Shown in pieces: positions 1-64,000 of a stretch of 64,000 nucleotides of DNA (positions are counted from its first letter, which is position 1; each line of letters opens with the position of its first letter). The notes beneath the pieces are model-generated. The model had not been told where the DNA came from. It was given only the letters and a program-made list of their open reading frames with translations, and searched no databases. Both the position numbers and the translations under genes were made by a program. This DNA comes from Macrocystis pyrifera (Eukaryota; Sar; Phaeophyceae; Laminariales; Laminariaceae), in contig JASSKH010000035.1 of assembly GCA_031763025.1 (NCBI GenBank), positions 4,770,389 to 4,834,388 on the forward strand, given 5' to 3'.

Positions 1-3000
1 GCTTGTTTCAAGGACGTGTTTGTAGTCACAACGGGCAAGCTCGAAACGCGTGAAAATACACAGCTCCTGCACCACTGTTGTTGTGTTCCACGTCCGAACA
101 TTTCATCGTGGATGACCGCGGGTACGAGGATGGCGGACGTGACATCGTACTCTTTGACTTGATGTCGTCTTGTACTTCGGAGGTTAAATTTAACCACTAC
201 TAGAAGAAAAAGTATACGACACCAACAAACTCAATGATTGAAGCTATCCCTAAGTTTGGGTAGGTTGAAGAGAGTGAACGTAACTATTAATGATGGCTAT
301 GTTCTGATAAAACGTGGGTTAAAACGTGAATGGTGTCGAATCGAATCGTGTCATTCAGTCCGTTCCTGGTCTAAGTCCACGTTCAAGCGGTTGTTCTCTC
401 GTACAGCAGCATATGCAGCACGAGGGTGCTACGACAGACCGTGGACAACAAATAACCTAATGTACGTGTGCGGGGGATCGGAACCGCCCTCTCCGCCTCA
501 TTCGCGGAACGACCAAATGTTGTATATACCAGATCGTCCGAACGATTTTCGAAAGCTATGAGATTAAATTATTATACCTGGGAAAATATGAAAGCTACGA
601 AACCAGTCGGCCATAGGGCTATATGTGTGTAGGATGTACAGTAGTCCCCGATGTTGAACGAGAAAACCGGACTACAATCGCGCTGTAGGTATTACGCGCA
701 ATGATATGACATGATGAGGTCCACGAGAAAAATATTAGTGACGAGATAGATCGTTTGTGTTGGGTTGTGGGTTGTTTTGCTACGTTAGAATATGTGCGAA
801 GAACAAATACTTCAAGTGAAACACAACGCGACATGAAGGTAGGTGTCGTGATGATGATGGCGTCGAACCATTGGGCAAACTGACTGTTGTTAGGGAATAG
901 TGGAAATATGGAAACGAACGCGGTGCTATGCGTTTGGCAGTATATGCGGTGATCACAACAACTAATACCGGTAGCAAATACAGAGGGTGCCCCGACTTCA
1001 ATAGAGAATGGTGAAATATATTGGTGCGGTCAAAACAGGGAAAGTGGGCTGAAAAACAAACGAGAACAGCGGATTGTTTCCCCAACGCTTCTGTTGGTTC
1101 GGGTCTGGTCCTTAGTTTGCATTATGTGCACAGCCCGAGTTTCACAGGGGGGCACTTGCCTGCAGTCTATAAAGGTATGAAACAGGAAGAAGAGATATTA
1201 ATACTTGCGTCCGACGTCCGTGCAACTTCAAAATTGATGTAGCTTTCCACCCTGCATGTATGCCTCTTTGGTTCGGTTGAACTACACCTGAATAGTATTT
1301 AGACTGGCGGTTATCCCTCGTATAGTGATGAACACCCGTGTTTTGCTGAGCTTTTTTTGACGAAATATCTTTAGGACCCAGGTATAACGAGTTGGATAGC
1401 GAGAACTACGTTGAATCAGCGTTGTAGGATTTACACGCAACAGTAGTATGTTTATCATCATGTTAGCCGGGTGTCATGCATACCCTTACTTTACATTTCG
1501 GGCGCTTCACGTACCATAGCAGCCCCGTCGGGTTGGGGTCGCCAACGCTTTTGATCGGCGCCTTGTGTGGACATAATGCCTCCTCTACAGCTCCACAAAT
1601 ATATGCTCAAGTCGTGATAACATAAAACGCTGGTGGTAGGGGCCCCTTCGATTCGATTCTACACAAACCAAAAACGGAAAAATGGATTTTCAAGTACTTC
1701 TTTACAGCTGCAGTGACATGTTTTGTACGATTATGCCCTTCTATGACGTCATATCGAAATCAATAATGCTCGAAGCATCGCTCTCACTTCAGTTTAAGAG
1801 ACCGTACGTCAGTACGAGCTGGTTCAAGTTAAATGACACAACGTATCCCCCCACGAATCCTGGCATCAGCATCTACTCGAGCGGGACATATTTCGTGTGA
1901 TACTGACCGCCATGAACACCGGAAGAAGATGGTATAGTTCATATTGTGGTTGGCGTCTTAAAGCTGGCGCTTGTAGCGAAACCGTGTCCCGACCCACCAC
2001 AAGCCTTGAATACGGTCTGTAACAGGAACGCGTTTCCACACAAAAATTTGTTTCAGTTGTTCATTTTGTTTCTGAACAGTCCTATTCCTGGTATTTTAAG
2101 GCATGTCTCTTCAACGCTTGGCGAAAATATCGAATATCTGACCTGTATTTGCATCGTCAAGCCAAATATATGGCCTACAATCAATCTTAAATGCTGAAAC
2201 TGCAGTAAGTAGTTACGAAGCAGTGCCATATTGTGCACTTTTCGGCACAAAAGCATAAATGTCCAGACTATGTTTTAGGGAATGACCCTGAAACGTTGAA
2301 CACGGGGTGTTGACGTCCTTCGCGAGGACTGACCTCCAGCGATGAGGTTAGTTATTTTTTTGCCGAAAATGTTTGGTCTAAGGAAGTTTAAGCTTGCATA
2401 TTAAAACAGAAAAATAAAGATCAGGTTAAAAAAAAACTAAGATGTTCGTTAGCACTCGTAGAAGATGTGTGCCAACTTTCATCGTCTGCCTCGCAAATGG
2501 GTCGTGGATGATATATTTCGGTATTTCAGCTTGATCTAGCTTATACTCTTGCGTCAGGCGCCGAATAGATCCGATGTCTTTTTTCCATCACCAAAATTTC
2601 ATAACGCTTGAAAGCAGCTCCTCATAGCTCTGCTTCATTTGGTCCGACTCAAGTAATGGATGTCTCTCATCCTGCTGACAGTGTTTGAATTCAGCTTTAG
2701 CCGACAACACCCAGCGTTATCATTTTATAGTAGTAGGTGAATCTATCTGGACCTCTAGTGATAGTCAGACCGTTCGTGGCGTCAATCACGCCCGCAACAT
2801 AATTTACAGATACCAAACAAGAGCACAGGAAATACCGAGGATCCCGCGGTCAGCACCTTCGTTTCGTGATGCATACACAGCAATCGATATCCTGCCGCGC
2901 ACATCCAAAGATCCTAAAGTCTTCTGAGACCCATAAATAAATAGAGTATACGTTGCACGGGGATAATGCGAGCCTTGCGTAATGAAGGTATGTCTTTTTC

Positions 3001-4640
3001 GGTAGGGAGGAATGGGATTTCGTGATGCAGGAAAATATTGAGTACTCTTCTTTGCGCATCCAATGGTCCCGAAACCTGCTAAGGACCATGACGAACAGAG
3101 TATACGTTGCTCGGAAGGCGGGTATACCCTTAATTAAGTAGTACTCGTGGAGTTTCGCTGTTGTTTAGTAGGGAAGCTTGGAGTATCATCATTCTCCCTG
3201 CGGAACAGCAGTGCACCCAACCTAAACGGAAGCTACAAGCAGTACTGTTATGTTTTTGCGATAGACCAAGGGAAATACGATTGGCCCGAACCATGCATCG
3301 GGCGGGTACTCACTGCGACAGTCGATATCGGAGTATGCATGCCACACAATTGAAATCTCGGTCATGTTATGCCAGTATGATTTACGTATCACTACTGTTC
3401 TGACGGTGCCGCGCGAAGTACCAGGTGACACGTTTTTGGGCTGAGTGTTCAGCGATTAAGGACGTACCTGCTGTGAACCACAATATACGGCAGCAACACA
3501 TATGGACAAAGCGTACGAGAACACCATGTTTACAACAATATTCCGTGTCTGCAATTGCAGCCTTCGTAGCAGGTAGGGTATGCGCACACAATCAGTACTG
3601 ATACCGTACATAGTTAGCCCCCGTGGTGTTCAACAGGTACCGGTACTGTCTATCTTGTACCCTGGTGCCAGCTCGGAATCGAACGAATATCTAGTGCTGT
3701 TTCGGAGACGTGGTTTCAAGCGCGCGGCGAGCAGCAGAGTCACCGACGAGCTGCGACGTCTGCCCATCATACTATGCGGTGCAATATAAATATATTAAGG
3801 TTAGGGTTAGGGTCCAAAATAACCGGGAAACAGATAGACCCGTCGCAAAAAAATCGGCGTCAATCCTTTTATCGCCACCCCATCGCTGGCTCAATAGGCA
3901 TACAGATGGGTACCAAAAAGGGTGGGTGAGTAACTGGCGTTGTAACGGTGATCTCGAAAAAATGTCGACTCGATGGCTCCGCTACAACTCCTGTTGTCGT
4001 TAATCACGCTGCGCATATAACTACTATCGGTGTTCATGCTGCGCGCAGGTTGGTTCCGGTATGCCATTCGGGTATGATATGCTGATGTTCGCCCTCATAT
4101 GTACCAAAAAAAACAAAAACTGATGTCTCAATATTTCCACAGCGGACGCGGCCCGAAGTCGCAGAAAATCATGGATATTGTCCAACGTACGTTTCTGTCC
4201 ATGAACATCTACTCGACGGGGAACCCGCATAAGCGATGGACTCTATTGCTCGCGGTGCTCTACATCGCCTTTGCACGATGCGTGATATCCACACTATGTA
4301 CTACCAGGTATATATTATCACCATGAAGAATCGGTTGACAATGAAGTTTTTGTCGATACTTTGATACCGACCAGGCGTATCGTTGGGTATATCGTGCCGG
4401 GTGTTGCCAAAAACAGTTTCTCTATAACAAACAGGCGATCGCAACGGTACATTGATGCTGCTGGGATCGCGTAGTACCCGCGGCCTCTTGTCAGGAGCTC
4501 TGTACCGGTGTCGTGTTTATTCTGTAGACATTGAGAGCAACAGCAACGCGAAGAGCGGTGGCGAGGACACGCATATATCGTCTGATGTCAAAGCTTTTGA
4601 TGTTTCGAGGACCCGATCACACTCGCCTGGTTATCTAAAT
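1..4640. other. No supported gene; unique-looking subtelomeric/intergenic DNA
   Basis: All open frames here are shorter than about 110 codons, overlap on both strands and show no recognisable domain or splice-linked continuation. A short telomere-like motif (two tandem GGTTAG-type units) lies near 3,800. I see no RNA gene or clear transposon. It may hold upstream exons or promoter of the large gene that ends at 45.3 kb, but nothing I can read supports that. Confidence 0.5.
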
Positions 4641-4651
4641 CTAACACCTAT

Positions 4652-4745
4652 GTTTGGTAGGCATCCGTAGGTAGTACAACGATTCTGCGCTGACCCTCGT
4701 TTGGTAGGCATCCGTAGGTAGTATAACGATTCTGCGCTGACCCTT
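4652..4745. repeat. Two-copy tandem duplication, ~47 bp unit
   Basis: A block beginning GTTTGGTAGGCATCCG and ending CGCTGACCCT occurs twice back to back with almost no differences (one C/T change inside and one at the end). The near identity points to a recent duplication. No function is apparent. Confidence 0.9.
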
Positions 4746-4892
4746 GACGCTCCATGAGCGTAAGTCCGAGGCCAGCGGCTTTTGTAAAGGGTTCATCGCA
4801 AACCATGCATTACTTGAGCACCTGATTAATAAAATGTTTCTGACTGCGTCGCGCATATTAACAGTGTTTGGGGTAATTATTTCCGATACGGG

Positions 4893-5050
4893 AGTAATAT
4901 CATCGACAAAAACCTCAACTCCAATCGCAACCACAATCTCAACCACATCAACCCCGACCCCAACGCGACCGTAGCCGCAACCGCGACTACAACTACACCC
5001 ACAACAACCACCACGACTAGCAACAACAACAACAACGACAACAGGAACAG
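4893..5050. repeat. ACC/AAC-rich low-complexity tract
   Basis: An imperfect trinucleotide tract dominated by ACC, ACA, AAC and CGA on the plus strand. It opens spurious frames: on the minus strand it reads as a Val/Gly-rich segment inside a 150-codon frame. I treat it as simple sequence, not coding. Confidence 0.8.
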
Positions 5051-6172
5051 CGATTCTGATTTCTTTTCCTCCTTCCTCACTTTTAATACTCATCCCAAAT
5101 TTGTCCTGTTGAGATATTTTGCTTTGACTTTATTGCCTCTGCTATCGTTTGGTTTTGTACGCGTGCATAGCTCTGTTCCCCTTTCTCGTTGGGATTTGAC
5201 TTGATCTCATTTGCCTCGGTTTCGTTTGTTTCATTTCACTCCACTTCACGTCATGTTGAATAATTTTGTTGATCGCTTCGGTTGTGCATTTCTTTTGCGG
5301 CCCCATTGGCCTCGGTTGCTGCTTGTAGAAGGGTTTTACTGTTTCCTGTTTTGAGGTGTAGTGTGCTTCAGTCAGGATGTGTATGATATCTAAATGTCTA
5401 GGCTTATATGCGTTGACTATACTTTTCTTGGAGTGGTCTCCCCTCCAGTTTCCCGGAGCCTATCCTGTGACGACGGACTCGACATTCATCAACAACTCCG
5501 GTCCAAGTGAACAACAATTTTGCACCTTTGTTCTTTCGAACATGGTCTCAAACAAATACACGGAGAGTATTCGTCGTACTTCGCAAGTACAGTGAAGAGT
5601 TTAAGCAATGGCAGGCCATGCAAACGTACGGGACACGGAAAGAGGACGTATTGCACGGATGTTAATATTACTACGCTGGGGCTCTTCCCTTCAACAGTTC
5701 TGTACGTCATAAAAACAACTGGCAATGAAGAAAAACACAATGGTCGATTTTCAGTGAACAGCCCCATGGCCTGAGTGTGTTAAGTGCAATGCAGTATCGT
5801 CCCAGGAACCGACTACTGCTAGCAGGTGATGCCTTTGGTTCTGTGTTGGTCACTCACACGAGATGCTCGACGATGTTATAAGCGCTTGTATTAGTTGCGG
5901 TTTGCCTCGCCAGATGCCTTCTGAACCAAAGGGCGAGGCGCTCATCTGAAGAGCAGGCAATTACGCCTGCCAGGTATGATGAGGGGACGATTGCCACAGA
6001 CCACAACGCCGCAACAGGGGAGAGGGGATATCATAACACTAGCCCACCCAGAAGGGCCGTATATGCAGATTTACAGAAACTCAGGCACGAACAGAAACAA
6101 TCCGGAGAAATTCGGAGAATAGATCGAAGATGCGGCACTTCACAACCCACTCCTACACCTCTAGCTTGCAAA
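5051..6172. other. No supported gene
   Basis: The sequence looks unique and has only short overlapping frames. The plus-strand stretch near 5,460-5,500 can be read as a Thr/Ser/Asn-rich peptide resembling one beta-helix rung, but it has no matching acceptor and donor, so it is not annotated as an exon. Confidence 0.5.
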
Positions 6173-6512
6173 GAGGTATATGATTACACGTGAGCATTAC
6201 GAATCAGACATCAACAGGTCTGAAGCACGGATACGTAGAAGCCGGCAAAGCAAGCTAGACCTACGCGTAAGCTAAGTCGAGGACTTACTATAAACCAGAT
6301 TGCAATAATAAAGGCTGGTTCTTCAGGTGAGGAGCCAGTATATGAGGAGGTATATGATTACACATGAGCATTACGAATCAGACATCAACAGGTCTGAAGC
6401 ACGGATACGTAGAAGCCGGCAAAGCAAGCTAGACCTACGCGTAAGCTAAGTCGAGGACTTACTATAAACCAGATTGCAATAATAAAGGCTGGTTCTTCAG
6501 GTGAGGAGCCAA
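6173..6512. repeat. Tandem duplication, 174-bp period, two copies
   Basis: A unit starting GAGGTATATGATTACAC and ending GGTGAGGAGCCA occurs at 6,173 and again at 6,347, with about 163 bp nearly identical. Each copy ends with TTCTTCAG followed by GTGAGG, which resembles a splice donor, but I find no convincing coding frame leading into it. Confidence 0.92.
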
Positions 6513-7600
6513 ATCAGTCGAGAAATGAACGATAAATATGTGCTTCTGATGTCGCAGTACGCGTCGAAGCAATCTTCACGTAAAAGACAATAAAAATACT
6601 TGCCAGCAAGATAGGGAAACCCTCAGGCGCCATACTGTGTCGGCGGCGTTGGTAGTATCGATGTCGCGCTCCACCGGAGGGGTAGAAAGGCAATGCAACC
6701 AAACGCGCTCAAAGAAAACAAAAAAAATACAGGACGCATAGACCCCTGACTATGTAAACACCGTTTAAGGCACAAGGAATTCCATGTGTTCGCCAAGTAT
6801 TCGCGCTTTTTTTGGCGGGAGAGTCGAAACCACCGACAGTCTCATCGGTGTCATTGAAAAAACAACTTTCAACAGCTGCTTCGGGCCAGCCTTATCCCTA
6901 CCCCATCCAACTGAACAACTTTCCATCACACCAGTCTCCAGTATGGGGGGGGGGGGGGGGGGTGTACTCAATATCATGAAGTGGCGTAGTCGTAGGACCA
7001 TCGACTCTCTCATCACTACACTACCGGGACAAAGCACGTCGGGATTCCACTGAATCGCTAGCATCAAGCGCAAAACGCCGTGAGGCATTCGGCGAGTCAC
7101 GCGAAGGGTATGCCGCATCCTACCAAGAACCCCTTGTGAGATTGAATTTCTCATGGTATGGATAACCGCGTCGAATGAATTGGCAATTGGGGGGGTGACA
7201 GTATCACACCGTAGCCGCAAACAAAAACGTAACGACTTACCAAACCATCAATACTTCTCATAATTAGCCAAGAAACATGAAAACCATATCACCTAATCAT
7301 ATGAATCAAATGAAACAGCAAAGGATGGGCGACGAATGGAAGCGAAAATAGGTTCCGCAAACCATTCCCCGCGCCCGTATGCGGTTCGTACAGTCTCATG
7401 CACCTCATCAGTACAAGGGGAGGGGGGGGCTCTGAGGCACCATAATACCTGCATTATGTTAGCGTTAACATGTCATGAGGAGTATAAACGTAGTCAAAGC
7501 TATAAATTTACCATGCGTTAGGTGTACGGTAAAAACGCGTTTGTCGAAATCTCCTACAATCTATTTCCGAGGTACTTTATTCGAATATTTGAACAAAGAT
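6513..7600. other. No supported gene; contains an 18-base G run
   Basis: A run of 18 consecutive G lies at 6,945-6,962. It creates a poly-Gly frame on one strand and a poly-Pro frame (within 6,765-7,220, minus) on the other. Neither frame resembles a known protein. The rest looks unique and non-coding. Confidence 0.55.
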
Positions 7601-7624
7601 ATGTTTGTAGGGTTTGTGAATCCC

Positions 7625-8060
7625 AGGTGAGGGTAAACAAATCTTACAGAACTTACAGAAGTTCCGGGTACGGATATTGGTGTCTTAAAGAACTTGCAGA
7701 AGTTCCGGGTGTTTTATGGATGTCTTACAAAACCCACTGAAGGTCCGGGCGGATATATGAGTTTTGTACCTGTACCCGTACCCGCATCCCAGGATATTAC
7801 AACACGTCGCGTACTGGTTTATCCCCGATATTCACTCTATTTGAAGGTATTTACTCTACACACAGGTCTCGAACAGGTATGATATGTTGTACCCATACCC
7901 CGGGAATTGTGACACGGGCGTGCAGATCTGACAGAAGGTGTGGGTACGGGTATAAGTGTCCTGCAGAACTTGCACAGTAGTTCCGGGTACGAGTATGAAG
8001 GTATACAGAAGGTTTTTGTACGGGAACACTCGGGAAAATGCCCCGGGTATAGTTTTGTAC
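7625..8060. repeat. Degenerate minisatellite, ~40-45 bp unit
   Basis: The words AGAAGTTCCGGGTACG, GAAGTTCCGGGTG, GAAGGTCCGGGC and GTAGTTCCGGGTACGAG recur near 7,660, 7,700, 7,740 and 7,979, with reverse-complement relatives (TACCCGTACCCG) around 7,775. Units are strongly diverged. No gene is supported in it. Confidence 0.6.
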
Positions 8061-9854
8061 GTACCCTACAGGAAATAACTGTTCAATACTTCACGTGGGC
8101 CACTGCTGTACGCTCATGCCCAAATGTGACACGTGCCCCCTTTTGAGGCCAAGAGAAATATAGAAACTATAGATGGTGTCGTATTATTTGAAAGCCCAAT
8201 CCAAATGGTTCACCATAATCACACAGACTGCGTCGTAGCAGACATGGTACATATCTCATACTCTTTTTACAAAGACAAAATGTTGGTTGTAAAGCGTCAC
8301 AACATAAACGAGATACAAGCAGGCTTCGGCGCGGAGGGTTAGCACTCGCCTCCGACTCTGCACACGCTCGATGTGATCGCAAATTTACGAGAACCGGGGC
8401 CGCAATGGTTACAATACTTCCAAGGGGTGCATTCAGCTTTTTCAAGAAAAAAACGAGAAGGCCTTACACCCTGCAGCGTACAGAGACATCTCTACACCGA
8501 GCATAGACTTTTGACTTTCAATAGGGTGAACGTATCTTAGAGCTCCATATCCGTCCGTACACGATGCACGAATGCAAGTGTTTCGCTCCATGCCTGCGTT
8601 CGACCTCCGTTCATGGTATGAAGAGCGCACTTGCCGTAATATTTTCGTCATCGAGCGGCAGCAACAGCAACAGAGGTCTCAACTATATGTATTGGCGGTG
8701 CCTCTAGTTGGCGTGGCGATCGGCCGCTCGCTGTATCTTCCTACCTATTCCAACCGACTTATCACTTGATATTGCAGCAGCTTGGAATTACATCGACCTT
8801 CCTCCGAACCCGAGAACAACTTTCAATATGTGCAGCCTCCCCGGCATCGGGGCGGTCAGAGAGACTGCGTTCATCGCATATCTGTCTATAGGTCATTCGG
8901 AAAGTTTTTAGGAGTGACTTTCCAAACACTGAAGCATTCCCAGTACGCACCCAAAGGAGTGGCAAACGTCGTACCCAAAGGAAGAAATGCCAACGATGCA
9001 TACGACATTGAATCCGCTGTGCTCGGGTCCCAGGACCCGGCAGGTCGCACAGTATTACTGCTGTCGTGCAACTTGTATCTGAAGGGAGCACTTCCTGAAG
9101 ACGCACGCAGGGCAATGACAACGACCAGACATAAGTCTTTGCGAGCTCGTTAACCGTCCCGGGGAATGGACGTGCGGAATCGCGACGCAAGAAAATGAAC
9201 CAACTTCTATATCTCAAGGTAGCAGTACGAAAGATACGAGGGAAAACGATGACCTTATCGTTTTTTCTCCCAGCGGCAATAGGAACTGCAGGACCGCGAT
9301 GCACGAACGCTACAAAATACGATACCGATATGAAATCATTCGAAAGGTATTAGGGGACACGACGACCAACAGGATTTTGTTTCGAGCCCGTAACCCTTGT
9401 GGCTACGGACAATCCAGCTCTGCTCGAATTGGTCAACAGCACCTCATTTCAAGCACCACTGTATCGCTATGATTTCGTGCTTCCCCTCTAAAGGTATATT
9501 TTCGAAATTAAGCTGCAAGTTGGGTTTCGGCAACTGTCGCTAACATGAAAATAGACAAGAGTAAAGAAGTACTTTAGCAAACCAACCTTCATTTGTTTTC
9601 GCCGCCTGGAACATCAGATTTCGCCGCCGGTGTTCGTCTGTCAGGATGGTGTAATTGATGGTTACGTGTTACCCGGCCTTGGGAGGTTTGACAATAGATA
9701 GATGTTTTGTTCTGTTGGATTACGTTTCTCACCCAGGATGGATTGTGAGTTGGACTTATGGATTGTGCGGTAACTGGATTCGCGGACAATGGCTCGCACA
9801 CGGATAGACGTTTGGCGTCATAAATCGTTATCCGAAACATTTCAATCAAGTTGA
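8061..9854. other. No supported gene
   Basis: Several overlapping frames of 60-180 codons occur on both strands, the longest at 8,762-9,304 on the minus strand. None shows a domain, signal peptide, membrane segment or repeat I recognise, and they overlap each other antisense. If the 35-kb beta-helix gene extends further upstream, its earlier exons should lie here, but none could be identified. Confidence 0.45.
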
Positions 9855-9909
9855 AACGTCAACGCTACGTACACCGACAAAAATGATACATTCCCCGGTA
9901 GTATTGTAG

Positions 9910-10116
9910 TTGAAATATATGGAAATGTTTATCTCAGTGAAAAACATCTCAGTATCACAGCACCGCAGGCTGCGGTCTTTTCCGTTGCTACGTATGCTGA
10001 GCACCCTACAAACTACCATGACACGCCCACAGGGGCCATCGGTGCGTCTGAACATGGGTCGATAAACATCAAGGGCAACGCGTCGTTTGTCAACAATTTT
10101 TCCATGGGTAACGGAG
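9910..10116 (+). CDS. Beta-helix exon (5' boundary uncertain)
   Basis: The frame is open without a stop from 9,855 to 10,116 and ends GGT AAC GGA G|gtgag like the other cassettes. The first part contains VEIYGNVYL and LSITAPQAAVFSV; the second is a typical rung, INIKGNASFVNN. A phase-1 start is possible after TATTGTAG (exon from 9,910) or after CCCACAG (exon from 10,033, giving exactly 28 codons). The longer reading is kept because the whole stretch looks beta-helix-like, but the upstream acceptor is weak. Confidence 0.6.
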
Positions 10117-13100
10117 GTGAGACTATCCCGCAAATTGGTCGTTGCAATACTGCTGTGTTGGTCGCGCTTGACGAGGTGGATGCATGTGCCTCAGGCTTTG
10201 CGCTACTGCTCTGTTGGTCGAATAAACGAGCGAGCATCGTCAATGACAACAACGACTCGGGTACCAACGGTGAAAATATCACGACAGCTTGTCCAGAACC
10301 GTTCGTCCGTGGCATGCTTTTAGTTTTCGGTGCTGACAACTCCAACAGTTTCTGGATGGTCCCTGGTAAAGCGAGATTTGACGGATTTGTTCCACCTTCT
10401 CCTGGGTAGCAAACCATGAGTGAACGTCGCTGTTGTTCTGTTCAGGATTGACTTGGTGTAATAACGCAATAGAATCGTGACGTCCAGAACCATGTCTTAT
10501 TGTCAATGTTTCGCACTCAAAGCTATGTTTTAACGTGTCATATTTCGCGTACGTAGCATGCACACCATATGCGTTATACGTCAGACCACTATCCGCTTGC
10601 TCTGTTTTTTAGTGCATTCGTCCGGGATGTTGGTCACGTTTCGCAGCACCGTCTGGGTAGTTGTTAGGCTGCATTCGATGGGGATCATAACAAGCACTTT
10701 ACCCATTGTAAATATTCAGGTGCCATTACGGCGAATACAGATTCCGTTGCCGTCATCGATGGTCTCGTCAGTTTTGAAGGCAACTCGGCGGCAAGCATAG
10801 GAGGTGAGAAACATGTTGAGGAATTAAATGACATCATATTGCCGTTGCCTGGAGCATCTAAGCTTTTTTTAAATACAAACGTTCGATGATATTCAAGAGG
10901 ATCGTATAGCATCTCAATAGCCCAGTTCGATTCTCCCTAATACCGGCTTGAGTGTTAGACGAATATCCTTGGCGTGATGAAAATGTACAACTCGAGACAC
11001 CAGTTACTCGGTGTTGCCGGTTTGCCAAGCCCAACTAACCCTTGTCAGCGATGCCGGTTCTCATATCGGTGTACTGAATAGGGAACCAAACCATTGTATC
11101 ACCTTTCCGACAGGAAGTTCCCTACTAGATAATTGTCGTCAGGTGTGAAGCCTCAACAATAGGTTATAATGACACGTGTCCGAGCCATGTCACGGACAGA
11201 TGGCTTACGGTTTTGTTGGAAAAATGACTGATCAGCCTCGCTCTTTAACGCCGATAGTACCCATTTCAACTTCACCGGCCTATCAGGTGTGAATGTGTGT
11301 TTTGCTATGGCGACACGGAACGTGCCAAGTACCAGATTTTGTTTCACGATTGAGCACCAAGTGCGTGAAGGTTTTACTATTGTAAGGGCTAAGCGTTTTC
11401 GTGGACATGTGCTAGATCAATGACGTTGCTCCTCTGATTGCGGAAACCTTTGCATCAAAGATGGTTTATGAGTGACTGATAAATATTTTCACGCTTGGAA
11501 TAGCCTCTGCCGTGCGTCGTCATGTATTTTCAGGCTAGATACTATGTCATCCTTGGTGTAAGATTCGCGTGGACGGTCATATCTCGGGAGCATGATATTC
11601 TCCTTTTTAGTTGAGATAGTACGAGTAGCTTGATGCAATGCGCCCGGTAAGTGTAGAAACCTCTACAATTCAAAGCATCGGAAGCTGCATTCTTGGAACA
11701 TAGCGACCACGTCTATTGCACATTGAATCTCTCACAGTATGGAGCTCTGTCAGAATGTGCATATTTCATACCGTAACGGTGTGCATAGCGTGCTGTCGTC
11801 GTGCTCTGTCATGGACACTAAATACCCGCACGACTGGTGTTGCTACCGGCAGGTGCTGTAAGTTCGCTCGAAGGATCAACCGTGCAACTCATTGGTGACA
11901 TCTCTTTCTTCGACAACCATGCGGGAACATCTGGAGGTACGAGCTGTCTTAGAATATGTTTGTATTGGGTTCCAGACCCTAGCCCCGAACATACAAAGTA
12001 TATGGAGTATATGTTTCCGATTTCATAGTGTCTCATGCCATGTTGGATAACTGCGCGTACATCCGAAAACGCAATTGGGCTCTAGTCCCACGAGGGACCA
12101 CGCTGTTCAGTTCATTGTCTACGTAAGTACGTTATATGGACAAGAGGTTGAGAGCGCTGACCTAGAAAACATATGAGTGTGTTGGGGTGCCATATGTTTA
12201 ACGCAGAGACGTATCCAAGTAATTGGTCTGGCTGGCTACAGTAGGCAATGTCGTGTGTTAAGCTCCACGGGGTACCTTTTTTCCTGAATATGTTGATGAG
12301 TCAACTCGACACCAACGGTTCGCTGTACTCTGAATCCGGAAGGTGGGTGCAAGGTATATTTCGTTTGAGATACTATAAGAAGTATTTGTTGCACCACATA
12401 GGTTGGAGAGTCCTTGGAATTGTATGAGAAGCCGCGCCATATCGTCAACACGTGCATGAAGGAATGTTGGGCAACACAGATACTGGACTACCTGAGGTAA
12501 CATGCTCTTCCAAATCCCGAATGCAGAATACATTAAATTTGGAATTTTCAAACGAATCGCCGTCAAAACCTGGGTTGGATGGTTTGAAGACACCTTACAT
12601 ATCCTCCACCCGTTCACGACTATGATGAGCATCAAAACATAAAAGCGATGGATCATTCACGGTAGAATGTCATGACCAAACCGAACGTTGTACATGACCA
12701 AGCAATACCAATTGAAAGACGAAATAATCTGCATGAATGAAGGTTTAATATAGATGACAGAATACGTGAGGTCCTCGTTGTGGATCATACGAACGAAAAC
12801 GCGTAAATAGATGAGAGTACACAACAAGCTGTTTGCTAGAAAATCTGTTTTTTTTTCCCGATTCGCAACGCTGACAAGTGTATTATTCATATAGCACCTT
12901 ACCGATCTTCGCCAAAACGAAGGCACGCCAGTCGTCGATATACATGCATTGAAAAGCTAAGCTATCGATCTCACAAGCACACTCTTCGAAGGAGTCGAAA
13001 AGTATATCAATATGTTCACCGCTCCAGAGGTTTCAGATGTAGTCTACAATACAACATGATTCGTTCGACCGGGGGTATCTAGCTTGGTGCAAATGCTGTA

Positions 13101-16100
13101 GCTTTCGACATAGTGCAACGCCCACCACGATCAATATCAGCAACAGTGGCCCGGCTGGCACTTCTATCGGCTCCAGTTGTGTCAAGGCTGTGAGTATCAA
13201 CAGTACAGGTATATTTTTTCTACAGACTGCAACTCTTGCGAGTACGATAAATACGCCAGGTACTCCATGAGCGACGACCTTGGATGCATTGCGGTCATCT
13301 CCGGGAGACATAAAAAAAATGAATGGCAGCACCGTGTGAAAGCGTCAACTTTACGCCCGTTGGCTGTTGAAGACTGCTGAAAGTAGAGCATCGAGTTACT
13401 GTAGAACAGAAGTAATATCCAGATGGAAATCTCCAAAGAGGGGGTACATTCCGCCTCATGGAACCGAAGACGTAGGGGGGTAAGAGTCGTTCACTGCAGC
13501 CCGCGCGTGCCGACATCTGACACAGTTCTAACTGTCACTCCGGCAGGACGCCCACAGCCCATGAGGCACACACAATAGGTTGTTGCCGTTTAGCGCTCAC
13601 GTCATCGAGGCTGACCGCACCGACACGCAAGAGGATCCACCAGAATCGTCCTACTCTTCTCCAACATGAGGGATTATGCCCCCGGCATTCTACTGACGTT
13701 ATGCTCTGCCCCTTTCTGGTTGCTATACAATACCCTTGGACCGAATGTATGCTTCGTATTGGCGTGGCAACTATAGTTTTAGTTTTCCTTCGCACCGAAC
13801 AGACTTCGATGCTTAACAGAGTTCGCTGTTCCGCCGTGGATTCATTCCGCACGGCAAACCCCTCGACTTTCTTCAGCGGTGCCAATACGGGGCAATTGTT
13901 GGTCAGTGGAGAGAGCAGTGGCACTTAAAAGGGTTATTAAATAAAAGGATAAATGCAGGAGTATACCCCACAAAGTTGGAAATGCCTTGGACAACTTTCT
14001 GCGCCACGACTTTGTCAGCCAAACATACACAAGCGACAAACTAGGAGATGCACGGTCTGTACGGGTTGTGGAATATTTCTTAGCCGTTCATAAGTCCTGT
14101 AAAAACAGGTTGGGGTACGCGCAGGTACCTGCCACGGATGCATGCTACAATATAGATGCACAATTGTACTTGTGAGGCGTGTCCCGATGAATATTTCCAT
14201 TTTCCCAAGCATACGAAAAAACCTTTTCTCGAAACAAGATTGGCATTCCGGCGATTTGAGGTTAAGATACCCTGTCCCTCAGAAACTAAGTTAACGGAAA
14301 TGTGCCACCTCTATCGTAGAGATCAACAACGCAACTGCAGGAGCTTGGTCTCCGGTCATATAGACTTGGAATCGCCGATATCGATACCGAGAGCGTGGGA
14401 ATAACATAAGTGGTTCAAGCAAGCGGTGGCTGCCTCTGTTTCCCTCTTTTTGCCTGTCATTTTGATAGCGTTAGTGGGGGTAACAGTAACATCGTCGCAT
14501 GTCCGAAGTCCTCGAAAACCGGTGTAATACAACGATGAATTGTTGGAAGTGGCAAGTTTGTGTCGCCCGGGTCCAGATACGAGTGATGTGGCGATGGTCA
14601 CTCGGAATCCCCCCTGGCTGATGCTGTTTCCACTCGAAATGAGATGACATCATTAACAAGGCAGCACCGTGTCGCGTGTGGGGTGCTTGAAGAACACCTA
14701 CTCCGTGATGACGACGAAGACTCCTTCACCAGCACGCAAGGGGTGTGCGTCGTCAACCATTTTATCAGGATGTCATGTGGCGGTGTATATTACGGATGAA
14801 AGGTGGTAAAGGGGATATACCCTCGTCCTTTACAGGCCAATAGGGGGGCGGTAGGGCGAACATGCCCGTGGACGCGGTCAAGTTAACTTGGGGGGCTTAA
14901 CATTGTATCGCCATCGAGACGGTAGTGGACTGCCACAAACGACATAGCTGGCCAAGCCTCGGCCCTAACCCTAATCCTAACCCATACTGAGTATATTGTC
15001 GTCGGGTATCGGAGTTTTTCTTGGTACGAGTACACGTTATTCCGGTTTGAATCTAGAGAGAGGACTGTACCACGTTTGGTGCACCTGTTAAACGGAGACT
15101 GCAGTCCGTACATCTCGCCATTATATTTTTTCAGTACCAAGTATGTCGGTCTGGTTGTCTTCTGTGTGTTTTTCTTCGCATTGAAACGATAATTCAAAAC
15201 ACGTTATGTTACCCGACGGAATCACGTAATCCACATGTCCATGCTCAACCTTCATCCTAAATAGATGATGATGGTGATGATGATGTTCTCACACTAGCTT
15301 ACTTCCCTGCAATCCTGCCTTCGAACACAAAACAGGCTGTAATATAATGTATCTCGATGTGAAAAACTAAACAAGCACGCACTAGTGCGCACGGCAGTAT
15401 CATACCAGTCCGTAAGGAAAACAGTACTAATGAGATGGGGCATACCATCCCGTATCATTAGCAACCAAATAACACCCGGGAAAAAAAATATGGTTTTATA
15501 TTTGCACTCGAACAAGCAAGAAAAGGACAATGGAAACGAAGCTAAACAACAACAGGAAACAAAAAAAAGAAAACAAAATGAAACGAACATGCCCGCAGGG
15601 CGCAGGCCGAGTCCCGAGTACAAGGTTGTTGTTTGCTAGTACGATCAGTCTTATGGTTTAGCCGGCTGATGAATCAAGATAAGGACGTCACAACAAGACC
15701 AGCCGGAAAGCAATATGACAAGAAAGGGGTAGAGACGTAGAGACAAAGATCTAACGACACAAGAGCAGGCCTATGTCCGGTGGGTGGGTCAAGGACAACA
15801 CAAAGAGGACAGAAACAAACGGGCCAAGCGAAGGCTAAACACAATTCGGAAAAAAAGAAGATTAGCAAAGGGTCCCACAAATGTATCATTCATGTGACAC
15901 AGCCGTCGCAGAATGGCGGGGCAGGGAGTGGTGGGGTACCATCGACTTGTCAGGGGATGCGGCAACACAACAAATATAATAAAACTTATCAAGTGAAACA
16001 AGAAAAGTAACACAGCATTGGGGAGTAGTCAATGGGCGTCTCAATCTGAAAGACGGACAGTATCAGGTTTCGGCGGGTGCCTTCACTTTATCAACTGGCC

Positions 16101-19100
16101 TAGCTGTCACTGCTACGCCTCCTTCAACGCTGCTGTTCTTCCCCTCCCCTCGGGCCTTGGGCCCAACATTAGCTTGATCAAGTTACCGAGCATTGTGTTC
16201 CTCAAGCGGTCGTTGTTTTGCTAAATTCTCCTTGTCCTCAACGAACCAGCGCTTCATGTACCTCTCTGTCGCTTCTTCAACAGGTATGAAGTGCTTGCCC
16301 TGTTCCTTTTCTGCCAGCGCCCATTGTTGCTCTTCTATGGGCAAGCTAAACAACGACAGGGCGTGTTCGAGACAACCCATCCAGTCCTGCTCTTGCCTTC
16401 CCCAGTAACCCTTTCCCCCCTCCAGTTATCCAAACATCACTCGTCTGGGTAGTCTCTCGATACCTATACGAGCCACAACCCCCGCCAAAAGTATTCCGCT
16501 TTCGCAGCGTTGTCTGGACGTTCGCACCGCCACGCTTGGCCAGGACGTCTGTGTAACAACGCATATGGTAGCCGTGAAGAGGTTTTCGCTTCCATCCAAT
16601 GCGGTGAGGAGCAGTCGGTAGTGAGCTGGCCGCAGTATGGCGAGATGGACCACGGTGGGGTTCTCCGTGGCACACCTTTGTACCATGGTGTCCACTATCT
16701 TGGCTTCGAGAACCCGTATCTTGAGCTGGAGAGGTTCTGTGAGCTGGTCGTCAAGTGGCAAACTATACCGTCTGAAACATAGGTTGGCCAGCAGCACGCG
16801 CCGGCTTATTCCAGCAGTGACGTTGGCGTTCTCGCGCACAGCTACCCAAGGTACACATACTTGGCGTTTTGTTTGTACATGCCTCCGTGACGAAAAATAC
16901 CTTGTCCATACGAGTCGACATCAGGTATGTGGTCATCGTCTTTCCTTCCGGAACTGTCCATCAAAACGAACCACACACTGTAACGATGTCGGCCATCATC
17001 GTTGCATTGCTGTTCCTCGATCGGGAAGCGATGACCGCGTAATCTGTATCCATCATTCTCCAGTTCGGTTGCGGCTCAACCACAGTCTCCTCGGCTTTAT
17101 AACGCGTATTGTCCGCCCCCCCTCCCTCTTCCCCCTCCGCTTCTCATCCTTCACCTTCGTGCACACCACATATCCTTCACCATATCTGCATTGGCGCCTA
17201 AACGCTTCACCGCTCCACATAATACGGCAATGAACAACATGTGGAACAACCACGGGGCGAGAACGCATGTTTGCCGTAGGCCCTGTTGCTCGCTGAACTA
17301 GTTCAACTTGTTCACCATCGTCCGTCCGGATCCGCGTACGCATTCCATTGTGGAAGTGGGCGAATAACCGCGAGCATCGTTCGTGGTACGCCTAACCGAG
17401 CGAGCACGCTTAACAAGAGAGTTCCTTCGACTGAATCGTATGCCTTGGCGTGGTCGACGAAGCACAAGTAAAAAGGGGTGTTCTTCATTTTGTGCTAATT
17501 GATGAAGTCCTCGAACCACGAAAGTCTTGTCAATCGTCGACCGTTGAGATTTGAAACCGCACTGCTCCTCTGGTAAGATATACTCCCATTCGCAATATGT
17601 GCTGGGGCGATCGGCGATTATATTGAGGACAACAATGCCAGCGTGTGCCATGAGCAAGATGCCTCCATAGTTACCGCATTTAGTCCCGTCCTTCTTGTGA
17701 AGCCCTACGATGGTGGCATATTTCCACTCCTTCGACACGCCCTCGCCCTGCCATTTGTCAACCACGATGGCGCAGAAAAATTATATGCTATCGCAATGTC
17801 CATCTATCTCGAGTTCGACAAGTTCAACAAGAAGATCATCGGATCCAATAGCCCTTCGGTTTGGCATGCTATTGATGATCCCCCCACCCCAATGATCGAG
17901 AGTAAACCATCTAGGAGAGTGCACGGGGGCCATATCTTTAGCTCTTAGACGATAATCGGGTCGAGCGTTGGCGACTTTGTGTTGAGCAAAGAGCTGAACG
18001 GTTGTAACTACCGATCGTGAATGATCCATATGCCACAAAGCGAACAGTCCTTTGCGACCTTGATGTTTTGGGAGCTGCACGTTATTTTCCACGAAAAAAG
18101 CCATCCCCTTGGGTTGCCTGTAGAAACCAGATTGGTCGCCGTCTCAGATGCGTACCTCAATTTGACTGACGTATTCCTCGAGGAATCTGTGCACCGCTTC
18201 GATCCTTACGCGCTTTAGGCGTTTCTCAGATGTTTGCAGGGACTCCCTGAGGCTCTTGTTGCTCGGATCCGCGCGCAAAATCATTTTCGTGGCTTCCTCC
18301 GCTTGTCACGTCTTACGCATTCCGCATTGGTTCTGTCGCTAACACACGACTCCGCCGGTCCTTGACTGCGCTCTGCTCGTGGCGCGATGTTAGCGGCAGT
18401 CGACAGCATCGCTTCAGCGATCACCATTGCTCTAAGATTCACATCCCTGCAAGGGGGTAGGGGCGTCAATCTCTCATTAAAATCTTCTCGAAGTTGGTAT
18501 GTTGCCATCAGTTGTTGCAGGTCGATCGCCCGTCGGCCCTTCATCTCTCGCTTGCGGCTGGAAGGACAAAAAACGTCCAAGCAGCCGGATGCCTGCTTTG
18601 ACCAGGTTTGTGATCTGATTCCGGTTTAACTAGAGGAGGTGAACGCACAGTCACATTTCGTACGAGTCGTCGATCTGGTTGCCGCGTGAGGCTAATCTCC
18701 AGGCGGTTACGACCTTTCCCTCGATTAAGAATTTGGTAGGTGTATGAAATTACACGCTCGGGTGCGCTGAACACGTGCTGGGAAGGGCTAGTTGATTTCC
18801 TGCTGGGAAAGACAGCAGACGACGCATGTTGGCCTTCTGCGTATCCCACCCGTATGCACCTAGCACATTGGCATCAATGCAACCTTGATCCCTTGCTCCA
18901 GTGCGAGCGTTAGCATCCATCACGATAACTGGATGTTCCACTTTAGGCACTTCAGCAACTGTACTGCTTAGTGTGTCCCCCAAATAGGTATTTCGCACGA
19001 ACTGATTAGTGAGTAACCCTGACTCTACGTTTACAGTTTGTGAGCACGGATCTTTAGAGGGGGCTTAAATAAAATTTGCGGAGCGCGCCCTGCACTTCGG

Positions 19101-22100
19101 AATTGTCGCCCGCGGTTGAGAAATTTCCTGGTTGGATGGAAACACGGTGAGTAGGTTTTACCGTTATTGAGCTCGGATATTTAGGCGTGTGCTTGACTAA
19201 AAAACTGCGAAGCGCGGTCTACGCTTCGGAATCATCGTCCGCAATTGAGAAATTTCCTGGTTCGGTGCAAACACGGCGCCGCGTTTATTCCAGTTATGGC
19301 CTGTTTTAAGGTGGGGTTTGGGGTTGGGGTTCGAGGTAAGGATTGGGTTGAGTCCTCGTCCGTATTTTGATCCCAACAGGAAGTAAAAGACCTGAATATC
19401 CTACCAGCTTAAATATCCAGGCTCACATATCGTAATAGCATCTCAACGCGGCGCTGCCGCGTTTATGGCTAATTCTGGCCCGTTCAGGCTGCGGTTTGAG
19501 GTCAGGGTTAGGGTTAGGGTAGGAACTGGGCTGGGTCTGCGCCGCTGCCTTGATCCCAGCAGGAAGAAAAATCACTTTACATCCTACCAACTTAAACATC
19601 TGGGCTCAGAGATTGTAATAGGACCTTCAAAGAGCAGCCGGACGCGTTCTACGATAGAGGTAGCACATTTCCGCTCAAATTTTCACTGGATGATGGGGCT
19701 CCTTAACCCAGAATCGTCGGAATGTCATTTTTGAATGTGGAGCTCGTCAAGTGAAGAGCCTCAGAAAACGTTTTAATGAACCTCTATCGTAGAACGCATA
19801 GTCAACACCTAATCCTAATCTGGAACCAAAATTGTTGAGAAAACATAGAAACATGTTTGGGTTCAAAGTCTTTGATACTCGTCACTCACCACCGGCAAAC
19901 ACCGTACCCAATTCGGAGGAACTTCCCGAGGATCGAGATGGCAGATCGTCATAATGGAGATCACCCCGTTTTCCAAACGTCGCCCGAAAGATCAAGATCA
20001 TTTAATTTGTCCGATCCTTTCAAAAGATCGGTTGCCATCGTTTTCAGAGACGACCTCCGAAACTGCAGAGTAGTTCATCGGTTGGAACGCTCCCGTGACC
20101 ACCAGACCTATCGAGGTTCAAATCTCACGACGTTCACGTTTGGTTGTTACTAATTTTTTACCTTAAGATTTTAGACCGGTAGCAAAGATACAAGTTGCTG
20201 AAAGGCAGACGAGTGGCTTGTTTACATACTTGCCGACCTCAAGGCCCAGTTTGAGCCCAACGTCATTCCATTGGGGTGTTCGAAAGTAGTAGTGTGCTTA
20301 AATTTGTACGTAGTGCTGCCTGGTGCATATAAGTAGAACATAGTAGAATATAGTCTTTTTAATAGGGCTTCCTTCTACTGCAATACATATCTCGACCATC
20401 AATTGCGAGTATAGTGTGCACACGGAACCGGCGATGAGAACGTGTTGTAAACAATCAGATCCCATGCTTTACGTGCTCAATCCTTTTTTTTCCACAACTA
20501 TCTTGCGTGTACGGCCTCGGCTTATCCGTTTCATACCACCTGTAGTAGTATCAAGAGTAGTTTCGCCGATGGTTTGATGCCCATCCACCATTGACGATAA
20601 GGATGTTTTTCACGGTAGCGCGACCTGGCTGTCATCTATTCTGAATCCGGTATTTCTAAGTGAAAGAAACAAACAAGCATCTTGCGCGGTACGAAATACG
20701 TGAAACCGAACTGCTCAGATCCGGTGATTTAAATCTTGACTGTTGAACCGACTTCTCGCTTCTAAACCTCCGTTTGATCAAACCGATCAGATGGTGACAG
20801 GAAATAGCAGGTTACACAATACATGGCGGTGGTATCACACCAGATGAGGTGGTTTGCCACACAATTCAATCCCTCCAAACACCACAACCCCGCCGCAAAG
20901 CAACAGCACCGGCAATACTACCACTGACGCACGGTTGCGCCGAGCGTCACCAGTCAGTGCAATACTCAGCTCCGTTGGGGTAGTCTAATTGTTTGTTGCT
21001 GGACAAATAGGTTCTGGTGACGTCGGGAATGTTTCGACGTCGATTGCACCTGCTGTCGTTTTGTCGGCCTAGACCTCTGTGATACACGTCCAACAAGCAC
21101 ACCGATTCTCTCTGAGCACGTGGCATGTCCTTTTTTCCGACAGCGACGACCATGACAAGACGACGCGCGGGGGTTGGAGTCAGCACGTTTACCCCCGGAC
21201 AGAGTACGGGGCGTCGGCATGGGCAGTGTTTCTCCCGAAGGCCGACCCTCGAGACCCCGCATAGTCCTCGAACAGTTTTTCAGCTACCAAGGCATGCCGC
21301 CGAACTACGCAACTAATTACAATCTTGTTCCTCGATCAGCGTGAGAAATTCTGATTAGATTTCGTGACAAGGAAATGTCCAGGACTCTATCGGTTCAAAA
21401 TTCGCCATTTCGACGACTTCCCTTGATAATTCGGCTCATTTCACAACCTTTTTTTTTTTGCACTATGTCATTTAGGGGAGTCAATGTATAATTCTTCGAC
21501 TTCGCTCTGCCCGGTATTCAATAATGTGATTTCCCTTTACTATGTGCTAACCTGTTACTTTCTCGGCTCAAGCAATATTGGCTTGAAACGCGAACCGGTC
21601 TGTTTTTCTTTGGCCTCTTCATGACTAGAAATGTGGTGTCGTTGTGTTGCTTTCTTAGTGTTGCACTGACTGCTTCTGTTCGTCTATGATGTCTTGCACC
21701 ATTACGCGCATGCACGGAGTCGCTGGCAGGCGTCAGCGCGTCGAGGCGAAGCCCCTCTTTCGCACATATTTGCCTAAATATATTCATTTCATAGAGGAGG
21801 TATGTAATGATTTTGAGGCGATAATGAAACGTGAGTAAGGCCGTAACCGCCCAATACGATAAACCCCGGCTCTCTACAGGGCAGCACGTGCCCGTCCTCG
21901 TCAGGGTTGATACCGTGACAACCAATCTTGAGCGCCATATCTTTAGTGGCTGCCATATCCATACGGCCTTATACACACCCCTACGGCTATAATGTTTCGG
22001 AACGTAGGTTTCGTAGAATGTCTAACATTACTACAGTGTCGTCCAGATAGTTAGCGACGGCAGTTGTCAATTAATATGTTCTCACGTGTACAATGACCGT

Positions 22101-25100
22101 AGATTGCGACTTATCTATGAATCTTGATGGTTAACCAAGTCAATCTTACGAGGCTGCCAGTGTCGCTAACCACTGACTCGGGAAGAATGTTTATATATGT
22201 TATTGCGGCCGCAATATAGCTGAGCGAGTTGTCTATGGAATGAACGTATTTTTACAAATCAATTGGAGCTGTCTATCGAAGTAAATTGTTCCCGGCAACA
22301 ATGTCAAGTGTCAAGTGGGATTAAACGGGCGGCAGTGTCATATGGGGGTCTATGGAATTATACTAAGGGCGGGAGCCTTGTTGAAAGGTCCATTGCCTTG
22401 GGTGTAGTATTTACCAGATACGTTACTTATCTGCAGGTGCGATGCAAGGAAGGGAAGGATCGATTTTACTCTACGGCGTCACCAATGTCAGCAGCAACTC
22501 GGCCGAGGACAAAGGAGGTGAGCAAGATTTGGTTGCGGTTTGTTGTTTTCTTCTACCTTGTTGCGCTGTGCACGTACGACTTCGATAGTGACATAAGACA
22601 GTATTATGCCTGGACAGATGTGCAATCACACTGCTGTATACCTGGTATAGTGCAGAACTAGTGACTTGCATCGGCGTGCTGTTCGCCAGTGGGCTAGGCT
22701 TTCATTCTGCTGTAGAGGTCGTACAAAGATATCCCAAACTTGCACTTGTTCAAAGTGTGGCCGCCCTGAGGGTGGCGGCCTCATGTGTAGATAAATATTC
22801 GTTAGGTGCCGAATAGCGATGCAGTTTCACGCTGTACCAGGTATGTATGCCCATTACTTCTGGTTCTCGTTCTAGTATCGATACCGCCTCTGCTGCTGCG
22901 AGTGCTGCTACTACTACCCCATACTGCTTCTGTGGTGTTCTACGTTGTTCGGACTGGTGTCGCTTGCTGCTGCCGACGTGTGCTATTCCCCAACTGTTCC
23001 ACAGAATATACATTCATAAAAATGAGTGTATGGTCGTGGTACTTTAACCCTAGCACTGCTCGAGAGTGGTAGCTGTCTTCACAACGACTATCAAAGGCTA
23101 TAATACAATATACTCCTACTCGAGAGTGGTAGCTGTCTTCACAACGCCTATCAAAGGCAGTAATACAATCTACGCCCGCCGTTATGTGTGCCCCTGACGC
23201 GTGAGGCGCATGATACCATGTGTACAGTTATCTGAACCAATATCCACTTCGAAATGCCCACAGTATATCCCCATACGGGTGACAAAATCAATCAACCGAT
23301 GAACATGACTTGGGAGCAAATGCCGATGATTCTCGTACTGCTGAAGTACATGCTAACACGGTTTTACAGCGTTCTTTGTAGAATCGAGCCCGGCATTACA
23401 TGACCGTGACGAGAGGCCGGTAGTGCTAGGAGAGGATCACGCAAACAAATATTCAGTGACAGCCCTAGCGTGTACCATACACAGCGGCGGCGAGGGTACA
23501 GCCTAAAACAATGACGCGGGAGGGCGTGTTAAGTACACACATAAGCAGCATGTTTCAAAAGTTGCATGGTCGTCGTCGTGTTGGAACAGCAGGCCCATCA
23601 TTCCTAGACAATATTGGGAGAGCCGTAACGGGGGATGGGGGACGGTTAGAACCGCAAACCCTTGCCAGTGATGATATTGTCTGCTGAATCTATTGAGAGA
23701 CACGGAGGCACCAGCAAAACCTTGAACACCGAAGTAGTTGAACTACAGGCAGTATGTGCAGTACAAAACTCTGCAAATGCTGCGAGCGGTCGTATTGACT
23801 TTTGACGTAGTATTGCTCTCATTGCCGCCAGTGCTTCCCCTGCAAATGTGCCTGAGAGCACTCCAGAGATAGTTCATGTATGATTTCCGCGCAAACTTGT
23901 GGGTGCAATTGTCTAGCCCTATAGGCAGTATCGAACCCTGGAAAACAATGTCGAAAATCGTAGTACCCCCTGAATTTGCGCACGAAACTGATGTTTGTTT
24001 CACTGGGTGCTGGAGCATCTGTGCCACGATAAAAGAGGTCTACAGCACTACCTGGCCGTAGAATATATCACGGCCCGTTTTTCGCTCCCACGGCTTACCT
24101 ACACTCACACACGATCTCATTTGCCAACCCGCAGGTGCGGTTGTGATCATCTCCGGGTCTTTCCTTGACATCGATGGCGTAACATATTTCAACGACAATT
24201 CAGCAGGCAGTTTAGGAGGTGAGAATTCCGGTGTTTTGTAGGAAACATTCGAAGTGTGTTAATAGTTTTCGTAGTTTGGGCTGCCGTCTTACTACGGGCA
24301 ATCTCCCCGGCACACATCAGAGGATGCCGTCGAGGAAATTGTCCGCGATCCGATGAATACTCCAAGCCGTAGAGTGCGCTAGCCAACCACTAGCTGTACA
24401 TGCCAGGATCTGTTTAAATGCATTCACATACGGACAGCGATTCTGACGTTTGTCAAAGCTCCCTGGTGAATGAAAATCTCCCCGTCGCTCTTCGGCGATT
24501 TCCGACAGTTTTTCATGTTCTCAATTAATGTTATTTCTGTTTTATGGGACCTCCACGTTTGTACTGCTGGCGACTGACGTAGTGTAGTATTAGTCATGCC
24601 GTCTCTCCATTGAAACGTCCAGTTGATTTGTGTCTAGCAGTTGTTGCAGACTCCGGGTAGAAACCCGAATAATTAAGCCATGACCAGTCTGATGAAAAGT
24701 GGTTCCTTATCCCTCCAAATAGAGAGTTCAACCAGATTCGCTGTGATACTGCAGTTCGGTTCTATTGAAGGATGTTTTGCTTCATCTTTTATTACTTTTA
24801 AAGTAGGGTGAGTCCCTGGGATGCACACGCACTTAACAATGGAGAGTGTGCGTTACTCTGCTCGCTTGCCCAACTGCTCTGACTGTACTCTTCCAGTTAT
24901 TGTCTTCCTAAACCAACGAGGTCAACGGAATGCGTGCCGTTGCCCCATCAAGAGCCACCAATATCCTCTCGCTATTGCGAACATGTTTCTCTCTTGTACG
25001 TTACTGCCTCACAAATATCACATCGCGAATTCAAACGTTCTATGATCGTAGATTATCTCTAGCTCCGTAGTTGATTGGTCTACTGCTGTGCTGATCTTCT

Positions 25101-28100
25101 CTACCATTTCTCGTATCCTCTCACCTAGACCGTGATACCGTTGTGGTATATCTCCGTCTATTTGTACTCCTATTACAAGCCTCTCACGCAACATATCGCC
25201 TACTGGGTTTAAAAACATCTCCCAACGATCCCTATCTAGACATTATAGCACCTTACATTAAGACCCCCGATCTCATACTAAGTTCAAATGAAACTAAGAT
25301 GTCCATATTAAAAGGTAGAGAAGACCAATCTCACCACAATGTATGTACCACGGTAATTACCGGCCTTCGCCGCCTTTCTGTCTCTGTCAAAGCAGTACCA
25401 ACAACATCTTCACTTCTCGTGGCTCGCACAGCACATATACAACTGCCTATATTTTCCCTACTATCACAATTTAACTCGTTTCCTCTCTAATTAACAGGTG
25501 TAATTTCAGCTTTTGATTCGAAGATCCAAATCAACGGCAACACCTCAGCTGCTAACAACTCTGCGAGGTCGGAAGGAGGTGAGAAAACTACGGAAAGGTG
25601 CCGTGGAGTAGGTGGCTCTGAGACGAGCATCGCCTTCGATGCGCTTGCAATTCCCAGGTCTGTCGCATACCCCGCCACAATGAATATCTTCAAGCCTGCT
25701 GCTTCCCGGCGTTAGTCTCAGTGTTCAGGAAGTGTGCGGATTGGGAGTAAATATATCGGCATACCGGATAATACATGCAACTTAGCACCCAAAGGACAGA
25801 ACAGGAGCTAACCCATATTATTGAGGTAAAGTACAGCAGACAAAGTGTAAAGAGCAAGCTGAAAAATTCCGCACACCCGGCAAACATGTCCTAACTCACA
25901 GGTGGCCATCTGAGTACCTTCCGCGACGTTGTGACGGAACCACAACCTTAGCACGTTGCGGTGACGGGAAAAAACGTATACCTGCAAGGGTTGCGCAACA
26001 TATCAAATGCACCTTGATTTCCCGGCGTCGTGTTGTGAAATTTGCGTAACCTGTGACGTTGTCGTCAGGGTAGTGGATGTTCTCGCAACCCTTGAGTTTT
26101 TTCTCCAGCACATTTTGACGCTTTGAAACTAGGAAGTTGAAAAATGTGGCATATTTCAAGTAGTGTGATTGTGTCGATCGCCAATTTTGATCAAAATATT
26201 TGTAGTTCTGTTCTTTTCATTTTTAATTTTTTGAAGAATAGAGTGCGTGACTCACCAAAACATTTTTGAAAATAGCTCCAATCGTTCGCCCTCCCCGAAA
26301 ACGGAATGTGCCGAAGTTTAACGATTTGAGCTTATTTCTAACGCGTGTTTTAGGCGTTGTTGGCGTAAAGAACATGTGTCCGCAAATGCTGTGGTCTTCG
26401 TCCGATGCCAAAAACCGAGTGAGATCAGAGAAGGTATACGTGCGGAGGTAAAAACACGGTGATAACCATCCAATAAGCTGTAAGTTGTTGTTTTGTATGT
26501 GTACATCGTGTCCATGTTTTTTCTTTCCCAATTTCACACCTGGTATTTGCTCGCCTCTCATGTACGTGTCGATTCTGTTCCGATTGTTCTCGGTTTAGTC
26601 CCAACTTTGTGTTCTTCGTTTTGTTATCGTCGGTTTATTTCGTTGATTTGTTTCTCGGTTTGAAACAAACCCCGGACAGCTCATGAGCTAGCTCATCTAT
26701 CGCGTATTGCTCAAGCTTCGAAAACATGTGCAGATGAGCTACCACGTATAGCTCAAGCCGGAGGCAACATGCGTAGCTCATATAGCTCCTATAGCTCATC
26801 TCGGGGGCAGATGAGCTAGCTCATGTAGCTCCTATAGCTCAGCCTGGGCAAATGTTTGCAAATGAGCTATTTTCTATAGCTCAAGCTTTAAAAATGTGCA
26901 GATGAGCTACCGCCTATAGCTCAAGATCTGAAAACATGTGCAGATGAGCTTTCTATCGTTAATAGCTCAAGCTTTGAAAGCATGTGCAGATGAGCTACCG
27001 ATTATAGCTCAAGCTTTGAAAACATGTGCAGATGGGCTATCGCCTATAGCTCAAGCCAAGAGAAACATGTGTAGCTCATGTAACTCCGATAGCTCATCAC
27101 GGGCACAGAAGAGCTAGCTCATGTTGCTCCTATAGCTCAGCCTGGGAAAGTACGTGTAGAGGAGCTATCTTCTCTAGCCCAGGCCTTCAAAACGTTTACT
27201 GATGAGCTGCCGCCTATAGCTCAAGCAGGTAAAACATGTGCAGATGAGCTATCGCCCATAGGTCACCCCCGCAGGAGGTAGTCATAGCCCCTGCAGCTCT
27301 TTGTAGCTTTTCCTCGGCGAAACATGCCTGTAGTATAAGTAGCTGAAAAAGCCCACCCTCCTGGGATAATGCGAATGTATAGGCAAAATATGTACAGTTT
27401 ACCATGCATGTTAAGTTTCACCGACGGTACGAGCAACAGTCAATATTGATGTTACCACTAGCATTTTTCGCATTCTCATACATGACTCATATATAGAAAT
27501 AACACGCACATGATTAACATGGCTACTGTTAATGGTGCGCTGCAACGCCAGCGAAAAACCAACCTGCCAACCCACCCACCCAACGTCCATTCACAAGGCT
27601 ATATTGAATCACAGCGTCATCTGATTCCCGGACATACCGTTCCAACTTCCGTGGGTGGAGCCTGCCACAAGGTGCAAAGACGAGGCAGAGAGGCGGAAAC
27701 AAAAATACATCTCCACCGCCGAAACAACACGCAGACAACAGATGAACTGTGAAGTCCTATCACAAAACAAAACGCAGAAGATCCGCAGCTGCCCCTGTTT
27801 ATCCCCAAGGCGTTACGTGTAGCTTGAGCTTTACTCTTCGTGCTCGTCGAAGACGTCCTGGTCAGACCGGGAAGCTGTTTTTCCGGTTACGGTACACCCC
27901 CTAGACCCGCTCGGTGGTGGTATGTCACGAATGGCTGTCTCCTTGGTCCCCTGATGGTGAGCACAGCGTGAGAAGATGCACAGGACGCGTGAGAGCGTTA
28001 AAACAAGCGAGGCATCTCAAACACACATTATGGAAGGTACTGCTGTATTGTTGAAAATATACAATCGTCAGCGATGAAAGAAGCACAATAACATCAGCCG

Positions 28101-31100
28101 CCGACACGCAACAAACTGCTTGACGGCCTTCGTTGCTGCTGTGCTCGTGCGAGTACGGTTAATATACACAAAACATCTAGACAAAAAACCCCGCACAGCG
28201 ACGACTATAGCTCGCTTCAAACATTGACACCCTCGTTGCGACTACAGTAGTACAGTCCCCGACCTTCCAACTACTCCAGAAAGGCACACAGATTGGATGA
28301 TGTAGCTCGAACAGCAGCATCATGGTTTTGGTGGGCAAAATAATACGACCTCTGAAACACGCACCTTGCCTTTGGCTTCGGTTTGACTGTTGGTCTCTTC
28401 CACATCGATGGCGTTGTTGGTGGGGTCAATACTCATCGATGGATCCGTTTGCTTCCCGCCGCCGGCCTGGCCTACGGCCGAAGCACCGCTAGAGCTGTTG
28501 TCCAGGGTCATGGGCATACTAGGAGTGTTGGTCTGTGGCGTCGGTGGTGTGTTTTGTGTAGGAACCTCTTGTGGTGTGCGTGGTGACAGCTGACAGCCGC
28601 CGTAACTGTTGTTGTCAATAAGCGAAGAAAACATTTCTGGTGGGTGTCGACCAGATCCGATCTTACATATTATCGCATGTTGTGCCTGGTACTTACAAAA
28701 CATTTATGGTCGTTTGTGTTGATGTCGTCCTGTTGTCGTCCTATTCATCGTGCTTGTGTTGGTCACTTATAGCGTGCATGAGCTAGCTCAGCTATCCCTT
28801 ATAGCTCAAGCCTTAAGAACAAGTGCAGATCGCCTACAGCTCAAGATTTGAAAACATGTGCAGATGAGCTTTCTACCGTTAATAGCTCAAGCTTTGAAAA
28901 CATGTGCAGATGAGCTACCGAATATAGCTCATGCTTTGAAAACATGTGCAGATGAGCTACCGCCAATAGCTCGAGCCAGATGGAACGAAACAAGTGTACA
29001 GCTCATGTCGGGGGTAGATGAGCTAGCTCATGTAGCTCTTATAGTCTCACTCTGGACATATACGTTCAGATTAGCTATCCTCTGTAGCTCAAGCTTTCAA
29101 AACATGTTCAGATGAGCTACCCTCATATGGTTCAAGCCAGGAACACATTCGCAGCTCATGTAACTCATCTGGCTCGCCGGTGAGCTTGCTCCTTAGAGAC
29201 CTAGCTCGACCTACCGTGAGCTGACGTGTCTGAGGTGTTGTTTGTTTTCATTTTTTTCAACTGTGCTGGAAATACTACAGCTGTAACTAAAGTGAATGAC
29301 TCCGGCCTGCACGTGTCCCAACAGTACCCTGTGACGCGTATATTAGGAAATCCGGGGACGTTGTGAACGTTTACGTTTGTTTATGGCCAACCTTGAAATT
29401 TGTGGCTCAATTAGTTTCTGTTCAGGTCAACCAAAGCGCGCTCTCAAGGTCCCCCAGTGGCCACCTGTCACTTGGGCGCGTTGCGGAACGTTGTGGTGAA
29501 ACCACAACCTTAGGACGTTGCGACGACGGAAAAACGTGTACCGCAACGCTCGCGCAACGTACCGAATGCACCTCGATTGTAAGACGTCCTGTGGTGAAAC
29601 TTCCATAACCTGTGACGTTGTCGTTAGGTTTTTGGATGTTCTCGCGACGTTTGTTGTGGGTTTTGTTTTCTCCTACACCCAATAATTCTGGAACGGGATT
29701 TGCAGGTTGTTGGTGAACAAGGGACGAAATAGGAAATAAAACAAACGAAACGCGTACGAACATGTGGCTCGGCCGGGGATGGGTGTTTTCACGATGTTAA
29801 CGATGTTGCCAACAGACCAACCCACCGTCACAAAGTGGATTCTGGTGTTGGGGGGTTACAGAACATTTGACGTGCATTTGCTACTTTTTCCAACGGGAAC
29901 AAACATAATATTCTCTAGTGAGCACGTCCACTCATGAAAATACCAAGTACTTGACACATTACACCAATCACAACCAGCCGGTAACGTGCGTCACAAAATT
30001 ATGTGCTCACTTGGTTCAACCGCTCATCAGTCGCAGGATCTGATTATGCAGCTCAACTCGTTGATTGGTTCGGTTGGGTTTGGGTAGGGTGTTATTTGCC
30101 CCGTTCATGTTTCGCTCTAACTCGTTCTGGAAGATGTGACATGGGTAAGCGCCGGCCTGAAAAGGCGTACCTAACATCGTATTCCTCTTTGTTATGCGTG
30201 TGACGCCTATCAACTATACGGGAAATGGTAGGTGCCGGCAGGGTCTGAACCTCTCCCCAACCCTGACCCTAACCCCTCGCGTTTTCCCACGTGCAGGTGG
30301 GGCCATCTATGCTCTGGGAACGGAAATCAGCATTGAAGGCTGTACGAAGATAGTCGAAAACGAAGGATACGATGGAGGTGAGGGAGCACAAACATTTGTT
30401 TGAAAAGTCGCCCTAAATACTACAGCATCTATCACATTGGGGTTGAGGCGCTCGTAGCAATGAGGCGGGGCGATATAGTCGGAAAAGCAGAGTAATTTCC
30501 TACAGGAAAGTCGATGGCATGCCGCGGTTATTTCGTTCCCGAACATCAACACACGGTAGGTGATGGACATGTTGTCACCGAAAAACGGAAACGCAGTAGG
30601 TATTTACAATACTTACCCGGCTACTAGCGTTAAATACCACATTTCCATCGGCGAACGCTCGGTCTATGTCCGATAGCCGAGGGTTAGGGTTAGGGCAGTC
30701 CAGGTGCTACTGAGTTCGAAAATATTTTGTCCGTACTCGGCTCGTGCGTCAGAACTATTTGAATAATATTGCAATACATTCCTGCTGAACGTTCACAAGA
30801 ACACGCGCTGCTGAATCAATGTTTCCAAACTCTTGGCCCCCTTACCTGTAGTATAGTTATCCGAGTACGTCTCGGCTCTTCACGCGTCAACCTTGCAGCC
30901 ACTTGTAGTATCTTCGACCTTCTCTAGCGAAAAACGAAAGGGGTAGTGTATTGGAGTACTCTAGTTTGGATCATTCCTGTCCACCGAAAAGATCGCGGTC
31001 TGCGGCATTTCCAAACCACTTCCTTAAGGGGGCATATTCCAAACTTAGGGTTAGGGTTTGTTTTCTGCGGTGACTGAATCCGACATAGTTGGTCCTTCGT

Positions 31101-34100
31101 TTCGTTATGCCGGTTCAAGCACTAACGAATCGCGTCAAGAATGTTGCACGCAGAAGCCACCCGAATGTCAAATGTTTGATATCATGCTGACCGTCGTGAA
31201 GAGTTGAAACAGACTTCATAGCCAAATCCTCGTGTTAGGGGCCCAGGGCTTGAGCCGGCGGCAACATTGTGTCCGGACCAACCACATACCCTCAAAACGG
31301 TCAAACGTTGGCAGGCGTTCCCGCAGCAAGAAACTATTGTATCTTCATGTTTGGTCCTGAACGAAATGACTCTGTGTAGTCCAAGGCATATCATCTCCTT
31401 GAAAAGGGGTTGCCCAAATATTCGAATAATTGACTGCGTATGATCAATGTTACTCGACCATTACCGCGAAAAGTCGATTCGACCCTAAAACCAAGTATTC
31501 TCAAGAAAACGGTGATTTTTTATTTTTTCCACGGAAGCTTAGACCTTCACGTGTTTTTTTTTCAGTTACACTCTGCTTTGCACACATCTTCCGTGCCATT
31601 ATGCGCAGGGGTGTATGGAGGGGGTTCAAGTTTTTTTGTTTCTTTTTCGTTAGGTATCCCGGGTCCCAGGAAGACCAATGCCCATAATCACCCGAAGACC
31701 CCACATAACTGGGGGAAACAAAAACAAACGAAAACATGCCCTCCCCCCATGCACCTCCCGGAATAAAGGAACGGAGGGTGTGTGCGAAGGTTCAGGGTCT
31801 AAGCAACACAAAACATCGTGAACATTGATGTCGGTTGTTTCTCTTGACGCAATTCTTCGACCAACTCATAGCAACATCCCTGGGCGCCATTTTCGAGTCG
31901 GTCGCTACAGTAGCACGTTGTCGGCCGCGTAAAAACTACTGATGCACCGAACCCAGCAAACAATCACCGAGCAGGATTTCCCGGAGCGATAGCTGAGGAA
32001 ACGTTAACTTTGGAACTACCCAGCTGTCATTTGCCGCGACTAATCAATACCGTCAAATGTTTACAATGTACCCGGACTGCTCACTTTCGGTTGCAGCTAA
32101 ACTTTAACCGCGCAACCCCTCGTTATCGCTAAAACGTTCACCGCGACACTCTTGATTTACCGTTCAAAACAATCGCCTTGGTTAAGCATCTTCGACAGTT
32201 CCGGAATGCGTATATAATTTTCCCTGTTGTCACTGCCTGGGACTTCATGGGCAAGCGAGAACGGCAGGAGGCTGCTACGATCTGTTTCAAGCATATCCGC
32301 CTAATGACTTCAAAGTTCGATGTCCTTAGGATTAGGGTAAATCTGCAAAAGACGACGTGGACAAAAAGACCTCTATGTAGTCAAGTGCAAGAAATAGTCG
32401 TTGGCTCCTAGTATCAAGTTTCCGTAAACAAATCCAATTTTGACGTCAAGTAGTACTTGATATTGGTCCTATATGTAGTCAGTGTTTCGAGGTGTTTACG
32501 GAAACTGTTTTACAGGCGTGCCTTGGGGTATCTTGAACCAGTTCATTTGACAAAAACTTATAAAAATAAACAGTGCCTACGGAAACGCCGGGCCGGTATT
32601 GACGTTTTGAACGCCAGCGGTTAATGTCGCGTTAGCCATGGACCTTCGACCAAGCAACTTGATATGCCACCCTCTATTGCTGATCATTACAGTCAGTATG
32701 ACACTAAATATGTGACTTGGAGTATTTATAGCATGCAACATTTAGGAATTATACAGTTTTAGAGTTTTGCCGTAATTGGAAATTGTGTCCCTAGGGAACG
32801 ATCGCCTCACCTGCAGTTTGCGTGCGAACAATGTTGTTCGTTATTCCTCACGGCTTCGGAGTACGGACTACTGTGGTGGACATCTGTAAACAGGCGTAGA
32901 ATAGATCATGAACTCCGGCTTGGTCGATCTTAGTTGTGGATAGCATTTTCAACACCACCCGTTAGTTACAGATGCAATGTAACGGTTGACATTTGCGCTC
33001 GTCTCGTCTGTCGGGTGTGTGGCTGTACTGCATATTTTTTTTCCAGGCCGTCCTCGTTCTTGTCTCGGCAAGATGTTATAACATGTAACTATTGCTCGAA
33101 ATCGCGTCTAATCGATGTGATCCTAAATCAGTCTATAATGTCATTTGCTAAAGTGTAGGTGCAATTCTGGCCCAAGGCTCAGAGATTAGCATCACTGGCA
33201 ACGTCATATTTGGCTACAACAGAGCCCGTCGCGACGGAGGTGAGAAACAGGTTAAAACACGGGTGTTACCACGACTAAAGGTGATACGTACACAATAGTT
33301 TCATGATTATACAGTGTAGGCTATATACTGTATACGCGGTGAGATCTCTGGATAAGGCACGATGTGCGAAAGCTGAAGTTTGCTAGACATTCCGCAGTAG
33401 GAAAGGAAGCACGAGCAGTCAGGGTTACCCAATGAGTTGCATGAGTTTCAGGTTCGGAAAAACATGGCCTTCCGGGTCTAGGCGTGAAGAGTGTCAGTGG
33501 TGTCCAAAAGGTCTGGGTGAGGAGAGCAGTAAGAGTACAAGGCAAATTTCGACACGAGTCGGCGAGGGAAGAAAGGGATAATGGTTTATCGATTTTGAAC
33601 TGAAAGGCTCGACGAGGAGAACCTGCTATGTGAACACATATCTGATTAGTCACTACGAGGGAAAGGACGAAGAAGGCTCGAGATAAAAAGGGAGAATAAA
33701 ACTATCTGCTAAACCAAGACAAGTGTGAAGCGCATATCGTTTGACCTCTACCGCGAGCAAAACGGACACGGAGAGTCGACACCAGTGCTGTGGAGGCCAA
33801 CCTCAAGACTTTTAACCCCCGTCCCTCGAAACGATTTTGTGGCGTTCACCGATTATCAAGCGCTCGCCTACCATATGACGGGTTTGTTTTGCAGTATACC
33901 TACTAATGTGTACTTCATACACTGCCCAGTTTGTACTGCAGGCACGCAGTAGCTGGCCTACTCACTCCACCAACTAGAGATGTAGCACAGTACCTAACTC
34001 CAACAGATATCAACATATGTTGATACATCTAGACGATTCTCCGTCTTCATCCGATTGCCTGCGTCGGCACTTCGGTACGCTTGCGCCTCGAACATGCCTC

Positions 34101-37100
34101 GCATCAGGTATACAACAACGGCCTCTCCCAACGCCGACTCATCTGACCGGTAAAAAAGAGTGGAGGGGTCGTGTTTGAGGGCAGACAAAATGGACGGCGA
34201 CTAGAGAGAAGGGAATGTAGCAAGGGTTACGCTTAGGGTCACGGAGTAGCGACTAGTTAGCTGCTCCCTCAATGCAATACTTAAAAGCGCTAGCATGGGT
34301 AATGACTCATCGCGTTTAATATAAGTTCGAATTTCTGCTTGAACTACATCAAATATTCGCTAACTATGCGGCTCACCCCGTCATTCCTTTAAAGGATACA
34401 ACAGCAACGGAAATTGTCGTTTTGGCAATATATAATACCTGGTATGCTTGGTACGTGTGCGGTATTGCGTATGACTACGTTACATAGAACGAATTTATTA
34501 TATTACCCTATGATACCTGATGGGCCAGCACAGCTCGGGCGGACACGAACCAACACTGTTCTGCTACTTATATACGCCGTCCTATGTGCTATGCCTAAGA
34601 CAAACCACCAGCCAACAACGCTTCAAACCAAACGTGAACTACCGAACGTTCCAGCTAGGTAATAGGCCGAACATACCTTGTACGATAAAGTAAAGGCTTG
34701 TACATGAATATATATATGTATATTATTGCTGAACGTCGGACGGGCCATTGACGACTGGGACAGATCGGGAAAAGATCCTATCGGAAGCGTCCTTTGTTTC
34801 CTATTTTGTTTTTATGAACCATCCTCATATTTCAAACATTCATCGCGTTGTTGGTTAGGAGTGAGTGATAAGGTCGTCGGGGTTATTACTGTTTTTCTGG
34901 TTTGTTACTAGTCTTGACATCCGTGAGAGCTACAGCGGCGGGATTTGACTTGATGTACACTAACCCAAGGTTGGATTTATTCGCCTCAAGAGACGCTGCT
35001 ACGCTGCTCCAGGGCTGCTGCAGGGCTTCGTTTGAGAATCAACTATAATATATTATAATTTCAAATTCACCCACAACTTTTGTTGGTTCACAAGCTATAT
35101 GAAACAAACTAAAACGTCACACCAAACAGAAGCCGGGCCAAACACAGCAGATTCCGAACCGGAAATGAGATGGTACGATCGGAATGTTACCAACGGGCGG
35201 AAGGGCGAACGCCCCAGAGGTCCATATCTGAAGATCGAAGAGTTTCCAGCAAAATCAACTAAGGACTGACCTAGCACCGAAAAGAGAGCACAACACCGAT
35301 AAATTACCAAGTACCAACAATTAGATCGATTTGTAATCCACGAACAATCATTGCAGAGACATAAATAAGGAAAACGTTGAAAAAGAGCCTGAGGGCCCGC
35401 ATTAACGAGAAACGTGTTTTATGATACTCCGCCAATACTTTTTCGTGCGATTTGATTTCCATATATTTGATCGACAAGCGAATCACCAAGCAGGCATTTT
35501 GATTTTTTTATTCTATTTCAACAATACGTTTTGGGACTTATTTTGCTCTTCGTGTTATTCAATTTGGGGAGTTTGTCCAACTCAATGTGGAATGTTTCTG
35601 AAACCCAACCAAGCCACGCAAACTTGAGCCGTGTCGTCGACTGCTTCAAAGGTGAGATCCACCATTCCCGAAAGAGACAGGGCCACTGAACAGTCGCAGC
35701 GCGAGGTCAGACGGCCACTAGCACAGAGTAGACCATCCGTGTCGCCTCACAAAATGCAAAAGCGTCGCAAAACCAATTTTTGCATCCCTCTATGCCTCGC
35801 AAACCACACGAGCACTGACTAGGTCACGACTTCGTTAAGACGTTCGACGGCTGTATTCCCATCGCTGCTACCTTCGTGGGACGTGGGACGTCGAAGCTGC
35901 GCCCGCCACTCAAGACATCCCAAGTGCAATAGCCTATTCCTCTGTGCCGGAAGAACCAATCGGCCGCTAGCCGTGGCGCCCCAGGGAGGACGCGGGCCGC
36001 CGCTCGCCTCGTTGGTTGCCCTCCGGTGTTCGTTGGCCCTTATGCGGTATTCAGTTTTTTCACCAGAATAACCTAGTCCTCGATAGGACCCACAGGCATA
36101 TTTTTTCACGAAATTCTATTCAATTCAAATTAGATCAAATTCATGTTTCCCTATTCGATTATCATGAAAGAGGTTTCGCGTTAAGACGGGCCGTTGCTGA
36201 ATCATTTGAACAACACGGCGGAATACATGATTCTCGGACACGGAGTACAAAATGCTGATTCTATTACAGGGGGCCATATTAAGTAGGACTTACGGTACGA
36301 ACAAAAACCTTTATATGCCGCTAATTTTACAATATTCGGTCCCTATGATCCCACGAAATAATGTTTTCCACTGGCTACGTTGACGTCGTTTCTCTCCAAA
36401 CCACCTGCTTCACCTCAATTTTGTCTATTTTATCACTAGTAAGACGAAAAGATTTAGTCATAACAAGTAGAAGACTACCGTGTGCAATATAGTTTTTCTT
36501 GGTTTCTTCTTGCGGGGAATATTCATTAGTAATCAACGTTGAAGCTTCGGCCGCACATCATCGAATGGTGCACGTGATAGCATCGGGTTAGGCTCGGGGC
36601 AACCAAGCACTTCCGAGACAGCGACAAATTGTTAATTATATAAATACTTCAATATGCGGAATGCATTAAAATCCCGGGATTGGCGAGCGAATAGCTTTCG
36701 AGTCAATCTCCCTTTCCCATCCTCAAACTACGAACTAGTCGACGATGTAATACTCATTTTGAGTGCTTCCTGATACCTTCGACCTCGCGACCCCTCGCCT
36801 TTGCTTCTCCGATAAATACCTCGCTGTCGACGCGCCCGTGCGCGGAAAGCGGCAGGCTAAAATTAGGCGTGCCGGTTAGATCTTCGGTGGCGGCTTATAC
36901 TTTGTATCTTGGAGCTTTGAATATATCGGGTTCGATACATTCAAGACAGCTTGTAGAGCTTTCCATGTTGCGGGATCCAGCAAGCCCAAACAACTGTGTG
37001 GTCAGCAATCAACAGTAGGCTCTTCGTTGTACATTTACGTGTAATGTTTGAATCCGCCGTCATTGTCTTACGAACCACCCGAAGAAACAATATAGCACGC

Positions 37101-40100
37101 GCTGAGTACTGTGATCATACCAATACCTACAACGGATGCTCTCGGGGTCACTTTCATGTTTCGCGCTTGCTTCTGGAAGTAGTAGACGAATGTCATAAAA
37201 CAGCGATCATATCTCAAATGCGGCTAATATTTCAAATACAAGTCCGCACTTGCAGAAACAAACACAAAACTGGCAGATGTCCATTCATGCGATTCCTTCG
37301 GACGAGTACGCAGTACACCCGCACATACCACGACCGCAGATGGTCATTCACGCGGTTCTATTTTACTTTTTGGTGCTCGATAAATAGTTTGCAGTACGGG
37401 AAGTATCAACGATACTAAACTTAATCCCAGTACATCATGTAAATAATGTCCACAGGTACATTATGCGAGTATGCACATACCATTGATATTTCGCATTAAC
37501 AACAAAAGACCATCCAGTTGTTTCATAACCCTTTCTTGTGGTTTGCGTTACTACGTTTGTTTCGGTATATACCTAGGCAATGAGACGTGAATCGCACAGT
37601 TGAGAGTGTCTCCACAATCAGTGTTGGTCGATTGTTTGAAGAATTGATCATTCGAAACGATATCAATGTTTTCTAAGATCGATACTATTGACCCAGCACG
37701 AGCGTCCACCCGCTGCCGGTTCCTTGATCGCTCCAACCATTATCTCATCCCATATTATGCCCACCGCTTGGAGTCGGGTAATGTCGACGAAGCTGCAAGC
37801 AGTGTCGAGACGATACAATGCACAAGCCCACTATGCGACGAGCGAAACCAAAATGGGTTTCCGAATTGAAGGAAGCACATTGAACCAAACGATGGAGGGG
37901 AAGCACACTACTGGGTTCGTTTCTTAGAGCTCGATGATTTTGTGTCTCAGGGCACGATCCATGATATACCCGTATGTAGGAGTATATTCTAGAGTTTTGA
38001 AGATCGATCGCTGTTGCACGTTTGATCCTTCTTTGAGAAAATCTAACTCGCTGGAATTACATGGAGTGTATTTATCTGTTGTTCGTTTTGAGAGACGTGG
38101 AACATTGATTGTGTATTTTACGAAAAGTTGTGGACAAAACACAGATCGCGATCGAGGTGTTTTTGTTGTACGTTCGGGTTACGTTGTTGGGTTAGGGAGA
38201 GACAGATTGTGGTTGTTTTCGCTTTTTGTGTGGCACCCGATCGCATTAAAAGATGCTGGCACGCGTTTCGTTCGAGCTCAAAAATATTGCTTGTGCGGAA
38301 AGCTGCCCGATAATATAACTAATCCTAAGTTTTGCTATAGCCAGTTCGATTCTAAATTTTTTTATAGTATAATCCCACAAAGAGCCCATTCAACCCTTGA
38401 CACCACGTCCGAGCATTATATTCGATTCTCATGTGCGTTTATAAATATTAGACGTTTGAATACACATTCATGTCATACTGAACTCTCGTGCTGCATACCG
38501 GGAGCATGGGTGCCGTCGGGCACCCATGCGGAAATCTTGTATTTACTTGTATGCGATGAGTACAATATGTTATATTAAGTTTGCGTTTGATATATTCGTA
38601 TATTTAACGTATGGTATATGCACCCTGATACGGGAAAGCTAGAAAGAAACAAGTAAAAACCTAGGGTCCTCAGTTGAGGTTATCATCTGAGACCGCATGC
38701 GTTTTATTTTCTTGCTTTGATTTTGTTTTGTTGTGTTTCGATTTGTTCAGCAGACAGACCTGTGAACTGGCCCTGGCTGTTGCACGCTTAGGTCACTCCG
38801 CCTCTTTGTCTCATCTTCTTTGTTGCGATGACGGCCAATCTGGTCGGACGTACCACAATTTCTCTTTCCGCGACTACTAGAATTAACGAAGTAATGAAGC
38901 ATACGTGTGGCGACTGAGCAAAACGTTCAACTCAGGCCAAGAAGGGGACTAGTAACGGACATGGGTAGTTCGTCAGTTGACGAACCCCACCAGTCAGGAA
39001 TGGGTCCCCTCAGTAGTGCTACGGTATCATCACAAGTGTCACACAACTACCTGGCTGGTGCATCGTACCTATTAAACACTTAGGTGCCTTTGTCTCTGTG
39101 ACCCCTGTATCCGTGCAGCTGCGGCCGGTCCCTTGCCGTTTGCGTGCAAGATACTTACATTGGATGGTCCTCCGCCGTGCCCTTTCCACCTCCACCCTAG
39201 AGGTTTCGTCTTGATAATATGTTTTGACAGTTGTCAGAGGTGTTTGGCTAGTTGATAATATATGTTGGTGACGAAGCGTATGGTGCTGGCGATGTTTTGG
39301 CGGAAGCTCACGGGACAAGATCGTGAAACGCTCGCGTACACTCGTGTAACGTTGGTAGGAGCTCCGTCGATGGCATTGTAGAAAATAGACGGAACCATGT
39401 TCGCTTTACACGTGATACTCAACCTCAGTGTTGTTCTCGGCTTCACCGGCTCACCAAGCAGCCGTCGGAATTACCGACCATGCCGTCGGGTGGATGACGT
39501 TTTAAGTGTACAGCAATAACCACCGTGCTTGAACGTTGTCGTATGGCCTGTGACACAAGGTTCGTGACGATCTGAGTCGGATCACGTATACCGCCTGACC
39601 TGTCGTGAAGTGCGAGTCCTTCTATCGTGACGCCCTATCAACCGCGTGATCTCCCCTGTGGTGTAGGTGCAATCAAGACGTTCGACACTAGGCTGACCAT
39701 TGGAAATGCTACGCAGGGGCCGGAGCTTTCATCGATCAGTTCGCTAACAGGAGGTACGGAACGACAAAAACATGCCAGTGTTTCAAATACCGCCAGAGAT
39801 CCCCTATCTGGAGAAAGCTGGAGTGCGTTTATTAGGAAGTGCGGTCAGACATAACCTTGTTTCGCTGTTGGTGTACCAAATGCAAGGACAGGGCGTATAC
39901 GTCTGCATGCGAAGTTTTCACGTTTATTGATGTAAACTTGACGAGTTGACCGGGCGGTGGTAAGTTTTAGCGTGAAGAGCTCCCACCTAACTTGAGTGCA
40001 TTAGCGAATTGCCCCCAAAATCAATGCTCGGGTTTTGAAGGCGGATTGTGGTGACTGCGACATAAATGTGGTGTAGTTGTCTTGTTTCTTTCGCTGGTTA

Positions 40101-43100
40101 CTGATTACGTTGAGAATCTTCCATCTGTACTGGGAAGGCTGGAGAGTCCTCCCAAGAACCTTGTGTTTTGGAGTGGTATGACGTTGTTAGCGGGAAATCG
40201 CGCAAGCATACCATTGATACCATAAAGTGGCAGTCTGGCGTCAAACCCTATAATTGACAAGACTTGTCTTCGCCTTCATAATCAACCCGGCGCTCTTGTC
40301 CGGTCAATAAATATTCAGGTTCCACTATTGCCGCCCAGACATTAGACATTGGTACCATCGGGGCAATATCCTTCGTCGAAAATACAGCCTTAGCGCTCGG
40401 AGGGGCGTTATCACTGGCGGACTTTGTCGAGGTCAATATAAGCGACGTAACCTTCGAGATGAATGAGGCCGGATCCGGAGGAGCTCTCTCTCTGACATCC
40501 ACGACATGGACAACAGCGGATTTCAAGCGCTGCCGATTTGAGCGAAATCAAGGCACACGTGGGGGCGCCCTCTATTTTTACGGCGAAGGGTTGGGGCTCC
40601 TTGACGATTCTTCCTTTAGGCTCAACGTTGCTGGTGAGACTTGATCGAGAGAACTTTCGACTTTGGTTTTCAGCCGACTGAATGAGTTGTTAGTTCCCCC
40701 GATTTAACGACACTAGCTTGTTGATCAATTTCCACGCGAGAGGTTTTTTGTGTTACGACCATGTTCAGATTCCGTGCCAACCACTCAACTTGGTTTTGTA
40801 GATTTTGTGAGGTCAACAATTCAGACCTTAACCACACCTCGATGCGAAACCATACAATAGAGGTATTGCAACATACACGTGAAAACAAGATAAAGGTACA
40901 TTTCCGCAAAACAAAGTGAATTTCCTTTCCATCATGATTTCTATGTGTTTGCGGACGAGGTAAACCAAATTCTGCAGGCGACGCCTCCGAAATGGAAGAG
41001 GGAAGTGAAGATGTGCGGCCATGCGGCAAACAAAAAAAAGAGAGAAAACACGAACAGCGTGCAAGTAGCAAGGGCAGCACAGCAACGGTGTCGGCGGCAG
41101 AGTTGACCGCAAGCAGCAAGCGGCAGCTAGCTAGCGTTAGCCGCAGCACATGTTTGGACAACGAAAATAAGCAGCATCAGCACCAGCACCAGCAAGAGCA
41201 TCAACTCTGTTTTGCTGCTGCTGCTCCTCTGCTGCTGCTGAGTTTTGCTGCCGCGCTCGGCCTACGCACGATACAGTTCCCGCGCTCTCCGCTCCATTGC
41301 GGCCGGTGTTGCTGCTGCTGCTTCTGATTCTGCTGCCGCCGCTACTGCTGCTGCTACCGCAGTATGGTGTAATTGAAATGATCCACGTGCTGTCATGCTG
41401 TCGCGCTCTACAAGCAAGGGGGTACGATCGCGAGTACGGTACGAGTATGAGACTGTTCGGGACGACGCATCTTCCACGATACGAGTACCAACCGGGTGAA
41501 AGCGTGTACAGTAGCAGCGGGCCACCGGCGGAGCACTAGCACAATCTAACGCCACCCATCCGTGTTATGCTCCAGCCGCACCTCTCGAGGACGCGTTCTA
41601 CGATAGACGTAGTACATTTTCGCTGAAATGTTTTCTGAAAGACAGTGCTCCAAAACCCAAAATCGTCGGAATGCCAATCATAATTCGACAAATGACTTTT
41701 TCGAATACTTGTGCCATGGGATTGTTCATTGGTATGCCACTTGGGTTTTGCTGAGATCAGTTGACAGATGAGGTATCTCAAGTGAGGATCTCAGAAATAA
41801 AATGGTGCCTTCCTTATGTAGCATGCGTCCGAGCTTCTGCGCTCCCAGCGACTGTCGTGTTGAGCAAGCAGCATGGTGCGTGGAGGCATGGAAGGTGCTG
41901 GGTGTTTGAAGCTTGTGAGATGCACTCTGCGTCGGAATAATGCTCTGCGCGTGTAGGCCAATGAAACAGAGCGACGAAAGTTAACTCAACTTTCGATTGA
42001 ATCCTACCTTCCCTATAGTATGTTTTTCCTCGATTTTACAGACATTTATGTGAATCAGTAAGGGTTACGGAGAACGTTTGGAGAAGTAACCAAACTATAA
42101 TTCCAACTCTCTTATCCTAACAACATAATTCTCTCTAACGTGCATGATGCATACACACTGAAGCTAAAAAGGCACAGAAAAAAGTCGCCTAGCACGTTTT
42201 TCTCAAACCCTAACAACTACATATCGAAGTCAGCCACTGCTCTAATTAGATTTCCCACACGCGTGAATCAGACGGGAATCCCCACACGAAACGCCGATAT
42301 ATGTTGTTTGCGGGGTGACCAACCATTTTCCAGTGGAGAAAGGAGGAGCTCTGTTCAACTCTGGGCCGTTGCGAATAAAAAATACTGTCTTCGCGGAGAA
42401 CACGGCTGAAGATGGCGGCCTGGCAATACAGAATGTCGAGTCTGCGGTGGAACTGCGGAACGTGACCTTCGATGAAAACAAACTGAGCTGCCCCTCTCAA
42501 ATGTATGGCGATATCGATGATGTAAGTACGGTGATAACACCACCAACATTTATTTGGACCAGTTTGGAATACGTTAGGCCGGAAAAATGGAGCCTAGCCG
42601 TTTCTTTGGTAAAATCGAGGTTGGCAGACTATGTATTGTCGTCAACTGGCAATTTTGATTTCGTGTATCTGTTATTAGTAGGAAGTTTTGCTGCATAAAT
42701 AAATTGTGATATCCCCTAAACGAAAACTTATGAACTTACGACAGTACGTCCATGCGGGGAAACGAGTGGTTTCAGTCACTCTTGAGGTTCCCGCAGCATG
42801 TCATTGTGTACGTGACTGTTAGCAAGTAGGCGCTCTCTTCCAACGGGTTTGTTCCCCTATGTGTAGTTTCGAAACGATAGATACGGACCGAACCCACCTC
42901 CACTTTTCATGGAAATATGTTCTTGCCGCATTCATTTCACTGGACTATTTCTCGTTTTCCCGTTTGCTCTCGGCAGGCTTCTCCGAATAACTGCCGGTTT
43001 GAACTGGTATGTGCACAGTGCCTGGATGGGTGTGGAAGTGACCTAAGCGATGTGACAATTGATAGAAACACTTTACCTGTCTGCAACCCGATTCCCGTGG

Positions 43101-45297
43101 GGGTCTGGCCTTTGTCGCCAGCCACAACTCTCCAAACGTTCGACATGAAGGAGGGGTATTTTCGCATTTCTACAGAAAGCCCAGTTGTGCTTCAATGCTT
43201 TCAAAGGGATGCTTGCGCTGGGGGTATTGAGCAAAGCGGCTACTGCGCCATCGGCTACACAGGTCCATGTGCGTTTTTTCAGACGAGCCTCTTAGCGCAG
43301 CCACTGCCTCGATTATATTGAACAAGATGGCAACGCTAATGCCCTCCTTGAGCATCAAATCGTTGGTACCATGGCGTTTTTTCACCCGTTGTTTCTGGAG
43401 CGAATAGTTGGCCATGACCAGAGTTCCAGCGGAGACATATCGCAACCGTTAGATACTTCACTACTTCTCTCATATGCAACCTTCTCGTTCAACACTGACT
43501 ATGGTGTTCGCTCATAATTTCTCATATGGCAGACTGCGCCGTGTGCATGGAGGATTACGTGCCGGGGCCAAGTAACCGCTGCTATAAGTGCTCTGAAGAG
43601 AACGAGGGGTTAACGGTGGGAATTCCAACAATAGTGCTGTTCCTTACGCTGCTGGCTACCGTGTTGGGGGCTTCATACCTGCTCGAAGTAGTGAGAAGCG
43701 GACCCGATGTTGAGAACAACCAACGCCGACAATGGTGGCGGGGGAATGTCCGGCGATTACGTGCCTGCTTCGCGAAGGCAATCCCACTGTCGACCATAAA
43801 GATCGTTGTGACGGTGTTACAGATTATTATTCAGGTGCGTTCTGTCAGAGATGGCTCTAACCCCATTTCGTAATGATATGCACGAAACGATTTCACTGAA
43901 TATTTGGAAGATAGGGGAGAAAAAACGTTTTATAGAAATTATGCGATCAATGAAGAACGGGATATTTCTCAAAAATTCTTGTACAGTACCGCTGCATGTT
44001 TGCAGTAGGTCTTGATAGTTCGTGAGGAATCAAATTTTCGCAAAGCTGCAAATCTTTCGAAAAAGGGATAGGGTACATACCTGAGGTCCCTACTTCAGAT
44101 TGCTAAACTTCTAAGGCGAACACGCCAAATCGTCCACTGTTTCCTTGGTCGAACGCAACAATAGCAGGCTAGCGTAGGGTCATCCGTTACTCAACTCATG
44201 GTCCAGCGAAGTGATGCCCCAGACGCCTGTTGTAAAATAGACCGGTTGCATCAATCATCACATGCCACGGCTCGGGTGTATTTCATATTCCGGGGATCGG
44301 GATCTTGTCGTTCTCTGACTAACCTATCAGCATCTTGCCCGTATCTCCAAATGTTCTCTGTCTGCAGTTCACTGAGATTGCCGGGGCGGTGTACCCCGAC
44401 GAATATGAGAGGTTCCTCTCAGCGATGGCGATTGTTAACGTTGACGTGGGACTATTCCTGTCAGGTTCCTGCTTCATCAAAATAGACTTCTACGACAAAC
44501 TTGTGATTTCCACGTTGGTTCCGATTGTCGTAGTTCTGGCATGCGCTGGCACGTTCATTGTAGCCAATATGAGGAACCGGAGCTCACCCTCGGCTGGGCC
44601 TATTGTAAGACACAAGCACCTGTCGGTCATTTTGTTTTTGGTGTTTTTCGTATATTCATCTGTCTCTTTTACAGTATTCCAGACGTTTGTGTGCGATTCG
44701 CTCGATGACGGGAACGCCTATCTTCGAGCAGACTACAGTATTACCTGCTTCACGGAAAGGCACGCAGCCTACCAACTATACGCCAGTTTCATGGTGTTTG
44801 TCTACCCAGTCGGCATTCCAGCGTTCTTTACGTTTTTGTTAGTGCGCCATCGTCGGGAACTGCGAAAGCCTGAAAGGGAAGAAATGCCGCCGCTCAAAAC
44901 GTACCGGTTTCTGTGGGGCGCATACAAACCGTCGAGTTACTACTACGAGGTCGTGGAGTGCGGTCGCCGAGTCGTTCTCACCGCAGTGGCGGTATTCGTA
45001 TTTCCGCGCAGTACTGAACAGATCGCCATCGTACTGCTCCTCGTGGTAGTGTTCGTGTTCATTTCCGAATCTGTTGATCCGTTTCAATCCAACGGCGACA
45101 AGTGGTTGTATCGTTGGGGGAACGCAATCATTGTAACCAGTATGTACGCGGCTTTTCTTTTCAAAGTTGACCTTGCGAAAGAGGGAACTCAAGGTTCGTT
45201 GGCGATCACGATGCTGCTCATCGCGGCAAACGTGTTCATGATGGTTTCTGTAGCTGTGCATGTCTTCGCCTTGATGAGAGGTCTTTGTGCATCGTAG
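9910..45297 (+). CDS. Large modular beta-helix / Cys-rich / polytopic membrane protein gene (5' end not found)
   Basis: Multi-exon gene with about 15 or more exons and some 950 readable codons from 10,033. Exons in order: 9,910 (or internal 10,033)-10,116; 10,720-10,803; 11,853-11,936; 22,437-22,517; possibly 23,708-23,788; 24,135-24,218; 25,498-25,578; 30,297-30,377; 33,159-33,239; 39,667-39,753; 40,319-40,633; 42,334-42,521; 42,977-43,268; 43,533-43,834; 44,368-45,297. All cassette exons are multiples of 3 and phase 1-1, and every later junction matches in phase. The N-terminal part is a string of rungs of the type G-[AVG]-I-x(n)-I-x-G-x-V-x-F-x-x-N-x-A-x-x-G-G, as in right-handed beta-helix (polymorphic outer membrane protein-like) repeats. 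It is followed by a Cys-rich module with GYTGPYCAVC and a C-terminus with about eight to nine hydrophobic helices. Role inferred: cell-surface protein with an extracellular beta-helix, perhaps adhesion or sensing; no enzyme motif seen. The start codon and signal peptide were not found, and further cassettes may hide in the 10.5-kb and 6.4-kb gaps. Two separate genes or a pseudogene are not excluded. Confidence 0.75.
10117..10719 (+). other. Intron
   Basis: It begins GTGAGACT and ends AATATTCAG. Short overlapping frames inside are antisense or read-through shadows. No mobile element is recognised. Confidence 0.65.
10720..10803 (+). CDS. Beta-helix cassette exon, 28 codons
   Basis: Bounded by AATATTCAG| and GGAG|gtgaga. 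In phase 1 it reads G-AITANTDSVAVIDG, then LVSFEGNSAASIGG. This is the clean consensus: an ordinary AG acceptor, the strand-turn-strand rung with a Phe and Asn near the end, and terminal GG split across the next splice site. Confidence 0.75.
10804..11852 (+). other. Intron, 1.05 kb
   Basis: It begins GTGAGAAA and ends GCTACCGGCAG. No other feature is recognised. Confidence 0.6.
11853..11936 (+). CDS. Beta-helix cassette exon, 28 codons
   Basis: Acceptor CTACCGGCAG, donor GGAG|gtacga. Phase 1 reading gives G-AVSSLEGSTVQLIG then DISFFDNHAGTSGG. The donor is GTACG rather than GTGAG, a variant also seen at 39,754. Confidence 0.75.
11937..16170 (+). other. Start of a 10.5-kb intron or gap; no exon recognised
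   Basis: I searched this stretch for AG|GT...GGAG|gt spans of 78-90 bases and found none that stays open. It contains a short inverted telomere motif (CCTAACCCTAATCCTAACCC) near 14,963 and a short GAT/ATG microsatellite near 15,264. Frames such as 12,258-12,656 and 13,535-13,924 (both minus) have no recognisable content. Confidence 0.5.
17298..17765 (-). pseudogene. Reverse transcriptase domain fragment of the LINE
   Basis: A 155-codon frame holds the first conserved RT blocks: WKYATIVGLHKKDG, then CGNYGGILLM (normally NYRGISLL in this family), then ILPEEQCGFKSQRSTIDKTF. The next block, which should carry the first catalytic Asp, is garbled (LVLRRPRQGIRFSRR) and the frame then shifts. The fragment has no function of its own; it marks the LINE. 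Confidence 0.88.
18281..18998 (-). pseudogene. Endonuclease-domain fragments of the LINE
   Basis: Three overlapping minus frames together cover the C-terminal half of an EEP-type endonuclease and the linker to the RT. The D-x-N-A-R motif is kept as MDANARTG, and the catalytic-His region is kept as PESDHKPGQ. The N-terminal half with the catalytic Glu is missing, consistent with 5' truncation near 19.0 kb. Confidence 0.82.
19037..19285. repeat. Two-copy ~133-bp tandem repeat
   Basis: Units starting GAGCACGGATCTTTAG (19,037) and GAGCTCGGATATTTAGG (19,170) share the block TTGAGAAATTTCCTGGTT and the following AAACACGG. Identity is about 75-80% by eye. They lie directly beside the truncated 5' end of the LINE. 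Confidence 0.8.
19283..19625. repeat. Two-copy ~170-bp tandem repeat with telomere-like core
   Basis: Copies begin near 19,283 (CGCCGCGTTTATTCCAG) and 19,453 (CTGCCGCGTTTATGGC). Each has a GC-rich head, a G-rich telomere-like core (GGGTTTGGGGTTGGGG in the first, AGGGTTAGGGTTAGGGTAGG in the second) and a tail with GATCCCA(A/G)CAGGAAG. The cores look like degenerate and fresher versions of the same TTAGGG seed. Confidence 0.75.
19644..19797. mobile_element. MITE family A, copy 1 (17-bp perfect terminal inverted repeats)
   Basis: Left end GCGTTCTACGATAGAGG (19,644-19,660) is the exact reverse complement of the right end CCTCTATCGTAGAACGC (19,781-19,797). The 154-bp element has no coding capacity. 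Related copies occur at 41.59 and 45.77 kb with the same internal words (GTAG(C/T)ACATTT, AATCGTCGGAATG, TCAAGTGA). A clear target-site duplication was not seen. Confidence 0.85.
19798..22436 (+). other. Continuation of the long intron; no exon recognised
   Basis: It holds a possible tRNA-like/SINE remnant near 20,065-20,170 (separate entry). Frames at 20,947-21,316 overlap on both strands, and the frame at 21,518-21,976 (minus) has no recognisable content. The intron ends ACTTATCTGCAG at 22,436. Confidence 0.5.
20065..20170 (+). other. Possible tRNA-derived remnant (A-box and B-box-like words)
   Basis: TAGTTCATCGGTTGGAACGC (20,071-20,090) resembles a tRNA D-arm/A box, and GGTTCAAATCT (20,115-20,125) a B box, about 44 bases apart as in a tRNA. 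The T-stem does not pair properly, the acceptor arms do not match and no anticodon arm folds. If real, it is a decayed tRNA or SINE head rather than a working tRNA. The T-rich stretch after 20,140 could be a tail. Confidence 0.25.
22437..22517 (+). CDS. Beta-helix cassette exon, 27 codons
   Basis: Acceptor TATCTGCAG, donor GGAG|gtgagc. In phase 1 it reads G-AMQGREGSILLYG then VTNVSSNSAEDKGG. Length, phase and boundary words match the other cassettes exactly. It lies 10.5 kb after the previous recognised cassette. Confidence 0.75.
22518..23707 (+). other. Intron, 1.2 kb
   Basis: It contains a 60-bp tandem duplication at 23,056-23,175. No other feature is recognised. Confidence 0.55.
23056..23175. 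repeat. Tandem duplication, ~60-bp unit, two copies
   Basis: CTCGAGAGTGGTAGCTGTCT and the ~40 bases after it, ending near AATACAAT(A/C)TAC, occur twice head to tail with four or five changes. Confidence 0.9.
23708..23788 (+). CDS. Possible decayed beta-helix cassette exon, 27 codons
   Basis: Between ACACGGAG| and GCG|gtcgta lies an 81-base open stretch in the right phase. It reads G-TSKTLNTEVVELQ then AVCAVQNSANAASG, the rung pattern including the NSA near the end. Both splice sites are poor: there is no pyrimidine tract and the donor is GTCGTA. The terminal GG has become SG. It may be a dying cassette that is skipped, which would keep the frame because the exon is phase 1-1. Confidence 0.45.
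24135..24218 (+). CDS. Beta-helix cassette exon, 28 codons
   Basis: Acceptor CCAACCCGCAG, donor GGAG|gtgaga. Phase 1 reading: G-AVVIISGSFLDIDG then VTYFNDNSAGSLGG. A textbook member of the series. Confidence 0.78.
24219..25497 (+). other. Intron, 1.28 kb
   Basis: It begins GTGAGAATT and ends TCTCTAATTAACAG. Nothing else is recognised inside. Confidence 0.6.
25498..25578 (+). CDS. Beta-helix cassette exon, 27 codons
   Basis: Acceptor TTAACAG after a CT-rich tract, donor GGAG|gtgaga. Phase 1 reading: G-VISAFDSKIQINGN then TSAANNSARSEGG. It keeps the I-x-I-x-G-N turn and the N-N-S-A end typical of the series. Confidence 0.77.
25901..26100. repeat. Dispersed element R1, copy 1 (~195 bp)
   Basis: From GGTGGCCATCTGAGTACC to CTCGCAACCCTTGAG it matches the block at 29,458-29,650 at roughly 80% by eye, in the same orientation. 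On the minus strand both copies stay open and share peptide words such as DNVTGY, FTT and KVVV, so it could be part of a longer coding repeat or transposon. Confidence 0.8.
26682..27265. repeat. GAGCTC satellite, block 1
   Basis: Tandem units of 42-46 bp built on CATGTGCAGATGAGCTACCG and TATAGCTCAAGC. A larger ~300-bp pattern is visible: the block ending GCTCCTATAGCTCAGCCTGGG occurs near 26,850 and again near 27,148. The words GAGCTA and TAGCTC are mutually inverted, so the array is rich in short palindromes. Confidence 0.92.
27266..28364. other. No supported gene between satellite blocks
   Basis: Short overlapping frames on both strands, the longest about 80 codons at 27,510-27,752. None is recognisable. 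Confidence 0.5.
28365..28636 (-). CDS. Possible exon, Pro/Thr/Ser-rich (unknown)
   Basis: A minus-strand frame (whole open frame 28,320-28,703) with a plausible acceptor CACCCACCAG| at 28,637 and donor AAG|gtgcgtg at 28,364. The peptide is low-complexity and hydrophilic: SLIDNNSYGGCQLS, then PTQNTPPTPQTNTP, then a Ser/Gly-rich and acidic tail. Composition is unlike the neighbouring chance frames. It has no domain and I found no partner exon, so this is weak. It may equally be chance. Confidence 0.25.
28776..29220. repeat. GAGCTC satellite, block 2
   Basis: Same monomer as the block at 26.68-27.27 kb (CATGTGCAGATGAGCT, ATAGCTCAAG, GAGCTAGCTCATGTAGCTC). Copies are somewhat more diverged, especially after 29,040. 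An open plus frame at 28,858-29,115 is the satellite read in frame, not a gene. Confidence 0.9.
29458..29650. repeat. Dispersed element R1, copy 2
   Basis: Matches 25,901-26,100 in the same orientation. It contains a perfect hairpin, GTTGTGGT-GAA-ACCACAAC (29,490-29,508), imperfect in the first copy. Both copies flank the satellite blocks. Confidence 0.8.
29651..30296 (+). other. 3' part of the intron; no other feature
   Basis: Unique sequence. It ends with CCCAACCCTGACCCTAACCC, then CTCGCGTTTTCCCACGTGCAG, which is the acceptor of the next cassette. Confidence 0.6.
30297..30377 (+). CDS. Beta-helix cassette exon, 27 codons
   Basis: Acceptor CCCACGTGCAG, donor GGAG|gtgagg. Phase 1 reading: G-GAIYALGTEISIEG then CTKIVENEGYDGG. 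It keeps the GGAIY start seen in many beta-helix surface proteins and the I-x-I-x-G turn. A telomere-like CCCTAACCC tract forms part of its pyrimidine tract. Confidence 0.8.
30378..33158 (+). other. Intron, 2.8 kb
   Basis: Two short telomere-like motifs occur, near 30,681 (GGGTTAGGGTTAGGGC) and 31,047 (TTAGGGTTAGGG). Otherwise only short frames with no recognisable content. It ends CTAAAGTGTAG. Confidence 0.55.
33159..33239 (+). CDS. Beta-helix cassette exon, 27 codons
   Basis: Acceptor AAAGTGTAG, donor GGAG|gtgaga. Phase 1 reading: G-AILAQGSEISITG then NVIFGYNRARRDGG. All consensus positions are present. Confidence 0.8.
36268..36353. mobile_element. Possible MITE family B remnant
   Basis: TACAGGGGGCCATATTAAGT and the following AGGACT resemble the left end of the element at 55,105, and CGGTCCCTATGATCCC resembles a worn right end. 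The terminal repeats barely pair, so this is a weak call based mainly on similarity to the better copy. Confidence 0.35.
38504..38529. repeat. Perfect inverted repeat, 11-bp stem, 4-base loop
   Basis: GCATGGGTGCC, loop GTCG, GGCACCCATGC. A strong hairpin in DNA or RNA. No T run follows it and its context is intronic, so no function is assigned. Confidence 0.8.
39667..39753 (+). CDS. Beta-helix cassette exon, 29 codons
   Basis: Acceptor GTGGTGTAG, donor GGAG|gtacgg. Phase 1 reading: G-AIKTFDTRLTIGN then ATQGPELSSISSLTGG. The rung is more divergent at its end (no F-x-x-N-x-A) but length, phase and boundaries fit. Confidence 0.68.
39754..40318 (+). other. Intron, 565 bp
   Basis: It begins GTACGGAA and ends AATATTCAG, the same acceptor word as for the 10,720 exon. 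Nothing else is recognised. Confidence 0.65.
40319..40633 (+). CDS. Long beta-helix exon, 105 codons, three to four rungs
   Basis: Acceptor AATATTCAG, donor GCTG|gtgaga, phase 1-1. Rungs are fused in one exon: LDIGTIGAISFVENTALALG, then GALSLADFVEVNISDVTFEM, then NEAGSGGALSLTSTTWTTAD, then CRFERNQGTRGGALYFYGEG. The repeated G-G-A-L and F-x-x-N spacing of about 24-28 residues is the clearest beta-helix signature in the gene and fixes its class. Confidence 0.85.
41171..41360. repeat. CAG/CTG-rich simple sequence
   Basis: The left part is rich in CAGCACCAGCACCAGC, and the right part in GCTGCTGCTGCT and CTGCTGCTGCTACC. The two halves are partly complementary and could fold back. It encodes poly-Gln/His or poly-Leu/Ala in chance frames. 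Confidence 0.85.
41589..41830. mobile_element. MITE family A, copy 2
   Basis: Left end GGACGCGTTCTACGATAGAC, right end TTATGTAGCATGCGTCC (imperfect inverted repeat). Internal words shared with copy 1 are ACATTT(T/C)CGCT, AAATCGTCGGAATG and TCAAGTGA. About 240 bp, longer than copy 1, with extra sequence in the middle. Confidence 0.75.
42334..42521 (+). CDS. Beta-helix exon, last rungs
   Basis: Acceptor CATTTTCCAG, donor GATGAT|gtaagt. It enters in phase 1 (joining to a Val codon) and leaves in phase 0. It reads EKGGALFNSGPLRIKNTVFA, ENTAEDGGLAIQ, VELRNVTFDENKLSC, two further rungs with the GGAL and F-x-x-N marks, then a short linker with a Cys. Confidence 0.85.
42977..43268 (+). CDS. Cys-rich linker exon
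   Basis: Acceptor TCTCGGCAG, donor CCAT|gtgcgt; phase 0 in, phase 1 out. It has a first cluster CRFELVCAQCLDGCGSD, a middle segment with MKEGYFRIS, and then CFQRDACAGGIEQSGYC, IGYTGP. Joined to the next exon the motif completes as GYTGPYCAVC, an EGF-/ephrin-receptor-like Cys-rich signature that I associate with this family just before the membrane region. The phase match that restores the motif is good evidence for the splice. Confidence 0.85.
43533..43834 (+). CDS. Exon: end of Cys-rich module and first membrane segment
   Basis: Acceptor CATATGGCAG, donor ATTCAG|gtgcgt; phase 1 in, phase 0 out. It starts YCAVCMEDYVPGPSNRCYKC, then TVGIPTIVLFLTLLATVLGA (a clear transmembrane helix), then a basic, polar stretch with RRQWWRGNVRRL (probably cytosolic), then STIKIVVTVLQIII, the start of a second hydrophobic segment. 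Confidence 0.86.
44368..45297 (+). CDS. Terminal exon: polytopic membrane domain
   Basis: Acceptor TCTGTCTGCAG, phase 0, ending at TAG 45,295-45,297; 309 codons. About seven hydrophobic helices follow one another: LVPIVVVLACAGTFIVA, HLSVILFLVFFVYSSVSF, LYASFMVFVYPVGIPAFF, CGRRVVLTAVAVFVF, IAIVLLLVVVFVFI, AIIVTSMYAAFLF, MLLIAANVFMMVSVAV. The loop YYYEVVECGRRVV and the motif ESVDPFQS are of the sort conserved in stramenopile proteins with this architecture. The tail is very short. It resembles the transmembrane portion of TRP/polycystin-like proteins only loosely; channel activity is not shown. Confidence 0.88.
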   Translation, partial: FTEIAGAVYPDEYERFLSAMAIVNVDVGLFLSGSCFIKIDFYDKLVISTLVPIVVVLACAGTFIVANMRNRSSPSAGPIVRHKHLSVILFLVFFVYSSVSFTVFQTFVCDSLDDGNAYLRADYSITCFTERHAAYQLYASFMVFVYPVGIPAFFTFLLVRHRRELRKPEREEMPPLKTYRFLWGAYKPSSYYYEVVECGRRVVLTAVAVFVFPRSTEQIAIVLLLVVVFVFISESVDPFQSNGDKWLYRWGNAIIVTSMYAAFLFKVDLAKEGTQGSLAITMLLIAANVFMMVSVAVHVFALMRGLCAS

Positions 45298-45772
45298 ATA
45301 ACTACACCTATGATTTTGTCGTCCCGGTATTGGTGCGCCGATGGGGACATCATGGTAGCAAGGCTCATCGAGCATCGACGACAATGTAGCTCGCCTACAA
45401 ATGAGAACTCAACCATTGTGGCTCGGAGCAACAATTGCTGACATTTAGTCGAGGCCAAGGTATACGTCAAGTAGAAGACATGTCAGATAGGCCAGTGGTT
45501 AGTGTTGTGCATAGGCTGCCTGAACCACCTCTAATTGTTCGTATCTGGTACTTCATAAAAAGTTGGCAAGTGTGCTGGATTGCATCCACGCATTGGATTC
45601 TATAGATGGGAAACAAATGTATCCTCGTTCTTTTCTAGTCTCGCTCTATGGAGTTCGTGTCAATTTGGTATACAGTGCTTTTAGACGTACACTACGAAGT
45701 ATAATATATTCTGGCAACATACACTTGCAAGCGAAATCAGTATTCAGCTACGGTGGCTCACCGCAGCTCTAA

Positions 45773-46000
45773 CGCGTGTTACGATAGAAGTAGCAATGTT
45801 TGGACAGAACGATTTTGACTAGAGGGGCTCTAAAGCTAGGCACCTACCCATTGTCGTGGACATCCCACCAATGTTTTATGATATTTCAGGTTTATTCCTA
45901 GGCCAGGGGTTGGTAGTTTTGACAATATGTTCCGTCGGCAGCTAAGTGAGGTAGATACGTGCCTCAACGAATTGAGGAGCGCTGCCTATCGTAGCACACG
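45773..46000. mobile_element. MITE family A, copy 3
   Basis: Left CGCGTGTTACGATAGAAGTA, right GCTGCCTATCGTAGCACACG, inverted with a few mismatches. About 228 bp, lying 475 bp after the stop codon of the membrane-protein gene, where it might provide or disturb the 3' end of the transcript. Confidence 0.72.
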
Positions 46001-46857
46001 TGTTCCATTGAATTCACGATTGTGATATCCCCAACAAGGGTATCCACATTTTCTACCGTAGCGAGCGCTATTGCTGTCAGGCACGGTTTTCCGTATGATA
46101 TGCGTGATGCGCTTGGTTGACGTTGTATTTGATTGAAAAGGCACATAAATTGAGAGTGTACTAGGTTTCCGTGAAGCAGGTGCTCAATGGTTGCAAAGAT
46201 CCTGTAACGGACCGATTCTTCAACATGTACGCATGCACTCATGCAATGAGAAATATTACGGAGAAGAGGGGGGTAGTTGCGTGCCATAGAATTCCTGACG
46301 GAGGGGTCTCCTCGACTGGTGAACTACCCAATACATGTGAAGTCACGGTATATATTATATTTCTTCCTGTTTTGTTCATGTGTCATGTTGAAACCAAAGA
46401 GGGGGTATATTCTCTCGGCGGAACAGCTTCTGATTGACCGGGCTTCAACAACAAAACCCTTGAACATATATTTCCTGATTGACTGTTGTATTCCGCAACC
46501 CACGATATTTACGGTCATGTGTGTGACACCATTCTTAAAGGAATCTCCCTTCCACAAGGTAACATACACAAACCACGGCGAGAACATACGGCCAGGATTT
46601 GTGTTTACGCGAAATGCCTAGGTAAATGTGATGATCGTTTTGGAAGAAAGCTTGGTATGAACCATGTTTACCTTGTACGCAAATTCCAAAGATCCTATCC
46701 AAAGATCCTCTGGTTCAATTTTCGAAAAAAATCTGATGGACTATGGCGCCGAATGCGCCTTTACCGTACTAGCAGCGCAGACCTATCGTGAGGCCCAAAC
46801 TCAACTCTTGTAAAGTAGTCCCGAAAACAGGTCAACGTAGGCCGAGAAGCTGAATCC
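46001..46857. other. No supported gene
   Basis: Short frames on both strands at 46,171-46,791 overlap heavily and are unrecognised. It separates the last gene from the repeat-dominated subtelomere. Confidence 0.55.
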
Positions 46858-46920
46858 TAGGGTTAGGGTTAGGGTTAGGGGTTAGGGTTAGGGGTTAGGG
46901 TTAGGTGTTAGGGTTAGGGT

Positions 46921-46955
<35 letters not shown>

Positions 46956-47029
46956 GGTTAGGGTTAGGGTTAGGGTTAGGGTTAGGGTTAGGGTTAGGGT
47001 TAGGGTTAGGGTTAGGGTTAGGGTTAGGG
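46858..47029 (+). repeat. Interstitial telomeric tract, (TTAGGG)n, ~172 bp
   Basis: The tract is imperfect on the left, where units alternate with 7-base variants (TTAGGGG, GTTAGGT, TTTAGGG), and perfect on the right for about 90 bp. Orientation is the same as the terminal telomere 16 kb away. The 30-bp minisatellite follows shortly after. Confidence 0.97.
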
Positions 47030-47155
47030 CTCTAAGCCTATTTGCAAATAGAACTGAAGGTCGAATATTTAAGACTACGGTCTATTTGAATAGGCTTATG
47101 GGCACTTTAAATAGGTGTTCGCCCGGAAATATACGTTTTCGAGGGCATTTCACAC

Positions 47156-48312
47156 TAAAATCAAGTCATTTGAGGAATCAATACTAAAACCAAGTACAAA
47201 ATCGTTGGCCATACTGAAATCAAGTCATTTTAACATGAGCATACTGAAATCAAGTCATTTCAACATGACCATACTAAAAGCAAGTCATTTCAAAATGACC
47301 ATACTAAAATCAAGTCATTTCGAAATGACCATACTAAAATCAAGTTATTGCAAAATGACCATACTAAAATCAAGTGATTTCAACATGACCATACTAAATT
47401 CAAGTCATTTCGAAATGACCGTACTAAAATCAAGTCATTTCGACATGACCATACTAAAATCAAGTCATTTCGACATGACCATACTAAAATCAAGTTATTT
47501 CAACATGACCATACCAAAATCAAGTCATTTCAACATGACCATACTAAAATCAAGTCATTTCAACATGACCATACTAAAATCAAGTCATTTCAACATGACC
47601 ATACTAAAATCAAGTCGTTTCAACATGACCATACTAAAATCAAGTCATTTCAACATGACCATACTAAAATCAAGTCATTTCAAAATGACCATACTAATAT
47701 CAAGTCATTTCGAAATGACCATACTAAAATCAAGTCATTTCGAAATGACCATACTAAAATCAAGTCATTTCAACATGACCATACTAATATCAAGTCATTT
47801 CGAAATGAACATACTAAAATCAAGTCATTCCAACATGACCACACTAAAATCAAGTCATTTCGAAATGACCATACTAAAATCAAGTCATTTCAACATGACT
47901 ATACTAAAATCAAGTTATTTCAAAATGACCATACTAAAATCAAGTCATTTCAAAATGACCATACTAAAATCAAGTCATTTCGAAATGACCATACTAAAAT
48001 CAAGTCATTTCAAAATGACCATACTAAAATCAAGTCATTTCAACATGACCATACTCAAGTCAAGTCATTTCAAAATGACCATACTAAAACCAAGTCATTT
48101 CAACATGACCACACTAAAATCAAGTCATTTCGAAATAACCATACTAAAATCAAGTCATTGCAAAATGAACATACTAAAATCAAGTCATTTCAACATGACC
48201 ATACTAAAATCAAGTCATTTCAACATGACCGTACAACAATCAAGTCATTTCAACATGACCATACTAAAATCAAGTCATTTCAACATGACCATACTAAAAG
48301 CAAGTCATTCTT
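47156..48312 (+). repeat. 30-bp minisatellite, ~38 copies
   Basis: The unit is ATGACCATACTAAAATCAAG plus TCATTTCAAC. Because 30 is a multiple of 3, a plus frame (47,115-48,398) stays open for 427 codons as a decapeptide repeat MTILKSSHF[N/E/K/D]. No start context, signal or flanking coding sequence supports a gene, so it is treated as satellite. The unit variants at its last codon are all four combinations of two two-state sites. Confidence 0.95.
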
Positions 48313-48689
48313 CAGACCTCGATAAAATCGAGTTAATTTTGCCGACAATACAACGATCAAGAAGTAACTCATTCTATGGTAAGACCCGTACGACCTAACT
48401 CAAACTCGAGGCCGGCATTAGCTGTACCGCTCGAGCGAGTCAACCACCCCAGACGACTCGAAGAAAGATACGTGAATTGTGAACGAAATGAAAAGAAAAT
48501 GACGGCCGTGTGCGATGTCTCACACCAGAAGCAGTTCCGTTTTACATCCAAACAAAAGCTTTTCAATAGACTTGGGGCCGGATATCCAAGATAGCCCGCC
48601 GTGTAGACCACATCCGTTATACCACAGTCCATTCCACTTATGACACCCGAGGATGTGTACCGCTAACACCTGATGACCACACTTCGACT
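48313..48689. other. Unique spacer between two satellites
   Basis: Non-repetitive sequence of about 380 bp inserted between the 30-bp array and the related 145-bp array. Short frames on both strands (48,369-48,632 minus; 48,376-48,594 plus) are unrecognised. Confidence 0.6.
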
Positions 48690-51600
48690 CCGCAACACTA
48701 AAACAATTAATTTCGTGCCCACGATTCTCAAACCAAGTAATTTCAGGACGACCATACTAAAATCAAGTCATTTTTTTCGACTATGATAAAATCGAGTTTT
48801 TTCTCGATTATACAAATATGAAGTTGTTTTTTCACCGTACCAAAACACAATAATTTCGTGCCCACCATACCAAAACCAAGTTATCTCAGATTGGCCATAC
48901 TAAAATCAAGTCATTTTTTCGACGATGTCAAAATCGATTTGATTTTGTCGACAATACAAAAATATCGAGTTTTTTTTTTCACCATATTAAAACCAAGTCA
49001 TTTAGTGCCCACCATACTAAAACCAAGTAATTTCGAATAACCCATACTAAAATCAAGATATTTTCTCGACCATGACGAAATCGTGTTATTTATGTCGACA
49101 ACACAAAAATATCGAGTTTTTTTTCACCACACTAAAACCAAGTCCTTTCGTGCCCACCATACTGAAAACAAGTAATTTCGGATTGGTCATACTAAAATCA
49201 AGTCACTTTTTTGACCACGACCAAATCGAGTTATTTTTGACGTGAACCCAAAAATATGATTTTTTTTCACCATACTAAAACCAAGTGATTTCGAGCCCAC
49301 CATACTAAAACCAAGTAATTTCAGATTGGTCATACTAAAATCAAGTCATTTTTGCGACCACGATAAAATCGAGTTATTTTTACTACTAACAAGTTTTTTT
49401 TCACCACACTAAAACCAAGTCATTTCGAGCCCACCATACTAAAACCAAGTAATTTCGGATTTTTCACACTAAAATAAAGTCAATTTTTCGACCATGACGA
49501 AATCGTGTTATTTTTGTCGACAACACAAAAACATCGAGTTTTTTTCCACCACACTAAAACCAAGTCATTTCGTGCCCACCATACTAAAACCAAGTAATTT
49601 CGGATTGTTCACACTAAAATAAAGTCAATTTTTCGACCATGACGAAATCGTGTTATTTTTGTCGACAACACAAAAACATCGAGTTTTTTTCCACCACACT
49701 AAAACCAAGTCATTTCGAGCCCACCATACTAAAACCAAGTTATTTCGGATTGGTCATACTAAAATCAAGTCATTTTTTCGACCACGATCAAATCGAGTTA
49801 TTTTTGACGTCAACCCAAAAATAGGATTTTTTGTTTGCACCATACTAAAACCAAGTGATTTCGAGTCCACCATACTAAAACCAAGTCATTTCGGATTGGT
49901 CATACTAAAATCAAGTCATTTTTTCGACCACGATGAAATCTTATTATTTTTGTCGACAAAACAAAAATACAAGTTTTTTTCACCATACTAAAACCAAGTC
50001 ATTTCGTGCCCACCATACTAAAACCAACTAATTTCGGATTGGTCATACTAAAATAAAGTCATTTTTTCGACCACGATGAAATCTTGTTATTATTGCCGAC
50101 AATACAAAAAATATCAAGTTTTTTCACCACACTAAAACCAAGCGATTTCGTGCCCACCATACTCAAACCAAGTAATTTCGGGTTGGTCATACCAAAGTCA
50201 AGTCATTTTTTGGACCACGATCAAATCTTGTTGTTTTTGTCGACAATTAAAAAAAGATCAAGTTTTTTTTCAGCACACTAAATCCAAGTGATTTCGTGCC
50301 CACCATACTAAAACCAAGTAGTTTCGGATTGTTCACACTGAAATCAAGTCACTTTTTCGACCACGATAAAATCGAGTTATTTTTGACATCGATACAAAAT
50401 TATCAAGTTTTTTTTCGCCATACTAAAACCAAGTCATTTATTGCCCACCATACTAAAACCAAGTAATTTCGGATTGGTCATACTAAAATCAAGATACTTT
50501 TTCGACCATGACGAAATCTTGTTATTTTTGTCGACAATACAAAAAATATCAAGTTTTCATTCACCACACTAAATCCAAGTAATTTCGTGCCCACCATACT
50601 AAAACCAAGTAATTTCGGATTGGTCATACTAAAATCAAGTCATATTTTCGACCATGACGAAACCTTGTTATTTTTGTCGACAATAGTAAAATATCAAGTT
50701 TTTTTTCACCAAACTATAAAACCAAGTCATTTCGTGCCCACCATGCTAAGACCAAGTAATTTCAGATTGGTCATACTAAAATCAAGTCATATCTTCGACC
50801 ATGACGACATCTTGTTATTTTTGTCGACAATACTAAAATATCAAGTTTCCATTCACCCCACTAAAACCAAGTCATTTCGTTCCCAACATACTAAAACCAA
50901 GTAATTTCGGATTGGTCACACTAAAGTAAAGTCAATTTTTCGACCATGATAAAATCTTGTTTTTGTCGACAATTCAAAAAATATCAAGTTTTTTGTCACC
51001 ACACTAAATCCAAGTGATTTTGTGTCCACCATACGAAAACCAAGTAATTTCGGATTGGTCATACTAAAATCAAGTCATATCTTCGACCATGACGAATTCT
51101 TGTTATTTTTGTCGACAATAGTAAAATATCACGTTTTTTTTCTGCAAACTATAAAACCAAGTCATTTCGTGCCCACCATACTAAAACCAAGTAATTTCGG
51201 ATTGGTCACACTAAAATAAAGTCAATTTTTCGACCATGACGAAATCGTGTTTTTTTCGTCGACAACACAAAAATATCGAGTTTTTTTTCACGACACTAAA
51301 ACCAAGTAATTTCGTGCCCACCATACTAAAACCAAGTAATTTCGGATTGGTCATACTAAAATCAAGTCATTTTTTTGACCACGATGAAATCTTTTTATTT
51401 TTGACGTCAACCCAAAAATAGGATTTTTTTTTTTTCACCATACTAAAACCAAGTGATTTCGAGCCCACCATACTAAAACCAAGTCATTTCGGATTGGTCA
51501 TACTAAAATCAAGATATTTTTTCGACCATGACGAAATCTTGTTATTTTTGTCGACAATACTAAAATATCAAGTTTTCATTCACCACACTAAAACCAAGTC

Positions 51601-52262
51601 ATTTCGTGCCCCCATACTAAAACCAAGTAATTTCGGATTGGTCACACTAAAATAAAGTCATTTTTTCGACCATGATAAAATCGAGTTATTTTCGTCGACA
51701 ATACAAAAATATCAGGTTTTTTTTCACCATACTAAAACCAAGTTATTTTGTTCCCACGATACTAAAACCAAGTAATTTCGGATTGGTCATACTAAAATCG
51801 AGTCATATATCAAGTTGTTTTTCACCATACCAAAACCAAGTCATGTCGTGCCCACCTTACTAAAACCAAGTGATTTCATATTTACCATGCTAAAACCAAG
51901 TAATTTCGTGCCCACCACACTAAAAACGCGTACTCTAGATACTATACTAAAATCCAGTCAATTTTGTCGACCATCGAAAAATCGGATTCATTCCGGCCAA
52001 CACACTAAAATCAACTTTTTTTCTCCGACCATACTAAAACCAAGTAATTTATGTTTACCACACTAAAAACAAGTAATTTCAGATACACCATACTAAAAAC
52101 CAGCCGATTTGTTTTTACCATCGTCACATCGAGTTCATTCCGTCCAACACACCAAGATAATGTTTTTGTCGCCGATCATACTAAAACCTACTAATTTAGT
52201 GCCCACCACACTAGTACCAAGTAATTTCAGATAGACCATACTGAAATCAAGTCATTTATTTC
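48690..52262 (+). repeat. ~145-bp higher-order satellite, about 22-24 copies
   Basis: Successive copies of GTGCCCACCATACTAAAACC lie about 143-147 bp apart from 48,855 to 51,750. Each unit is itself made of relatives of the 30-bp monomer (CATACTAAAA(C/T)CAAGT(C/A)ATTTC) plus a diverged segment with CGACCACGATGAAATC and TTTTTGTCGACAATAC and a T run. The last copies (51.8-52.26 kb) are diverged and irregular. Small frames in it are satellite-derived. Confidence 0.95.
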
Positions 52263-52560
52263 GAAAATGGTAATATCGTCGACTACAAACAGTAGAATCA
52301 CCTTTTTTGTTTATGCCATACTTGAGTCGCCTCAGTCACGCAGGGCATACCTGTGTTCATCGTACCCGGGTCAGAACCGCGTTGATGTGGAGTTCGTCAC
52401 GCCCGAGAGGTATGGTTTATTGCTGAACCAACAAGTTTTCGTTGCATGGGATTCTAACGAAATGCGGCTGCACCACTCCGTGCGGTGCGGACGATATCAA
52501 CCCTCGCAGAAATCGAGGTGTACGAATTATCGGGAGACGTGCGACAGAGTTGCCGTTTGA
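52263..52560. other. Short unique segment
   Basis: A plus frame of 97 codons covers it but has no recognisable content. It bridges the 145-bp satellite and the next repeat class. Confidence 0.5.
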
Positions 52561-54345
52561 TTTCGGCACTCAGACTCAGTGAAGGAGCTCCTGCCAAGAA
52601 ATAAATACTCGCGTCACCGCCGTAGATTCCTACGAAACACCTTGTTCCAACTTGGTGCTTAATCTGACAAAACACACATCTGTAAAATATTACAAGATGT
52701 TTTTTGGGAAGAAGATACGATTTCAGGTGAACAGGTGGTGTGGACCTCTGATCTTTTCCATCCCGATCCCAGTCGTGCCCTGGTCCCACTCGGATATGAT
52801 CCCATTTGGTACCCTGCTCCCATTCACAAGGTACAGAAATGATGCCGCCGGAGGCCCACCAACTATCCTGATCATATCCTCAATCACCCCCGGATGATGT
52901 GTGGCAGCAGCGGTCGTCTGCAAGGACACAAATCCTCGCAGGGCCGCCGTAAACCAGTGCAAAAACACCGTGTTCTCACTTCGTACTTCCAATCTGACAA
53001 AGACACATCGGTACGCACTACTAGCTGAAATAGCGGGCGAAATGATCGTTCAAGGTAAATACGTCGAGCCGTTCCCTTCTGATCCCAGCCGTACGCTGAT
53101 CCCACCCGGGTATGATCCCATTTGGTACCCTTCCCCTTTCACAAGGTACAGTAGTACAGAAATTTATTCTTTGCCCTCCGCATGAGCCGCGGGCGGCCCA
53201 CCAACTACCCTGATCCCATCCACAGGCACTCCACGGGATCACGTATGTGTGGCAGCAGCGCTGGTCTGCGAGGACGTTAATCCTCGCAGGATCCCCGTAG
53301 ATTACTACAATACACTTTGTTCCCACTTGGTACTGGCAGTCTGACCAACACCCATCTGTACGTTGTACTAGCCAACGTCTCGGGGATAAATGTTCACCCT
53401 GGTAAACACGCGGTGCGGACCTTTCTTTTATCCTTTCCATCCTGATCCCAGCTTTCCATCCTGATCCCACCCGGAGATGATCTCAGATGGTACCCTGCTC
53501 CCATTCACAAGGTGCAGAACTGATATCAGCCCTCCGCAGGAGCCGCCGGAAGCCCACCAACTATACTGATTCCATCCACAGGCACCCTACCGGACGATGT
53601 GTGGCAGCAGCGGTCGTCTGCAAGGACACAAATCCTCGCAGGACCGCCGTAGATACTACAAAACACCCCGTGCCCAATTCGTGCTCGCAATCAGACCAAC
53701 ACACCTCTTATCACTCGACAATTTGTGGGGGAGAAATATTCACTCAAGGTACACAGGCAGTGCGGACCTTCGAGCCTTTCCGTCCTGATCCCAGCCGCAC
53801 CCTGATCCCACCCGGATATGATCCCATTTGGTACCCTGCTCCCATCCACAAGGTGCAGAAATGATATTAGCCCTCCGCAGGAGCCGCCGGAGGCCCACCA
53901 ACTACCCTGATCCCATCCACAGGCACCCCACCGGCCCATGTTTCGCAATAATAGCGGTCGTCTGCGAGGGCGTTAATCCTCGCAGGACCGCCGTAGTTAC
54001 TACAAAACACCCTGTGCCCACTTCGTGCTCACAATCAGACCAACACCCATCAGTACATACTACTAGACAATGTTCATTCAAGGTAAACAGGTGGTGCGGA
54101 CCTTTAAGCATTTCCCTCCTGATCCCAGCCGCACCCTGATCCCACCCGGATATGATCCCATTTGGTACCCTGCTCCCATCCACAAGGTGCAGAAATGATA
54201 TTAGCCCTCCGCAGGAGCCGCCGGAGGCCCACCAACTACCCTGATCCCATTTGGTACTTCGAATATTTCGAAACTTTTCCCGTTTGACACCCTGCTCCCA
54301 CTTAATGGTTTAGAGATATACTTAGCCCTCGGCAGGAGCAGCCGG
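52561..54345. repeat. ~335-bp tandem repeat, about five copies
   Basis: The word CCATTTGGTACCCTGCTCCC or a close variant recurs at about 52,803, 53,120, 53,490, 53,826 and 54,160, a period near 335 (317-370). Each unit also contains GTGTGGCAGCAGCGGTCGTC or a relative, CCGCAGGAGCCGCCGGAGGC and a CACCCTGTGCCCACTT-type word. Overlapping open frames on both strands are products of the repeat. Confidence 0.92.
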
Positions 54346-55700
54346 AGAATACTACAAATCACCCTGTTCCAATTGAGTACTTTGAATCCAACGAAAACCC
54401 CTCCCATTTATCACGCTGTTCCCACCCAGAAGGTGTAGAAATGAAATCATCCCGGTGGAAGAAGCCGCTGGGGGTCCACCGGACACCCTGATCTCATCCA
54501 GAGGCGCAGCTCGGGCGATAATCCGTCTATTGTTTCACCAATAGGTTCGATTCCCGATCCCGCGTATGCGAGTTCGTACATGTTTTCTTGTTGCTTCTGC
54601 CGTGTCTGCGGACGATTGTTATTCCTCTGAAAGGGATCAGGGTGCTTTGTACTGATCTCCGGCCACAACATCATTTATGAGCTATGTGTGTAGGTGTGCA
54701 TGATCTTGCTCAAACCGTGATGCATGTCCCAGACGCCACAGGTGGGAGCAGGGTGCCAACGGGATCACACCCGGGTTGGATCAGATCGGAGTCGTGCCTG
54801 CCTATAATTTTAGTTTGCGTTTGCCACCCTGCTTCCGCTTGGTACCTCGACCTCGCCGTGGGCCCTTCCCATTTGGCACCTTGCTCCCGCCCACAAGGTG
54901 CAAAAATAGAATCATCCCTCCGAAGAGCCGCCGGAGGCCCACCAGCCACCCTGATCCCGCCCGAAGGCACAGCTCGGGCTCAAAACCCGTCTTTGTTTTC
55001 GCCAATCGGCTCCCGCATATGCGAGTTCCTATATTTTTATTTGCTAGTTTCGTGTCTGGGGACGATTTCTGCAGCTCTGAGTGGGATTGGGGTGTTTGTA
55101 TTACGGGAGACCATAGTAATTAGGACCCTACACACAAAAAAACTATGTGTTTCCCTTTTTTTATTAGCAGTATTTGGTCCTATTTACGATGGTCCCCCGC
55201 AATGGTAATCTCCTGCAACAATTTTATTTGTGAGCCTTGGCGGTGGGAGCAGGGTGCCTAATGGGATCACTCCCGTATATTGTTGTTTTTGCGTTTGGCA
55301 CCCTGCTCCCGCTTGGTACCTCGAATCTGCCGAAAACATCTTCCCATTTGGCACCCTGTTCCCACCCACAAGGTGCAGAAATATAAATATTTCAGAAATA
55401 TAAATATTTCTTCGCACGAGCCGCAAGAGGCCCACCACCTACCCTGATCCCATCCAGAGGCACAGTTCGGGCGCAGGAACCGTCGACTATTTCGCCAATC
55501 GGTTCGATTCCCGCATATGCTAGTTCGTATATTGGCACCCTGCTCCCACCCACAAAGCTCCCACCCACAAAAACACTCACTGTTGTGGCGCACAAATTTT
55601 TATCCGCAGGAGCCGCCGGCGAATATTACAAAACGTCTGTCGAACACCCTGCCAAGGTCTACAAATATGATCAGCCTTCCACCTCACCCACCGGAAGCCT
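54346..55700. repeat. Diverged relatives of the 335-bp repeat, ~460-495-bp spacing
   Basis: GGCACCCTG(C/T)TCCCACCCAC, ACAAGGTGCAGAAAT and a block with CGGTTCGATTCCCGCATATG recur at about 54.5, 54.95 and 55.45 kb. The GGTACC-containing heads link them to the array on the left. One copy is interrupted by the small MITE at 55,105. Confidence 0.82.
55105..55198. mobile_element. MITE family B (94 bp, 23-bp terminal inverted repeats)
   Basis: Left GGGAGACCATAGTAATTAGG plus ACC, right GGTCCTATTTACGATGGTCC plus CCC; 20 of 23 positions pair as inverted repeats. Non-coding, AT-rich core with an A run and a T run. It interrupts a copy of the diverged 335-bp-class repeat. A worn relative may lie at 36,268. 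Confidence 0.8.
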
Positions 55701-56304
55701 ACCTGGCACTTAGGATTGGGTTAGTGATCAGCAGTCAATACGTTTGAAAAGTATAGTTGTCGCATGGAACTAGCGCAGCAACATATTTGGGCACCAGCTA
55801 CTGTCGTCAAGACACATGCTACGGTAGAGGTGTACCTATTTTTTATTGGGATCCTCGGTTGAGGACTACCACACCCAAACACTAACTTTAGGATAAAACT
55901 GAAAGTGCAATCCGATGGCCTCCATCATCAACGAATAACATATTAAACGGAAAAGGCGTTCAAACGATATTAGGTAGAGGTTCTGGAGCCCCGGAAGTCA
56001 GAATAAAAATGGCAACAACAATCTACTGCTATCTTTCAGCACACCTTCGAAACAATCAGTGTCCGTTCTGATGCTTTATCCGAATGGTTTCCGTCCCCAG
56101 GGTCCTATAGACTACTTCAATGCTTAATTTGGTCGCGTGTAGTCTCAAGTCTTGGGAACTGTTTTGTGTCGGGTTAGGTGGCTTGGGTCGAACTTGTCAT
56201 AGTCTAACTCCACCAGCTACGTTAAATGTATAGCTTTGGGATAAAACAACCCCCCCTACCGTCCTCCCGACCAGCCCTTCGCTGCCATGGACTGGGGCGC
56301 GTGA
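55701..56304. other. No supported gene
   Basis: Unique-looking sequence. ATGCTACGGTAGAGGTGTAC near 55,817 is reminiscent of the left end of MITE family A, but no matching right end was found. Confidence 0.5.
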
Positions 56305-56715
56305 GTAGTCGAGATTGTTCGCAGCTGTGTCCCGATTTCGATCCGCTGTAAGTTCATTCAGACTTTTTTCCCGACGAGTGATACAAACCAACGCAAGGCA
56401 TCAGAGTTTTTTTCCTGTCTTGCGGTCGCGGCCTGCTTTCTAGGTCTTGCAGCTACTGCTGCGTGCTTCTACTGTATGTTTCTGTACACGCATTGTTTTC
56501 CAAAGCGTTTTTTGGGGCGTTCGTCGGACAAAGATGCCACCAGCCCTGTCGTCTGTTGTTCGAAGACTAGACCGCGGCGGGACGTGTATATCAGTCGACA
56601 CGATCTTGATTACGTATTTCTTAGAAACTCGGGATCCTTGTTAGAAGGTTGGTATTGTGTATCGAAGAAACAAAGAACGCTGTCCCCCACACGATACTAC
56701 AACAGCCCTCGCTGA
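56305..56715 (+). CDS. Possible 3' exon of an unknown membrane protein
   Basis: Open plus frame from 56,305 to the TGA at 56,713-56,715. A likely acceptor lies inside (TGCTTTCTAG| at 56,443, or CTTGCAG| at 56,452) after a pyrimidine-rich stretch. It reads VAACFLGLAATAACFYCMFL, a hydrophobic helix, then basic CFPKRFLGRSSDK and a polar tail with RRDVYISRHDLDYVFL. The layout (helix, positive residues, cytosolic tail) looks plausible for a C-terminus. There is no recognisable family and no upstream exon was found among the repeats to its left. It could be chance. Confidence 0.3.
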   Translation, partial: VVEIVRSCVPISIRCKFIQTFFPTSDTNQRKASEFFSCLAVAACFLGLAATAACFYCMFLYTHCFPKRFLGRSSDKDATSPVVCCSKTRPRRDVYISRHDLDYVFLRNSGSLLEGWYCVSKKQRTLSPTRYYNSPR

Positions 56716-56934
56716 CCAAGGCGCGGGTGCCGTTGCCCAAGCGGCGGGCTCCAGCACCAGGGGTTGGTAGCAGGTGCTGAGGAGGAACCAGCCTCTGGCT
56801 GTCAGCAACCTCATCCTCGTGGACCTTTTTATGGTGGCGGTGGGCGACGTGGAGGGGAAGACCAATCTCCATCCATCGCTGCAGAGTCGATGGCCGATCA
56901 ACCCTTGAAGACATACCCGCGGAGTGAAACAAGC
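56716..56934. other. Non-repetitive spacer, no gene
   Basis: Overlapping frames on both strands with no recognisable content. Confidence 0.5.
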
Positions 56935-57487
56935 CACTTAGGACAAAGCTTTAGAAGCGAATTGGGGTTCGGGTTAGAGTTTGCGTTAGAAAAAAATGAT
57001 ATCCACAAAGGCTCCTCCTCACCCATTGCTCGCATCTACTTTTTGAAATCGGGAGGTTTACGTTTATTGCTAGCTAAGGTCGGCGGAGGAGCAGATAACC
57101 ATGGTCTCGTGACCAGGAACAACAAACAAGGTGTTGTGACGTAGAAAAAAAAAAGCCACTTAGCTTTAGAAGCGGGTTGGGATTTGGGTTAGAGTTAGCG
57201 TTAGAAAAAAATGATATCCACAAAGGCTCCTCCTCACCCATTGCTGGCATCTACTTTTGAAATCGGAAGGTATACGTTTACTGCGGAGGAGCAGATCACC
57301 ATGGTCTTGTGGCCAGGAAAAATAAACACGGTGTTGTCACGTAGAAACAAAAACAAGACACTTGGGACAAAGCTTCAAAAACAGATAGGGGTTTGGGTTA
57401 GAGTTAGCGTTAGAAAAAAATGATATCCACGAAGGCTCCTCCTCACCCACTATTCGCGTTAACTTTCGATATCGCAAGCTATATTTA
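56935..57487. repeat. ~210-bp tandem repeat, three copies, with telomere-like seeds
   Basis: Units begin near 56,935, 57,155 and 57,357. Each has a telomere-like head (GGGTTAGAGTTAGCGTTAG and variants) followed by AAAAAAATGATATCCAC, AGGCTCCTCCTCACCCA and, in the first two, a block with GGAGGAGCAGAT and ACCATGGTCT. The third copy is cut short. Confidence 0.92.
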
Positions 57488-57999
57488 TTTTGCTAATCAA
57501 GTCGCTCTGTCATCCCAGTCGCCTGCTTTTGCCGCCCACACCACCACCCCAGGTCTATTTCGGCTTCACAAGGTGTGTCGGGTCTCCAGCCCGTCTCGCG
57601 GTTGATCGGGATTTCGTTTTTTTGAGAAGCCGAGTCGGTCACGCTGCTGTAAACTTTGGCAGCTGTCATAACTGAAAATACAAGCTCTGCCGCCAGGCGG
57701 CAGCCAAAAAGGGATTAGGACAGACGTTGTATACGACGTCCTCGTCGACACCACGAGGTCGTCGACACATTAAGACTTGTCGCTGGCCCTGGTTCACGGC
57801 GAGACACTAAAGTTGGCAGGATAAAGGCAGATCGTAGCGACCTCGCGCTTCAGACGGCAGCGCAGAAATTCAGGATATGTGAGAGTGCAGGATGACACTA
57901 CCTCAGAACTAGTGCAAGCCTAGCATGATACGCAACATTTGAAGCAGAGTTCCTGGCTGTTCGTCAGGAACGTCTGCGTACAACATGGGCAGGAGTGTG
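57488..57999. other. Unique spacer before the 200-bp satellite
   Basis: No recognisable gene. Short frames overlap on both strands. Confidence 0.5.
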
Positions 58000-60900
58000 T
58001 GGCGGGGGGGTACAACTGGACGGACAAACGGTCGATTCGTTTGGTATAAAAAACAATCGACGAAGGGTTTCGGTTTCGTTGACACTTGGTATTTTTGTTG
58101 CTTTTACAGTGCGGGCGCTGACAGGGCAAGCAAGCGTCGGTTGAGTCCCATGCACCGCTGGTCTTTTGTCCGACCATACCCACGTTGAACTCGGGGTCGA
58201 GATACAGCTATGTACGCCCGCTAACGTATGTACAACTGCTAAACTAGGCTGGTTTTGCTGCCAAAAACCTCGGCGAAGATTCTCGTTTCGTTGATGCTCG
58301 GGATTACCGAGCGGGAGGCGAAAGAAAAATAAGGCGTTGACCCTGCCGGGTACACTTTTAGCGTTTTTTCTAGTCATACCCTCCAAGAAAACGCGGGCTG
58401 GGGTACCAACTGGAGGGTGAGGAGAGCAATTGGTTTTGTCGCCCAAAACACGACGAGGGGTGTCGTTTTGCTTCAAGCTCGGCTAGAACGTTCCACCGGG
58501 CCAGTGGCGAAAGAAAAGGGAAGCGCTGACCGCTTCGCGTGCACCTCTGACGTTCTTTTTACCATGTCCGCCTGTAAAACGTGGGCTGGAGTGTTTCGGG
58601 GAGGTACCACCAGAGAGCCACATAATTGGCTTGGTTTTGTCGCCCGAAACACGACTGAGAGTCTCATTTTGATCCACGCTCGGCATGGACGTTCCACCAA
58701 CCTGGCAGCGAAAGAAATAGCAAGCGCTGGCCGCTTCGCGTACACTTCTGGTGTTTGCCTGACCATGTGTGCCGCCTTGAAACCGCGGGCTGGGGTGTTT
58801 CGGGGAGGTACCACTGGAGAGTCGCATAGTTGGCTTGGTTTTGTCTCCAAAAACACGACGAAGGATCTCGTTTGGGTTAACGCTCGGCATGAACGTTCCA
58901 TCGTGCCGGTGGGGAAAGAAAAACCAAGCGCTGACCGTTTCGCGTGTACGTTTGGCGTTTCTCTGACCATGTTCGTCTATAAAACGTATGCTGGGTCCAG
59001 GTGGTCTCGGTTTTTTACGGCAAAGTCGTTTCTTGCCGCGCGGGCGGTTCCGCCAGGATGGTCGACAAGCTCATAAGCTGACAACGAGGGGGGGTGCAAG
59101 AATATACACTTATATAGCACTCCCGCCGTGGCGAAACAAACGAAGTCTGTCGACCCTCTGCAGGTCTGAGTCGGGCCCGTGGCACCTGTACTCTGAAAAG
59201 GAAATGAAAAAAAAGGAGTTAGCTTGAGTTTGTCGCCTTAAGCATGATGAAGAGTCTCGTTTTCGTCGCCACTCGGGAATAACGTTTAAGGGTGCAGAAA
59301 GTGAAGTACAGCGTAACCGTGGGGCGTTTCGTGTGAATCTCTAACTTTCTTCCCGACCATATCCGCATATAAAGAGTGGTCTGAGGCGTTACTGGTAGCT
59401 GCCAATGGTAGTCGCAAATAAGCTTGGTTTTGTCACCCAAACTCGCCGACGTGTCTCGTCGACATTGACTCCCAAATCATGTATTGCGGTGTCGGAGGGG
59501 AAAGAAAAATCAAGCGTTGGTTGTTTCGCGTGCACCACTGGCTTTTTTTCCGACCATGTCCTCCTGTCAAACGCGGTCTGGGATGCTAAGGGGTGTTTCC
59601 ACCGAAGGGCTGCATGACTAGCTTAGTTTCGTCGCCCAAACCACGACGAAGAGTCTTGTTGACACTAGAGAATAACGTTTTGCCGTGCCGGTGGTGAAAA
59701 CAAATACAAGCCTTGGTCGTGTCATATGAACCTCTGACTTCCTTTTCGACCGTATCGGCATTAAAAATGTGGGCTGGGGCGTCACGGGAGATAGCATTGG
59801 AGGAGAGCACAATTACCTTGGCTTTGTCGCTCAAAACCCGACGAAGGATCCTGTTTTGGTTGACACTCGGGAATGACGTTTTACCGTGCCAGGGGTGAAA
59901 GGAAAAACAAGCGTAGGCCGTTTCTCGTACACCTCTGGCATTTTTCCCGACCTCGCTCCCCTATAAAACGTGGGCTAGGGTGTTAGGATGAGTTACGACT
60001 GAAGATCCGCAGAATCAGCTTGGTTTCATCGCCCAATCATCGACAAAGGGTCTCGTTTTCGTTGACACTCGAAATATGCATTTAACGGTGCGGAAAATGC
60101 AATAAAAGCAGTCGTTCGGCGTGTTGTGTGAACCTCTGACATTATTTCTGGCCATATCCGCATATAAAACGTGGGCTAGGGCGTTACGGGGAGCTAACGC
60201 TGGAGGGGCGCAGAATCAGCTTGGTTTTGTCGCCCAAAACTCGGCGAAGGATGCCGTTTTCGTTGACACCCGGGGTTAACGTTTTATCGTGCGAAAGCTG
60301 AAAAGAAAAGCAATCGTGGGGCAGGGCGCGTGCACCTCTGTGTTTTTTTTCCCGATCATGCCCTCCTACAAAACGTGGGGTGGGGGGGACAATGAGTTAC
60401 CGCCGAAGGGTCGCATGATTAGCTTGATTTGGTCGCCCGCCCAAAACACGACAAAGGGCATCGTTTGCGTTTACACCCTACACTAACGTCTTACCGTGCC
60501 ACTTTAAAATAAAAGCAGTCGTACGTCGTGCCGCGTGAACTTAAGGCTTTGTTTCCCGACCGCATCCTTCCATAAAACGTGGGCTGGGGTGTTAAGGTGA
60601 GTTGCCACAGAAGGCCCCATGATCAGCTTGGTTTTGTCGGTCAAAACTCGACGAAGGGTGTCGTTGTTCTTAACTGTCGGCAATCTCGTACCAACGTGCC
60701 GGCGGTGAAGGGGAAAAACTGCGTTGGCCGTTTCGCGTGCATCACTAGTTTTTTTCCCGGCTATATCCTCGAAAATACGTGGGCTGGGGCGTTGCTGGGA
60801 CCGCTGGCAGACCGCATAATTTGCTTGGTTTTGCCGCCAACACCTTGACGAAGGGCCTCCTTTTCGTTGACCCTCCGCAACGATGTACTACCGTGTAGAA

Positions 60901-61850
60901 GGTGAAAGGAAAAGCAATCGTTGACTCTTTCGCGTGAACCTCTGACTTTAATTCCGACCAGATCTTCCCACAACACGTGGGCTGGGGAGATACGGGTAGT
61001 TACCACTGGAACCTCGCGTGTTTAGCTTGTTCTCGTCGCCCAAAACACGGCGAAGGGCTTTGTTTTGGTTTACTCTCGGCAAGAAGGCTTTACCGTGCTG
61101 GCGGTGAAAGGAAAAACACTGGTTGGCCGTGTCGCGTGCACCTCTGGCATTTGTCCCTACCGTTCCCCTATAAAGCCGGTTGGCCGGGGAGTTACGTGTA
61201 TACACCGCTGAAACTCCGCATATTTAGCCTGGTTTTGTCGCCCAAAACACAACGAGGTGTGTTGTTTGATTCACATTCGGAATTAATGCTATACCGTGCC
61301 GACGGTGAAATGCATGCGTTGGCTGTTTCGCGCGCACTTCTGGGTTTGTTTTCGACCTTTTCCTCCTGTGAAAGCGGGTTGGGGTGTTAATGAGTCACCA
61401 CTGCAGGGCCGTGCTTAGCTTGGTTCTGTCGCCAAAACCACGACGAAGGTCTCGTTTTCGTTGACAGTCTGGGATAACATGTTACCGTGCCGGCGGTGAA
61501 CGGAAAATCAATCATTGGCCGTGTCGCGTGCACCTCTGATGTTTTCCCGACCATATCCCTCTATGACACATGGACTGGGGCGTTACGGAGAGATACTACT
61601 ACTTTCGAGGGCCGCACAACAAGCTTGGTTTTGTCGCCCAAAAACGATGAAGGGTGTTGTTTCAGTTTACACTCGGCAAGAACGTTTGACCATACCGGGG
61701 GTGATCGAAAAGCAAGCGTTGGCCGTGTGTCCTGCGCCTCTGGCTTAGTTTCCGATCACATCCATCTAAGAAACGTGTGCTACGCGGCGGTACAACTAGA
61801 GGGCCGCCCAATCGGTTAGTTTTGTTGCCAAAACCTCGACGACGCCCAGC
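58000..61850. repeat. ~200-bp subtelomeric satellite, about 18-19 copies
   Basis: Landmark words recur every 195-207 bp: CTTGGTTTTGTCGCCCAAAA, ACGACGAAGGGT(C/G)TCGTTT, ACCGTGCCGGCGGTGAAAGG, TTTCGCGTGCACCTCTGGC and AAAACGTGGGCTGGGGTGTT. The last word family lies near 58,398, 58,581, 58,788, 59,370, 59,575, 59,771, 59,969, 60,170, 60,376, 60,580, 60,780, 60,978, 61,180, 61,375 and 61,569. Copies diverge by perhaps 15-30%. Open frames up to 219 codons (58,417-59,076) occur on both strands because some unit lengths are multiples of 3; they are not supported as genes. Confidence 0.95.
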
Positions 61851-63244
61851 CGCCTGCTCAAGCCGTTCACCGGCCGCGGCGCGTCTAGCCTCGCTTCGCT
61901 GCACTTTCCTTTCTCGCCCGGGCAGGCGCTTCCTCTCCATCCAGGGGTGGGAGTTCGTGTGCGTGGTTTGTTTTCGACATTTTGTCTTGTGAACTTGAGA
62001 GAGGAAAATTATGACGATTACAGCAATGGCCACTGCGTCATTGGGGGACGATACAAATGGCGTTCCGAGATTCGATGCAAGAAGCCGTACGGCACGGGCG
62101 CAGGGTTAGCTTTGCGTTGAGGCTGCTCGTAGACGGTTGATAACACCGAAGGTGTCGTGGTTTTAGTCGCTATCTCGGGGTCTCAGAGGGGTTAAACGGA
62201 GCCCTGAGAACTACAGTACTCACAGTACAACAATTACTACAGTAGTACACACGAAACAGACTACCAGTAGGAGTATCTGTTGTCGCATCCAGCCGAGTTC
62301 TCATTCAGCCCGCCCTCGCTCGGCAGTAGCTGATCGCTCCTTGCGGCACCTGCGGCACCTAGTGGTGCTTGCCGTTGCTGTTGCTGCCTGAGATTATGCG
62401 TCCCAAGGGCTATGGTCTCGACATGAAGCAAGAGCACCAGGCATACTAAACACAGGAAGGAGACCAGAAACGTACAGTAGTTCGGGCGGTTCCAATTGAC
62501 GCACAGCAGTCGTAACGCTGCCCTGTGTGCGCGAGGGTGTACCGGCGTCTGTTCTGCTGCCTGCCCTGTGTGCGCGAGGGTGTACCGGCGTCTGTTCTGC
62601 TGCCTGTGTTGCGCTTGTGGTTCGCTGGGTCCGTTGTGCTGATGGTCGGTGGACTCTGATGACTGGCTTACGGTGGGTACTCGTACGTAGTTTCACCTGA
62701 CAGCGATTTCGAAAGCGGTCCCTATAAAAAACACCGTCGAAATTGTAAAGTCGCCTTTGCTCTGGGTTCAGGTGCGTCCACCGGTGTAATGTGGCAACCT
62801 TGAATCTGATGATGTACACCAGTCTTAATCACAATGCGCCCAAACGTTTGCTGTTGCGACCTAGAGTCTTTGTGCCAATCTCCGCAACCAAGCACCAGTT
62901 CAGGGTTGAAGTTTGTTTTTAGCGTTACGGCCTAGAGTCTTATCAAGCACAGTAACCAAGCACCAGGTCCTGGGTTCGGGTTCGGGTTAGGGTTAGCGTT
63001 AGAAAAATGGTCGGATCTGGAATTCCAACGGTCCAAGGTGGCTTTTCCAATGCTACCTGATATAACTGGCTAGCACTGGACTCCAGGGCAAGCGTGGGCG
63101 CGAAATTGGCTGTGGGTATGTGGAATCAAAGCTTAGGCGGTAGGTTTTCCATGATTCAGAGCAATGACGAAGCTGACGATGACGGCGGCCGTCTATCGGT
63201 CGGATTCAATGTGGGCGATGAAGAACGATGGCACGGCGAGAGCT
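61851..63244. other. Mostly unique telomere-proximal spacer, no supported gene
   Basis: It includes a 49-bp tandem duplication (62,519-62,612), a 73-bp spaced duplication (CCTAGAGTCTT to CCAAGCACCAG at 62,859 and 62,932), and a degenerate telomere seed GGGTTAGGGTTAGCGTTAG at 62,985. A minus frame of 141 codons (62,394-62,819) spans the 49-bp duplication and has no recognisable domain. Confidence 0.55.
62519..62612. repeat. Perfect or near-perfect 49-bp tandem duplication
   Basis: CTGCCCTGTGTGCGCGAGGG plus the following GTGTACCGGCGTCTGTTCTG and a short tail occurs twice in direct succession. Confidence 0.92.
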
Positions 63245-64000
63245 AGGGTTAGGGTTAGGGTTAGGGTTAGGGTTAGGGTTAGGGTTAGGGTTAGGGTTAG
63301 GGTTAGGGTTAGGGTTAGGGTTAGGGTTAGGGTTAGGGTTAGGGTTAGGGTTAGGGTTAGGGTTAGGGTTAGGGTTAGGGTTAGGGTTAGGGTTAGGGTT
63401 AGGGTTAGGGTTAGGGTTAGGGTTAGGGTTAGGGTTAGGGTTAGGGTTAGGGTTAGGGTTAGGGTTAGGGTTAGGGTTAGGGTTAGGGTTAGGGTTAGGG
63501 TTAGGGTTAGGGTTAGGGTTAGGGTTAGGGTTAGGGTTAGGGTTAGGGTTAGGGTTAGGGTTAGGGTTAGGGTTAGGGTTAGGGTTAGGGTTAGGGTTAG
63601 GGTTAGGGTTAGGGTTAGGGTTAGGGTTAGGGTTAGGGTTAGGGTTAGGGTTAGGGTTAGGGTTAGGGTTAGGGTTAGGGTTAGGGTTAGGGTTAGGGTT
63701 AGGGTTAGGGTTAGGGTTAGGGTTAGGGTTAGGGTTAGGGTTAGGGTTAGGGTTAGGGTTAGGGTTAGGGTTAGGGTTAGGGTTAGGGTTAGGGTTAGGG
63801 TTAGGGTTAGGGTTAGGGTTAGGGTTAGGGTTAGGGTTAGGGTTAGGGTTAGGGTTAGGGTTAGGGTTAGGGTTAGGGTTAGGGTTAGGGTTAGGGTTAG
63901 GGTTAGGGTTAGGGTTAGGGTTAGGGTTAGGGTTAGGGTTAGGGTTAGGGTTAGGGTTAGGGTTAGGGTTAGGGTTAGGGTTAGGGTTAGGGTTAGGGTT
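63245..64000 (+). repeat. Terminal telomere, (TTAGGG)n, ~126 copies
   Basis: About 756 bases of the perfect hexamer run to the edge of the window, G-rich strand 5'->3' to the right. It is the natural end of the chromosome or very near it. The array shows no variant units, unlike the interstitial tract at 46.86 kb. Confidence 0.99.

Follow-up and report, generated by a model that had tools for sequence, protein, structure and literature searches.

A probable giant membrane-protein gene with one PMP repeat per frame-neutral exon near a telomere of Macrocystis pyrifera

A 64.7-kb gene of 17 exons most probably has 14 of them in the window. It would encode a membrane protein composed of a signal peptide, an N-cap, a rod built of PF02415 repeats, a stalk rich in Cys and a polytopic membrane domain, in which each distal rung of the rod is encoded by one exon of phase 1-1. 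By the window we mean the whole stretch of 64,000 nucleotides that was analysed, namely the final 64 kb of C216, a contig of 4834388 bases (the genome comprises 537 Mb in 223 contigs). The spliced model runs from -19426 (window numbering extended leftward) to 45297, so that the window cuts the gene and leaves about 19 kb of it on the left. Its 17 exons join in one frame of 1140 codons, with a final stop only, to give a product of 1140 aa. All 16 introns have GT-AG borders and a G at donor position +5, and the exon phases are consistent at every junction. The boundaries of exons A to E were set from the sequence and from conservation against paralogs.

Left of the window lie two further cassettes and exon 1, whose start resembles a signal peptide, by eye and by hydropathy, both in the window gene and in its paralog on contig C191. 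We therefore reject a gene confined to 35 kb, as the preliminary description had it; the start that it placed at 9910 is likewise unsupported, the first cassette in the window beginning at 10033. One extra upstream cassette, near -4075, is frameshifted in the window copy, intact in a near copy on contig C197, and was omitted from the 17-exon model. The sequence supports a single gene that combines frame-neutral cassettes with the architecture of a surface protein.

Between 10033 and 39753 the window holds nine single-rung exons (c1 to c9) of 81–87 bp, or 27–29 codons; at least eight and probably ten had been anticipated, and two more lie upstream. All nine begin and end in phase 1, and the splice site divides a Gly codon, just as the preliminary description stated; the split codon GGA G/GT (the slash marks the splice site) supplies AG/GT. 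A rule based on splice sites and Gly, applied to 9.0–46.5 kb, picked out all nine cassettes and one extra place, 46165–46272, which is not a PMP rung. The cassette profile finds eight of the nine, c9 being a diverged rung. The claim that the cassettes are frame-neutral is supported by the presence of phase 1-1 exons in one open frame.

We then combined the splice rule (AG, phase 1, phase 1, GT) with the profile, iterated on the cassettes found, at a threshold of 10 bits. The scan gave 11 hits among 2001 candidate exons in 94 kb of C216 and 17 among 1878 in 82 kb containing the C191 paralog. It gave none in any of four controls with 1855–2056 candidates (two opposite strands and two reversed sequences), and the idea that the cassettes are chance open reading frames is rejected on this ground. 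The 5'-most hit in each gene is the end of exon 1, and its removal leaves 10 hits for C216 and 16 for C191; c9, which the scan missed yet which is conserved in the C191 paralog, and its partner bring the counts to 11 and 17.

Table 1. Exons of the gene and telomere-repeat arrays in the window
Feature	Position	Strand	Description
Cassette c1	10033..10116	+	One PMP rung, phase 1-1; splice sites conserved in C197 and C128
Cassette c2	10720..10803	+	Phase 1-1; paired with C191 cassette 3267 by position only
Cassette c3	11853..11936	+	Phase 1-1; C191 partner 4452, 72.7% DNA identity over 121 bp
Cassette c4	22437..22517	+	Phase 1-1; paired with C191 cassette 10936 by position only
Cassette c5	24135..24218	+	Phase 1-1; C191 partner 11718
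Cassette c6	25498..25578	+	Phase 1-1; C191 partner 16232
Cassette c7	30297..30377	+	Phase 1-1; C191 partner 41933
Cassette c8	33159..33239	+	Phase 1-1; C191 partner 50483, 81.5% DNA identity over 92 bp
Cassette c9	39667..39753	+	Diverged rung, phase 1-1; C191 partner exon 56154
Exon A	40319..40633	+	About four PMP rungs, phase 1-1
Exon B	42334..42521	+	About two rungs, phase 1-0
Exon C	42977..43268	+	Cys-rich extracellular part, phase 0-1
Exon D	43533..43834	+	End of Cys-rich part and first hydrophobic segments, phase 1-0
Exon E	44368..45297	+	Polytopic membrane domain and stop codon
Interstitial telomere-repeat array (TAGGGT)	46858..47029	+	Adjoins the distal edge, 46854, of the C197-shared block 4699-46854
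Terminal telomere array	63244..64000	+	TTAGGG-type, 757 bases; contig ends with the window

The 1140-aa product matches the PMP repeat (Pfam PF02415) in eight stretches, with an E value of 1.1e-14 and 53.4 bits against a cut-off of 20.6; up to E 10, Pfam returned beyond this only a sub-threshold DUF6338. In Chlamydia, published work predicts that this repeat, with its motifs FxxN and GGA(I,V,L), folds as a rung of a beta-helix (PMC10715098). From the PF02415 match and these published predictions, a beta-helix fold is predicted for the cassette rungs. An AlphaFold2 model of exon A, built from only two sequences, is too poor to bear on this fold (pLDDT 38.3). Exons D and E together contain about eight separate hydrophobic segments, and hydropathy and a weak model (pLDDT 63.9) indicate that exon E encodes a hydrophobic helical domain. 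For this exon there was no Pfam match above cut-off, no match in a PDB sequence search with its alignment, and no usable solved-structure match in a fold search, where the match list barely covers residues outside 30–151. The Cys-rich and polytopic membrane domain described earlier for the C-terminus, and exons C, D and E that encode it, proved to be real. The succession of a signal-peptide-like start, a repeat ectodomain, a Cys-rich part and a polytopic membrane domain supports the architecture of a surface protein.

Compared from exon 1 to exon E, the window gene has 11 cassettes and its C191 paralog 17. Downstream of c3, six cassettes pair in order between the two genes, five by similarity and one (c4, which has no clear C191 partner by similarity) by position only. 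Altogether seven of the nine window cassettes (c1, c3 and c5 to c9) have a C191 partner that is their best match or their best match in C191, and these pairs are collinear. Upstream of c3 there are four open cassettes and one frameshifted one in the window gene, and in C191 ten open cassettes by the scan, along with further broken or doubtful ones; one of the ten, at -8545, has an odd 3' end. C191 also contains an array in which a 190-bp unit is repeated in tandem 4.0 times (81% matches). Its units include cassettes together with intron, which shows tandem duplication of exon plus intron on the distal side of the ectodomain. The two genes thus appear to differ mainly by distal gains or losses, and the comparison supports a change in ectodomain length through gain or loss of cassettes between paralogs. 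The preliminary description had proposed an ectodomain whose length evolves by exon shuffling. Its gain-and-loss component stands, with the difference in cassette number and the tandem units in its favour, and its swapping component does not: because paired cassettes are collinear, strict shuffling is unsupported, although single old events are possible. The one out-of-order best match, that of c2 (10720) to C191 16232, is weak (identity 0.48 against 0.44 for others).

The window gene might instead be an ordinary, constitutively spliced gene in which the rung-per-exon structure is a fossil of the origin of the repeats and no present engine of change. This reading, which is compatible with our preferred one as far as the past is concerned, is plausible, and we place it somewhat below even. 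It draws on the matching order of the six membrane-proximal cassettes in the two paralogs, on the near copies in C197 and C128, where all nine window cassettes are kept open, and on the introns of the window gene: within 200 bp around the cassettes, the flanks have no mutual similarity, so the gene's own duplications are old. Against a static gene, the number of distal cassettes differs strongly between the window gene and C191, and the array of four 190-bp units in C191 looks like a later tandem gain.

This genome also holds a second way of encoding such a protein. A compact relative on contig C202 (C202:9522127, region 9522100-9527760, L053) has a signal-peptide-like start followed by one open frame of 764 codons, which matches PF02415 in 11 stretches (E value 1.7e-44, 145.3 bits); after this frame come more exons and a homologue of exon E. 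Within the frame are 18 Gly-Gly motifs, mostly 27–28 residues apart and with three double gaps, from which we count about 20 rungs. One kind of protein therefore has two encodings. The cassettes of the window gene could in principle have arisen by parallel insertion of introns into a single-exon repeat array of this sort, at AGGT sites formed by Gly-Gly codons. In line with such an origin, the rungs of the compact relative share a single open frame, GGAGGN accounts for 12 of its 18 Gly-Gly motifs (three of the 12 being GGAGGT), and the split Gly codon of the cassettes gives AG/GT. We nevertheless consider it unlikely, since the window cassettes share no intron sequence, exon and intron have been duplicated together in C191, and the compact gene may have lost introns instead; recent insertion in particular is unsupported, there being no shared flanks between window cassettes.

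Conservation between the window gene and C191 coincides with exons in 11 of 14 blastn rows, the remaining three being only 21–56 bp long. The dN/dS ratio against C191 is 0.21 for exon E, 0.22 for exon C, 0.56 for exon A and 0.56 for seven paired cassettes, one of which is paired by position (exons B and D were left out). These ratios indicate that the protein is constrained over the long term, and the cassettes least. On the branch to the C128 copy, defined against the other two copies, synonymous and nonsynonymous changes number 9 and 26 in the cassettes (ratio 0.93) and 38 and 37 in exons A to E (ratio 0.31; Fisher P = 0.022), so the cassettes evolve faster than the rest, with ratios that are rough because C128 itself has a 1-base frameshift in exon E. 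The 747 cassette bases contain no indels; at intron rates one would expect 3.8 in the comparison with C128 (P = 0.022) and 1.9 in that with C197 (P = 0.15). The 2027 bases of exons A to E contain one against each copy, with 10.4 (C128) and 5.1 (C197) expected.

Over 14 exons, the window copy and C197 have accumulated 9 synonymous changes and 31 nonsynonymous ones since their split, about what would be expected without constraint, and the window copy may be under relaxed selection. In exon D of the C197 copy, 5 bases are inserted within a run of G. The frameshifts in C197, in C128 and in the cassette near -4075 may mean that some copies are decaying, or they may be indel errors of the assembly; 11 of the 131 exon E matches in the genome carry stops. 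That the window gene is itself a decaying subtelomeric copy, once a functional giant gene, copied between chromosome ends and now drifting with its cassettes as relics, would agree with the near-neutral changes since the C197 split, these frameshifts and these stops, but is unlikely given that each of the 17 exons in the model is open and keeps its splice sites intact, that the cassettes are free of indels, that the C197 insertion is in a run of G, where the assembly could be wrong, and that the long-term dN/dS is below 1.

The telomere array at the end of the contig begins 17.9 kb past the stop codon of the gene, which agrees with the distance of about 18 kb given beforehand. Telomere repeats were found at the ends of C216 and C197, and both C128 and C204 have three units at their start; none occurs in the first 800 bases of C191 or the first 400 of C198, and contig ends are therefore not all demonstrated chromosome ends. 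Besides the window gene, there are 11 closest relatives of exon E (at least 60% identity, one of them given in two pieces). The ten on contigs of known length all lie less than 400 kb from a contig end; the eleventh is on C222. The block that the window has in common with the near copies is about 97% identical in C197 and about 91–93% in C128 (BLAST, introns included). Its distal edge in the comparison with C197 meets the interstitial telomere-repeat array, as if the shared block had once ended a chromosome or had been joined at this array. The copies probably spread through exchange between chromosome ends. At three contig ends we observed divergent gene pairs (C128:9555-222071, C197:30455-270862 and C191:77434-239531), with one gene pointing toward the contig end, one away from it and 44–104 kb between the first exons.

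Across the genome, exon E has 131 scored matches (of 307 candidates), which amount to 125 loci on 59 contigs after merging of pieces, and exon 1 has 118 matches among 150 scored. An exon 1 match has a same-strand exon E match no more than 150 kb downstream in 62 cases, corresponding to 61 loci because one exon 1 was given in two pieces. The two exons are 3.6–10.4 kb apart in 14 cases, 13 of which have a first open frame of at least 390 codons, and 11.8–143 kb apart in 48, where the first frames are short in nearly all and where the longest distances may join different genes. Nine exon E matches fall within about 583 kb at C126:2907423-3489679, so the family also clusters away from chromosome ends. 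The compact class was read in one gene, and its other members were judged by their long first open frame; the giant class was read fully in two genes, the window gene and C191, whose cassettes were followed exon by exon, and for C197 and C128 this reading covered the window part. We propose tentatively, and as close to an even call, that the family is a third brown-algal exon-cassette recognition system, and one that faces the outside of the cell. It would consist of about 125 loci for a PMP-repeat membrane protein, in a compact form (about 4–10 kb, rungs in one exon) and a giant form (tens of kb, one rung per exon); the latter, spread among chromosome ends, would change the length of its distal ectodomain by exon duplication and possibly by splicing.

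In the mechanism that we favour for the window gene, the protein would be secreted, anchored by its C-terminal membrane domain, and would display the rod of PMP rungs. Because the distal rungs are symmetric exons with a split Gly, duplication, loss or skipping of an exon would alter the rod by one rung alone, leaving the frame, the register of the rungs and the membrane domain unaltered. Between two paralogs, the distal part has changed and the membrane-proximal rungs and membrane domain have been retained. Skipping of cassettes in the mRNA is possible. The product could act at the surface as receptor or adhesin, with a reach and a binding face that shift over evolution, and duplication between chromosome ends would presumably help such change. 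By analogy with ROCO and NB-TPR genes (PMC11378527), our guess is that it serves in the recognition of microbes or of kin.

Genes with one repeat per exon have been described in brown algae. LRR-ROCO genes are reported to carry each repeat on an exon of its own and to undergo both shuffling and alternative splicing (Teng et al. 2024, PMC11378527), and the same paper cites repeat-per-exon structure for NB-TPR genes (Zambounis et al. 2012 and Teng et al. 2023, as cited there). The likeness to the window gene comprises the brown-algal setting, small symmetric one-repeat exons, exon gain among genes, large families and a proposed role in recognition. The one-repeat symmetric exons are found nine times in the window, twice upstream and 17 times in C191, and the window gene and C191 also differ in cassette number, as ROCO and NB-TPR paralogs do. 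In these accounts, however, the repeats are LRRs (72-bp exons, phase 2) or TPRs attached to ROCO GTPase or NB proteins, and splice variants and positively selected sites are published for the LRRs of LRR-ROCO genes. The window gene differs from both in its PMP repeats, its exons of 81–87 bp in phase 1, its signal-peptide-like start and its polytopic membrane protein. Neither a ROC-COR or NB-ARC domain nor LRR or TPR repeats appear among the Pfam matches of the 1140-aa product up to E 10.

The Pmp proteins of Chlamydia resemble the predicted product in their FxxN and GGA(I,V,L) motifs, predicted beta-helix rungs, variable repeat number and nature as surface proteins (PMC10715098). They are bacterial autotransporters, unlike the window gene: its C-terminus appears hydrophobic and helical from hydropathy and the model, not an outer-membrane beta-barrel, and no autotransporter family is among its Pfam matches up to E 10. 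Other holders of PF02415 named in the same text include Trichomonas, Phycisphaerae and Methanobrevibacter, and Pfam lists more than 100 non-chlamydial species; brown algae are unnamed in its section 9 (PMC10715098). A kelp unigene with the same kind of annotation appears, in a passage that gives no gene structure, solely as an RT-qPCR validation target (PMC10573767), which suggests that some gene with such annotation is transcribed in kelp, though it may belong to another family than the window gene. Literature on PMP or beta-helix genes in brown algae or stramenopiles, in a partial search that left subscription journals largely uncovered, yielded one passing mention and no such architecture. 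Within the literature so covered, one rung per exon on a PMP-repeat membrane protein appears to be new, whereas one repeat per exon is known for ROCO and NB-TPR genes.

In Dscam-type arrays, the exons are alternatives to each other, whereas in the window gene each frame-neutral exon adds one rung. The resemblance between the two lies in the many similar exons within one surface-protein gene. Dscam-type arrays are also mentioned in PMC11378527.

A large family of membrane proteins whose ectodomains lengthen one rung at a time, by way of frame-neutral exons, would be an obvious candidate for a role in recognition. Multicellularity evolved independently in brown algae, and to our knowledge little is settled about their recognition of microbes and of one another. 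The presence of two architectures in one genome also offers a built-in comparison, in which one may ask whether exon-per-repeat genes change faster.

Between the gene and the telomere, positions 47115–52260 are occupied by subtelomeric tandem repeats (ACCAAGTCATTT type) with periods of 30 and 145 bp. They contain two open frames, 427 and 315 codons long, which are likely to be repeat DNA with a 30-bp period divisible by three; by eye, the end of contig C125 resembles the ACCAAGTCATTT-type repeat. Further tandem repeats there have units of 204 bp (58430–58972) and 334 bp (53064–54250). On the minus strand, the intron between c3 and c4 contains an open frame at 17298–17780, which we take to resemble a fragment of a non-LTR reverse transcriptase and which had no Pfam match at E 0.01. 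Seven other open frames of the window were compared with Pfam, and one of them, a repeat array, gave matches. Expansions of the EsV-1-7 family (PF19114) are typical of brown algae, and by this mark the host would be a brown alga, perhaps a kelp: its genome has at least 150 matches over the cut-off, and none of 14 control genomes has any.
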